Below are positions 1 through 64,000 of a DNA stretch of 64,000 bases, piece by piece (positions within the stretch are counted from its first letter, which is position 1; each line of letters starts with the position of its first letter). The stretch is from Bryum argenteum. Taxonomy: Eukaryota; Streptophyta; Bryopsida; Bryales; Bryaceae. The stretch lies in NCBI GenBank assembly GCA_037043015.1, contig CM073322.1, positions 8,567,601-8,631,600 of the forward strand. The letters are read 5' to 3'. The translations under genes were made by a program, and so were the position numbers. The notes under the pieces were generated by a model. That model saw nothing but the letters and a program-made list of their open reading frames with translations. It was not told the origin of the DNA and made no database searches.

Positions 1-140
1 CCCGATTCGCAGTGTCGCGGTGCATCGTGTCGAGAATCGTGCGTGCGAGCGATCGATGAATGAATGAATGAAGGGACTGCAGGAGCTTTCGAGCGCTGGC
101 TACACTCCGCGCTGGGCGCCGTCACTTCCGAATTGCATGG
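1..140. other. GC-rich window edge, possibly the 5' end of an outside gene
   Basis: The first 140 bases are much richer in G+C than the next several kilobases and contain a short TGAA repeat (about 55-80). This looks like the leader or first exon of a gene cut by the window edge. An ATG at 138 opens only about 20 codons before a stop. No protein can be assigned and the strand cannot be decided. Confidence 0.25.
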
Positions 141-2179
141 GTGAACAGTGTTGGTTCGTGCTCGCGCGGGACGTCCCCCAAGCTAGAGCCGTTTCATGAT
201 TCCAATTGGCTTCTGCCTTTTTTTACCCCCCTTTTTTTTCCCCTCCTTCAAACCATACACTTGGTTGTCAATCGAAAGTATTGGGTCTCCCCAAAACCAC
301 TTTTCCTTGCTTCTCCAGGCAGACTGGCTGCTATGGTTCGAATGTATTTTTCTTCAATTGATAATATAGTGCCGAAAATGGACCTCTAGTAATCTTCACT
401 AGACAACAGTAACATGTACTCACAACAAACATTATAGGGTCACTTTTAGGGCACCATTTTAGGAACATCTACATTTCCAACTTGAAAAATTCATCACTCA
501 TTGTAGAAAAGTCTGAATCTGATGATTCCATATCGGCTCTAGCTTTTTTATTTATATACCCCGTGCACTAAAATTGTTTGCACTGCTATGTTACATCCAT
601 GTAGATTTTCCATGTTGAAATTTGCACCATTATTGGCCACCTTACTCTACATTGATAAGAACCCACTTTTCGACTACACTTAAGATATTTGAGGTTGCAT
701 GTTCAAGGTAGCGGCTGTAAGGAGATGTTCAGCAGTGACCTCCAACGTCCTTCATACTGTAAATTCATTGTAGAGTGGACATGAGAATCAATTTCCGTAA
801 ATTTGTAAAGTATGCGAGTCCAATTAGAATCATTAGTTCTATATTTACCTTAAATTATTTGAGATATTTGGAACTTGAACTCTTAGGTGTATCCAAAACT
901 ATTCAATCAAAAATGTACATCATGAGTATATAGTAACTAGAAGGTGGAGCTCCTGAGTAGTTCATGGTGTTGTCTGGATTTGAGCTGCTTACCTTGGTGT
1001 CAACCACAGTATTTGATGTTTAGGTACTACAAAAAAATTATTTTGATAAAAAATTATTGCTTCTAATGACAAGATTACCCCTCTCTAAGTACTATAGAAG
1101 GTTGTTTGTTAAATAAACAAAAACAAGTAATAGTAAAAATTCATAGCAACCCCTTATCATGTAGAGTGACAACACCAAATATCACTATCAATGATATTGT
1201 ATTACAATCAACTTATTATCTTAGTTTCTGCATGCACACAAATGTGTAGCTTATGGCATTGTTTGCGCAAGGCAATGAAGGCATTGTAGCAACAAGTACT
1301 TACAACAAGTCAAACCCCCAACCACAACGGAGAGACTAATTTTTGTTTACCTTTACACTACCTTCCTCTATTATTAAAAAAGCATCTCCTAAGTATGTCT
1401 TGTGGCATTCGTGTTTTTTAAATTGCAAACAATAAGGTTCTTTTAGTACCACTAGACAAGTGCAAGGACCAAATATTCCATCAACGCTAGCAGGTTGCAC
1501 TACAAGTTGTACTATAACGTAGGCCCTCGAAGCTCCCTAGTTACTCCCCTTGTGGACTTTCCTACCTCTAAATTTGTCATATCTATCTTGGGCTTGTTAT
1601 CTTGCTTGCAAAGTAACCCCCTTTAACAAGATAGAGAGGGCTTTACAATGAGCTTCCCGGCCTAAAAGACTCCCATTTTCTTCCGTAATTGTAGGTGGAT
1701 GGCATGACCATAGGAGATGCTCTTCTGTGCTTGCCCCCCCCCCCCAACAAGGCACAATGCCGCTAGTCGGGCAGGGTTGGAAACTATACTAGAGACTCTA
1801 GCTCAAAGCCGCCTCTACCTCCAAACAGTTGTCCATCGCACGTCACCATGTGTTCACCCCTGTGCTCGTAAAAGGGGACATGAGATGTAAGAGAAGCCAC
1901 AACAAAACTTAGAAAATACGTTGAGCTAGAATTTAGATAAGGTCAACCCGACATACCCCCGTTACATGATTGTTCCGTGGGGTGGGCTTCCTCACACGCT
2001 CGAATCCGCACCAACCTCCAGCCTAAAGGGCAGGTTGGGCATGCTCCAAGAGCCACTTTACACTACGGTGAAGAAGTCCATCAATCAAGAAAACATTATG
2101 ACTGAAAGGGGGACTCTTTTTATTATGATTGGTAAAAGTCAAATAGTTGACAGAGCCACCGTAATGTAAACCCCTGTCC
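141..2179. other. AT-rich intergenic sequence, no gene recognised
   Basis: No reading frame resembles a known protein. The stretch at about 380-480 resembles 61620-61745 (both contain a shared block ending in CACCATTTTAGGAAC), so part of it is an old dispersed repeat. A run of 13-14 C lies at about 1735-1746. Confidence 0.4.
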
Positions 2180-2182
2180 TAA

Positions 2183-2482
2183 GAGCATCTCCACCCCTAC
2201 TCGCCCAGTGTCTGACACACGCAATAAGTGGATGAGAAATGCTAAGGGCCCTTCAAAAATGTCTTGTGACTCTCTACTATGGCGTGTCAAGAAATGGCCC
2301 TCCAAATCTAAGTTTAGTTGACTAAATCTGACATTCTACTTGCTATTGGTGCATTGACTATTTCACATGCACTTTTGGTGCTTGAGGAGCCTTCAAGGGT
2401 GGGGGAGTGATTTCAAGGGCTCTTCAAATATAGATGAGCATTTTTAGCGAGTCACCTTTAGCGAGTATGGGTGGAGATGCTC
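2183..2482. mobile_element. PIF/Harbinger (Tourist-like) MITE, 300 bp
   Basis: The ends are inverted copies of GAGCATCTCCACC and are flanked by TAA at 2180-2182 and 2483-2485. A 3-bp TAA/TTA target duplication is typical of PIF/Harbinger elements. There is no coding capacity. A second copy with the same ends lies at 4619-5006 and a diverged one at 59987-60370. Confidence 0.8.
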
Positions 2483-2485
2483 TAA

Positions 2486-3236
2486 GGTCGTTGGACCAAC
2501 CTGAAAAACTCAGGTGAATACGGACCACAAGGGTCCACTTTAAATTCAAAATGTTCAAACAATGAGCCTCAGAAGCAGCTATAAAAAAACCTACAATCTG
2601 GGGTGTCCTCCATTTGAGTCAGAATTTGCTATTCGGGGCTATAAATTAGTTGACCCAGAAATGGTGGGGGGAATTGTCGTCATCCTTGGAGGCAGTTTTG
2701 AGTGTACAGTAAAAGTACAAGTACCCTTGTGTTTCTATTGAAACATTTTAGAATCATATTTTTTAATGCTCTTGGAGGGAAGAAAAGTGCCAGTTAAAAT
2801 TAAAAGCCCCTCGGAGAATTCTTCGGGGTTGGAATTTATAAAAAAAAAAGGAATTTTCTAAAGAAAATATGGTACCATATTTGCATATTCAAGAGATGAA
2901 CAGAACTACTAACAGAAGAATGTCATTGGCAATTTGCACGGTCAGAGCATGTATTTTTGGGCTGCCCGTAGAATCTTTATTGACGAATTTCTGGTGCGAG
3001 GGAAATTGGGCAGAGGTCATCTAATATTTGAATAAGGTTGATTTTAACTGTCCCTCATTCATAAGGAGGAAAACTTTTGGAGCACCAAAGACATCACATT
3101 CCGATAAAGTTCAAAGTTTCAAACAACTCAAAAAACAAAAATGGGTACTTATTTTATTTATTAATATTTCATAAAATGCTTGAAGAGTTAAGTTACATGC
3201 ACAATTATGTAGCAATTATTGGCCATGAACTTGTGA
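2486..3236. other. Intergenic sequence, nothing recognised
   Basis: AT-rich non-coding sequence with no recognised gene or complete element. Confidence 0.4.
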
Positions 3237-3395
3237 GGCACCACAAGCCTTCGCTCAGTCCCCAACGAGGAGGTAGTGAGTTCTATCCCTCATGCCGGCG
3301 TGGCGCTCACCACCATAGTACAACCAACGATGGTGAGGGGTTCTTGGACAATGTTGTAAGGGTACTCCAAAGTCCTTTGGGGGATATAGTGTTCG
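3237..3395 (+). mobile_element. SINE, 5' part only
   Basis: It starts with GGCACCACAAGCCTT and follows the full-length SINE at 62558 through the tRNA-like head and the first body segment (the part containing CTCACCACCATAG and TTTGGGGGATA). The similarity stops near 3395, so the 3' half and the TATC tail are missing. Confidence 0.65.
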
Positions 3396-3414
3396 GTGCA
3401 GGCATCCAGAGCTT

Positions 3415-3499
3415 GTTCATGTGGCCGAGTTGGTCTAAGGCGCCAGATTAAGGTTTTGGTCCGAAAGGGTGCCAATCTTCGATTGTGAGGGTTGGAGTT

Positions 3500-3507
<8 letters not shown>
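3415..3507 (+). pseudogene. tRNA-Leu(AAG)-like relic
   Basis: The sequence from GTTCATG through TGGCCGAGTTGGTCTAAGG keeps the acceptor-start, D-arm and A-box layout of plant tRNA-Leu. It continues with an anticodon arm CCAGA-TTAAGGT-TTTGG (anticodon AAG) and a leucine-type long variable arm (TCCGAAAGGG). The T arm is wrong: instead of a B box there is a short perfect hairpin (CAATC-TTC-GATTG), and no 3' acceptor strand pairs with the 5' one. It is therefore a tRNA pseudogene or a tRNA-Leu-derived SINE head. It sits directly after a truncated SINE and before an (AT)n tract. Confidence 0.6.

Positions 3508-3578
<71 letters not shown>
3502..3578. repeat. (TA)n microsatellite, about 38 units
   Basis: Uninterrupted TA dinucleotides. 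It directly follows the tRNA-Leu-like relic. Reading frames through it (Tyr-Ile repeats) are artefacts. Confidence 0.95.
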
Positions 3579-3583
<5 letters not shown>

Positions 3584-4358
3584 CAGCCCACATTCAAAGA
3601 TAGGTGGAACAAACACTCTTTTCAAATAGGCTTGGAGTCGCTCTTCATCTTCCATGGACTTGCATATGGAAATTTCGGTAATGAAGAAATACGGTACATT
3701 TTGTTTTGTGTGAACTTTTCCTAAGCTATCAAGTGTAGTAAGGACCCAAACAAATGCCGAGAGGATGTCGCCTTGGTCAAAAAAGCGTTGCCACGTAGGC
3801 AATTTGGAGAGCGACGACTGGTGAACTTTGGCTTCTAGTGTGAAGGCTCAAGAGGCCAAAACTCGGGTTTCCTGCAATTTGATTGGTTGAAATCGACGGC
3901 CTCTCGACCTTCGGCCATAGTGTGAATTGGCCCTAAGTGTGCATGTATGTCATCAACATTGGCTTTTTCATGTCTTCAAGGTTCAAGGTTTTTGTGTTTT
4001 CATGTATCAAACTTTGTCATTTACTAAAATGAAATAAAGCCACCAACTCATGTGAATAAGAGACAAACCCACTGCACCGGTGAGCTTTTTAGTTGCACAA
4101 TTTTGATACTTTTTGAACTAAATTAATGGTATTGATTGATTGCACAATCAAAAACTTTTAGGTGCAACAATTGATTCCTCTGATCGAGTTAAGCCTAATC
4201 ATTCTTTTTTGTCATATCCCCCCACAAAGCCCCCTGAGTCATATGATGATTGACATTCATTGTGAGCTCAAATTACCATTGCTCCTACCACGCATGGATT
4301 ACTTTTACATTACCTTTCTTATATGTAGAGTTATATGTATCATAAGTAGTTGATGCAC
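3579..4358. other. Intergenic sequence, nothing recognised
   Basis: No gene, RNA or complete element seen. Confidence 0.4.
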
Positions 4359-4360
4359 TA

Positions 4361-4551
4361 CACTAAATAGGTAGATATACTAATTTACATAAAAAATTTG
4401 TGAGTTTTTTTTTACCCTCTTCATCAATCAAGATGGGGATTGTTTATAGTATTGGAATTAATGCTCTTGGTAATTTGTTGAAACAAGTAAAATCTTATAG
4501 TATTTTTAAATCTTATAAAAATTTGACAGTAATCTACCTATTTTATTAGTG
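4361..4551. mobile_element. Short MITE with CACTAAAT ends
   Basis: The left end CACTAAATAGGTAGAT is matched by an inverted right end (ATCTACCTATTTT...TTAGTG), and TA lies on both sides (4359-4360 and 4552-4553). The centre, including AATGCTCTTGGTAA and ATCTTATA blocks, is shared with 59713-59928. The superfamily is uncertain: TA flanks suggest Tc1/mariner-type, the CACTA start suggests CACTA-type. Confidence 0.55.
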
Positions 4552-4618
4552 TATTTATCTCAATTAATCTAATCTCATGGATACTAGCACCTAAACTAGA
4601 ATCACAAACATGCTCTTA

Positions 4619-5006
4619 GAGCATCTCCACCACTAAGCGGGGCCGCACTCAAAAATCTGAACCTTTTGGCCGGGCCGTAGGCTGGCCTAGCTGGTTGTAA
4701 TTGTGAGTGCCCCACTAGTAAGGGGGCATGGCCCGCCAATGGGGAGGTTCTTGGAACCCCCACTTCGTCTCCCAAACCTGCTGGCTCTGTGCACCCTAAA
4801 AAAAAAGGCTAAAAAAGGTTGCATAAAAAGCTACAGTTGCTTACAATGGCACTGGAAAGGCCTGCCATTTTCTAGGGCCGCGCTACTTGTATGGAGGCCC
4901 TGACCACTCCAGGCTGCCAACAGTGCCCTTGGTGGGGTAATTGATTCTGCTACAGGAGCCCGCAGCTCCGTCTCGAGTGCGGCCCCGCTTACTGGTGGAG
5001 ATGCTC
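4619..5006. mobile_element. PIF/Harbinger (Tourist-like) MITE, 388 bp
   Basis: The inverted ends match over about 33 bases with few differences and begin GAGCATCTCCACCA. They are flanked by TTA at 4616-4618 and 5007-5009. The interior is GC-rich and non-coding. Same family as 2183-2482. Confidence 0.8.
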
Positions 5007-5069
5007 TTAGACATGCATCCAACACCTAACTCTTGAAGAGGCTATCACTCATTCACTTTTGATTATTAA

Positions 5070-6347
5070 CCCTTAAACGCCCATGGGGTCCAAAACGGGC
5101 AGCCCAAAATTGGATCACAGCATCTTTTGGACTTGGGCATCATGAATAGTGCACTTTTTGAACTTGGGCATCATGAATGGACCAATCAATGATGAGCTTG
5201 CAACCTCCTACAAGGTTATGTACAACCCCAACCTACCTACCACAATCCTTTCAAAGCACAAAATCATTCATACAAATTGTGATTTGAATTGTAAAATTTC
5301 ATTTTTGAATACATCATAAGAAGATGACCAGTTTGACATCAAAATATATGTGAAAAGTTGAGTACAGTGAGAGCTACAAGGAAGATTATGTTGGAATCAA
5401 GCCCCTCGGGCTTGCTTGGGCGTTTAACCCCTAAACGTTTCGATCCATTGGGCCCGCTGGAGTAGGGTCCAAAAACGTAAAAAATGTCAAGGTCAGTAAA
5501 ATAATGTGAGGGCAGTAAATCTAAAATCCAACCGTAGGATCTTGATCTCCATTGTCTAAAGATTGCATGGGCAAATATTTGTGCCATTTGGAGTTGGGAT
5601 GGGGCTTGATCCACTTGATTGAAGGCGAAAAAAGGGAGCCCGAAATGGAGGGGCAGTCACTAATTTTGGACTTTGGAGTGAAAAGTCGTATTACAAATTG
5701 CCCCGAAAGCAAAAATGGCAACTACAAATGGGTGAGGAATCAAGTAAAGAAGCTAATCCAAAAAAAAAAAAAAAAACATGCCTCTTTCCAATTGCACACA
5801 ATCCTACTTGAAATGGAAGTCACTTGGGATTCTTGTTTTTGGTGCTTGGTATTCCAAGGTCGCCCACACAAGCTCTTGTCCTCCGTGGACAAAAGATGAT
5901 GTAAGGTGGGCGGGCTTTTACAAAAAAAAGAACAGAAAGATGAACTCAAAATAGCTTGCAAGGTCATAAACATCATGCCACATGTCCACCATGATAATAA
6001 CAAAGCCAAGCGCATGCGATCTCATGCTTGTCGAAGCTCGAGGCTCTCTTGCCCCATTTCAATGCCTAATCGCCCCATTTCTATGCCCAAATGGCAAAAT
6101 TTCATACCGAAATAGACAAAACTCCTCTCATGACAAAAATGCAGCCCACTAAAATCGCTCTCGTAAAATGTAGGAATGAGGTATAACAACGGGGGTAAGT
6201 GCACAGTAAACTACACCCATTTACCCTTGAGGGAAAAAAAACGGCGGATGAAAAACAGCGACGACGAGAAGACGGGAAGAGTTTCAACATCCCCTGCTTC
6301 ATCCAGAATGTCGATTTTCGACATTCGGCCCGCTTAAGGGTTAAGGG
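5070..6347. mobile_element. TTAA-type MITE (361-bp family), split by a nested element
   Basis: It begins CCCTTAAACGCCC after TTAA (5066-5069). Its right end GGGCGTTTAA-GGG is interrupted after the internal TTAA (5424-5427) by a second element (5428-6340) and resumes as GGG at 6345-6347, followed by TTAA (6348-6351). Without the insert and one TTAA it is 361 bp, the same length as its inverted paralogue at 61763-62123, which it resembles along most of its length. TTAA duplication with CCC ends is typical of piggyBac-type elements. No transposase is present. Confidence 0.75.
5428..6340. mobile_element. TTAA-type element nested in another (913 bp)
   Basis: It starts CCCCTAAACG and ends CCCGCTTAAGGG, with TTAA on both sides (5424-5427, 6341-6344). 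Its right end, read in reverse, matches the left end of the element at 21065 (CCCTTAAGCGGGCC, then a TCGAAAA-type spacer and a gene-like GACATT block). The A-rich stretch at 5760-5776 and several short open frames inside are not supported as genes. Confidence 0.75.
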
Positions 6348-6351
6348 TTAA

Positions 6352-7553
6352 ACTACGAGGAGCACTAGCACTTACTACACTTCCTACCAATTTTCACAAA
6401 TAGACCTAGATTGAAAAATGTCAAAGTTCAAAATATTTGACTTTAGTAGTTTATACGCAAGACCGCTTCCAACATTTTCAAATGTAATATAAACTAAAAA
6501 TTTGTTGGTAAAGGACACTATTGAACATGTGCAACCAGGAAGGACATTTTAATAAAATCTAATAATAAGGGACACTATAAAATTAAGAACATGTGCAACC
6601 AGGAGGGACATTTTATTTAAAATCTAATTAAGAGACACTATATAATAAGAACATGAACGTCAACCAAGGAAAAATCTTCTAAAATGGAGAATCAAACCCA
6701 TATATATAAACCACTAATTTTTAATTAGTATAGTTGATTATTTTTTTTCAAACGTTCTAAATACCTCCAATACCTCCACACTAATCCTAAGAATATGAGA
6801 GCGGCAAAAGGGGCCCAAAACCCAAATTGAGTATTAATAGAACTAGGAACTTGCTTAGCTTAAAATATATTGCTTGCCATGTGGACAGTGAAAAGTCGGT
6901 AAATTAATTTTTTAATATCTTTTTTAAGCCTAAAAGTCGGTAAGTTTACTGGCAATTTCCAGGCTTCAAGCAAACTCTAATTAGGATGGCTTTTACCAAT
7001 TAAAGTATTGATGAAACTATTAATTGAACCCACGTTCCCCAAATTTTTATATTGCTCCTAATTTATTTATTTGCATTTATGTCAAATTTCCCACTAGAAT
7101 TTTCATTTCTCAGTATTTTTTACACACGTTGTGGTATTTTTACTATAAAAATTGGGGTCTTTGGAACTTGGAGCTGCTTACTAAGTTGTTAGACTATTTA
7201 TTTATTTAGACTATTTGGATGGATTTTGGGGTTAATGGAATATAAACTTAAATGGTAGTCATTGGCGTCGTACTGTGTAACAAAAGATCTTAGTGTGCAG
7301 TAGAACATTCATTATTACTCGAAGTACAGAGAATATTCTGTTTTGTCTAAGAATATTTCATATACATACAAATTTTTGTACTCATAGAGAATTTCGAATA
7401 TTTATGATAATAATTATTTGCGAGTACAAAAACTTATTCGTAAGTACGTATGAATGGAGCCAAAAGTATGAAGAATATTTTTGAAGATATAAATATATTC
7501 ATGTACTCTGGTAACCTTAACTGAACATGATATAAGGGAGAGTGCTCAAAGTT
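6352..7553. other. AT-rich intergenic sequence
   Basis: Very AT-rich. A short direct repeat (AACATGTGCAACCAGGA-type block) occurs at about 6522 and 6588. No gene recognised. Confidence 0.4.
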
Positions 7554-7562
7554 GGAGCAATA

Positions 7563-7970
7563 GACAGATAGATAGAAACTCCGGTCCCATTCTAAAGGGC
7601 CGCAGTAAAGGGCCGCAGTAAATGAAGTGTTGGTTCATAATGCTAATAATCCGACCCCCACCAGACAAGGCGCTGTTCGTAATGCTCATAACCTGACACC
7701 TACCGTACAAGTGAAGATTGGAACAATACTACTTCCCCCTTTCGAGGGTGGACACTATAACTACGTTGGTTACTAATGCCTTAAAGATACTTGACATTGT
7801 ATTTTCCCTAAAGGGCTTTGAGGTACCCATACAACAAGGTCCAAGGACCCCCACAATAGTTGAGTGGACTATAGTCGTGAGCACTATGCCGACATGCGGA
7901 ATAGAACCCACGACCTCTTCATTGGGGGCCATGAGCCCCAACCACCAATCGAAGGCTTGGGGTGTTTGGT
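7563..7970 (-). mobile_element. Full-length tRNA-type SINE, minus strand
   Basis: On the minus strand it runs from a tRNA-like head (A-box-like GGTTGGGGC segment, B-box-like GTGGGTTCTATTCC) through the shared body to a TATC-type tail at the left end. The 9-bp duplication GGAGCAATA flanks it at 7554-7562 and 7971-7979. It is 408 bp, longer than the copy at 62558, partly because of a short internal duplication near 7600-7710 (GGGCCGCAGTAAA twice, then an ATGCTNATAA block twice). Confidence 0.8.
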
Positions 7971-7979
7971 GGAGCAATA

Positions 7980-8949
7980 CCAATAATGAAGCATTAGGCT
8001 TCTTCACCCAAATATACATAATTATAGCTGCACACTTCAACAATACCATGTTCTGATACCAAATAATTATATTGTATCAAATTATGGCACCATTTCAGAA
8101 ACTCATGTGAGTCTACCTTCAAAAAATCTTAGCAAATTGTAAAAGAGTTCAAAATGATGAATCCACTTTGACTATCCTTCCACTTATTTTCTCCATGGAT
8201 GAAAGTTTCTTACATAATATATTTCACCACATATTAGGAAATCTGAAATTTGAGCCATCATTGAGCACTCCCCTTCATATAGGTAAAAAAAAAATGAACA
8301 CAAGTGTAAATTTGAGTGGAGTTTGGTGCGAAGATGATTAGACTTGCAGTTTTTGTATTGTTTGGTTAATCACTTCAAAGCATTTAGTAAGAACATGATT
8401 TTACTCGATGGGGCTTATAGTATACAACTCTCATAATGTGAAGAGGATCCTAACCCGTAAACAATTGTGGTGTTTTGGGAGCTCTAAAACCCAAAAATTG
8501 TGATTTTTTACCACCTTTTCAACTTTGGAGTATGAGAAAACTTATAAACTTTTACCACCTTTTCAACTGTGGAGTATAAGAAAACCTATACTTTTTAAAA
8601 AAACTTTTAACTATAGAATCTCGAACATATTAAGTTTTTGTAAGTAATAATGGTACAAATTTCAATCGTTGGATCTTGACTATTTTTGACATAATAACAT
8701 TCAAATTTTTAGAACGCTAACCTTGCAGAATTGGTAAGGGTTTCAACTTAGACCACTTTGAAATTATAGTAGTGATTGATTTAGTGATAGATATATTTTT
8801 TGAACAATTAAAAAATAAAAAGTCAAATTGAAACGCTCCACTTGGAAACAAGAAAAATGCTCCTCACACCTCAAAAATGCATATCTAACCTTGCAATCTT
8901 TACCACATGTACATTGTCGTATTCCTCACCTCCACTCGACTTCAAGATA
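7980..8949. other. Intergenic sequence, nothing recognised
   Basis: AT-rich; a locally repeated TTTTACCACCTTTTCAACT segment occurs at about 8506 and 8551. No gene seen. Confidence 0.4.
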
Positions 8950-9055
8950 AACAACAAGGTCAATGAACTCCCACCATGATGGAGTGAACTATGGTAATGG
9001 ACACCATACCAACATGAGAAATGAAACCCATAGTTTCCTCATAGCTTCACAACAC
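8950..9055 (-). mobile_element. Old SINE fragment, minus strand
   Basis: The reverse complement follows the SINE body (an ATGGTGTCCATTACCATAG-like stretch, then an AACAAGGTC-like stretch) with many substitutions. No tail or target duplication remains. Confidence 0.45.
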
Positions 9056-9572
9056 AACAATACCATGTACTCATTCCAAACATTATTAGGTGCCAAATCA
9101 GGACACCACATGTAAGTCCACCTCAAGATTCTATCACAACAAATTGCAAAAGAGTCCAAAACTGATAGATTCACTTTCACTATCCTTCCACTTGCACAAA
9201 AATCTGTTTACTTCACTACAGATTTGGAAATCTAGGATTCTTGAGCACTCTCAATTCGGTGGGTACTCTAAAAATTCTATCACTCAACAGGTGTCGACAG
9301 CCATTGTGTGACAATTTTGGAAAAAACGAAAGGGGTGCAGTAGCAGCAGCTTGCAAACTGCAAGACCACCCCGTCCTCCGGAGGTCAACCAACGACTAAA
9401 TCGGTCGCAAAACTCACTTTCCTCAACAAAATTAGGACTCTCCAGCTCTCGTGCAGTGACGGTTTTGCTACGAGCACTCGGAGGACCCATAGCACAGACG
9501 TTCGGAGCTTCACCAAATGGCGACTCCGTCCTTCAACCCAACCTTTCACGCCCTGCCAAAAAGGCGCAGTAC

Positions 9573-9792
9573 ATCGGTGGCTCAAAATCTTCACCATAGT
9601 CACTTTTCAGTGCAAAGGAACAGGATCGGTTGCTCCAAATCTTCACCATAGTCACTTTTCGATGCACAGGACAACAGGATCGGTGGCTCCAAATCTTCAC
9701 CATTGTCACTTTTCGATGCACAGGAACAGGATCGGTGGCTCAAAATCTTCACCACTGTCACTTTTCGATGCACGGAAACAGGATTGGTTGGA
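9573..9792. repeat. Tandem repeat, about 53-bp unit, four copies
   Basis: Units starting ATCGGTGGCTC(C/A)AAATC begin at 9573, 9625, 9679 and 9731, with a partial fifth at 9783. Each contains TCTTCACCATAGTCAC and ends near GGAACAGG. The unit length is not a multiple of three in all copies and no coding role is apparent. The preceding 280 bases are GC-richer but unrecognised. Confidence 0.85.
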
Positions 9793-10118
9793 TCTGATAC
9801 ACTGGCAGTAGCACTACAGGACCTGAGCGCGTGCGGCTCACCGGAATAGGACCAATTCCATCACTCTAATAACAGCCGGTGCTCTTGACAGTGAGAATTT
9901 ATATGGTGGTTGTTTGAATGCTTGCACGGCACCTGGTATTTGGTGAAGTACAGCATACGGCTCCAATTTTAGTTGCATTCACAACCGCCAATATTCCTAC
10001 AGCTTCGGCTTGGCTCCCTCGTAGTAAAGCAATTGGTACTAGTCGCTCTCCATTACTTTAACATGCATTAGCAGAAAAGTGGGTTGAGAATATCATGCAC
10101 TATACCAACGAGTACTTC
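9793..10118. other. Intergenic sequence, nothing recognised
   Basis: No gene or complete element recognised between the 53-bp array and the 112-bp array. Confidence 0.35.
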
Positions 10119-10650
10119 ACATGTGGCGATTTATATCCAAAGTGGGTGTAAGATGCTGAACTTGTATTTAATTGGGGGTATATTCATGGGGTACACTTGA
10201 AGCACTTTACTACCGATTTGGCAGGATATCCCCCATGCTGGGACTTACCAGGCGTGGGGTCTTGGATGAATCTTGTCCGGGCCCGCAAGGGTGAGGGGTA
10301 AAAGCCCCCTATTTTTTTGTTGTTGATTGAAAAAATGAGACTCCTTGAACTAATGTGGGGTCTCTGATTCCAAATATAAACTCAGAAAAAATAAAATAGG
10401 GCCGCAAGCTCTTTTTTTTAAAAGTAGGGAAAGAAGGCTCGAGGCATGGTAAGGTCCCAGCTTGGGGGATGTCCTGTCCACGCCCTTTACTACTAGGGGA
10501 GAGTGTTTTCTACATGTGGCAAATTATACTCGAAGTGGGTGTAAGATGCTGAACTTGCATTTAAGTGGGGGTATGTTCATGTGGTATACTCAAGCCACTT
10601 TTCTATTAGGGGAGATTGTTATCTACAAGTGACAAGTTATACCCAAAGTT
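10119..10650. repeat. 112-bp tandem repeat, about 2.2 copies, split by a MITE
   Basis: The block containing GTGGGTGTAAGATGCTGAAC and a TTCATG(G/T)GGTA stretch occurs at about 10119-10213 and 10511-10622, and a third start follows near 10624. Removing the MITE at 10214-10484 and its duplicated 9-bp target gives a regular period of about 112. Confidence 0.65.
10214..10484. mobile_element. MULE-like MITE, 271 bp
   Basis: Imperfect inverted ends (left GGCAGGATATCCCCCATGC, right pairing through CTTGGGGGATGTCCTG) are flanked by a 9-bp duplication CTTTACTAC at 10205-10213 and 10485-10493. A 9-bp target duplication fits Mutator-like elements. Its interior resembles the element at 55647-55905 (a run reading CCCCCTA then a T-run, later GGGCCGCA). 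Confidence 0.7.
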
Positions 10651-12549
10651 CATCCCAAATATCATCGGGGTGTCAAATTAGGGCATAAACACCTATAAGT
10701 TCACCTTCAGAAATAGGGTTATTGTAAATAGGCTATTTAGGAAGATCTTTAATTGAGTTAAAACACATAATTCGTTATAATGGGAATATTCAGATTATCA
10801 AATTGAGCTTGAGTTGAGCCAAATGTACCGTGTGGGTACATTTAGCTCGACTCGAGCCAAACCCACATTTCTCAAGTTGAGTGAATGATACCATTATAAC
10901 AAATTACGTGTTTTGAACGTTTTTTGAATAGTTTGTGCCTTGAAGTCACTCAAAGCACAACAATGTCTCTTCACAACAATGGTCATTTTGTATCCTTCTT
11001 ATGTTACACTCATACATTCACAAATGACTATTCAACACTTAAATTAGGTGTTGAATAGGTGTCTTAATAAGGCACGTGCGTTGGGTCCTCAACTTTAAAC
11101 TTTCATTTCTCATGCTCTAATAGGGCTAGAAAGTGCTTCAAGCGCTCTTCAATATCTCACATCTCATAGCCGTGTGTTCAAGTTAAATACAATTTTCAAA
11201 ACTTGATTGACTCATATGTAGATTTAGAATTTTTGTCAAAATAGGGGTAAACTCAACTCCTTGACTCAAATACAAGATTTTTTTATCATAGGATCTTATG
11301 GAGCACTAGTTTGTAAAGCTTCAGGTACTATTTTTTATTAATTTATTATTATTATTATTATTATTTTTCAATGCACAAATTGGGAGGTTTTATAATCTTG
11401 TGGAAATTAGGCACTTTAAAATCATTTGGGCATTGGACTTCTACAATTGAAGTATTACAACCCCATCAACATGGAAGAAAGTGCTATCTTACAAATACTC
11501 TTATATAAGAGACTTACAATGGACATAGCTATGCCATAATGCAACAATTTATGATATTAACACAAGTGAATTTAATAATTATTTGCGCAAGTTCAATATA
11601 AAAGGTTACAAGGAGGCACCCTTCATTTGACTTGCTTTTAAACACATAGCTAACTAAAGTGACAACTATCACATGTGTAACACTAGAAAAAAGGCTCAAA
11701 AAAGTGATGTCCAGAAAGACAAGAATTTTGTTGTCACTATGTCTCACAATTCGTAGACATGTCTAATAGGACAAGTCACCTTCGTAGACATGTCTAATAG
11801 GACAAATCACCTTTGACAGATATGTGACTTAATATAGGGTCTTTATTTTCATTTTTCTCATTAGAATATTGCCCTGTCAAAACGTTAACTTTGACATTAT
11901 GTCATTGAAGCCAAAACTTCAACTATCACCTTTTGTGCACATTTCTACTTGTGGAACTTCCTGTGACTTTTGAGTGAAGCATGGTGTTTGCAACCTCACA
12001 AGGGTTTTCAAAGCTTTCAAGTTTTCTAAAAGCCTCACAATTCCTAACAACTTCATCCTTTTTACCTCGTTCTTCAACACGATTGTAAATATTTTAACAC
12101 TTTTGACTACAAAATTGGGAATCGACAGAGTGAATTACAATTGACCTTTTGACACTCATTGCTTGTGTTACAAAACTTCAATGGTGGGTACTTCCAAGGA
12201 GTGCTTTCAGGTGATTGCTCTTGACATTGGCCTCCACAATGCACATGAAAAAAATATCTTGCCATGTTTGTTTGTGTTTAAAGGTCTACAAAAATAAACT
12301 ACATATCCAAGTAAAAAGCTCTAATTTGCATTTAATAATCAACTCACCTAACATATTTCCCGTAAAGATTTGTTAAAAACCCTTTCTTGAATAACTTAGG
12401 CCTCAAAATGAATCACCCAAAGTGGTAATATGGGCTATTAACTTGAAACACCTATTATTGTAGAAATTCACTATACTTTGAGTGGTGATCAAAGTGACTT
12501 AGTGCACAAATTAGCAAAAGGAGAAAATATAGTTTATGTACCCTACATG
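10651..12549. other. Intergenic sequence with short repeats only
   Basis: Contains an (ATT)n tract at about 11340-11368 and a 32-bp direct duplication at 11752-11813 (unit with GTAGACATGTCTAATAGGAC). No gene recognised. Confidence 0.45.
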
Positions 12550-12605
12550 CACCCTACTCCATAGGATACATGGAGTAGGGTGCATGTATCCTATGGAGTA
12601 GGGTG
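12550..12605. repeat. Perfect 23-bp inverted repeat with 10-base loop
   Basis: Left arm 12550-12572 and right arm 12583-12605 are exact reverse complements. The loop GAGTAGGGTG is itself complementary to the start of the left arm, so two alternative hairpins are possible. A third copy of the arm, one mismatch, lies at 12687-12709. Confidence 0.85.
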
Positions 12606-12709
12606 TATTTTTGTGCTATTTCTAAGTACTTCGAGATATAATTACATATTCTAAAAATGACCAATGTAGGGGAATCCATAGCCGGTCACCCTACTCCATA
12701 GCATACATG

Positions 12710-13448
12710 CAAAAGTAATCAAATCACGAATCCACCGAGCGGATCCCATGCATTTCAGGTCAGGTCCCATGATTGAGTGCATGGAGGAATCAAACAAAAA
12801 GAATCTAGCTCTTTCTCCAATTCCCATATGAGGCATTCGATACATTCTAGCAATGTGTGTCGAGGTATGGAGCAAATGTTGTTCTAGGGTAAGAGAACGT
12901 TAATCGGAGCGGCCCCCATAATCGGACAATTTAGAATCAAGATTTCCTTGAAGAGTATGTTCCTCATATGTACATGTAATAGGGTGATCAACTATAGGTG
13001 TACCCATATTAGTCAATTCTGAAATATGTAATTTAAATATGTAAGTGCTTAAAAATACCACAAAATTAGGGAAACTTTGTTTTTTTACTAATTACGAACA
13101 TCCACTTTTGCACATTTATGCCATATTGAACGATGAAACCAAGAGCTTGGAATAAACAACATTGCAATGTTGGAAAGCAATTCACTGTTGAATATCTTAA
13201 GTGCATTATTCAGATCCAAATTACAACAAGGAATATATTCCATCACTACCTTAGCCCTCCTTTACTCTAGAGTTGAGAAGCCAAAAGGGGAAGGATTTTA
13301 ACCAATGTGAGGGTTAGGAATTGAGAAGCCAATTAAGAATTTTAAAGCAAATTTTAGTCCCTGGGAGAAAAGGAGCCAAAACTAACATGGCATACAATTT
13401 TTGCCTTGTTGACAAGAAAAATTGCTTTTCTTGACAGCCTGACAACTC
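12710..13448. other. Intergenic sequence, nothing recognised
   Basis: No gene, RNA or complete element seen. Confidence 0.4.
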
Positions 13449-13530
13449 TAAGTCTTTATGAAGATCCCGAACTCAAGTCTTAATGAAGATCTGAAACTCA
13501 AGTCTTAATGGAAATCCAGAACTCAAGTCA
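13449..13530. repeat. Tandem repeat, about 29-bp unit, three copies
   Basis: The unit reads like AACTCAAGTCTTAATGAAG with a following ATC(C/T)-rich part. A further partial copy at about 14685 suggests that the TTAA element between them landed next to this array. Confidence 0.75.
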
Positions 13531-13556
13531 TGGCTTCTCAATGATTGGCTTCTTAA

Positions 13557-14535
13557 CCCTTAAACGCCCACGATGCGAAAAACGACATTTTGGATGTACA
13601 TCAGAAACTTTGAAGAGCCATATCTTCTTCATCTGAGGTCCTTTTTGGATGAAATCACTTGGGTTAGGTTCCAAATCAAGTCTAGTTTGTGTTGTAAAAT
13701 TTTCAAGCCCATACAATAAAGTATGAATTAATGGAATGCACTTTAGTGAAGACAACTCTTGTTTTTGGGTTTCCAAGCATGGGACATGTATTACCATTGC
13801 AAGCCAATTATGTGAAATTAAACATAGTTTTTCATGATTTTTTTTTCATGTTCATGATCTTAAGGTGATTCTTAACAACTTTTTATTGAGAAGTCTTCTT
13901 GATCCAAATGATTTTGCTATTGGATTTGCAATGATGTTTTGTCAACAGAAAAAGTGAGAAAATGAATGATATTTGAGGATCTATATCTCCCTCATCCACC
14001 GTTGGATTTCAACTTAATTTTTTGGGATGGCCTCCAATTAGAGTCTAGTCTAAGTGGTAGAAACCTTAACAAGATCGAAGATGTTTTGAAGATAAGGCAT
14101 GAAATTGAATGCAAAGGGTCTACTTTTGGACAATTTTTCCTTTTACAATGTTTGGTAGATTTTACCATTGCATGGCTTTTATTTGAGCCAAGAAATGTTT
14201 TTGATGAATTTTTTTTGGATAAAGGACTTATTAAGATGAAGGTGAACATCTTTCTAGTTGGTGATATTTTCATTGCAAATTTGCAATAGGTATATTGGTA
14301 GCATTTCCACCTCAATGTGAAAATGATGAAATTTTGCAATTTGTTTTTGATATTAATATGTTATGATCTCCCGATCTATAAGGCCTCATGACTCAAATTT
14401 TGGTCCACATGATCTTTGATAAGTCTATTACAAGTTTGTACGGTTGAGATCTTAATAGCTTCTCTTGATTTTCATCTATGACGATCTCTATGGAAATGTG
14501 CTTTTCTGCTAAAAATAGGCTCGGGCATCTAGGGG
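13557..14535. mobile_element. TTAA-type element, about 980 bp
   Basis: It begins CCCTTAAACGCCC after TTAA (13553-13556) and ends CATCTAGGGG before a degraded TTGA. The first 200 bases match the element at 21065 and, more weakly, that at 45354. A 107-codon open frame at 13966-14289 shares GRNLNKIEDVLKIRH with a frame at the same place in the 45354 copy. No known protein is recognised in it. Confidence 0.65.
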
Positions 14536-14539
14536 TTGA

Positions 14540-15730
14540 GTATGGGCCATGGCCTATGTGGAATTTCACGCACACATTTAAACTCGGTGTATTGTAATTG
14601 CAATTCTAGACCTCCCGGTGCTTATATCATTTCAACACTTTGTAATAGAATCAGACTCCTACTGTAACGTCCAAGTCAATCCGGAAATCAAGTCTTAATG
14701 AAGATCATTCAAAAAAGAATGTTAATCCCTAAGAGCCCAAGCAACAATTATATGACCTGAATTTTGAGGAGCTCTACTCGACTACAATAAGATTTTTTGT
14801 AGAGTTTTTCCTACTTTCCACAAGCTTGGTAAGTAGGTAACCGAATCCAATGTACACAACCTCGTTTGGATCCTCAAATTGTTCACAATAAGCTTTCAAA
14901 CACAAAGAGGGCAAGGTTTTTTAGTGTTAGGAAACTTACTATTTTGAAAAACTAATGGTGTTCCTTGCATGTTATTGTTGACCTCACTCTAAATTTATCA
15001 TATAATATGTGATTTGAGCCAATCATATCAATTTACAAATACTAATAATAGAAAGTATATTTATATCAATTTTCAAAGTTCTAGTATGTTTAATTCATTA
15101 AAGGACAAATATTCACTAATATCGGAAATTTAACTGTATTGATCTAATATAGAGATCGACTTCTTGATATTGTCTTTGGAGCGGTACTTCATAAGTATTT
15201 AGTAATGCATATTTGATAATAAATCTAAGTTTTTCTTTAAACCCCTTGGGCCTTTAGGGGTTAAAAGAATATACAAAGTCTTAAATTGCACTTACAGATT
15301 TCATCTTATCACATAGAAGCAAACAATCTATGAAGGTACGATCAACATTTGTGCGCTTGTCATAAAAGATAGACATAAACCTCTTTGAGAAATGCACAAA
15401 ATTCTCCATTACACAAAGAAGAGCAATCCAATAAGGCATAAATATTGACTTGGTTCTCTCGAAGACTTTTGAGATCTTTTCCTTTGATTTCGGTATCTAG
15501 TTTAAAAATATTGTATCCACTTTGAGATGGTTCTTAAATTCGTTTGACTTTCTATTTTTAGGTTATCATTTAGTCGAAATTAATTAATCTTCCATCTAGT
15601 GTCAAAATCTAATCTAAAATGAAGAACAAGACTTTGAGTTTTCTACATTATTAATATTGTTATTGGTCATAGGCTCAACTTAATGGATATGGCTTTGCAT
15701 TGAGTTTGAAGACAAAAATGTATAGACAGT
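14540..15730. other. Intergenic sequence downstream of the aquaporin gene
   Basis: AT-rich. A palindromic block at about 15236-15264 (AAACCCC ... TAGGGGTTAA) looks like the end of another TTAA element. It would contain the 3' UTR of the NIP gene, but no clear polyadenylation site stands out. Confidence 0.4.
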
Positions 15731-17574
15731 TCAATCCAAGGCTTCATCAGGCTTATCCTCCATACGAATGACATTGTATGCCAATAATCCTAATATTGCG
15801 CCAATTACAGGAGCAATGATGTAAATCCAAAGAACATGATAGTGTCCGGAGGCAATTGCCGGACCCAAGGAACGTGCTGGATTCATAGAACATCCCGATA
15901 TTGGCCTGTCAATACAACATCCATACACGTAATCAACATCAAACAAGATGCTTGTGTCTACTTACAAACAATATAAACCATGATATTTTTGATGTTCAAA
16001 CAATGAGGGAAGGATGGCGCATACTCACCCGGAGAAAAGAGCTAACAAGGCAACCGTGAATCCAACAACAATTCCAGCCAATTCTCCACGCTGCAAAGCA
16101 CACCAAAGAAATTGAATGAAATGTGAAACATAAACTGGAATGAGTGATTGGTTGTTGTGATAGAAGTGTTGTTCGACAATGCACCTTGGGAAGTGCAAGA
16201 ATCATGCATAGAATTTCGCCCTAATGACACATTTAACTAAATATGGATAGTCCACGGTTTACAATTGAGAACAATAGTTGCAAAATGATTTCTAGAATCT
16301 AGGTTCTATGAAGATACTCTTCAGATATGTAGATTTTAAGATCATGGATGGAGGGATCTCCCCATGTTTTAAAGTCCATAAATAAGCCCAAAGTCCATAT
16401 TTAGTTAAATGATGCATCCTAGTTGGAGTGTTGAAATGAGGGTGGAGGGCCGGAGCTCGACGCTCGAGATTGTTATTCTCTATTTCACACTCAAACCAAT
16501 TCGAAAGATTTCCTACATTAAGCTTTGCTGGTTTTGTTGGTTTTCAACCTCAAGAACCCTAATACCCTCGTGTTCTTCAGGTTGAAAACTAATCGGTTCC
16601 CGACCGATCATATAGCTATGCAAGCACAATTACAAAATTACACGCCTCCAATGACAAGTGCGTCATCAATGTTGTTGGACTTCATTATGAATAGCCCAAT
16701 TTTGCAGTGCTTAGAACAATCCTATCTCATCAATTGTTGTACCACATTATTTCAAGGAACTCATTTTAGAAAAAGTGGGAGGGTATCAAGGTTCTTACAG
16801 CTCGTATGTCGGTGGCGACGGCAGCAAGAACAAACATGAGAACGAAAGTGATGACGACCTCAAGCCAAAACGACTGCAAAATAGATTCGCGCGGTTGCGT
16901 TACTGCGGTAACCAATTCGGCATGCGTCGGCGTCAAGATCCCTTTCACCATGAACATGGCCAGTGTTGATCCAACACATTCCGATATTATGTAGAGCGGA
17001 ACCTGGAATGATCGAAGACGCATTTCAACTAGTATCTCGAGTCCATGCAGGACAAGGGCATCGTGATAATGTACCTCTGTCCATGAACATTTTTTGGCGA
17101 TAGCGAAAGCAATGGTGACGGCCGGATTCTTGTGGCACATGGAAATGTGACCAACCGCATAGACCATGGCGGCCACGACGAGCCCAAAAATGAGGTTTAT
17201 CCCCAGGGCCGTCACTCCTCCATCGGTCATGGCATTCACTACAATTGACCCACACCCGGTGAACACCAAGATGAAGGTACTGATTACCTCCGCCAGCATC
17301 TGCACAGCACCACCGCCCATCACAAAGCATGGACGCTCAATACAAGAGCATTTATGAATCTAGTTGCATTTTCTAAAAGCAGAGTGTGGAATCGAGTAAT
17401 TAATGGCAGTACGAGCACCTTCTGCATAGTCGCAGTGCTTGGTCGAAACTTCGAATAGAAAGTCCGGTATGGATTGACCGAGTTGGAGGCATCGGTTGGC
17501 CGCACTCCGTTACTTGTTGGACAGTCCACTTCGATGACCGTGCAAGGAATTCGGATCATCGCCATCTCAGCCAT
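15731..17574 (-). CDS. NIP-type aquaporin (five exons, 273 aa)
   Basis: Major intrinsic protein of the NOD26-like (NIP) group, a membrane channel for small neutral solutes. Coding exons on the minus strand: 17574-17419, 17299-17075, 17002-16799, 16090-16029, 15905-15731. All junctions are GT-AG and phases close to 822 nt. The protein has a 52-residue N-terminal exon ending RPSTATMQK, six expected membrane helices, a first NPA at residues 110-112 and a second (NPAR) at 224-227, and the NIP signature VATDIRA before helix 5. Odd points: loop B reads HISMCHKNPAV, where NIPs usually have GAHFNPAV. By gapless alignment the aromatic/arginine filter is F90, A212, C221, R227, unlike the usual NIP sets. 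Five exons and the length fit the family. No stop or frameshift is present, so it looks functional. The start was chosen as the only upstream ATG (MAEMAMIRIP) giving a correct first junction. Confidence 0.9.
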
Positions 17575-17835
17575 GATGCTTGCAACTTTTAGTAGAGCCT
17601 TGACAACCTGCAGATGTAATCAATTAAACGCATGATCTTGATCAATGACAAGTATTGGCCAACTTAAGGCTTTATATGCAAGTTTCTTTCATGCTTCCGA
17701 CGTTGTCAACAAATTGCTTCCTCTACAAAACCCTCGATCCTCTCGATCTTTGGGAAGAGAGTTCCAAAACCGAGAGAGTTCTTACTTACTTTTACTTCTC
17801 TACTTATATGTTTCTCTCTCTTTTGATTGAACCTT
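17575..17835 (-). promoter_or_regulatory. Putative leader and promoter of the NIP gene
   Basis: On the minus strand a TATAAG motif lies at 17808-17803, within a GA-rich stretch, about 230 bases before the start codon. A CTGCAG acceptor-like site about 30 bases before the ATG could end a leader intron. This is inferred from sequence alone. Confidence 0.3.
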
Positions 17836-17839
17836 TTCT

Positions 17840-19210
17840 AAACATTCTCTAATTATAACAATTTTTTATCCAATTTTCTTGCAAGTATTGGATGTTTTCG
17901 GTTTGTTGCATTTATTTTACATGTTGCATTGGTCTTTGTATACTTGAAACTTTGGTTTTGGATGTTGTTAGTTCATTTTGTTATTGATTTTTTGTTAGTT
18001 GCTTTAACATGATTTTTTCGATACTCTTTTGACCGTTTTTAACCTCCGTGTTAAGGCGGTTGGCAAGGCTATTGGCAAGGAAGTTGAAAGTAGGCGTTGG
18101 AAGCGATAAGTCTTACAAAAAGTGTTCTTCATATGCCATCTGGCGTGTCTATCTACAATACATTGTGGATAAGCTCGTAGTCTCTTGTCTAATCTCTTAT
18201 CCTCTCTCTTGTGTCCAGTCGATCACTCAAATATCTCGCATTGTTCAATAAATCTCTTCTATCTATATTTGAAGCAATTGAAAGAAAATCAACAACTTAG
18301 AGGTCCAGTCAAAATCAAAATGAAGAATATTCATTCTTTTCTCTCACTCAAAACTGTGCAAGAAACTTATCTTTTATACAACTACAAGGTAAATATTGAA
18401 CTTAATCCTATAACTATAGAAAACTAAAAAATAAAATGTCAACTTTCTAATTAATTTAACATGTTTTAGTTTCTTATTTTTCCCTTTAACATTAAATTTC
18501 TTTCTGTAACATATAATTATAAATGTCCACAACAATTCTGTAAGAAAAAAGGAATAAAATAATTTCAATGTTTCTTTTGAAGGATGATGTTGCAAGCTGT
18601 TTGATTCAAGTGCAACTTTGGATGAATTCACACAATAAGCATTGAGGATTTGGAACCGTAGGTTTTTCCAAACTCTAACTGTCACAAGTCCCCTTGTGTG
18701 TATTTTGGTACGCTTAGCTTTACAACTTGCATGAGATGTGTGAAGTGAGGGGCAAGAGGGGGAACCCTTTCTTTTATGGAACAAAATATTCCAATCTCTT
18801 ATAATTGAACAACAATAATACTTTCAAAACCAACAATAAGACCTCTAGTAGAGACTTCATGCCAACAATAAGATCCTCTAACACAAAATAAATGTATGGT
18901 ACCCTATCTAAGTCATTCAATGAACTCTAGTGTTGACTCCACATAAAAACTATGAATATCATCATTAAGGGATGTAATTCTTTGGAGCTTATGATTTTTT
19001 CTTGTCCCACCCTAAGCCTTTGCAAGGTGAAAGATATGATCTAAGGAACCTTGAATGAGATATTTAAATTGACAATGAGTTCATGATTTATTTCTGTTTA
19101 AAGGCAAACTTCTTAAAGACGGATTGAAGTGGTTAATAGTTTTTTGATTGCAAATTGATTGCAAATTTTGATCTAGTAAAGTAATAGAAGTACTCAAAAT
19201 CGAACAATCT
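17840..19210. other. Intergenic sequence, nothing recognised
   Basis: AT-rich non-coding sequence between the NIP gene and the first P450 remnant. Confidence 0.4.
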
Positions 19211-19216
19211 AAGATG

Positions 19217-19500
19217 TTCATGCTCCGCCTAGACATGGATGTGAAGGGGCAGGAGTATGGGCTACTTCCGTTTGGGTCAGGGTGAAAAGTTTGCCCTTGC
19301 CATCAATATGGGCACCATGTCTATGCAGTGGACGATTGCTCTGATTGTGCATGCTTTTGAATGGTCTCTTCCCGCCGGCGAGCACGCGGAGGATGTGGAC
19401 ATGAGCGAGGAGTTTGTCATCCCACTTCCCCGCGGCAAGACTCTGTTTTTCTACTTAAATCCTCGTGTCCAAGCTCTCTGTGCATATAGCGTGACATCGA
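19217..19500 (+). pseudogene. P450 remnant A: 3' end of last exon
   Basis: It matches the last exon of the P450 copy at 33502-35725 from the MRRPDMDVKG region to near the end (DMDVKGQEYGLLPFGSG, INMGTMSMQWTIA, AEDVDMSEEF). In the haem-binding loop a codon corresponding to Arg is TGA, and a one-base insertion follows, so the Cys loop is destroyed. Everything upstream of the PERF region is missing. It is the first unit of the array. Confidence 0.85.
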
Positions 19501-19687
19501 TTATGAACTCCCTTGTGTGTATGCTTAAATATGAAAAAAAAGCTTGGATTCATGGTTGATTTTCGAGACAGTTCAATTGATTATATGAAAATAGCCTTGA
19601 AATGGAGACTCAAATGGCAAGCCTCGCAATTGGCCACTTACTTTTTGTCTTGATGAATGAAAATTAAGCAAGCACTTGTTTATCACA
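19501..19687 (+). other. P450 3' flank, homologous to later array units
   Basis: The stretch with TTTTCGAGACA and ATATGAAAATAGCCTTGAAAT matches 36290-36350 after remnant E, showing that flanks were duplicated with the genes. Confidence 0.6.
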
Positions 19688-19697
19688 CAACATACCG

Positions 19698-19959
19698 CCG
19701 CTCACTAAATCCAACCCATGTTCCCCACTTAGGTGGGGCCCAAATTTTTTTATTTTCCATTTTTGACCCCCTCAAGGTCATTTCTTTAAAAATAAATAAA
19801 TAAATAAATAAATTGGGGTCTGCACCCCCATTTTACCCCATGGAGCCTCTTCTTGGAATTTTAAGGCCTTAAACACAAAAAAATACCGGGCAGCCTTTTA
19901 TTAGCCCCCTCCATATTTGGAAATTCCAAGGGGAACATGGATTGGATTTAGTGTCCGGC
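19698..19959. mobile_element. MULE-like MITE, 262 bp
   Basis: Inverted ends share CACTAAATCCAA(C/T)CCATG and following CCCC, and are flanked by a 10-bp duplication CAACATACCG (19688-19697, 19960-19969). The long target duplication fits Mutator-like elements rather than CACTA, despite the internal CACTA. It interrupts the P450 3' flank. Confidence 0.65.
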
Positions 19960-19969
19960 CAACATACCG

Positions 19970-20984
19970 ATCACAAAGGTGACCAAACACTGATGAGAAA
20001 GGTCAGGTTGAGTCGAAGCATTTCTCGGATAGTTCGCATGCAGAGGTGGATTGGCCTGAAGGTGAACGACAAACTCGAGAGTTGATGTGAGTTCTCTGAT
20101 TATGAAAATGATACGACATGGACGTGAATGGTGAATTGATCGGTTGATCTTGTGGTCTTGATTTTTCACCTCATTTTTGCCTAACTACTTGACCTTTCAC
20201 CTTGACATTTTTGTGAGTTCTCTTATTCTGAAAATGATAAGACATGGATGGAAATGGTAAGCTCAAGTGAAGATCAGAATATGGCTTGCCATGCATATGA
20301 TATCCTCCAAAACCTATCTCCCCTTTCAGTATTTTAATTGATCTTTTATGCAATGAAAGTCCTCGCTTAAACATATTTAGCCATAAGCATTTGTAAATAA
20401 GATACATGCCTCCTTTTTAACGTGAATGGACACATTTGAGCACTTGGACCATTTGTGAATAAGACCCAAGCATCTTCTTTGCATGTAGAATAACACATGT
20501 ATATCGTGTGTTCCATTTATGGACCGATGGCCTGTTCTCTCAAACACTCAAACTTGTACAAAGATCCGATAGATCTTTATTGTATGTTCCATTACTGCAT
20601 CACCGACGGCTTGTCTTCTCTGTTGCTCTACGTGTTGCTCTTCTTATTGCTCTCCGTATTACTCTATGTCTTGTTTTGCGTCTTGCTCAGCTTATTGTGA
20701 AGATTGTTATGAGGGATTGCTCGATTGAGTCTTGCTTTAAGCACTTGTGAGAAGAGGAGAACTGAAGTCTTGTTGTTTTCACTTTTCAAGTAAGTCTCAT
20801 GTTTCTCTTTTGTTTTGCAAAGTATTTGGAGGTATTCTCATACTTGTTTTATATTCTCCAGACAATATAGTCACGGATTATCTGGGATGGGTATGGCTTC
20901 TTGTCAATATAAAGTTCCATTCAACATTTTGAAATTTTGCTTGATGCCAAATGTCCTAAACAAGTAATTAGAAGAAAAATTACA
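19970..20984 (+). promoter_or_regulatory. Orphan P450 promoter and 5' leader
   Basis: 20131-20420 matches 40985-41260, and 20490-20960 matches the promoter and leader regions before the P450 copies at 33.5 and 42.4 kb. The TATA box of those copies (TATAAAT) is here TACAAAG at about 20557, while the leader-intron donor AAGTAAGTC is kept at about 20787. No P450 coding sequence follows; TTAA elements lie in its place. Confidence 0.65.
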
Positions 20985-21830
20985 TCATTGAGATGAAGCT
21001 GAACAACTTCCTAGATGGTCATTTTTTTATTGCAAATTTCATGTTGGTAGTATTTTCACTTTAACCCTTAAGCGGGCCAAATGTCGAAAAACGACATTTT
21101 GGATGACACCAACTTTGGAGAGCCATAACTTCTTCATCCGGACTCCGTTTTGGACGAAATCACTTGGGTTGGGTCCCAAATCAAGTCTAGTTTATGTACT
21201 AAAAATCTCAGACCCATACAATGAAGTATGAATTAATGGCATGCATTTCAGTGACAGCAGCCTAGTTTTAGACATTTTTTCCTTTGAAAAATTTAGGGCA
21301 GTTTTCACCATTGCAGGGCCATAATTTGCACAAAGAAATTTTTCTCATGGTTTTTTTTTGTTCAAGGATGCTACTGAGATGAAGGTGAACAACATTCTAA
21401 TTGGTGACTTTTTCATTGCAATAAGTCTAATGGTAGCATTTTCACTTTAAAGTGAAAATGATGAAATTATGTGATCATTTTTGAGTATTAATACATTATG
21501 ATCTCGCAATCTATGAAGCCTCATGACTCAAAATTTGACCCACATGATGTTCAATATGTCTACGACAAGATTGTACGGTTGAGATTTGGATAACACACTT
21601 TTACCTCCACCTATGACAATGCTTTTGAGGATGTGTTCATTTTACTACAAATGAGTCAAACCATTTAGGGGTTAAAGTGAAAAAGATAGTTTTTTGTAGT
21701 TTTTTTGCGCACTAAAATGTTATGACGTTGCAATCTATAAGATCCCATGAGTCAAATTTTGGTTTACACGATCCACAACAAGTCTATTACAAGTTTGTAA
21801 TATTGACATATATACTATTTGTTATGTTAT
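20985..21830. mobile_element. TTAA-family host copy, interrupted
   Basis: 20985-21064 (ending TATTTTCACTTTAA) and 21672-21830 (starting TTAAAGTGAAAA) together match the internal region 21370-21570 of the element lying between them. They are the halves of an older family member whose internal CACTTTAAAGTG site received the insertion. The outer ends of the host copy are missing or unrecognisable. Confidence 0.65.
21065..21671. mobile_element. TTAA-type element, 607 bp, nested
   Basis: It starts CCCTTAAGCGGGCC and ends CATTTAGGGG, with TTAA at 21061-21064 and 21672-21675. It is the best-kept member of the family that includes 13557-14535 and 45354-46262. The interior is non-coding. Confidence 0.8.
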
Positions 21831-24800
21831 TATTAAACTATAATCACCAAAACTACTGCTCAATTCACTGCAGCAATGCTAATTGGCTATGTATCAACCC
21901 GTCTTGCCCTTTGTGGATAAGAAACCTTAATTTTATTTTCAAGAAATCTAGAATTGGAATTTGGCATCGCAAATTTTACCACAAATAGATTCTATGTATC
22001 CTATACACACACCAAATTGCATTCCAAAATACCAAAAATTCAATTGTTGAGATGAGGTGCCAAAACAATAAAAAGCCAAATAAGTTGGCCTTTGGGGATT
22101 AATGCAAAATATTTTCAACCAAATCTGGCAAACATAGTCAACTTTGTGAAAAGGGGGAGTTGATGATTGCTATCCTATACACTTAGTTTGCTCATCTTTT
22201 TGTCCATGTAGATAACTAATTTGAGCATGCCCATTCAAAGTTTTAGTAACTCATTTGACGTTTTGAACATTCATCGGCTTATTTGTCATAAGAAGGTATA
22301 AAAACAACAATATGGTAAAACAAGTATGACACTCACTGTCTTTGGTTTGGAGTTTGGACTAAAAATGGATTGTGAGTAGGTACTCTATAATTCTTTTGTT
22401 CTTTTGATCAAAAGTATATTTACAAAATACAAAATCTCAAATCTTGAATTTTTTTGAAAGAATAATGAAAAATCACATGAAACATTGTAGCTTGTTCATG
22501 TAGAATTTGAAGGTTGGAATGCCTTCGTAAGATTGAAAAGTTTCAACATGGATCAATTGGGAATTAGAGTAGTGATTTATAATAAACATATTATGTAAAC
22601 ACAAAGTAAGTAAATCAAAGTAAACTCAAAAAGAAGTATAAAACAACTTAAAAGATAACTAAAGAATACTCTCTAGAAGTGGTTGAGAGAAGCTTATGGA
22701 GAAGAAATGTGGTTGGCGCAAAATTTACAAGGACGAAAATTTATAAGAAGACACACCATTACTAAGATCAATTGTTGATATGTCAGCTTGACAAATTGGA
22801 GGATGCCTCATGTTAGCACCCACTTTGTCAACTTTGGAGCTCATGCCTCTAATGTGAATGATGAAATCAAAGAATTCTTTTCTCTTTTCTTACCTCCGTT
22901 CGGTGTGAACATCCAACTACATAGGTCTCTACTTTTTGACTAAAATAATAAATCCCTTTTCCCCTTCGTCTCAACGTGTTCACCTCTTGTGAAGGCATCG
23001 AAGGTATGTATTTGCAACTAGAAGGTTTGAACCTTTAGGTGGAAACAACCTTAATAAACATGTTGTAAACCATGTGCATAAAAATTTGAGTATTGAGGTT
23101 GTGCAGATTGCAAGATCATAATGTATTAGTCTACAAATCAAATTACAGAATTCCATGACTTTTACTTTGGAGTAATAATACTACTAATAAGCCAATTGCT
23201 TTCAAGAAATTGCCAAAATGCGTAATGGATTTTTGTTCACATTAATCTTAAAAGCACCTCTTTACCAAAAGTATATAGTAAAAAACATTCTTGATTCAAA
23301 AGAATAGTCTCCCGAATGGTGAACATGGCCAAAAAGTTTACAAAGGGAAAGTATTCAATGCTAGACCATTTGCACTCAAACCTATGCCTTTCCTTCAAAT
23401 CAACTTTGATTGAGTCAAGGTTTGTAATATTAAAAGTAGATTTTATTTGCAATTTATTCCGGAATCTGAAGTTCATATGGAGTTGTGGATGAAGGAGATG
23501 TAGTTCCTCAAAATCATCCTTTTTTCACATTTTCATTGCGGAAACATCATCGCAAATCTAATACCAAAAGAATTCGAATAAATTAATTTCAAACTAAAAA
23601 GTTGTTGAAATTATCCCACATGCACACTGATTCTAAGTCAAGGCTCGACATCTAATGAATGTGACCATGTCTGATTTTTCAATCTGACCATATTTGCTAC
23701 AATATCCAATGTATTTCTCGTACGCTACCGTATACAAGGAACTGAGTTTTTGGTCTCTTTTCACAATTTAAGTTTCATAAACGCTCGAAATGCAGTGCTC
23801 ATGGTGTTGTTGGATAGATCTTCAAAATCTCTACAATATTGACCACATGTGTTTTGCCCAAATCTGGATATTCTGGTCTCTAATTCTAGTAAAAAGCTTC
23901 GAGGCCATGTATACGCTATGTACTACAGTTGACTTGGAACATCATAATACTCTAGTTCATACGGTAGATCTGACCCATGTTTGGCTACTAGAATGTATAT
24001 GAAATTCACTACACATTTATACGGTCGGATCTTAATTTTCACCCTTCATTTGTTCGATGCATTCCAAAATACATCCAGACACCTCAAAAAAAACCTTGAC
24101 TTCCAAAACAGGAGTGGTCATGAAAGGGTTAAGTATATCACTTTTCAGGAGTGCTTTGGGATTTCGTAAAATCGCCGGAACCTTTGATTCTCTCTACCAG
24201 ATCAATCTTGGCCGTCCAAAGTGGACTACCGGCAATAAAGTAGGAATTAGAATGATGCATGGCCATCTACCATTGGCCGAATGACCGTACAAAGTATGTT
24301 GAAGTACTACAAGAGTACAAATAGTATATGCACTCTGCCAGATCCCTGGATTTATCAAGTTAATGAATTGGGTAGGAAAATGCTTCCACGGCACACACTT
24401 TTAGGAGGCCCACGTTATAAGCTATCTCTTCTATAAGGGCCAATTCACAAAATCATAAGGGAAAAAAAAAATTCCTATGTTGAGCCACTTTCTAAAATAA
24501 CCCAAATTTCCTTAATAATTATTGAGTAAATAGCAAAGTTTTGGAAATTTTTACACACAATATGCTTCATAAACATATATTACACTTATAATGAAGAGGT
24601 AATTGAAATCTATAACCTAAAACCCACAAAATGATGTTTATTTTTGAAAAAAATATACTTTGTCTGTCACAACCTTGGTATATAAATATACTCACTACGG
24701 CCAAGCCATGAGGAGTTTATTAATAGAAAGGAGAAATTTTTTTCCTCATCTACATATACAACAATATTTTTCCATACCATCCCTCAAAGAAATAGTATTT

Positions 24801-24870
24801 AAAACTCTACAACGAATTGAATGCATAAATTTTCATAAACATCACTTTGTGACAACCTTTTTGTACACCC
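21831..24870. other. AT-rich intergenic sequence
   Basis: No gene or complete element recognised in about 3 kb. Short open frames are not conserved with anything seen in the window. It lies inside the P450 array but shows no P450 similarity. Confidence 0.4.
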
Positions 24871-25419
24871 TTAGTGTGCTTGTACCCTAGTAGCTCTTTC
24901 GGGTGCCTTCTTTTGGGTTGGTTTGGCCCTTACTGTAAAATTTTTAATAGAACAATCTTTATTGAGACATCTATAACGAGGTTGTCCAATGCTACAATCC
25001 GCTAATGTGCGCAAAGCTAATAAGTTACACTTTGGACAAGCTTTTGGTATAGCTTGATGCTCCTCATCCATCATGTCTTCAGTCCACTTCCTTTCTTTAT
25101 GTGCTTTTGATACCTTTGAACGATTCTTGTCTACATTATCTTCATCACATCTTGACCTTTTTCTTTGAACCTTAGTAGAACTTATTCCTTCATTAGTAGC
25201 TCTTTCGGGTGCCCTCTTTTGGGTTGGTTTGGCCCTTATTGTAAATTTTTTAACAGAACAATCTTTGTTGAGACATCTATAACGAGGTTGTCCAATGCTA
25301 CAATCGGCTAATGTGCGCAAAGCTAATAAGTTACACTTTGGACAAGCTTTTGGTATAGCTTGATGCTCCTCATCCATCATGTCTTCACTTTCTTGTTGTA
25401 CTTTTGATGGCTTCCCCAT
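24871..25419 (-). CDS. Protein with two zinc-ribbon-like repeats (182 aa), function unknown
   Basis: A single uninterrupted frame from ATG to TAA. It holds two nearly identical segments of about 55 residues, each starting MMDEEHQAIPKACPKC and containing a C-x2-C-x19-C-x4-C pattern with SIGQPRYRCLNKDC between and around the last cysteines. They are joined by a basic, serine-rich linker (KVQRKRSRCDEDN region). The pattern and the G-x-P-R-Y-R-C stretch recall zinc ribbons at the start of some transposases and GRF-type fingers, but no family can be named. It may be a nucleic-acid-binding protein or a transposon-derived fragment. The ATG (MGKPSKVQQ) is the first in frame. The DNA of the two repeats is so similar that the duplication must be recent. 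It stands alone inside the P450 array. Confidence 0.55.
   Translation of the reverse strand: MGKPSKVQQESEDMMDEEHQAIPKACPKCNLLALRTLADCSIGQPRYRCLNKDCSVKKFTIRAKPTQKRAPERATNEGISSTKVQRKRSRCDEDNVDKNRSKVSKAHKERKWTEDMMDEEHQAIPKACPKCNLLALRTLADCSIGQPRYRCLNKDCSIKNFTVRAKPTQKKAPERATRVQAH
24891..25385. repeat. Direct duplication of about 190 bp inside the zinc-ribbon gene
   Basis: 24891-25082 and 25197-25385 are almost identical (shared TAGCTCTTTCGGGTGCC start and TCATCCATCATGTCTTCA end). The duplication keeps the reading frame and creates the two-domain protein. Confidence 0.85.
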
Positions 25420-25680
25420 GATTAGATATTGTGTTAAAGAATGTCAACAATAAATAATGCTCCCAAGAATCTCAAGAATAATGGAGAGTTGAAAGTGAGT
25501 AATGAGAAGAATATATTGTAAATATATATTTATATATAAATATGTCAAAGTAAAAGTAAAGTAAAAGTAAAAGACAAATAGTTTCGAGAACTATTGTAGT
25601 ATTATGAAAGAAAGTAAAAGATGAGAATGAGAAGCGTAACTTTTACGTCAGCTCAGGGTGGTACATGCTCTGTTTATGGT
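25420..25680 (-). promoter_or_regulatory. Upstream region of the zinc-ribbon gene
   Basis: On the minus strand the gene is preceded by an AT-rich stretch (about 25505-25545) with several TATATA/TATAAA-like motifs, and an AAAGTAAAAGT repeat at 25548-25575. These are plausible promoter elements only by position and composition. Confidence 0.25.
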
Positions 25681-25746
25681 ATCTGCATTGATTTTGCAAG
25701 ATCTGCATTGATTTTGCAAGATCTGCATTGATTTTGCAAGATCTGC
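25681..25746. repeat. 20-bp tandem repeat, three copies
   Basis: ATCTGCATTGATTTTGCAAG is repeated three times without change and a fourth begins. It lies between the zinc-ribbon gene and the start of the next P450 array block. Confidence 0.95.
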
Positions 25747-25784
25747 TGCTTGAGCTAAGCAAATTTTATGACGTACTAGAACCT

Positions 25785-26312
25785 CAGTAGTATATAAGGG
25801 ACTTCCTTTCTTTTCTCAGGTCATAGAAATGTGTTGTGCAACTGTGAACACTGATTTTTGGTGTGGTTCTCTGAGGTCTGAAGTCTCGTAATGAAACCCA
25901 TCTAATTTTGCCTTTTCTGTGTGGAGTTACTGTTCTCAAATGCTCGGCATTATTGTGACATGTCAATTGACTGCTGAATGCATCCCATGTGCTGAATCCA
26001 TTGCTGATTTGTAGTCTAGATTTTTACATGATAGTTGTCCTCCCCCTCCAAATATCTCAATAGACGTCCCTCAAAATTGATACACAAATTGATTCAGATG
26101 ATCTGCCACTTTTCAGGAAGGTGAACCAAAGGGAATGGAACAAACTAGTTTGAAGTTTGAACGAATACTTTTTAAACATAATTTTTTTGGAAAGAGTAAT
26201 CTCAGTGTTCAGTGCAACCAGTTAAGTTTAATTGAGTTGAAATGCAACAGCTCCTAACTAAAGGTAATTCATGTGAGTACCGTATTGTCAGCAAATGCCT
26301 AATTTCATAGTG
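25785..26312 (+). pseudogene. P450 array flank and eroded exon 2/intron 2 of remnant B
   Basis: 25785-26030 matches 37605-37820. Just before the Tc1-like element, the stretch with GAAATGCAACAGCTCCTAAC and GCAAATGCCTAATTTC matches the end of exon 2 and the start of intron 2 of the P450 copy at 34100-34172. This places the Tc1-like insertion inside intron 2 of remnant B. Confidence 0.55.
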
Positions 26313-26314
26313 TA

Positions 26315-29126
26315 CAGTAGGGTCCAACATGGAATGGCGTTTTTGGTTTTGCAGTGGGAAAAAATTCAGCACTGCCAACTTTGAAAGCCTCCTGAGAGCT
26401 CAAAAATTGGTATTTTAACACGAAATTTTTAACAAAGGTTTATCTTTAAGTTAATTACATGTATGCCAAATTTCAAGGCCAAAAGTTTCACTGGAAAAAA
26501 CTTATTCAAAATCTACCAACATTGGTAACTGCAGAAATTTTTTCACTGCTGCCAACTTTGACAGCGTCCCAATGATTGAATAAATTTTTTATTACCATGA
26601 AATTCTTGGACCAAAAACCTCTTTAGGTTAAGAACATATGAAAAAAAAATTCAAGGCCAAAAGATTAATACAAAAAAAGAAATCCACATTCTACCAACAT
26701 GTGTAGTTGTGGGAAATAAATGGGGGAAACCATTTTGTTGCTACCAACTTTGACACCCTCCCCACGGTTGAGAAATTGTTTATTTACCATGAAATTTTTG
26801 GCACAATATGCTCTTTATGATGCCAACATTCATACCAAATTTCAAGGTCAAAAATTATATATAAAAAAAAACATTTACAATCTACCATTGTGTGTAGTTG
26901 TAAGATACCTATTATCAAAGATATTGAAATGGTTGAAGTATGTCATACAATCATGCTTCTAGATTGAAATTTTCAAGATGATGCAATCTCTAATCATAGA
27001 TGCTTCTCAAAAAATCAAGGATAGCCAAATTTAGTTGTGTGCACTTGTCACATCTCAAAAAGTGCACCTGTTTAAAAATTGGAGACCATACGTGCATGAA
27101 GAAGATTTTTTCTCTCAACAAGAATGCTTGCATTTGCAATGAAGCATTATAGGAGGTGGATTTATGTGGATTGATGAGAGAAACAAGTGATGTTGTATGA
27201 CATGAGTTAATTGAGAGAATGAGAAATGGAATGAGTGTCTGAGGTATGTGAGGTATATATGGAGGTATGTGAGATGACTGTGATGACTGCTGAGGTATAT
27301 GAGATGCCTGTGGTGACTAGTGAGGTATGTCCTCTCAGCTTCTGGAACTTCATTCCATTCAGTTACCCTAAAAAGGGATTTAACAACTGATTGGTGAGGT
27401 ATGTGAGATGAATGTGGTGACAATTTAGAGGACAAGCCACCTTGTAAGTTACTAATTTATTTAAGCATCCCATAATGGGTTTTTAACAGATGACTGTGGT
27501 GACGGTGAGGTATGGTGATTGAGTGAAGGTTGTGAGCCAGGATGATGGTGAGTAATGGCTATTTCAGATGAAACTCGAGCTCGTATAGTAGGTTTGAGTG
27601 AGGCAGGGAAGACAGGAGTTGAGATTGCATCTATTGTTAGTGTCCATGTTAGAACGGTTCAGAGGATAGTGAAAAGATTTCGAGAAAATGGAACCTATAA
27701 TTGCAAACCTTGTAGTGGAAGTCATGCTGAAAAACTTAGTGATAGAGATGTTCGTGCTAGTATATGTGTTTCAAAAACTCATCGTCGCTCGACACACTCT
27801 GAGATCACTAACATATGCTCTACTCAAGTATCTAGATCGACTATTCGAAGGGCCTTACATGAGAATGGCATTTTCAGACGACTATTAAAAAACCATTTCT
27901 GACACTTTGTCACATGTCTAAACGATTGGCATTTGCTCAAAAGTATTGTGGTGGACTATAAAAGAATGGGAGAGAGTTGTTGGGACATATGAGTCTACCT
28001 TTGAAGTTGGAAAAATTTCTAAATAGATTCATTTTGGAGAAATGCATATGAGCGCTATGCATCAAGTTGTATAGTTCCAACTTTTAAGAATGGAAGAACT
28101 TCTTTGATGATTTGGGGTGCATTTGCTGGAGGGCAAAAGTCACAACTTGTTTTTATGTCCAAGGATAGACGATCTGGTAAGGATTTTGTTGAAGTGGTTT
28201 ACAATGTTGAGTTGCTTCATTTTATGAGTAGAGTGCCGAACGGAGTGCTCATGGAACATGGCGCACCCGTTCATCGTAGCAAAGTATGTGAAGAATGGAG
28301 ACAAACACACCTTTTGGAGAAGCTCGATTGGCATGCAAATTCTCCTCATCTCAATCCAATTGAAAACCTTTGGAAGATTTTGAAAGATGTTGTGCAACAT
28401 GGCCCAATGAATATGTCCAAAAATTTAGATGACTTGAAGGTAATTATTGAAAGAGAGTGGAGGTTAATCAATGATACAAAGCTCCTTCAACTATGTCATT
28501 CTATGCCCTCTAGGTTACAAGCAATGATTGAGGCAAAAGGAAGACATACACGTTGGTAGTTGTAAATGTTTTTTTTTATATATAATTTTTGACCTTGAAA
28601 TTTGGTATGAATGTTGGCATCATAAAGAGCATATTGTGCCAAAAATTTCATGGTAAATAAACAATTTCTCAACCGTGGGGAGGGTGTCAAAGTTGGTAGC
28701 AACAAAATGGTTTCCCCCATTTGTTTCCCACAACTACACATGTTGGTAGAATGTGGATTTCTTTTTTTGTATTAATCTTTTGGCCTTGAATTTTTTTTTT
28801 CATATGTTCTTAACCTAAAGAGGTTTTTGGTCCAAGAATTTCATGGTAATAAAAAATTTATTCAATCATTGGGACGCTGTCAAAGTTGGCAGCAGTGAAA
28901 AAATTTCTGCAGTTACCAATGTTGGTAGATTTTGAATAAGTTTTTTCCAGTGAAACTTTTGGCCTTGAAATTTGGCATACATGTAATTAACTTAAAGATA
29001 AACCTTTGTTAAAAATTTCGTGTTAAAATACCAATTTTTGAGCTCTCAGGAGGCTTTCAAAGTTGGCAGTGCTGAATTTTTTCCCACTGCAAAACCAAAA
29101 ACGCCATTCCATGTTGGACCCTACTG
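26315..29126 (+). mobile_element. Tc1/mariner-type (IS630 superfamily) transposon, 2.8 kb
   Basis: The ends begin CAGTAGGGTCCAACATGG and are flanked by TA (26313-26314, 29127-29128), as in Tc1 elements. The inverted repeats are about 567 bp (26315-26881 and 28560-29126) and nearly identical. Each is built of three diverged modules starting with (G/A)CCAACTTTGA at 26374, 26551 and 26743, each followed by an ACCATGAAATT-like and a TTTCAAGGCCAAAA-like block. Between them lies one transposase gene in decay. The P450 copies C and D show the unoccupied site (TA at 34172 and 43011). Confidence 0.9.
27555..28559 (+). pseudogene. Tc1/mariner-type transposase, inactivated
   Basis: The N-terminal part (27555-27902) has the two helix-turn-helix regions of Tc1 transposases (TRARIVGLSEAGKTGVEI, VSRSTIRRALHENGIFRR). 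The catalytic part continues after a frameshift near 27890 and another near 27957, and an in-frame TAG follows at about 28023. The second half (28107-28559) keeps MIWGAFAGG and NPIENLW. Two acidic residues of the DDE triad are changed: the motif normally reading DEST is YEST, and the position normally D in the GAPxH motif is H (MEHGAPVH). The Glu of NPIENLW remains. The enzyme would cut and rejoin DNA ends, but this copy cannot. Confidence 0.85.
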
Positions 29127-29428
29127 TACATTATCAGTGTAAATTGTTGGCTTGTGAGAGGAGACTGTACATATTCTCTTTTCTTTAATGAACATGGAGC
29201 CTTAATGAATAGGAGCAAAGTATGTTCTTGTTCTGCTGTAACTAAATGTCTTCATCTCTACATCTGTAAATTGTATCCAATATCAAAATAGAGCTTTCTG
29301 TTTAATTGATGTCCGAACTATATCTCGACTACTTGAAACATGGCTTTCAATTGTGTGGTACTGGGATAGGATAGGATACAGCTGCTTGTCTTGTATTACA
29401 CCATGTGATTCGTCTTGAATCATGGCAG

Positions 29429-30667
29429 CTCCATAGTGCAAGACATTGCACAAGAAAGAAGATAATTTGGTGGACATCAGACTTCAAGTGAACATCTAAG
29501 TGACAAATGAGGTATTTCAGGTCCATCGGTGGAGCAAAGGAAGAAGTGGATGCGGAAGGGCGTGAATTTAAGGACGTGATTGACGAGTTGTGGCAGGTGA
29601 AAGGCTTGGTCATTTTTAGGATTTCTGCCATGGCTGCGACCTTTCGACATTGGCGGCATCGAGAAGTGCAAGCCCGTCTCGACATTTTCTTGAACAAAGT
29701 CGTGGAGGAGCATGAGACGAAGTGGGCAAAAAGAACCCATTGCCTAGGCCAATAAGCCCATGGTGGATGTCCATTTGGGCTCCATGCACGAACAAGACCA
29801 CCTGCAAGAAAACTTACAGCTCAAAGTTGAAACCATGAAAGCAACCGACATTGTAAGCCAGAATCAACACATTGTGTACTCTTTACATACGTGAGCACAT
29901 ACAGCTCCGAGAAATCAAGTCTTTTTCCAAAGTGCACAATTCAAAACAATATTGGCTTTCAGTCTGTGAAATACAGCACGGCATGAAGGCTGCTGAATTG
30001 TTTACCTGTGCATAGCATGATAGTGGCAGGAGTGGATACATCTTCGATTACGAGCTAATGCGCAATCCAAGAGTGATGCAAACCCGGCCCTACCAAATGA
30101 GCACCCTCGTAACCGAAGATGTATCCACTCCTACCTGCTCTCTATTAATCGCGTGTTCGGTTTCCATCAAGCTTGTATTGCACATGAGCTCGTCACCAGC
30201 CTCAAGAAACCCCAGCAAACGAGTGTAGTTGAGAATGTCGAATGGTGAAAGAAGCCGACATAGCGAAGCTGAAGTATGTGCACACGGTGGTAAAGGAGGT
30301 GTTTCGCCTGCACCCCCTGGCGCCAATGCTGATCCCGCACGAGTCCATCACGCGATTGCTAACAGGTAGGTGACTCGATTCCTGCGGGACCCCGGTTGCT
30401 GGTGCACGCGTACACCATTGGTCGCAAGACAGAGGCGTACCTATCCGGATCAAATTGCAGTGGATTCTCTCACTTGTGGAAGAATTCGCTGCAATTCGAT
30501 CCGGAGAGGTTCATGCGCCGCCCGGACATGCATGTGAGGGGAAAAGACTATGAGCTGCATCCGCTCAAATCCGGGCGGACATGAGCGAGGAGTTGGCATC
30601 ACGCAAAGACTCTCTGCTCCACGCGCGTCCTGGTGTCCACGCACTCCGTGTTTGTGGCTACGCGTAG
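29429..30667 (+). pseudogene. P450 remnant B (exons 3 and 4, degenerate)
   Basis: The acceptor-like CAG at 29428 leads into an exon-3 match (SSIVQDI..., SIGGA, VIDEL, RLDIFLNKVVEEHE). It has a TAA early in the exon (codon for Lys in other copies) and deletions. Exon 4 matches from IMVAGVDTSS-like sequence at about 30016 through [15 protein letters not shown] and ERFMRRPDM, but with frameshifts and an inverted insert at 30100-30160. The haem-binding loop and everything up to DMSEE is deleted (junction near 30581). Exon 1 is absent. Confidence 0.85.
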
Positions 30668-32480
30668 ATTGTGAATTGCTTGTGACTATAAAAAATGTGA
30701 AGGCATGGATGGGAAAGGAGTAAGACATGTGGACTCATTCAGAAGAGTTGCAGTGCAACTGAAAAAGAGAGGTACGTACTATCGGTCGATGCTTAACAGG
30801 ATGCTTACTTAAGTCTATTCAACAAATACTTAACAGGATATTGCCAATATAGACCATACGGAACCATAGACCATAAAGAACCATGCTCATGGCATTCACA
30901 TCATGTTTGAGGTTTTTTAAATGAGCAGTGAAATCATATCATAGAGGAGGTCAAGGATCTAGAGCCCACCACTCCAGATCGGCCCTCATGGCACGACGCA
31001 AGGGAAGGAGAAAGGTAGCCATCAGGCGGATCAGGCTGCATGAAGAAAGGTAGCCACCATGCTGATCGTGTTGCATGGCCAAAGCATATGGTGGGGGAGC
31101 TTTTCTGGATCAAGATGGGTGTGGTGTGCTTGAGCTCTCATGTGAGGATCTCGATGCCAAGGATCGGGCCCAAAGATTGCTGTACTGGGCAACTGTTTGA
31201 ACGACAGTGTTTGTGTGCACTGGCTTGACAACTGGGACAACTGGGAGCCTTGGGCGTAGCTTTCCCTTTCCAACGCATCAGATCAAACTTTTGGATAGTG
31301 TTGAGTATCACTTTAATGACATATTGGAACCTCTGTACACAGGCAACATGAAACATCGTTTTTCTTTTCGGATACGTATTGGAAAAATTAGAAAAACTGA
31401 TTTTTGTCGTGGTTCTATGAACATTTGAAATGAAAGTCCTATGGTATTCCTGAGTGTGTGGATCACATTGAGGTCATGTTCTCATAAGCACAAAAAACAT
31501 ATCATTGAAATGTGCTGAATCCATCGCTCATTTTGCTCGCCATACATCGTTGTCGCTGAGTCGTCGACGATTATGGTAGGTTGAACAAAAGCTTGTGTTA
31601 ACTACTTTGCATGCAGAGGTGGATTGGCCTGAAGGTGATCGACGGACGTGAGAGTTTGTGAGCTCTTGATTATGAAGTTGTTAAGACATGGACGTGAATG
31701 AGAACTTTAAATGAAGATCTTCACAAGCCAGTAAGCTTCAATCCATAGAAAGAAAGAGGTGAGCTCTGGATTGGACTATTCCCAAGGATGTAGAAATTAA
31801 TTACCATGCATATATTTCAGTATGTCTCTCATCTAATTTTGGCTAAATAAAAAAATCTTGCTCATTGCATCCACATACTGCTTGGATGTTATTTCAAATA
31901 ATTCACAGAACAAATGGAAATGAGATTCAAAAATGTAACATCGAGGAGATAGTTGGTGAAGGTTAACGAATCAAGAGCAACCAGTATTAATCAATCGGCA
32001 CATGCAAGAGATGGAGAAAAGTAGCCATCAGAGGGACATTGAAAGAAGAAGTAAGGACATAATACCAATGGTAGAGTGGTGAGTTGGAGTCTCAAATGAG
32101 GATCTCGAAGAGTCGCCACAATCACGGAGGAGTATTGCTGTAGAGGGCAACTCTTTGGATGAAGATAGTGTACCAAATTATCTTTTAGAAGAGGGAGCTT
32201 TGGAAGGAGCTTTCTGTTTTAAGACACCAAATTATCACAAATTTAAATAATAATGTTTCGTTAGCATTTCTACGATGTACTGGGACCTCCATTAATACAT
32301 ACAGAACAAAGGCGAGGATTTTCTTTTTGAGGGTCAAGAAATGTGAAGTTGTGATCACTCAATTTTGTTGTGGTTCTCTGAACTCTTGGAATGAAATGAT
32401 GTTTGATGTTTTCGTTCCCTGTGTATGAATCTAGATGGAGGTAATTGTTCTCATAGATTTGGCATTTTTGTGATATATCG
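30668..32480 (+). other. P450 array spacer, copied at 39.2-40.5 kb
   Basis: Long stretches match 39180-40480 at high identity (for example the blocks containing GGTAGCCACCATGCTGATCG and CTGGCTTGACAACTGGGACA). A related third copy lies at 36600-37140. No gene is seen; open frames are shared by the copies only because the DNA is. Confidence 0.7.
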
Positions 32481-32629
32481 TCACAATGTTACACTTTAGC
32501 ATGAGCATTATAAGTAAGAATTTGTAATCAAGTAGGTGGAAACTGTAGCAAGTACAAGTTTTTTAAGATGGAGATGACGATATAGTGCCCATATGGTCGG
32601 ATCAGATGCAATCTCAACCAAAGATCTGA

Positions 32630-33450
32630 CATCGTGCGTTCCATTGATGCATCACTTGCACCGACCGGGCGATCGATGGCGTGTCCTCTCAAATACCCAA
32701 ACTTGTATAAATGCTTAAAGGCACAAGTTCTCCTCACTTCCTCTGCTTGTTCTGAAGATTGCTGTGAAGGATCGCCTGCTCTAAATCTTGCTTGAAGCAC
32801 TAGACAAGTATGCCTGAGAAGAGGAGGATTTAAGTCTTGGAGTCCTAATTTACGTTTGAAGGAACATTGCAGTTGGTGCAGATTGCAGAGAGCAAGCCGG
32901 AGGATCTTTTCATTTTTTACGAGCTCAAGGTTTTGCTTCTCTTTCTCTTCTGTACATTATGTTTGAGCAGAAGTTCCTTCACAAAGCATTTGATTGACCG
33001 CATTTGTGGTTGAGCACACGCATGTTTTTGTAGAGTTTAGGCTCGCTTTGTTGTGTTTTTCGAAATTTTCAGTTTATTGGTTTTCCGGAGTCAACGGATT
33101 TGCTTCTGGAGGTTTATGTCGAAGTATGAGGAATGAATTTTAGCCAATGAATCTAAATGGTGTTCCTCTCAAGCACTTACAGTGTCTTTAACTCATGCAG
33201 TGCAGATCTGTAATTGAGTTTCGGTTGCATTTATACAAGTCTCATGTTTTCACTTATATTTTGCTGAGCACTTGATTTCATGCAGCTTTGATTTTCCCTT
33301 CACAATGAAATGATGGAATCTTCATGCTGGGTTTGACGTATTGTTGGTACAATCGTTCAACTTTTTGAACTTCTACTTGATGCCAAATTCTCTACTTTCT
33401 TCCAAGTGTTTTTAGTCATGCATGTAAGTATCAGTTAACAAGCAAAAGGA
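32630..33450 (+). promoter_or_regulatory. Promoter and 5' leader of P450 copy C
   Basis: TATAAAT at 32706-32712 follows CCCAAACTTG and precedes a CT-rich start region (CACAAGTTCTCCTCACTTC), as in copy D (TATAAAT at 41564). The leader is about 750 bases to the ATG and probably contains an intron. In copy D its donor reads CAAGTAAGTCTC; here (about 33235) it reads ACAAGTCTC, a 4-bp loss that removes the good donor. Confidence 0.55.
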
Positions 33451-33501
33451 ATGAATGTTTCTAAGACACCCTTTCGTGTTGGATACAAGCAGCTAAACAC
33501 T

Positions 33502-35725
33502 ATGGAAGATCATAACAACCTACAGGAGAGTATCTCTTCTTATGTGCCCTTCGACATGTTTACAAACTTTGCATTCTATGCAACGCTTCTCTGTGTGGTG
33601 ATCATTGTGCTCAAATTGCACACACAACAATGGAACATGCCACCAACACCACCACGCGCATGGCCCATTCTTGGCCACTTGCCATTGTTGGGCAAGCAAC
33701 CACACATCACCATGCAAGATTGGGCCGATGACTTTGGTGACATTTACATGTTGTGGTTGGGCTCTGTTCCAACGATTGTTGTTTCATCATCAGCTATGGC
33801 AAAGCAAGTCTTGCTTACTCAAGATAAGATTTGGGCATCTCGCCCCAAACACAAAATCTCAGCAATTTACTTCTCTTAAAACTATAGAGGTTAGTGCACA
33901 TGAGCTTAACTTTTCAGACCTTTTCTCATTTTAATGATTTCCATAAACTTCATCTTATATCACTCTCTTGAATGTGAAAATAAAAAAACTAGGAATCACC
34001 TTTGCTCAATACTCACCTCTTTGGCGCCAACTTCGGAAAATTGCTACTTTGGAGCTCTTAACATCAAAGAGGCTCGAAGCTACACAGCCCATGCGCATGG
34101 AAGAAATGCAACAAATGCTAAGGTACTGAATTTGATATCCTTTTCTCAACAAAATGCCTGATGTCACAATGTACATGATCAGTTGACAATAGAATGTGAA
34201 GGCCTGAGAGAAGAGAGAGTACATATTCTCTTCTCTAGAGCATCATCAGTTTCAGTAAAACTAGTAGGAGAAACCTGCTATCAGGACAGAGCCTCATGTT
34301 TCTTTGATGAACAAAATTAATATTGGAATATTTGGAACATGGCTCTTCGAATTGAGTACAGTATGTCTGCTACTGGGATAAAAACAACCTGCTTGTGTGC
34401 TAATCAGTATGTGATTCATGTTGAATGGCAGCTCCATAGTGCAAGACATCACACAGCAAGGAAAGCTGGTGGACATCAGGCTTCGTGTGAATATTAAAAT
34501 GGCCAATGAGGTGTTTCGCATGGTATTGGGACATCGATTTACCGGATCCATCGGTGGAGCAGACGAACAAGCGGATGCGGAAGGGCGTAAATTCAAAGAG
34601 GTCATTGACGAGCTGCAGCAACTCAAAGGCTTGTTCATGCTCGGGGACTTCGTGCCATGGCTGCGCCCTTTCGACATCGGCGGTATCGAGAAGCGCATGA
34701 AATCAGTTCAAGCCCGTCTCGACACTTTCCTCAACAAAGTTATGCAGGAGCATGAGGAGAAGTGGCTGAATGGACCAATTGCCGAGGCCGACAAGGACAT
34801 GGTGGACGTCCTCCTGCGCTCCATGCACGAGCAAGAACACCTCCAAGACTCTTTGAAGCTGGATGTTGAAACCATCAAAGCAACGGCCATGGTAAGCACC
34901 ATACACCTCTGAAGAAGCATCATCTAAATCACACGCATTCTCTACATGAACTCATATACCTTTAGCTCTCAGGAAGCTTCTCGTTTCAAATGATGCACAA
35001 CTCAAAACGAGGTTGGCTTACAATTTGTGGAATTGATCATGATACAATGTTGAATTTGTGGACCTGTTCAGAGCATGATAGCGGCAGGAGTGGATACCTC
35101 ATCGGTGACGGTGGAATGGGCAATGGCAGAGCTGATGCGCTGTCCGCATGCCATGCAGACTCTTACCAACGAGCTGCACAGCGTGGTCGGAAGATGTCGG
35201 ATGGTGGAAGAAGCAGACTTACCAAATCTGAACTATCTCCAAGCGGTGGTGAAGGAAGTGTTCCGTCTGCACCCACCGGCACCCATGCTTATCCCGCACG
35301 AGTCGACTGAAGACTGCGAGCTGGCTGGATACTCGATCCCATCGGGAACAAGGTTGCTGGTGCATGCGTACGCCATCGGTCGCAACACAGAGGAGTGGGA
35401 GAATCCGCTCCAATTTGAGCCAGAGAGGTTCATGCGCCGCCCGGACATGGATGTGAAGGGGCAGGACTATGGGCTGCTTCCGTTTGGATCGGGGCGGCGA
35501 GCGTGCCCTGCCATCAATATGGGCACCATGTCTATGCAGTGGACCATTGCCGTGCTTGTGCATGCATTTGAGTGGTATCTTCCCGCTGGCGAGGAGGCCG
35601 AGGATGTGGATATGAGCGAGGAGTTTGGCATCACAGTACCTCGTGCCAAGACACTATTATTGCACGCATATCCTCGTTTAAACGCCCTGCATGCTTATGG
35701 CGTGCGTGCTTATGGCGTGGCATAG
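33502..35725 (+). pseudogene. CYP71-clan cytochrome P450, copy C, nearly intact (one stop)
   Basis: Membrane-bound haem monooxygenase of the plant A-type group; substrate unknown. Exons 33502-33889, 33993-34122, 34432-34891, 35072-35725, all GT-AG, phases closing to 543 codons. Features in order: hydrophobic anchor about 18-40, proline-rich hinge (PPTPPRAWPILGHLP), helix-C motif WRQLRK, I-helix AAGVDTS (330-336), ExxR E388-R391 (KEVFRLHP), PERF 443-446, haem loop FGSGRRACPA with Cys471. The last position of the haem motif, normally Gly, is Ala. The only break seen is TAA at 33877-33879 (codon 126, Tyr in copy D), 10 bases before the first donor. An in-frame ATG at 33451 is an alternative start that would add 17 residues. 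Copy D at 42360-44569 is very similar. It may be a recent pseudogene or an allele with a null mutation. Confidence 0.9.
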
Positions 35726-35906
35726 TTTTGACTAGATTGTGAACAGTTTGTGAGTTTGCTCTTTTCATGAATAAATTTTGAATTTATAGTTGATCTTTGA
35801 GACAATCGAGAGAAGTGATGGCATGGGATGGGTAAGGGCGTGAAATGAGAACCGAGAATGGCAAATATGGTTATTCATCATGTGCATGTACGTGCATGAC
35901 AAGTAG

Positions 35907-36269
35907 TTGTTGGTGCACGAGTACGCTATCGGTCGGAGGGCAGAGGAGTGAGAGAATCCGATCCAATTTGAGCCGGAGAGGTTCATGCGCCGCCCAGACA
36001 TGTTTGAAAGGGGCAGGATTATGGGCCGCTTCCGTTTGGATTGGGGCGAAGAGCGTGCTCTGTTATCAATCTGGGCACACAATGTCTATGCTGTGGACCA
36101 TTGCCGTGATTGTGCATGCATTTGAGTGGTCTCTTCCCGCCGGCGAGTGGGCCAAGCCCCTGGACATGGGCGAGGAGTTCGGCACGGCATCACACTTCCC
36201 CGAGCAAAGAGGCTCCTGCTCCGTGCACGACCTCGTCTCCACGCCCTCCGCGAATATGGCGTGGCATAG
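35907..36269 (+). pseudogene. P450 remnant E: 3' part of last exon
   Basis: It resembles the copy C last exon from LLVHAYAIGR to the stop (GCGTGGCATAG). It has a TGA after the AEE-like codons, frameshifts around the haem loop (the Cys motif reads out of frame) and a further stop. It follows copy C directly, beginning where the C and D flanks stop matching. Confidence 0.8.
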
Positions 36270-38041
36270 ATTGTGAACTGTTTGTGCGCTTGATTGATTG
36301 TCGAGACAACACAGTGATCATACGAAAATGGCCTTGAAATTTTGCTCGGAGTGGCAAGTCTGGCAACTGGCCATTCATTTTTGGCATGATAGTTAGAGTT
36401 GAACAAGCACCTTATTGCCATTAAACCCACTGATCACAGATCTTTGAAAAGAATTGTTGTGAATTATGTAACAATGAATTTGATAAGCCATAGATGTGAA
36501 TGTATAAGAAAGAATCTCTTAAGAGAGGAAGCTTTTAGAATGCATAGAATGAGAGAGGTATATCACTGATCGATGCTCAAGGACTAAGAAGTTTTTCATC
36601 ATGTCTTTTTCAATATTTTTCTCTGAATCTAATCTCACTATGAATAAGGAACCATGGTCATGGCATGCTCAAAAAAATTCATTAGAGTACAATTGCAGAC
36701 ACAACATCAAGAAGATCGTAGGTGAAGGTCAAGGATCAAGAGCAATCGGTTCCTTCACCATTCCAGATCGATGCTCGATCACGACGCTCGGAAAGGAGAA
36801 AGGTAGCCATCAAGCATCACGCTGTGAGCGACCGAAGAGAGAACCAAGCACTTACCATCGGAGATTTTCTAAATCAATGCTCGTACGTGGGGTGTGCTAG
36901 AGCTCTCCTGTGAGGATCTCGCCAGGATCACGGAGGAAGGTCGATGTGATGGGCAACCGTTTGGTTTTGTATATGTCTCAGCAGCCATTTCTACCACATA
37001 TTGAAACCCCAGTTCATAAGTATGATGTGAAGGACTATCTTAGTTTAATGCCCATGAATTGTGAACCTGTGATCACTGGTTGTTGTGGTCCCCTAAACTC
37101 CTGAAATAAAACTCCAGTGAGATTTGCCTTGATCAGCATTTTCGAAATATAACAATAAAATTTGCTGAATCCATCGCTCATTTCGTGGTGGTCCTGATTT
37201 ATAAAATGATTTCTGCGGTATCACAAAAAAGCTAAATAGGTGTTCTCTTCAGATACTCAGGATTGAAGGGAAAAAAATTGTGATTAGTTTGGACATGACC
37301 ACATTCTCTCGGGTGATATGATCACTTCTTTTACTAGATGTTAGAACTTGACGAGTTTACGTGACAAAGGAGACTAAAGCCATGTTGTTTTAAGTTTTTA
37401 AGGTAAGAAAGTATGATGTTCTCATTTTTTTTGTAAAGTATTTGGAGTTTTTTCTCTTCGTTTTCTTTCTATAATTTACTGATGAATTAATCGTCATGGA
37501 TCTGACTTCTTGTTAAAAAAATCCAATTTTTAGAGCTCCCACCCATTCCCTAATCTCCTCAACAAGTGATTTCATGCGCATGAGAGTTACCATTGAGAAA
37601 TGGAAGACTCAAATCCTCGGTAGTATGTATGGGGGACTTCCTTTCTTTTCTCGGGTCATAGAAATGTCGCTCTTTGAAGTCTGAACTCTTCGAAATGAAA
37701 CCCATCTGATTTTGCCTTTCCTGTGTGGAGTTATTGTTCTCAAATGCTCGGCATTATTGTGACATGTCAAGTAAGTGCTGAATGCATCCCTTGTGTTGAA
37801 TCCATTGCGGATTTATTAGTTGTTCTGCCCCTCAAAGTATGTTCTTGTTCTGCTGTAACTTAATGTCTTCATCTCTACGTCTGTATTCAGTATCAAAACA
37901 GAGCTTCCTGTTTGATTGATGTCCGAACTATCTCTGGACTACTTGAACCATGGCTTTTCAATTCTGTGCACTATCTTTGCTACTGGGATAGGATACAGCT
38001 GCATGCCTTGTATTACACCATGTGATTCAGTTGAATGGTAG
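36270..38041 (+). other. P450 array spacer
   Basis: 36600-37140 is a diverged third copy of the spacer at 30.8-31.6 and 39.3-40.1 kb. 37200-37450 matches leader sequence (TTTTGTAAAGTATTTGGAG as near 20820). 37605-37820 matches 25785-26030, and 37835-38041 matches the intron-2-like part before remnant B. No gene seen. Confidence 0.6.
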
Positions 38042-39175
38042 CTCCATGATGCAAGACATTGCCCAAGAAGGAGAGCTGGTGGACATCAGACTTCGAGTGA
38101 ACATCTAAGTGACAAATGAGGTGTTTCGCGACATCAATTTATCGGATCGATCGGTGAAGCAAAGGAAGAAGCGGGTGCGGAAGGGCGTGGATTTAAGGAC
38201 GTGATTGACGGGCTGCAGCAGCTGAAAGGTATGTTCATTTTTAGGGTTTCCTGCCATGGCTGCAAGAAGTGCAAGCCCGTCTCGACACGTTCCTGAACAA
38301 AGTCGTGGAGGAGCATGAGGCGAAGTGGCAGAAAGAACCCATTGCAAAGGCCGACAAGCCCATGGTGGATGTCCTCTTGGCTCCATGCACGAACAAGACC
38401 ACCTGCAAGAAACCATCAAAGCAACAAAGCAACCGCCATTGTAAGCCAGAATCAACGCATTGTGTACTCTTTCCATACGTGAGTATATACAGCTCCGAGA
38501 AATCAAGTTTTTTCCATATTGCACGATATTGGCTTTCAGTTTGTGGAATACAGCACGGCACGAATGTTGTTGAATTTTTGACCTGTCTAGAGCATAGTGG
38601 CATGAGTGGATACGAGCTGATGCGCAATCCAAGAGGGATGCAAACCCTACCAAACGGGCACCCTAGGTTTCCATCAATCTTGTATTGCGCATTAGCTCGT
38701 CACCACCCTCAAGAAACCCAGCAAACGAGTGTAGTTGGAGAATGTCGGACGGTGAAAGAAGCCGACATAGCAAAGCTGAAGTATGTGCACACGGTGGTAA
38801 AGGAGGTGTTTCGCCTGCACCCCCTGGCGCCAATGCTGATCCCGCACGAGTCCAACACGCGATTAATAGCGAGCAGGTATGAGACTCGATTCTTGCGGGA
38901 CCCCGGTTGCTGGTGCACGCGTACACCATTGGTCGCAAGACAAAGGCGTACCTATCCGGATCAAATTGCACTGGATTCTCTCACCAGTGGGAGAATCCGC
39001 TGCAATCCGATCCGGAGAGGTTCATGCGCCGCCCGGACATGCATGTGAAGGGAAGAGACTATGAGCTGCATCCGCTCAAATCCGGGCGGACATGAGCGAG
39101 GAGTTTGGCATCACGCAAAGACTCAGCTCCACGCGCGTCCTGGTGTCCACGCACTCCGTGTTTGTGGCCCCGCGT
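38042..39175 (+). pseudogene. P450 remnant B' (exons 3 and 4, degenerate)
   Basis: Paralogue of remnant B within the duplicated block. It shares the early TAA of exon 3 and the same deletion of the haem loop (junction near 39090), and also lacks exons 1 and 2. It lacks the inverted insert of B and has its own frameshifts. [15 protein letters not shown] and ERFMRRPDM are still readable. Confidence 0.85.
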
Positions 39176-41480
39176 CGCTTGTATGTTTACTCGATTGTGA
39201 ATCGCTTTTTGAGTATAAAAAATGTGAAGGCATGAATGGGAAAGCATTAAGGCATGTGAACTCATTGAGAAGAGTTGCAGTGCAAAGACAAAAGAGAGCT
39301 ACGTGCTATCGGTCGATGCTCAGGTATCACACATTTTCAACAAATACTTAACAGGATATTGCCTATCTACACTCAGCATGAATATAGACCATTATATCAT
39401 AGAGGAGGTCAAGGATCTAGAGCACACCACTCCAGATTGGCCCACATGGCACGACGCAAGGGAAGGAGAAAAGAGCACACCACTCCAGATCGGCCCTCAT
39501 GGCACGACGCAAGGGAAGGAGAAAGGTAGCCATCAGGCTGATCAGGCTGCATGAAGTAAGGTAGCCACCATGCTGATCGTGTTGCATGGACAAAGAATAT
39601 GCTGGGGGGAGCTTTTCCAGATCAAGATGGGTGTGGTGTGCTTGAGCTCTCATGTGACCATCTCGATGGCAAGGATCGGGCCCAAAGATTGCTGTGGTGG
39701 GCAACTGTTTGAACGACAGTGTTTGTGTGCACTGGCTTGACAACTGGGACAACTGGGAGCCTTGGGTGTAGCTTTCCCTTTTTAACACATAGATCAAAAT
39801 TTTGGATAGTGTTGAGTATCACTTTAATGACATATTGGAACCTCTGTACACAAGCAAGATGAAACATCGTTTCTCTTTCGGGATACACGTAATGGATTAA
39901 TTAGAAAAACTGATTTTTGTCGTGGTTCTATGAACATTTGAAATGAAAGTCCTATGGTATTCCTGAGTGTGTGGATCACATTGAGGTTACTCTTCTCATA
40001 AGCACAGCAGTTTTTGGGATATATCATTGAAATGTGTTGAATCCATCGCTCATTTTGCTCGCCATACATCGTTGTCGCTGAGTCATCGACGATTATGGTA
40101 CGTTGAACAAAAGCTTGTGTTGGATACTTTGCATGCAGAGGTAGATTGGCCTGAAGGTGATCGACAGCCACGAGAGTTTGTGAGTTCTCGGATTATGAAA
40201 ATGTGAAGACTTGGACGTGAATGGGAACGGTAAATGAAGATCTTCACAACCTTGGAAGCTTCAATCCATAGAAGGAAAGAGGTGAGCTCCGATTGGACTA
40301 TTCTCAAGGATGTAGAAATTAATTACCATGCATATATTTCAATATGTCTCTCATCTAATCTCGGCTAAATAAAAAAATCCACATACTGCTTGGATGTTAT
40401 TTCAAATAATACACCGAACAAATGGAAATGAGATTTGAAAATGTAACATCGAGGAGATAGTTGGTGAAGGTTAAAGAATCAAGAGCAACCGATATTATTC
40501 AATTGGCACGATGCGTGAGTAGGAGAGAAGTAACCATCACACGGACATTGAAAGAAGAAGGACAAATTTTCTCCACCCATGGCAGAGTGGTGTGTTAAAG
40601 TCTTGAGAACCTCGATCAGTCTCCAAGATCACAGAGGAGGATCGGTGTAGAGGGAAACTCTTTGGATGAAGACAGTGTACCACATTGTGTTTTATGAGAG
40701 GGAGCCTTGGGTTTAGCTTCTTGTTTCAAGACCCGATTATTACAAATTTCAATAATTATGTCTCGGTAGCATTTCTAGGACGTATTGGAACCACTGTTTA
40801 TACATAGAAAACAAATGAGAGGATTTTCTTTTCTGGGGTCATAGAAATGTGAAATTTTAATTACTAAATATTGTTGTGGTTCTGTGAACTCTTCGAATGA
40901 AATGATGTTTGATGTTTTCTTTCCCTAAGCTCGAGGTGATTGTTCTCATAGGCTAGGCAATTTTGTGATATATCGTCACAATGTGCTCAATCGATCGGTT
41001 GATCTCGTGATTTTTCACCTCACTTTTGCCTTCCCACTTAACCTTTCCACTTGACATTTTTGTGAGTTCTCTTATTTTGAAATGATAAGACATGGATGTA
41101 AATGGTAAGGTCAAGTGAAGATCAAAATATGGTTTGCCATGCACATGATATTCTCCAAAATCTATCTCCCCTTTGAGTATTGTAATTGATTTCTATGCAA
41201 TGAAGGTCCCCTCAAAAACGTACTTAGCCATAATCATTTTTATATGAGATTCAAGCACCTTTTTGTAATCTGAATGGAATCAATTCAACAGTGGGACCAT
41301 TCGTGTATAAGATCCAAGCATCTTCTGTCAACGTGGAATTACACTTGTATTGAAGTTATAGTTTAGCATAAGCATCATAAGAAAGAATTTGTATTGAAGT
41401 AGGTGGACCCTGTAGCAAGAACGAGTTTAATAAGGTAGAGATGACGATAGAGTGCCCATATGGTCGGATTAGATGCAATC
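39176..41480 (+). other. P450 array spacer
   Basis: Counterpart of 30668-32480. A local direct duplication of about 55 bp occurs at 39419-39528 (two copies of a block with CCACTCCAGAT and GGCACGACGCAAGGGAAGG). 40985-41260 matches 20131-20420. No gene seen. Confidence 0.65.
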
Positions 41481-41489
41481 TCAATCAAA

Positions 41490-42311
41490 GCTTTACATCG
41501 TGTGTTCCAGTGATGGATCACTTGCACCAACCGATGGCGTGTCCTCCCAAACACCCAAACTTGTATAAATTCTTAAATGCACAAGTTCTCCTCACTTCTC
41601 TCCTTGTTCTCAAGATTGTTCAAGGATTGCTCGCTCTAAATCTTGCTTGAAGCACTTGACAAGCATGCGTGAGGTGACTTCAAGTCTTGTCGTCTTGAGT
41701 CTGGGTTCAAGAACATCACAATTGGTAAAGCTTCGGGCGAGCAAGAGAATTACTTTATTTTTTATGAGCAGGAGGTTTTGCTTCTCCTTCTCTTCTGTAC
41801 ATCAGGTCTGAGCAGAAGTTCCTTCACATTGCATTTGATTGTCTGCAATTTTTGTTGATCACACGCCTACTCTTATTGGGTTGAGGCTCGCTTCGTTATG
41901 TTTTTTGAAATTTTCATTTTATTTGGTATCTGTAGTGAACAGGTTTGCTTGTGAAGGTTTATGTCGAGTATGACGATTGATAGTATTTAAGCCAATGAAT
42001 CTAAATGGTGTTCGTTTGAAGCACTAACGATGTAATTTACTCACGGCAGATCTGCAATTGAAGTTTGCTTGCGTTTTTCCAAGTAAGTCTCATGTTTCAC
42101 TTTTGTTTTTGCAAAGTAGCTGAATTTAATCTCATACAGGTGATACAACTTTGATTTTCCCCCAACAATAAAGTCATAAAATATTCAGGATGGGTTTGAC
42201 GTATTGTTAGTACAATCATCCAACTTGCTGAACTTCTTCTTCATGCCAAATCTCCTAAACGAGTGTTTCCAATCTTGCATGTCAGTATTATAGAGCAAGC
42301 AAAGCTCATAA
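41490..42311 (+). promoter_or_regulatory. Promoter and 5' leader of P450 copy D
   Basis: TATAAAT at 41564-41570 in the same setting as copy C. A leader intron is likely: donor AAGTAAGTC at about 42080 and acceptor GCATGTCAG near 42288, just before the start region. The ATG at 42312 is in frame with the one at 42360. Confidence 0.55.
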
Positions 42312-42359
42312 ATGTTTCTCACACACCCTTCTTGTTGTCATAAAAGCAGCTTGAACACT

Positions 42360-44569
42360 ATGGAAGATCATAACAACCTACAGGAGAGTATCTCTTCTTA
42401 TGTGCCCTTCGACATGTTTGCAAAATTTGCATTCTATGCAACTCTTCTCTGTGTGGTGATCATGCTGCTCAAATTGCACACACAACAATGGAACATGCCA
42501 CCAACACCTCCACGTGCATGGCCCATTCTAAGCCACTTGCCATTGCTGGGCAAGCAACCACATATTACAATGCAAAATTGGGCCAACGACATTGGTGACA
42601 TTTACACGTTGTGGTTGGGCTCTGTTCCAACAATTGTTGTTTCATCATCAACTATGGCAAAGCAAGTCTTGCTTACTCAAGATAAGATTTGGGCATCTCG
42701 CCCCAAACACAAAATCTCAGCGATTTACTTCTCTTACAACTACAGAGGTTAGTGCACATGAGCCTCTCATTTCAAAGCTTTCTCATTTTTATGATTTCCA
42801 CAAACTTCATCTTATACCACTGTCTTGGATGTGAAATCAAAAAACAAGGAATTACCTTTGCTCAATACTCACCTCTATGGAGGCAACTTTGGAGCTCTTA
42901 ACATCAAAGAGGCTCGAAGCTACGCAGCCCATGCTCATGGAAGAAATGCAACAAATGCTAAGGTACTGACTTTGACTACCTTTGTCAACAAAATGCCTTA
43001 TGTCAAAATGTACATGATCAATTACCAATAGAAAGTGTCGGCCTATGAGAAGAGAGAGTACATGTTCTCTTCTCTGGAGCATCATCAGTTTGAGTAACAC
43101 TATAGGGAGAAACCTGCTATCAGGACAGAGCCTCCTATTTCTTTGATGAACCAACAAAATCTGGACTATTTGGACCATGTCTCTTCAATTTGTGTGCAGT
43201 ATTTTTAGTACTTTTGCTACTGGTTATATAGGAGCCAGCTGCTTGTCTGATATTCAGTATGTGATTCGTGTTGAATGGCAGCTCCATAGTGCAGGATATC
43301 ATACAAGAAGGAAAACTGGTGGACATCAGGCTTCGCGTGAACATCAAAGTGGCCAATGAGGTATTTCGAACGGGACATCGATTTACCGGGTCCATTGGTG
43401 GAGCAGACGAACAAGCGGATGCGGAAGGCCGTCAATTCAAGAACGTCATTGACGAGCTGCAGCAACTCAAAGGCTTGTTCATGCTCGGGGACTTCGTGCC
43501 ATGGCTGCGCCCTTTCGACATCGGCGGTATCGAGAAGCGCATGAAATCAGTTCAAGCCCGTCTCGACACTTTCCTCAACAAAGTCGTGTAGGAGCATGAA
43601 GAGAAGTGGCTGAATGGACCAATTGCCGAGGCCGACAAGGACATGGTGGACGTCCTCCTGCGCTCCATGCACGAGCAAGACCACCTGCAAGACTCCTTGA
43701 AGCTGGATGTTGAAACCATCAAAGCAACGGCCATGGTAAGCACCATACACCTCTGAAGAAGCATCATCTAAATCACACGCATTCTCTACATGAACTCATA
43801 TACCTTTAGCTCTCAGGAAGCTTCTCGTTTCAAATGATGCACAACTCAAAACGAGGTTGGCTTACAATTTGTGGAATTGATCATGATACAACGTTGAATT
43901 TGTGGACCTGTTCAGAGCATGATAGCGGCGGGAGTGGATACCTCATCGGTGACGGTGGAATGGGCAATGGCAGAGCTGATGCGCTGTCCGCATGCCATGC
44001 AGACTCTTACCAACGAGCTGCACAGCGTGGTCGGAAGATGTCGGATGGTGGAAGAAGCGGACTTACCGAAGCTGAAGTATCTCCAAGCCGTGGTGAAGGA
44101 AGTGTTCCGTCTGCACCCACCGGCACCCATGCTTATCCCGCACGAGTCGACTGAAGACTGCGAGCTGGCTGGATACTCGATCCCACCGGGAACAAGGTTG
44201 CTGGTGCATGCGTACGCCATCGGTCGCAACACAGAGGAGTGGGAGAATCCGCTCCAATTTGAGCCGGAGAGGTTCATGCGCCGCCCGGACATGGATGTGA
44301 AGGGGCGGGACTATGGGCTGCTTCCGTTTGGATCGGGGCGGCGAGCGTGCCCTGCTATCAATATGGGCACCATGTCTATGCAGTGGACCATTGCCGTGCT
44401 TGTGCATGCTTTTGAGTGGTATCTTCCCGCTGGCGAGTAGGCGGAGGATGTGGATATGAGCGAGGAGTTTGGCATCACACTACCTCGTGCCAAGACACTA
44501 TTATTGCACGCATATCCTCGGTTGAACGCCCTGCGTGCTTATGGCGTGCGTGCTTATGGCGTGGCATAG
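42360..44569 (+). pseudogene. CYP71-clan cytochrome P450, copy D, inactivated
   Basis: Same four-exon gene as copy C: 42360-42747, 42849-42962, 43282-43735, 43916-44569. Exon 1 is intact, with Tyr where copy C has its stop. Exon 2 lacks 16 bases inside the helix-C segment (WRQL...), causing a frameshift; ACTT at both edges suggests slippage. Exon 3 has a 6-base in-frame deletion (RMVLGHRF reduced to RTGHRF) and TAG at 43589-43591 in place of CAG. Exon 4 keeps [19 protein letters not shown] and FGSGRRACPA but has TAG at 44438-44440 in place of GAG. The lesions differ from that of copy C, so both died after the duplication. Confidence 0.92.
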
Positions 44570-45349
44570 TGTTGACTAGATTGTGAACAGTTTGTGAGTT
44601 TGCTCTTTTCATGAGTAAATTTTGAATTTATAGTTGATCTTTCGGACAATTAAGAGAAGTTATGGCATGAGATGAGCAATGTCGTGAAATGAGAGCAGAA
44701 AATGCCATTCATGATGTGCATGACAAGTGAGAATCATACGAGCATTTGGGTTTACCTTTTCATTTTCATTCATTGAAATCACTTATAGAGAAGTTATGGA
44801 TAAAGATGAGAGAGGGGTTGAGGGAACGCGCTCGCTTTGGTTGAATTTTATATAATTGGATTGAAGGTGGATGACATCCTAACTTGAGAATTGATGTTAT
44901 AGATTCTCTGCTTATATTCTTTATAAGAAATGGATGGCAGAGGTGCGGTTGATGTTGTGGTCAATGCATGTGGAGAGGTTATTGAAAGGAAGCAAAAGTT
45001 GTAGATCTTAATTCTAATTCTTTTACTCCACTACAATATCATCATGATTCATAAAAGAATGATTTAATCTTAAGAAAATCCAAAACATCTTTCGAAGAAT
45101 CCCCTTACGACCTCCAAAAGTTCACCCCTAGAGGAATCTTGAAGGTAACCCATTTATCATTCCCAATTTCTAAATTCAACATTTTGAATAAGAGATTAAA
45201 ACTTTGAGAAGCAACACATTCTTCATCCATAATTTGTCATTGAGAATTTGGATTCCAACTTATTTTGGGTTTTCTAATTCAATTTTGTAAGTTATCAAGG
45301 ATGTCATGGACGCTGTGCATGCAATGTTGTGCAAATGAGTTTCTTTTAT
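44570..45349. other. End of the P450 array and intergenic sequence
   Basis: Similarity to the flank of copy C continues to about 44730 and then stops. The rest is AT-rich and unrecognised. Confidence 0.5.
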
Positions 45350-45353
45350 CTAA

Positions 45354-46262
45354 CCTTTAAACCTGTCGAATGTCAATAGACAACATTTTGAAGACGGGCA
45401 AAAAATTTAATGAGTTTTAATTTCTTTTCCTATTTTGATTAAAATCACTTGGGTTTGGTCCCTAATCTAATCTAGTTTGTATGGTAAAAGTTGCAAATTC
45501 ATAAAACAAATCTTCAATAAATGACATGCATTTTAGTGAAGGCAGCTCTTGTTTTTGAGTTTTCATGGAGGTTGTTTTACCATTGTAAGGGAATTATGGG
45601 AAATCGAAAAGATCTTTTTATGAAAAAAATTCATAGAATCATAACCTTTAGATGAAGAATAATAACTTTCTCGTTTGTAAGAATTTTGATCCAAATAACT
45701 TTGGTACTCAGATTTGCAATGATGTTTCTACGATGAAAAAAGTGAATAAATGGATGCTTTTGGAGGAGGTATATCTCCTTCATCCACTGTTGGATTTTGA
45801 CTTATTTTTTTGTAATGAGTTCTTATTAGATTTTAGGTTTGGTGGTAGAAACCTTGACAAGATCGAAGATGTTTTGAAGATAAGGCATACATTTGAGTGG
45901 AAAGGGTTGAGTTTTAGACTATTTTTTTCTTTGCAATTTTTTGACAGTTTTCACCATTGCAATGCCATTATCTACACAAAGAAATTATTCACATGGATTT
46001 ATTTTTTTATCAAAGGTGTTGTGGAGATGAAGGTAATCATATTTGAAGTTGGTGATTTTTACATTGCAATAAGTATATTGGTAGCATTTTCACTTCAAAG
46101 TGAAAATGCTCTGATTTTGTGATGTTTTTTGAGTATTAGTATGCTTTGATTTGCAATCTATGAAGCCTTATGATTTAAAACATGACTCACATGATGTCCA
46201 ATATATGACACTTTTTTGAGAATGTTTTCTTTTTTGTACAAATAAAACGAATCATTTAGGAG
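45354..46262. mobile_element. TTAA-type element, diverged, about 910 bp
   Basis: Degraded ends (CTAA-CCTTTAAACCTG on the left, CATTTAGGAG-TTAT on the right) and an interior collinear with 13557-14535. The frame at 45652-46122 (156 codons) contains GRNLDKIEDVLKIRH, nearly the same as in the 13557 copy. No known protein recognised. Confidence 0.6.
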
Positions 46263-46266
46263 TTAT

Positions 46267-47585
46267 GATAGAGCATGTTCTATTCAAGGAAGCTCTTGTT
46301 TTAAAGTTTTCAAACATGGAGCATGCTTTACCATTGCAAGCCAATTATGTGAATATAATATAGTTTTTCATAAATTTCTTTTACATAAGTAGATTTCATT
46401 GAAAAAATCTATGCATGTATAAATAACTCTAAAACATGATCAAGATAACAATTGCATACTCGCATTCAAGGGAATCACCCACTTACTATACAAGCATTAA
46501 AGTTAAACCCTTTATCAATAAATTTTGTGAAGTATAGTTTTCAACATTTTAATTTGGCATTTATATATAAAGGGGGCTTTTTGACATTCTTTTGAACATA
46601 AAAATATATGCTTGACGTACTAAATATTTGCAATCTTCTTTGATACATATTTGTATTAAAGAGTCTTAAAGAGAATAAATTATTCCCTCAGTGAATGGAG
46701 GAACTGCCTCTCCATAATCAAGCATTATTAAGAAATTTCTACCTCGTAGTTATTATAACCATTTTAAATGCATAATACGTAATTAATGAGAATGATGTTT
46801 TATGTTAAATGTAATGGAAATGCACTATGAAGTGATGTAAGATTTCTTTTGGTAAATTGATGAATGTTCAATATTAATGTACATGAAGGTATATTGAAAA
46901 CTTGAATACAAAGGTCATTTTCTGACATTAAAATGGGCATGCAAAGAATTATTGAAGAAGATATTTGAAGGGTGAGATCATGCTTTAGTAACTCCTACTT
47001 GTACCAAAAACAAAACTTGAAAATAAACAAATTCTCACTTTTTTGGTGAAATTTTGAAGTTAGTGCGATCTAATTAATATTAGGTAGATTTTGAGAATGA
47101 ACAAGCATACACTGTAGTTTTGAGCAGATTTCAGCATGCCCTAAAAGTGTTTAGAGAGCAATCTAAAATATCCATGATGAGTACATTGAAAATTATCCTA
47201 CAACACTATGACACTCACCCAAACCACACCTCCCATTACACCCAGAATTGAAGAGAAAGACCCACACAATATTACATCAAGTGAAAATCATTGGTTTGTA
47301 AAAGTAAGATGGCTCAAGCAAGGGGCCTCTTTTTTCAGAAATTTATTTATACCGGGCATAATAAAACAGTGATCCAATCCGAGAAGGGGTAAGAACTGCA
47401 ATAACAAGCGAGAGCCGGAGCAGCCAACCTCAAAAACTCCTTAGCTCACTCTAAGCCTATGTACAAAGTCCACAACAAAAAGAAAAAACGAACAACAACA
47501 ATACAATAACTATACCATGATGAAATCTAAAATCTCACATTCCCCATGAATTAAAATAAGGTGGTCAACGCTTCAAGGATGGTGC
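46267..47585. other. AT-rich intergenic sequence, includes 3' end of the MYB-CC gene
   Basis: No separate gene recognised. The MYB-CC transcript runs leftward into this stretch, probably ending within a few hundred bases of 47586. 46270-46360 repeats part of the 13750-13830 sequence (TTCCAAGCATGG-like, TTACCATTGCAAGCCAATTA). Confidence 0.45.
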
Positions 47586-50500
47586 TCAACGCTCCCAACC
47601 AAATGCATTGAGGTCAAGGTCTCCACCACGCGGAGTTGGGAGTCCATTGTTATGGAGGTTATGGCGATGGTTTAGGTCGAGGTGAGTGGTACCTTCGAGC
47701 TTCACGGTCGTAGGGCTTGCCCGTGTGGTACCATTGTTTTGGTAATGGTGGTTGTGATTGTTGCCGTTGTTGTTGTGGTGGTTGTTGTTGTCAGTGAAGA
47801 TGGAAGGGATGGCGCCGCGACGAGGTGTAGGCCGCTCAAGTGCAATTGTTGTTGTAGCATCTACCACTCCGTTTGCATGAGGTGAGCCATGGTCATTGTT
47901 CATGTTGCCATTCATGTTGTTCGTGTTCTTATCACCACCTTCTGCAAAACAAACATTAAGACACTACTCTTAGAACCTACAGAAAAATTAGTTACAATAT
48001 GCATAATTCCTCTTACAAAACCATGTCGTATTGTACTAACATCAAACTTTCTTGCATCACAACAACTAGCAGTAAAACTTTCTTCTACAAAGACTAAGAT
48101 TGAGCAATAATGACTTGTACTTCCCCAAGAGACAACATTCACACACCAATTTGTTCTCTCATTTAAACATGAACTTCAATACAGTTTATCATCATCAAAT
48201 TAAAAATTGTAATGTAATCAATATTTGAGCTAAGTTCCGAAAGTTTCAATAAACTCTGTACTAACAAAACTACTAGTCACATGCTCTTAGAATATAAAAA
48301 CAAGAATCAAATCACATCAAGTAGTGATATAAAAAAATCCTCCCACCAAGCTTTGAAAAATAAATAAATATAAATAAATAAAATTAAATTTTAAAAAAAT
48401 AAATTTAAAGAAATATGTATATGTTACAAATCGGGAAGACAAACCAAAACGTGACATGTATGTAATAACGTGATATTAAAGAGTGAGAACTAGAAGGAGA
48501 AACAAGACCCAGAGAGTGATATAAGGGAGTAACATACCTGGAGCAGGTGGGGGTTGATCACCACCACCGCCGCTATCCTCATGAATGCTGGTGAGGTTGC
48601 TCTTCTGCGGCATAGTCTGGTTGTTGTTGTTGTTTCCTTGCATGCGGTTTTCAGATGCATGGTTGCTGTTGTTGTTGTTGGTGGTGGTGGTGGTGTTGTT
48701 GTTGAATAGCTCAGGAGGGTTCAACCCAGTCAGATGTGGGGGTGTCTGTAAGGAAGAAGCTGCTGCGCCATTGGGAGCAGCAGTGACGAAGGAGGAGGGA
48801 TCGCTGATCACTTTGTTGGCCAACTCCGTGAGCTCCGCGTGCGCCGCTTTCAAGTCCGGCGACGTCGCCGTGTGCCCCGCCAATGTCTCTTTCGCCTTCT
48901 CCAGTATTGTCTGCAAGTACTTCCCTTGCGCCTCTATTCGCAGCTGCAAGTTCCTTTGCACCTGCACCACTCCCCAAATCCCTCAGCATCAACAATCCCA
49001 TTATAAAAGCAAGCATGTGTCGCATTTTCTTCATGAGAAGGAATGTATCTGAGTGGGTTGCTCATAAAAGAGTACCCTAAAAGTAAGGATATTTAGAGAA
49101 TGTGACACTTTTTATGTTAGTGCGCACGCTTTTAATGTTGTTAAAAATGCAGAAGGGTTGGGCGTACCTCAAGTTGCTCTTGAAGTCGACGTTGGACTTC
49201 CATTTGCAGACGAATGGCTTCAGTGATCTGTATGTTACTGCAAACAAACATATGACCGTGAGACTTTGAAATGGATACTGAAGGTAATCGAAGTTGGTTC
49301 ATCTAATCTCATGTTGTGATGATAGACGTACTCTTGAGGATTCTGCGATGTGGGAGTAAGTGGACCATCAGATGCACCGTTACTTGTTCCTTGCATGTCT
49401 GAAGATCCTGCAAAGCATATCATCGGTGGGTTGAGTGGCGACGATCAATAGTGCTCCCTATGAATGTGATAAAATGCAAGTTAGGGTGATCATTTTTCTT
49501 TTACCATGACTACCGTCCTTGTTGGCTTCATGTACACTGGAGTCTCTATGAAGCTGTTTTCCAAGTCGGTATTTCTGTGCAATTTCAAGATCAAGACTAG
49601 GGTTAGCTTTCGAACAAATTGCGAGATGCAAAGGAAACGAGTTCGCTCGAAACCAAGTTTTAAAAGAGCCAAATACGTAATTCTTTCGTTACTAATAAGG
49701 AGTTCGCAGAGAAGAGTAAAAGACATGAGTGGCTCACCTGAAGATGGCTTTTCAAATGGTAAAGCGTGAGACCCTTCACTCCCATAACCCTCATCACAGA
49801 TTTCGGCGTCGCCTCTGTCAATCAATGTCAACCACCGTGTTAGACCTTCAATCGAAATTAACCCTCTTCTGAGATTCATGATAAATCAGCAATATGCAAA
49901 AGAATGGAACAGTACTGCTCGAAACTAGTCTTTGCTTGAATACTACACTAAATCAGCAATCTAGGATGATTTCAGTCGCCGAAAGCACAGTGTCAAATGG
50001 GGCACAAATCCCAAAGATTAGATCTATGAGGAGAAAATCCCCTGATTAGTGGTGAATATCAGATCTCAGCTCTAGATTTCTTCTCTTGGCCAACTCTACA
50101 GTACGAGCACTTTCATAAAACCTATAAAAATATGCTATCGTGCACCGCACAAAATATCAATTCTAGGCCAATTCCTTTGAAAACGAAGCGAAGGACATTG
50201 TCGATTAACACCGCCGCTTCGAGTGGCTCTCATTGGTGGGGTCAATAGCTTATTACAGTAATCACACTCGAAATACAGTAGTACAATACTCTAGGTCTCA
50301 ATTGAAAGAGTGCCATATGAGTCTGTGATTGCAAATTACGAGACAAGAAAAGCTGATGTTACCAACACGATAGGGTAAAATCCTTCGGGCAAGCAAACAA
50401 GGGCATTCAAATTCTAGATCCATTTCTATGAAGAGGAATACGATTGAGTTTCTGTAAACATCAAAACAGTAGAATCGTGGTTGAATTATTCAAACATTTC

Positions 50501-51123
50501 TGTATTCGTATCAAGAAGGCCTCCAAAATGGTTACTCTTGGTAGATTTTGAATTCTAACTCCATTCCTGAAAGAGATGATGCGAATTACGATAGACCGAG
50601 ACAAGAAAGCTGCTGCTACTGAAACAGTCATGGTTAAATTCTTCGGCCACTTCTGTAAGCAAACAAGGTCCTTGAAAAAGATACAAATTACTGACAGAGT
50701 AACAAGATGCTACCCGATTACAGATTATTAAACATCAAGACAAGAAAAGCTGCCGTTCTTTTTATACTTCGGTCATTTCTGTATTCGTATCAGCACACAC
50801 GGTCCTCAAAATGGACTCTGAATCCCTTTCCCTTTCTAAAAGAATGCTCCACTGAAGGATTACTTAATTCTTTGAGCATTTGTGAGAGAGAAAAGCTTGA
50901 GAGCAGACTTACTATCAGCGCCACCGAGCTGCGAGACAGCTTCCACGAAGCGTTCATGAAGCTCCGGCGTCCAACGGAGGCGAGGCTTGGGATCCACAGG
51001 GCTCACTTCACCAGAGGCAATACAAGCATACGGGGACTGTAACAACCGCTGGTCGGGCGGCATTTGGAGCGTCTGTCGGTGCGGAACCAAGGCCAAGCTC
51101 GAGTATTTCTTCATCTGGTACAT
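47586..51123 (-). CDS. MYB-CC (PHR1/PHL-type) transcription factor, seven coding exons, 427 aa
   Basis: Nuclear DNA-binding regulator of the plant MYB-CC family, whose members include the phosphate-starvation regulators and bind as dimers. Exons on the minus strand: 51123-50913, 49814-49738, 49574-49505, 49407-49332, 49237-49168, 48961-48538, 47941-47586; all GT-AG, phases closing to 1284 nt. Residues 46-103 form the MYB domain (KPRLRWTPELHERFVEAV, MRVMGVKGLTLYHLKSHLQ, KYRLGKQ). About 148-194 is the coiled coil (ITEAIRLQMEVQRRLQEQLE, LQLRIEAQGKYLQTILEKA). The C-terminal half is rich in Asn, His and Thr and ends DLDLNAFGWER. An in-frame stop lies just before the ATG, fixing the start. No lesion is seen, so it looks functional. 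It cannot be placed in a particular subgroup from sequence inspection. Confidence 0.95.
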
Positions 51124-52830
51124 GATGTTCAATCAAATTCTGCGGTACTCTACTAGTGTATGGTATTGTATGATAATAAAATCCTTTTTTCTGGATGATG
51201 ATGATGAGGCTTTTGCGCTTTTGAGAGTTCGGAGAGTCGATGGATTCCAAGCCCAATCCAAACTTCTTTTCTTAAGGAACGCCGAACATCTAAGAGATCA
51301 CCTCGCCGAAGTGCAGAAACACATAGTTTTTCCCGAACTTGAACACAGGCTGACTGTTGGGAGCTATTGTGATGTCCTTGATGATGGGGCTCTCACAACA
51401 TTGCAGCCGAAAGTATTGATCAAATAATCTCTGGAATAGGGACGCAAAGAGCAGAGTGATATAAAGACCATGACAGCGCCTGTAATGTACCATATAGGGT
51501 TCCCAAAGAGTCTGTTTAGCATCCACCACTTTCAGAATACTGCTTTGCTTGCTTCGAAGTGATGAGCAAGTGATGAGCTATGGGTAGTGAAGAATTGGTC
51601 GAGGATTGTCTTTCACACGGTCCTGCTAGGAAACCATGACGAAGTTGGAAAAAACTCCACAAGCTCTTTACGATCACATCAACAGCAGCGAATCGAACTC
51701 CCAAATGATGCAACCGCTTCCTGCACACAGTTTCGTACCACAATTCAGAACAAGAACGCAGTCTATGAGTGGGTATGGAGTGTGAGAATTGGCGACAACC
51801 GGTTGTGTAAGCAACTAGGGTAAGATACTACCTCGTTGTCGGTGATGCTCCATATCTAAGTCGCTAAACAAAACTCAGAAAGTAGCAATACAAACAAGAG
51901 TCGAGAGACTTAAAAAGGCTTTTAACTGTTTAGCATCCTACGTGCTAAGTGGGTATTCTGGTCCACACGAAGTTCGGCGCTGTCATAATCGTATACCAAC
52001 ACTCAACAGAAAAAAGCGAATCTTCTACTTCTGCCATTGACTCGTAATCGTCTGCGAAACCAACTTAGAGACCTAGAAGCTTGCAATCGAAGGAGTTGCA
52101 GCGTGAGTTGACGGAATTGATGACTTAATAACATTGCAGATCTACAAGAAGCCGATACAAACAAATTGTGCACAAGATAGGAGCTGTCGGTAATGAAACT
52201 TCCAACGCACTCAACCTCGAAGAAAGCAACAAAATGCAGTCATTTCCAGATGACAAAAAATGCACAACCTTAAATCAATTAACAACAATAGAAGACGATG
52301 GCTGGCTGGCTGGCTGGCTACCTGTGCAGCAAGCTTGCTGTCGATGAAAGAATTGTGCGATGATGACCACACCCGACCTCCAACCAAAAATTGCGCAGAA
52401 GCAATGCACACACACTACCGAAAGCTTGAACTACCTTTTTCGGTTGAAACTTTCAAACTAAAACACAACGCCGAACGACCCAACCCCGAGAAATCCGCCT
52501 TCGTTTAGATCCTCTCTGAGCTCACAACCTGCAGTCGTGGCAATTCAAACCTCAATGGCGATGGCTTGTGAGCAATTGCAGATGGTGCAAAAGAGAGCGA
52601 GAGCGAGAGGGGAGCGAAAAAGAGGTGAGAGAGGGGAGATGGAGAGGAATATGAAGGGAGAAGAAAAAGGGAGGATTTGGCGACAAGAAGAATCTGGGGA
52701 GGGGATGGCGAGGAGCTGGAATATGCCAGGGTCTTGGAGGGGTCTGCCTCTGCCCTGCTTTGAGCCGCCGTGTCGTTTCTGCCACGCTTCATTACACCAC
52801 TCACTGCATTGAGACGACGACGACGGACCA
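51124..52830 (-). promoter_or_regulatory. 5' leader region of the MYB-CC gene
   Basis: No conserved protein is found on either strand. On the minus strand 52570-52690 is strongly CT-rich, as at many plant transcription starts, so transcription may begin near 52.6-52.8 kb with one or more leader introns between there and the ATG. A TGGC repeat lies at about 52300-52318. Confidence 0.35.
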
Positions 52831-53446
52831 GTCTACAGTAACCACCAACAAAAACAACAACAACAAAAAAAAAAATAACCCCCCAAAAACAGTGAAAAAA
52901 GCAAAGGAAAGGGGGGTCTATCGTTAAGTTTCAACTTACAACTGTTACTGTAGCTCCAGACTGTCAGTCTGTCTGTCTGTAGAGCCCCCTTTTTTGGCCC
53001 ATGATTTGAAATTTTCTGTTCCGTTTGTTGCGTTTTACATCCAAGCGCATGCACATGGTGGTTTTTTCGGTGTAAACATTCTTTAGGCAAAGCCGGAAGG
53101 ACAAAATGCAGTTCCCAGTCCCGCGGGAGGGAGTCAGTGGTCGACTCTTGGTTTGGTGGGTATCAAAATAGGATCGATCCTCGGTTCACCTTTCAAGTAG
53201 AATGTTCCTCCGTCTCCTTCTCCTCTTGCCTTGGAATGTTCCTCTTGTTACCCCCAATGGCCATATTCCTCCTCAATGGCTTGTAGCATGTTGTAAAATT
53301 CAATTGTGGATCTTTCCATGCATGTTAGAATATTCTTTTAGTTGCGTTTGCGTAAGTAGTTGTGTTTTTTTTAGTACGGTTTGATAATTGATAGGTTTAT
53401 GTGGAGTTTATTGAGAATTTTTTTTTAATAATATTTATTTATTTAT
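52831..53446. other. Upstream intergenic sequence of the MYB-CC gene
   Basis: Contains simple repeats (CAA-type near 52845-52870, TCTG at about 52965-52980). No further gene recognised. Confidence 0.4.
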
Positions 53447-53450
53447 CTAA

Positions 53451-54014
53451 CCCCTTGATGCTTCTTGAGACTCTAAATGTGTTTTTGCAATTTTGGGCAG
53501 CTTAAATGAAGTAGTTGTGTTTAAGGTTTTTATTGTATGCTCTTTATATTGCAAAGTGTGTATGGTAAGATTTGCAAAGTCATATTCTAATTTTTGAGTC
53601 TTCTAGGACATTCCTTGGGTTGCGAGTTGAAATGGGGTATCTTTAAAAAGTTTGACATTTTATTCTTTTTTTTAAAAAATATGTGTATAACTAAACCATT
53701 GCTTGAGTTTTGAAGTAACCCAAGTCAAAAAGTTTATGGAATCTACAAGGGCAGCTTTCAAAAATTTCAAAACCAATCTTCACAATGTCCACACAAACTT
53801 GGGAGACAAACTTTGGGTGTTATGATTTCTCAAATGGTAAACATTCAATGGTCAAGTAACTGGAATAGTTTTTGGTACAAGATCAAACTTACGATTGGAA
53901 ATTTAAGAAAAAGAATGAAAATTTGATCCACATCTCCCCACTCGTAGTGCATAGAGGTCAAAAATCAAGTTTTGAAGTTTCAAGTTCTCAGAAAACACCA
54001 AGAAGCTCAAGGGG
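53451..54014. mobile_element. TTAA-type element, 564 bp
   Basis: It starts CCCCTTGATGCTTCTTG after CTAA and ends CAAGAAGCTCAAGGGG before TTAA (54015-54018); the ends are inverted copies with one or two differences. The interior is collinear with the left part and centre of 62149-63410, including CTCAAATGGTAAACATTCAA, the unoccupied form of the SINE insertion site there. Confidence 0.75.
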
Positions 54015-54018
54015 TTAA

Positions 54019-54713
54019 CGGGTTGTAGGGGGACATAACTTGGTTGTGATGTTGTTTGGGCTCCCTCCTTATAAAGGCAAAGTTGAAGTCCAAATAAGAA
54101 AATTTGCATGTATGTTGAACTATTCATGAACGCCCTAAGCAACCATATTTGATAAAAACCTTGATGGTATATGTCCCTTGTAGGAATATGCCAAAACCAA
54201 ATATTCATGGATTTTTGTTTTAATGGGGTCAACTTTAGAAAATTGTTTCAAGTAGTCCTCCCATATTCTTCTTTGACTAAGTATTTGTGAATTTCATTCA
54301 CATAACCAATTATTGGGCATTCCTTTCCTCAAAATTATAACCTTCATAACAATGTACTGAGATTGGTCTTCCACTAATGAAATCTCTTTATTACCTTTCA
54401 TTATCAAAACTAAAAGTAGATTGTTAAAAAAAACGTTACAAATGCTCCACGATAAATCAACCTACTTTTCACAAAGGTACCAAAAAACCTTAAAACAAAA
54501 TTATTCTTCAATTTCTCTTTCTTGACAAGAACCAAGAAAAGGAAGTGATTGAAGTGATGGGGGCTCGTAATGTCGACCACCACATTCTACCCTTTATTAT
54601 CGCTTTCCTAATTTTCTTCGCTGTTTGTTGACCCTCATTACCATATTCACCTGTATGTAGTGTCAACCCCGAAAGGACTCAATAGTCTTCTACCAATGAA
54701 CCTTTGTCCGGTG
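54019..54713. other. Intergenic sequence, nothing recognised
   Basis: No gene or complete element seen. Confidence 0.4.
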
Positions 54714-54796
54714 GGCATTGGCTCATTGTCAAGACAAATAGACACTCTATTCACGCCGACCTCGAAAGAGGACCGAAGTCCATATTTATCTATCTC
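54714..54796 (+). mobile_element. SINE 3' fragment
   Basis: Matches the SINE end (ACACTCTATTCACGCCGACC, then a GACCG block and a TATCTATCTCTC tail). Confidence 0.5.
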
Positions 54797-54924
54797 TCTA
54801 GCTTTCAACTACATAATAAAACATGCCTTATATCCTACACTTACAAGCACAACTAGTTCAAGTTGTGGTCAAAATGTGAACTTTCTTCGCAAGATTTGAT
54901 ATTTCTTAGCAGTTGGTATAAAGA

Positions 54925-55217
54925 CATGGTGGACATCTGCGTCACCACCATAATCCACCCAACTATGGTGAGGGGTCCTTGCACCTTGTTGTATGGATAC
55001 CTCAAAGCCCTTTGGGGGGATACTATGTCAAGTATCGTCAAGGCACTAGTAACTACCCAGAAACTAGTGTAGTCATAGTGTCCAGCCTCGAAAGAAGGAA
55101 GTAGTATTGTCCAAATTTTCCCTTGACAAGTAAACATGGGGTTAGTAGCATTAAGAATGAACACTTCATTCACGCCGACCCCTTAGAAAAGAACTAGAGT
55201 TTCTATCTATCTATTTG
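54925..55217 (+). mobile_element. SINE lacking its tRNA-like head
   Basis: Follows the body of the 62558 copy from CACCACCATAATCCACCC to the tail TTTCTATCTATCTATTT. The 5' head with the promoter boxes is missing. No target duplication found. Confidence 0.65.
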
Positions 55218-55304
55218 GAAATTTGCGTGAAAAAATCATCTTACTTCCATTACTTGTAAGATTTATTCTTAGAAAAAAAAATTTAAAAATAAATAAATAT
55301 ATAT

Positions 55305-55308
<4 letters not shown>

Positions 55309-55343
<35 letters not shown>
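55309..55343. repeat. A-run of about 35 bases
   Basis: Uninterrupted A, preceded by an AT-rich TATATATTTAA stretch. It may be the trace of a polyadenylated insert, but no source element is seen. Confidence 0.9.
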
Positions 55344-55345
<2 letters not shown>

Positions 55346-55646
55346 TTGCCGACGACCACATTCCACTCCTTTATTATTGTGCTCCTGGAATTCTTCGTCG
55401 TGTAGTAGGCCTTCACTCCCAGATTTGGCTTTCCGGAACATGCGCAGCATTTTAGCATTTTGGCATTTTGGAATCATATGTAGATTCTACTTTGGCTTGG
55501 ATTATTATTATACCTTGCCTGCCACTCCGTCCCTAAAAGCCATCCATTATAATACTATTACCTAAAGGTGGACCTCATTAATGCTTCAAGAGGACTCCAC
55601 CCCTCCACCTCACCTCGCCCCCAAAGGAGGCCCCTCAAAGCGCCTA
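55344..55646. other. Intergenic sequence, nothing recognised
   Basis: Short stretch between the A-run and the next MITE. No gene or element recognised. Confidence 0.35.
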
Positions 55647-55905
55647 AGGGTTCGCAGCAGCTACCAAGAGGATGAAGATGAGGATGAGCGTTGGATGGGG
55701 AGGGGTAAAGGAGCCCCCTAATTTTTTAGTGTATTGGTTTAAATTGCCAAGGAGTAGGCTCCTAGAGTAATTTGGGGCCGCACGGCCCATTTCTGAATTC
55801 AAAATCATCAAAAATGGCCTTGGGGGGGTTCAAATTAAAATTCCAGGGATGGGAGGGAGGATGGGGTGGCACTTTCTCATCCTCTTGGTAGCTGCTGCAA
55901 ACCCT
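55647..55905. mobile_element. Foldback MITE, 259 bp, probably MULE-like
   Basis: Ends are inverted copies over about 28 bases (AGGGTT(C/T)GCAGCAGC, then ACCAAGAGGATGA). The interior resembles the MULE-like MITE at 10214. A target duplication is not clear. Confidence 0.6.
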
Positions 55906-55946
55906 CACCCCCTCAACGCAACGTCAAAACGTCTCTTATAGTTTAA

Positions 55947-56181
55947 CCCTTAAACGTCAAACCCAGCCCGAGGGGTTGGGTTTTTTTTTTAGAGAATCTT
56001 GCTCATAACTTACACTCCATTATACCAAATGGAATTTTTAAAATTCCAAACTGAGCACCTTAAAGAGATCTATACTTTCTTAGAATAGAGCTCACGCAAA
56101 TTAAAAATAGAATAATGCTAAAAGTGGAGTTTTAAAAGAGATTTTGGGTGTGGTATCAGGACAACATATGACGTTTAAGGG
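55947..56181. mobile_element. TTAA-type MITE, 235 bp
   Basis: Inverted ends CCCTTAAACGTCA / TGACGTTTAAGGG, 13 bases exact, flanked by TTAA (55943-55946) and TCAA (56182-56185). Just outside the left end is an inverted copy of the repeat unit found outside the right end. Confidence 0.75.
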
Positions 56182-56182
56182 T

Positions 56183-56460
56183 CAAGAGACGTTTCCACTA
56201 TAAGAGACGTTTAAGAACATTTACACTTTTAAGAAACATTCACACTATAAGAGACGTTTAAGAACATTTACACTATAAGAGACGTTTAAGATCATTTACA
56301 CTATAAGAGACGTTTAAGAACATTTACACTATAAGAGACGTTTAAGAACATTTACACTATAAGAGACGTTTGACATTTGAGAACGTTTAAAAACATTTGA
56401 GAACGTTTAAGAACATCTACACTATAAGAGACGTTCAAGAACATTTACACTTTTCTAATG
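56183..56460. repeat. 28-bp minisatellite, about nine units
   Basis: The unit is AGACGTTTAAGAACATTTAC followed by ACTATAAG. Some units are truncated or altered towards both ends. It starts directly at the right end of the 235-bp TTAA element and shares ACGTTTAAG with that element's terminus. Confidence 0.9.
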
Positions 56461-56474
56461 TCAAATGCACTTAA

Positions 56475-58735
56475 CCCCTAAAGTTGAAATTGACCACATT
56501 GTGGTTGATTTTCTTTTTGAAAAATAGGATGTTTTTGCAAAATCTGAAATTTTGACTGAATATAACTCAAGGTCTGTATGGTGGGATTTGAAAAAATTTG
56601 TTTGGTGGACTCACTAGACAATTCTAGACAAGATCATAAGGTTGGGTTTCTCAAAATTAATTCCAAAAAAAAAAATTTGTTCATGGATTTCAAATATGGA
56701 CATTTGGAAGTGCATAGTAGAGCTTTTCCTTGAGGAATTCAATTTTGTACAAATTTATATCATTTTTTTTATTTTTTTGATTTTATATATATTTTCTATA
56801 TTTTCTATTTTTTTAAAATGCAAGGGGTTACCCCAAAACGTAAACAAAAAAATACTCTGGTCAAGTTGCAAAGTATTTCCTCCCGAATCCCAGGAATTTT
56901 ATCCTCATTCTAAAAGTACTTCTTTATGGCAATCCTTAAAAGGTAAAAGTGATTCTTTGCTATTTTAGGAGACTTTGATGAAGAATCAAATTTTGGTATA
57001 TTGGAATAAAATTTTGGTATATTGAAATAAAATTTTGTATGGGTTTGTGTAATATACAACATGTTTGTGGTAGAATTTGCAAATTCGTCGGATTTCAATT
57101 TGTCAAATATTTCAATGCAAGTTTTCATTTAAGAGCCTCGGTAGGGCCTATTTTTAATTGATTTTTTTATTGTTTTCAAATTTTATTGTTTATAAATTCC
57201 TACCAAAGTTATTGAGTGGTCCAAGGGCACAGCCAAGGTATGGGTATCACTTTTTGTCAAGACTAATTAGGTGATTTTTGGTTGAAACATTCAACGTTCA
57301 TCATTTTTTTCCATTATTATCGATTACAAAGAGTACAAAATCATTTAAAAATATCATACATGTAATTGGGATCAAGATGCACATTTCTAAGAAAAAAATT
57401 ATTCAAATTTTTTATTTTTGGATCATTGAACCCTCCACAGTAAATTGCATATTGGTGGGATTTGCAGGCATCATGGTGCAAAAATCATTAATTGTTTATT
57501 TGTCAAACTAACTATTTCATATAATGCACAAGTATATGTAAGTCATATCCAAAAATGGTATCAAAATGTGATCATTTGATGTATCGAATGATCGTTTCTT
57601 AGGATTTTGTGTAATTAGGACACAACTTACTTTTTCAACTAAATACCTAATAAAAACTCTTAATATTCTTCAATGCGCATGATTTTTTATTTTTTTTGGT
57701 AGGCTATAAGTGCTGTAAATTGAAACCACATTTGGTGTTCTCATACTTAACTTTATTTAGAAGATGGACATGTTTGACACACTTGCATGAGCTGAAATTG
57801 TACTTGGGACAACTTTTTTGGACACCCTTAGCTTAACTGTACTTGGAAGTTGAAGCTCATACCATGTGTACAAGGGCAATATTCTAATTTTACAAGAGCT
57901 AATAAGTTTCCAAAAGTCTCCATGGACATCTTTAACTTAGTCATTTATATGGAAAAACATAGTGTATCTCTACAACAATACCCAAAATGTTTTGCATCAA
58001 CTTTCAACATTACGATCTCACAAATAATTTAGATCCAACGGCTGAATTTATACATATTATTTTAATTAGTAGCTAGGCCCAAGATCCTACAATTAAATTA
58101 CATTTTTTAATTTATTTTTTTTAGCATACCATAATTCTAACAAGGTGGTAGAATTTTGCAGTTTTAGGTTTGCAACTTCTAAAAACATAGAGATTTTAAA
58201 CATTTAACTCTTCAAGTTTCGAGGCTCAATTTTCACATTCTCCTTACAGTGGCCTCTTTTGATGCAAAGTGAATTTTTCTTTCTCAAGTTTCGACGTATG
58301 TTTTGACATATGTAAGTGTAGGACCTAGCACCTAGCTTATGCATACATACCAAATATTAAATTCAAGTTCCTTACCATTTGTGGGTTCTAATATTCAAAA
58401 TCTGAGTTTGTTTAGAGAGTAAGGAATTTGAAGTTATTAAAAATGAATTATTTTGGGCAAATTATGAGAATCACAAGGATGAATTACAATTATGGGCACA
58501 ATTTGAAATAAATGAGAAATACACTACAATTGTGGGTGAGTTTCAACATGCCATTTTTATTTTTTTTGAGAGTACATAGCTTCTAATTCATGAGGAATTT
58601 TGATGCAAGAATGGTCTTGTTAAGAAATACTCTAGGATTTGCAATTAGTTTGAGCTTCATAACTCAAAAATGGAGTAAATGCGACCAAAAGCAAAAGCCA
58701 CCCAACTAGGCCTCACATAACTTTGAGGGAGGGAA
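56475..58735. other. AT-rich sequence with diverged TTAA-element traces
   Basis: TTAACCCCTAAAG at 56471 and GGGGTTAC at 56824 may bound a very diverged member related to 53451-54014 (shared GTATGGTGGGATTTG-like block). The rest is unrecognised; no gene seen. Confidence 0.4.
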
Positions 58736-58739
58736 AAAA

Positions 58740-58890
58740 AAAGAAATAGGAACACCAGACCCTTGTGGGGTTGGCGTGAGTAAAATGCCAGTTGAACCTA
58801 CCTTTGATGATATGCCCACACGACATACCAACGATGACGTGGGACTACTAACCCCTCTTAGGGTGGACACTATAACCACAAGTAACCAAT
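58740..58890 (-). mobile_element. SINE fragment, minus strand, diverged
   Basis: Contains the minus-strand form of the SINE 3' half (CTTAGGGTGGACACTATAACC, preceded by a GGCGTGAGTAAA-like stretch). Head missing. Confidence 0.45.
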
Positions 58891-59710
58891 AGCCATTAAA
58901 CTAGTAACCAAATATTTTTAATATGTAAGTTGTGATTTGTTTGTTGGTTTTCTACAAATTGATATAAATGTAGGTTATTGATCCAGTTGGTCCTCACATT
59001 GTTGACATTACAGTAATATATTTGGTAAAAATATAGCTGTGTTGTAACGGTGGTTTGAGGGGGAACGAGTTACATGGGATACGTGCATAATGCTCTCACC
59101 TTGGAAAGGACGGCCATGCAATTGTGGTTCTTTTCTTTATGAATTTTGATGCAAGTGTGACGGTTTGATTCCCAAGAGTTGAATGATGATTCCAAAGAGA
59201 AACGGAACGGTAGGTTGGTGAAGATACTAGTACAACACCATGAGTGATGCGAATCCCCCAATAAACTGAGCCCCCCCCCCCCTCCTCCCTCCTATTATTC
59301 CCATTCCCAATCCCTCCTTTTTGATTTGATTGATTGATTGAACCTGGCAATGCATCCATCCACAACTGAACCGCCACACTCTCATTCTTTAGTGTACTGA
59401 AAAATTGATCAATATTTGGTTATCTACTCGAAAAAGTAAAAAATAATAAAAAATCTTTGTTCATGTTTGGGTCAGAGGGGAAAAAGATTCCTCATCAGAA
59501 TGTGGGAATAATTTGAGGAGGAAAAAAAATGCTTAGTTTGCTTTGCATGATGGAATCTTTTGTTGTTGTTGTTGTGTGTTGCGTAATGCTGTGAATCTCT
59601 GTGTGTGTCGCTCCAATTAAGAGACGCGGCTTGTTGCCCACCAATTAACCAAGGACCGTAATCAAGACTCCATTACAAATATCTAGTCAGGGGAAAGCTT
59701 GGGCCCTCAC
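58891..59710. other. Intergenic sequence, nothing recognised
   Basis: Contains a run of 13-14 C at about 59269-59282 and a (TTG)n tract near 59560. No gene seen. Confidence 0.4.
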
Positions 59711-59712
59711 TA

Positions 59713-59928
59713 CACTAAATTTGATAATTAGTGTTCGATATACTAATTTACATAAACATGTTATAAGTTTTTACTGTTGTTCAATAATTTTACCCACTAT
59801 ATTGGCCAAGATGGGGTCCTTATATAGTATCAGAATCAATGCTCTTGGTAAAATTTTTTAACTGAAAGTAAAAACTTATAGCATTTTCAAATCTTATAAT
59901 AATCTAACACTAATTATCAAATTTAGTG
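59713..59928. mobile_element. Short MITE with CACTAAAT ends
   Basis: Left end CACTAAATTTGATAATTAG and its exact inverted copy at the right, flanked by TA (59711-59712, 59929-59930). The centre matches 4361-4551, but the subterminal arm sequence is different while still self-complementary. Confidence 0.65.
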
Positions 59929-59986
59929 TAGTAGAAAAGTGCCCATTATCTACCTTACTAAATTCGCTCATTCCACTGAATCCTAA

Positions 59987-60370
59987 GAGCATCTCCAACA
60001 GAGACTCTACGAAACGACTCTAGCAAAGGCTTTGGGCGAGCTTGGGGATGTGCCAGAGGGCAGAAAAGTCGGTCCAGTGGCACCACACCCAACGATGGCT
60101 CTCGCGGCACCAGTGCGCGTCGACGTAAGAGGTGCAGCCTGCGACGAAGCTCTCCCACTTTCCGCCATCCTTTCCAAAAAGCTGCAAAACCCAAGAAGAT
60201 TCGCTTTGACCAGCTCTCAAGTGCGGTGTAGAGCTTTGTATATCATGAGATTTGGCCGAGCCCGACTTCCATGCTACCGTTGCACAGTGAACGATGCGAT
60301 TCCACTTTCAGAGGTTGGCAGCAGGTGGCCGTTTTTTTTGGCCTCCCAGAGTCTTCGTTGGAGACACTTC
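59987..60370. mobile_element. Diverged PIF/Harbinger-like MITE
   Basis: Starts GAGCATCTCCAACAGAGAC after TAA (59984-59986). The right end GTCTTCGTTGGAGACACTTC is an imperfect inverted copy. The interior is GC-rich; open frames on both strands are not supported as genes. Confidence 0.6.
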
Positions 60371-61758
60371 AATATAATGAGTGACTCCAGTAGAAACTGC
60401 ACACTTTTCAAGCACTCTTTGTTGATGAAAAATGAGATGGTGATTGAGATTGAATCTCAATGACCAACTGGTGGAAAGTGATAGTCCCTATGGTTTTCAA
60501 AGTCATACTCGCTCTTTTTCAGCTAAGTTTGACTCTTAGGTAGTCTCTACTGCATCTCTTGAAGTAGTTTTGAGCAACCTAGGAGAAAAGCTCCGTAGAA
60601 GAGAGAGAGAGAAACACTATGTTCCAGTTAACCAACTCTACAATTCCGTGGAGTGAGACAAATGACAAAAGTTGATCAATAGGATAAAACACGGAGGAAG
60701 GTGAGCTACGATCAACATCAATGGTTTCTAAAAAAGGAACAAAAACCTAGCATCAACTTCACCCTTTATACTACGGACTAAGACTACCAACCACATTCAA
60801 TCCTAGTCACAAACTTCAAGTAGGGCAAGATATGCTCAAAACTAGACAAGAGTACTTGTATTTCATTCCTTTATTTTTTTTCCCAGCAATCTTTGACTTT
60901 GACTAAAAGGATATTTGCTACTTTATCTTGAACCCAACAACAAAGACATGTGGCAATTTAGATGGTACAATGAGTCCAAAAGTGTACACGTCAGGATGAC
61001 AGAACGGCAAAAAGTGAGTATGAACGGCTGCGATCTGCGCTTGATGGGTTGATCGAACGGCTGAGAATGAAGCAAATGTATAGGAACATGGCTATCGGAA
61101 GAATAAAGCATGAGCATGAGTGGGGGCAAAGGACACTCGACAAAGTCGTCAGAAGTGCAGAATTGCATGTTGAATTACACAACTCTACTTTTTTATCACA
61201 ATCAGCCATTGATTAGCTCTACAATTAGACCTTTGTATTTTCTTTTGTTTTGGCTTGGAAATAATTAATTATGTGTTTGATCATTTTAGGAAAATGTCTT
61301 ACGTCTAAGGTAGAGGCACCTATAACCGACCACTTAAGGATTTTAGCACATGATATTAAGGTATATATATATTTTTTTTAGAATTTTCCATGTGTGCAAA
61401 CATAAGGTTCTTGTTGAGTGCAAAAATTTTCGTGATTTTATTTGCATTATTCAAATAGTTATAATTGTTTAAAGTGAAAAGTTGCTTGGAACCTAAAGCC
61501 GATCACATGCTCAAATATACAAATGAGGTACATCTGTTCTTTCAAAATCTAGGAATTGAGCTTGATCGGTTATTGGTCGCCCGTCGGGAATGGGTCTGTC
61601 TACCTTAAAATGGAGCAGGTCCCACAATGGAGCTTTGGTAATCTTCACTTACAGGAACATAATTGCTTCTCCATGCAACAGTACCATTTGTTCACTGAAA
61701 TCATCATAGCATATTACTTTAGGGCACCATTTTAGGAACACCAATATTATTTGGTGGT
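60371..61758. other. Intergenic sequence, nothing recognised
   Basis: No gene seen. 61620-61745 resembles 380-480 near the start of the window. Confidence 0.4.
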
Positions 61759-61762
61759 TTAA

Positions 61763-62123
61763 CCCTTAAAGGCGTCTGTCAGCCCCTCATGCTGTTTTCC
61801 AACAGAATCTTGTGTGTAGCTCTTTCGATTCTAAAATTTTCACTTATTTTTTTATATCATTATGGTCACCTTTTTGTGATGCATCTACAAAGTGAAATCC
61901 TACAATTCAAATCGCAATTTGTATGAGTGATTTGTGCTTTGAAAGGATTGTGGTAAGTAGGTCGAGATTGTACAAAACCTTGTAGGAGGTTGCAAACTCG
62001 TCATTGATTGGTTCATTCGTGGTGCCTAAGTTCAAAAAGTGCACTATTCATGTTGCCCAAGTCCAAAAGATGCTGAGATCCAATTTTGGGCTGCCCATTG
62101 AGGAGTGGAAGGACCTTTGAGGG
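61763..62123. mobile_element. TTAA-type MITE, 361 bp
   Basis: Starts CCCTTAAAGGCG after TTAA (61759-61762) and ends TTTGAGGG before TAAA. It is an inverted paralogue of the split element at 5070-6347 and has exactly the same length. Shared blocks include TTTTGGGCTGCCC and AGGATTGTGGTA. Confidence 0.7.
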
Positions 62124-62148
62124 TAAATGAACTTGATATGGATTTTAA

Positions 62149-63410
62149 CCCCTAACTTTCCTTGAAGCCCGAAATGGGTTTTTGCAATTCCGGGCAGCCT
62201 AGTTGAAGGGGTTAGAAGTAATATTTTTGACTAAGAATTTTATTGGGTCCTCCTTATACTGCAAAGTGTATGTGGTAAAATTTGCAAAGTCAAATTCCAA
62301 TTTTTGAGTCTTCTAGGACGATTCTTGGGTTGCGAGCCGAGATGGGGCAGCTCAGAAAAGTAACTTTTTTGATTATTTTTTTTTGAAACATGATCATTAC
62401 TAAATCACTACTCAAATTTCAAAGTGACTCAAGTCAAAAAGTATACCAATTTTACAAGGGCAGCCTCCAAAATAATTTAAAACCAATCTTCGCAATACCC
62501 AAAAAAACTTGGGAGACAAACTTTGGATGTTATGATCTCTCAAATGGTAAACATCCAGGCACCACAAGCCTTGGCTTGGTGGTTAGGGCTTAGGCCCCCA
62601 ATGAGGAGGTCGTGGGTTCTATTCCCCATGCCGGCATGGTGCTCACCACTATAGTCCACCCAACTATTGTGGGGGGTCCTTGGACCTTGTTGTATGGGTA
62701 CCTCAAAGCCCTTTGGGGGGATACTATGTCAAGTATCTTCAAGGCATTAGTAACTAGGCTAGAAACTAGCGTAGTTATAGTGTCCACCCTCGAGAGGGGG
62801 AAGTAGTATTGTTCCAATTTCCCCTTGTCCGGTGGCCATCGGGATATTAGCATTACGAACGGACACTTCATTCACGCCGGCCCCTTGCAAAGGGACCGGA
62901 GTTTCTATCTATCTATCTATCTGGTAAACATCCAACGGTCAATTTTTTGAAGAGTAATCATGCATATTCTTAGGTACAAGATCTTACGGTTGGAAGTTTC
63001 AAAAAAAGAAAATAAATTGGTTTACACCCCCACAAGTGCTTAGAGGTAGAGTTTTTTTGGGTATTGCGACGATTGGTTTTAAATTATTTTGGAGGCTGCC
63101 CTTGTAAAATTGGTATACTTTTTGACTTGAGTCACTTTGAAATTTGAGTAGTGATTTAGTAATGATCATGTTTCAAAAAAAAAATTTCAAAAAAGTTACT
63201 TTTTTGAGCTGCCCCATCTCGGCTCGCAACCCAAGGATTGTCCTAGAAGACTCAAAAATTGGAATTTGACTTTGCAAATTTTACCACATACACTTTGCAG
63301 TATAAGGAGGGCCCGATAAAATTCTTAGGCAAAAATATTACTTTTAACCCCTTCATCTAGGCTGCCCAGAATTGCAAAAGCCCATTTCGGGCCTCAAGGA
63401 AAGTTAGGGG
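62149..63410. mobile_element. Long foldback TTAA-type element, split by a SINE
   Basis: Ends CCCCTAACTTTCCTTGA.. and its inverted copy, flanked by TTAA (62145-62148, 63411-63414). The arms (about 62149-62520 and 63040-63410) pair over about 370 bp with few differences. Without the SINE and its duplicated target the element is about 885 bp. The centre is collinear with 53451-54014. Transcription through it would give a long hairpin RNA. Confidence 0.85.
62558..62922 (+). mobile_element. Full-length tRNA-type SINE, 365 bp
   Basis: The head contains an A-box-like TGGCTTGGTGG and a B-box-like GGTTCTATTCC, followed by a body and a (TATC)n tail. A 12-bp duplication GGTAAACATCCA flanks it (62546-62557, 62923-62934). 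It is inserted in the loop of the foldback element. Related copies: 7563-7970, 3237-3395, 54925-55217 and shorter fragments. Confidence 0.9.
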
Positions 63411-63414
63411 TTAA

Positions 63415-64000
63415 TCAACAAATTTTGTTGAAAATGGGCCCCTGATGAAAAAGTTACATCTCTTCAATATTCACCCATTTCATCCAAAATGTTGAATTTG
63501 GACATTGGAGACGCGTAGGCGTTATTTGAGAGGAAAATATGATGTAAAGACGAAAAAAATATACACCTAGACTTGTTTTCAATTTCTTGTGGACAATAAG
63601 TAGTTGTAACTTTCTAATATTGTTCATATACTAGCCCTCAAACACCCATTCTATCTTGCAAGATATCTACTCTTTGAAAAATTTGAGATGATATTCAAGT
63701 AGAAAGCTTCAAGATCTTATATTTTGTCTTCTTGATATATTAAGGCTAACTTTAGACGAGGATGGGACCAAATCTATAGTAAAATCCTCTCACGTAATTG
63801 GTCTATCTCTTAAAATTGGCCCCAAGGACTTTACATGGAGGTCAAAGCCAACTTTTCAAAAATTATATCATCATGGGTGTGGACAAGTCATGACACATCC
63901 CACCACGCAAAAATTTGGGAGTTACAAGAATGGAAGGCAATTCATGGCCTTGGGGTGGCTTGTTGTTTTCATTACAAATTTGATATTTTCACTGTGAACA
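63415..64000. other. Intergenic sequence to window end
   Basis: No gene or element recognised. Confidence 0.4.

Follow-up and report, generated by a model that had tools for sequence, protein, structure and literature searches.

piggyBac is familiar chiefly from animals and as a tool for gene delivery, and its cutting chemistry is known from the insect element. The TTAA-duplicating Kolobok elements use a transposase of a different family. A survey of animal piggyBac elements names CCCTT, in the text available, as their best-conserved motif (PMC10813416). In the brown alga Ectocarpus, piggyBac makes up 0.48% of the genome, according to the passage on it. Plant repeat tables, as far as accessible, list 1230 piggyBac copies (0.00%) in Ceratopteris and one copy in Stipa, and the accessible part of a review names 'PiggyBac' among the angiosperm MITE superfamilies. 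A MITE survey of 207 plant genomes, four of them from bryophytes, assigns its elements to Micron or to one of five superfamilies; 'TTAA' is absent from its main text (PMC12550479).

We analysed a window of 64,000 nucleotides from Bryum argenteum (contig CM073322.1, positions 8,567,601 to 8,631,600), together with the whole genome. An earlier note on the window had listed nine starts of MITE-like elements with CCCYTAA-type ends, under a count of at least eight, and had read them as piggyBac-like from their TTAA targets and CCC ends.

Results

Terminal repeats and TTAA flanks

All nine listed starts are present in the sequence, each with the inverse of the CCCYTAA-like start at the far end and with TTAA or a decayed TTAA on both sides (Table 1). 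Two features come in addition, the complete element D and a lone left end, whose right end was not found. TTAA stands at both flanks of A (taking its outer copies), B, E and J; C, G, H and I have one decayed flank each, and in F flanks and ends are both decayed (CTAA CCTTTAA ... TTAGGAG TTAT). The element ends read CCC...GGG, and a short TIR starting with CCC is a feature of piggyBac. Together the ten complete elements, insert included, account for 6730 bp, about 10% of the window. Like MITEs, they are short, TIR-flanked, present in many copies and devoid of a transposase; inspection of their frames by eye revealed no long transposase-like frame.

The claim that the groups have no shared interior, with sizes of 235 to ~980 bp, had to be revised. 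Within groups interiors are common (A and I, 85% over 304 bp; C, E and F, 73-83% over the main pieces; G and J, 76% over 400 bp), and the final 42 bp of B are 93% like the left end of E. The size range is exceeded by J, which owes its length to an inverted repeat and an insert. MITE A is split at 5428-6340, B having inserted into the TTAA of A's own right TIR; our grouping of paired elements unites A and B solely because the A sequence used still contained B. Two genes of the window have the plant proteins aquaporin NIP2-1 and ferruginol synthase as their best solved-structure matches.

Table 1. Elements of the window and transposons read to both ends elsewhere in the genome
Feature	Position in window	Strand	Length (bp)	Flanks (left/right)	Remarks
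MITE A	5070..6347	.	365	TTAA 5066-5069/TTAA 6348-6351 (outer)	length after joining, including both TTAA copies; family A/I
MITE B	5428..6340	.	913	TTAA 5424-5427/TTAA 6341-6344	
MITE C	13557..14535	.	979	TTAA/TTGA	family shared with ~972-bp elements of fetched C1 loci
MITE D	14726..15260	.	535	TTAA/TTAA	first base T instead of C
MITE E	21065..21671	.	607	TTAA/TTAA	family C
MITE F	45354..46262	.	909	CTAA/TTAT	decayed ends; family C
MITE G	53451..54014	.	564	CTAA/TTAA	family G/J; kin to transposon E36
MITE H	55947..56181	.	235	TTAA/TCAA	left end resembles 5' end of transposon L029
Lone left end	56475..56500	.			E36-like (TTAACCCCTAAAG); end coordinate arbitrary
MITE I	61763..62123	.	361	TTAA/TAAA	family A, reverse orientation
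MITE J	62149..63410	.	1262	TTAA/TTAA	365-bp inverted repeat; 364-bp insert 62558-62921; kin to E36
Transposon L029			4161	TTAT/TTAT	read to both ends
Transposon E31			4667	CTAA one side, TTAA other	read to both ends
Transposon E32			4942		read to both ends
Transposon E36			5697		read to both ends

With at most one mismatch, TTAACCCYTAA occurs 16 times in the window (3.2 expected), a count that none of 100 shuffles equalled. Without the flank, CCCYTAA was not enriched in the window (18 against 15.2 expected; 26 of 100 shuffles reached that number) and provides no evidence. Across the genome (258.8 Mb) we counted 9205 occurrences of TTAACCCYTAAACG versus 7 of its reversed control, and 7868 of TTAACCCYTAAACGYC; variants with a different first base numbered 206 and those with a different fourth base 161. 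The flanks in loci L001-L028 and the window were TTAA in 45 cases and TTGA in one, which is not an unbiased test of TTAA because these loci were chosen from TTAA-flanked matches on C1; some left ends appear in alternative pairings in the list of paired ends of the fetched loci.

piggyBac transposons of the same genome

The genome search that the earlier note had proposed, for a larger member encoding a transposase, found piggyBac transposases (PF13843) enclosed by the same kind of ends. PF13843 gave 116 scored matches (best 7.4e-82), and none of 14 control genomes matched. Ninety-three of the 116, as counted by eye, contain no stop within the match, a share that may be biased upward because the first look gave 775 candidates, of which these 116 were scored. 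Of six loci fetched (L029, L030 and L031 were chosen because listed ends lay close by), four were followed out to both ends, which makes four of the 116 scored; here the transposase lies between CCCYTAAA ends in elements of 4.2-5.7 kb. A fifth element is indicated by two ends on C1 that face each other (23339974 and 23345172) and enclose a transposase match. One of the elements has a second copy at another locus, with 99.8% identity across the 4.3 kb of sequence read, which points to recent piggyBac movement in this genome.

D295, D375, D488 and D491, which we take to be the catalytic Asp residues of piggyBac transposase, do not vary among four proteins from this genome. Both PF13843 and solved piggyBac structures (PDB 6x67 and PDB 9c0f) were hit by the enclosed transposases; the match to the Trichoplusia ni enzyme (PDB 6x67) reached 4.4e-34, with the aspartates aligned. 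The Cys-rich domain that marks the C-terminus of piggyBac transposases can be made out in the proteins of L029 and L031 and not in those of L036 or L030 as read, and none of the examined transposases had a Pfam zinc-finger match above cut-off. The transposases fall into at least two groups, ~36% identical.

Subterminal sequences

Similarity to the four transposons past the first 14 bp was reached by none of 200 shuffles, which preserve single letters only, for G and J at both ends and for the left ends of H and of the lone end at 56475. By the same test, the right end of H and the left end of I (68 and 92 of 200 shuffles reaching the score) and elements B, C, D, E and F had no subterminal match to the four transposons. 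The retention of pieces of both sides suggests that MITEs of the E36 group arose from larger members by internal deletion.

Two motifs recur at fixed positions. In L029, E31 and E32, GGGCAGC lies at 28-29 of the gene-downstream end and GCCCNNGGGG at position 20 of the gene-upstream end. The two motifs occur at the same positions in MITE A: GGGCAGC at 28 of its left end, and GCCCGAGGGGC in its right end at 24 as joined, or 20 without the extra TTAA. The left end of H shares the second motif (GCCCNNGGGG) and the right end of I the first, again with positions unchanged. Neither motif is present in E36 itself, although GGGCAGC is found at 44-45 in G, J, L009_5908 and L023_7813. A loose form of the second motif recurs at position 10 in further ends, those of E31, E32, A and D.

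The right end of D begins with the same 16 bp as the left end of E36. For D past the first ~22 bp, and for B, C, E and F, the match to the four transposons is confined to the TIR, so that these five elements lack an autonomous partner of their own among the transposons read. This, and the division of the transposases into at least two groups, could mean that the origin is mixed: G/J, A/I and H would be piggyBac, and some of the rest (B, C/E/F, D) would have been moved by a piggyBac lineage, or another transposase, beyond those read. We consider this unlikely, since B, C/E/F and D carry the common TIR and TTAA, elements of C-family size (~970 bp) occur among the 28 matched pairs described below, and the transposons compared come from just four of the 116 scored loci.

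Target-site duplication

Perfect filled TTAA sites read identically if the elements are of Tc1/mariner type, with a 2-bp TA duplication, a TIR ACCCYTAA and a preference for T-TA-A targets. The flanks of F (CTAA...TTAT) and G (CTAA...TTAA) are compatible with such elements, and a Tc1-like DDE_3 transposase is present in the window. The comparison with unoccupied paralogous sites, proposed earlier, confirmed a 4-bp duplication: for the nested insertion of B in A, two unoccupied paralogues (loci L007 and L030) have one TTAA each. A second approach does not start from TTAA and uses the rare ends with a variant first or fourth base (the first 100 of 206 and, from the same range, 81 of 161). All 28 facing pairs of a first-base and a fourth-base variant carry an identical non-TTAA 4-mer on both sides; the remaining ends (72/100 and 53/81) had no partner in the opposite list. 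In one pair both partners were fourth-base variants, and their 4-mers were unequal (TTAC/CTAA); two first-base variants were never seen facing each other among the 100 listed. The 28 identical pairs exclude a 2-bp TA duplication and, with piggyBac transposases enclosed by such ends, leave the Tc1/mariner reading practically no chance. Separately, the window's own Tc1-like element (~26307-29134) was considered as the mover of the MITEs and ruled out by its different ends (CAGTAGGGTCC).

Kolobok elements share the TTAA target and are an equally negligible candidate, because their termini are 5'-RR and YY-3' in the available text of PMC9587614, against 5'-CCC...GGG-3' here, and the transposases within such ends match PF13843 and solved piggyBac structures.

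Discussion

The piggyBac interpretation thus gains support from the 4-bp duplication and from the piggyBac transposases found between such ends. The window elements are almost certainly non-autonomous piggyBac MITEs of several families, probably served by full-length piggyBac elements of the same genome. In the mechanism that we propose, full-length elements elsewhere in the genome would supply a DDD-type transposase, which would bind the common CCC(T/C)TAAA ends and subterminal motifs and excise the element, by cutting chemistry presumed analogous to that of insect piggyBac. The excised element would enter a TTAA, duplicating the 4-bp target, and the transposase would probably act on the window MITEs in trans.

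The two or more transposase lineages, the near-identical copies and the thousands of MITE ends may, more tentatively, reflect a plant piggyBac population of large size and diversity that can still move, a native TTAA-specific system possibly gained from outside plants. Such a plant would allow direct tests of piggyBac mobility, silencing and MITE birth. The number of piggyBac-type ends in this plant, in the thousands, and its many open transposase genes suggest that MITE sorting can miss a class.

The elements had been called little described in land plants, which is partly right: piggyBac already appears in plant repeat tables and reviews, in the parts accessible, and a literature search covering listings and accessible text found no account of a plant in which piggyBac MITEs are described alongside their own transposons. 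The accessible entries share the superfamily label with our elements but report minute quantities, or assign the label by TIR and TSD; here the transposase genes are open, the ends match and copies run into the thousands. Ectocarpus piggyBac belongs to the same superfamily in another photosynthetic eukaryote; Ectocarpus, however, is no land plant, and the passage on its piggyBac makes no link to MITEs.

The Bryum elements resemble animal piggyBac (T. ni, PDB 6x67; piggyBat, PDB 9c0f) in their CCC ends, PF13843 and aligned aspartates, and in the duplicated TTAA, for which the available text of PMC10813416 gives TTAG and CTAA as examples of rare variants. As in insect piggyBac, whose asymmetry is described in the accessible part of PMC10140906, the two ends carry different subterminal motifs. 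The Bryum elements differ from animal piggyBac in the plant host, the TIR (CCCYTAAACGCC or CCCCTAAAGGCC), the 4.2-5.7 kb full-length elements and the thousands of short copies. With piggyBac in plants already in print, this is a new and large case of a known kind.

Abundance of the ends

All nine element starts reported in the earlier note were located in the window, and their flanks inspected. CCCYTAA alone showed no enrichment in the window; preceded by TTAA and with at most one mismatch, it matched 16 times, against a shuffle mean of 3.2, and none of 100 shuffles reached 16. The window spans C2:8567601-8631600. In the genome (258.8 Mb, 25 contigs), TTAACCCYTAAACG had 4588+4617 matches, against 3+4 for a reversed control pattern, and 7868 ends were flanked by TTAA. 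On contig C1 (44.1 Mb) TTAACCCYTAAACG is sparse, the first 100 matches extending to 21.2 Mb (~4.7/Mb versus 35.6/Mb genome-wide), and the contig has 5 of the 116 scored transposase-domain matches described below; as a guess, C1 could be a sex chromosome or a gene-poor contig. Two C1 loci, L016 and L022, carry the same MITE insertion, with 8-bp flanks that are nearly equal and, on the right, a further end that both loci share; they are thus probably a segmental duplication.

TTAA is a duplicated target

The proposal that TTAA is a target duplication was borne out by a nested insertion, compared with unoccupied copies, and by pairs of ends with rare flanks. MITE B is lodged within the right TIR of MITE A (start 5070), in the order TTAA-B-TTAAGGG-TTAA. 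In family A copies at two other loci, L007 and L030, the same site is empty, with one TTAA; these copies align with the joined flanks of MITE A over 67 and 66 letters, with 3 differences each.

A perfect TTAA site, however, fits equally a 4-bp duplication and a 2-bp duplication of TA by an element ending in ACCC, and we therefore examined ends with one changed base. VTAA-flanked ends had 206 matches genome-wide (reversed control, 9) and TTAB-flanked ends 161 (control, 1). The pairing test covered the matches listed up to C5:2658308, 100 VTAA and 81 TTAB. Duplication of TA predicts facing VTAA/VTAA pairs, but there were none among these matches. Also against it, 28 pairs of a first-base and a fourth-base variant faced each other at 80-992 bp, and every one had the identical 4-mer on both sides (CTAA, TTAG, ATAA or TTAT); by our own arithmetic, independent letters at the listed frequencies would agree in ~37% of pairs. 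A single facing TTAB/TTAB pair had unlike 4-mers (TTAC/CTAA). The remaining 72 VTAA and 53 TTAB ends could not be paired across the two lists; their mates may carry TTAA or have been mutated or lost. Duplication of the 4-bp target is thus directly observed.

Transposons encoding piggyBac transposase

Larger members encoding a piggyBac transposase, for which the earlier note had proposed a search, do exist. The transposase domain PF13843 had 116 scored matches in the genome (out of 775 first-look candidates; best E 7.4e-82), 93 of them without a stop within the match by visual count, and none in 14 control genomes. Of six loci fetched, four could be followed from end to end, and the anatomy of these elements is seen directly. 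L029, L030 and L031 were picked for listed ends nearby, L032 by score and L035/L036 by equal scores; L032 and L036 turned out to have such ends too. L035, on a different contig, is 99.8% identical to the transposon of L036 (E36) across the 4301 bp fetched, and one outer end was seen in L030. A further element on C1 is implied by facing ends enclosing a domain match.

Transposons and other features
Feature	Position	Length	Flanks	Remarks
Transposon L029	L029:149-4309	4161 bp	TTAT/TTAT	ends CCCTTAAACGTCA; 647-aa open frame
Transposon E31 (in L031)		4667 bp	CTAA/TTAA	
Transposon E32 (in L032)		4942 bp	TTAA/TTAA	transposase split over two frames
Transposon E36 (in L036)		5697 bp	TTAA/TTAA	ends CCCCTAAAGGCCCA; 831-aa frame stop to stop
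Implied element	ends C1:23339974 and C1:23345172			PF13843 match C1:23341202-23342323
MITE B	window 5428-6340			
Shared MITE insertion	L016:5317-6287; L022:4036-5007			
Tc1/mariner-like element	window ~26307-29134			partial DDE_3 transposase at 28023-28559
Insert in MITE J	window 62558-62921	364 bp		13-bp direct repeat TGGTAAACATCCA on each side
28-bp tandem array	window 56228-56451			TTTAAGAACATTTACACTATAAGAGACG; adjoins MITE H

The L029 protein gave a full-length match to PF13843 (6.9e-78) and also matched T. ni piggyBac (4.4e-34). For the E36-type protein, the matches were piggyBat at 3.2e-28 and T. ni piggyBac at 3.9e-25. D295, D375, D488 and D491 are invariant among four proteins of this genome and align with the piggyBac sequence. 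Identity to the L029 protein is 61% for L031, 60% for L030 and 36% for L036, indicating at least two transposase lineages.

Relation of the MITEs to the transposons

MITE ends were compared with transposon ends, leaving out the first 14 bases, against 200 letter shuffles. Both ends of MITEs G (53451) and J (62149), the left end of H (55947) and the lone left end at 56475 matched above all 200 shuffles; the scores of A (both ends) and I (61763; right end) were reached by 1 to 5. No subterminal match to the four transposons was found for B, C, D, E and F (their ends reached by 24 to 156 of 200 shuffles), the right end of H (68/200) or the left end of I (92/200).

L029, E31 and E32 share GCCCNNGGGG at position 20 of the gene-upstream end and, in the opposite end, GGGCAGC at position 28 (29 in L029). 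MITE A has both marks (GGGCAGC at 28, and GCCCNNGGGG at 20 once an extra TTAA is removed), H has GCCCNNGGGG at 20 and I has GGGCAGC at 28. As counter-evidence, E36 has neither; GGGCAGC lies at 44-45 in G, J and two relatives from C1 (L009_5908, L023_7813); and looser forms of GCCCNNGGGG occur at position 10 in E31, E32 and A (3' ends) and in D (right end). Over the terminal ~400 bp of E36, the two C1 relatives show 73-74% identity, and they match its other side too; G and J have matches to pieces of both sides. In their sequence, all four are as expected for internally deleted relatives.

By eye, the insert in MITE J has a tRNA-like start and a TATC run at its end, and it looks like a SINE. 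In the array beside MITE H, visual inspection shows that the unit contains ACGTTTAAG, resembling the MITE end, and ACTATAAGAGAC, resembling the reverse complement of its left flank; the array may thus have grown from the junction of this MITE. The Tc1/mariner-like element has inverted repeats of ~600 bp with arms 98-100% complementary, and TA adjoins both CAGTAGGGTCC ends by eye; a passage of PMC7466625 places Physcomitrium mariner-like elements near fungal ones.

Mechanism and comparison with known systems

Under the scheme of recognition, cutting and insertion known from insect piggyBac, the transposase would recognise the TIR plus a subterminal motif, cut the element at its CCC end and insert the excised element at TTAA. 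By this analogy we infer that it acts in trans on the MITEs, with the same cutting chemistry.

Kolobok termini, as given in a section of PMC9587614, are unlike those found here. The pertinent part of an animal piggyBac survey (PMC10813416) gives CCCTT as the most conserved TIR start and TTAG, CTAA and GTAA as rare targets, and the Bryum argenteum elements are alike in both. For plants, excerpts of the literature record 1230 piggyBac copies in Ceratopteris (PMC6890710) and one in Stipa (PMC8319324), piggyBac among the superfamilies present in every group studied (PMC4438587) and among those of angiosperm MITEs (PMC10004981); the category is unused in the relevant portions of a MITE survey of 207 genomes (PMC12550479). 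Since piggyBac is already a label in plants, the elements described here are a new, large case of a known kind rather than a new kind.
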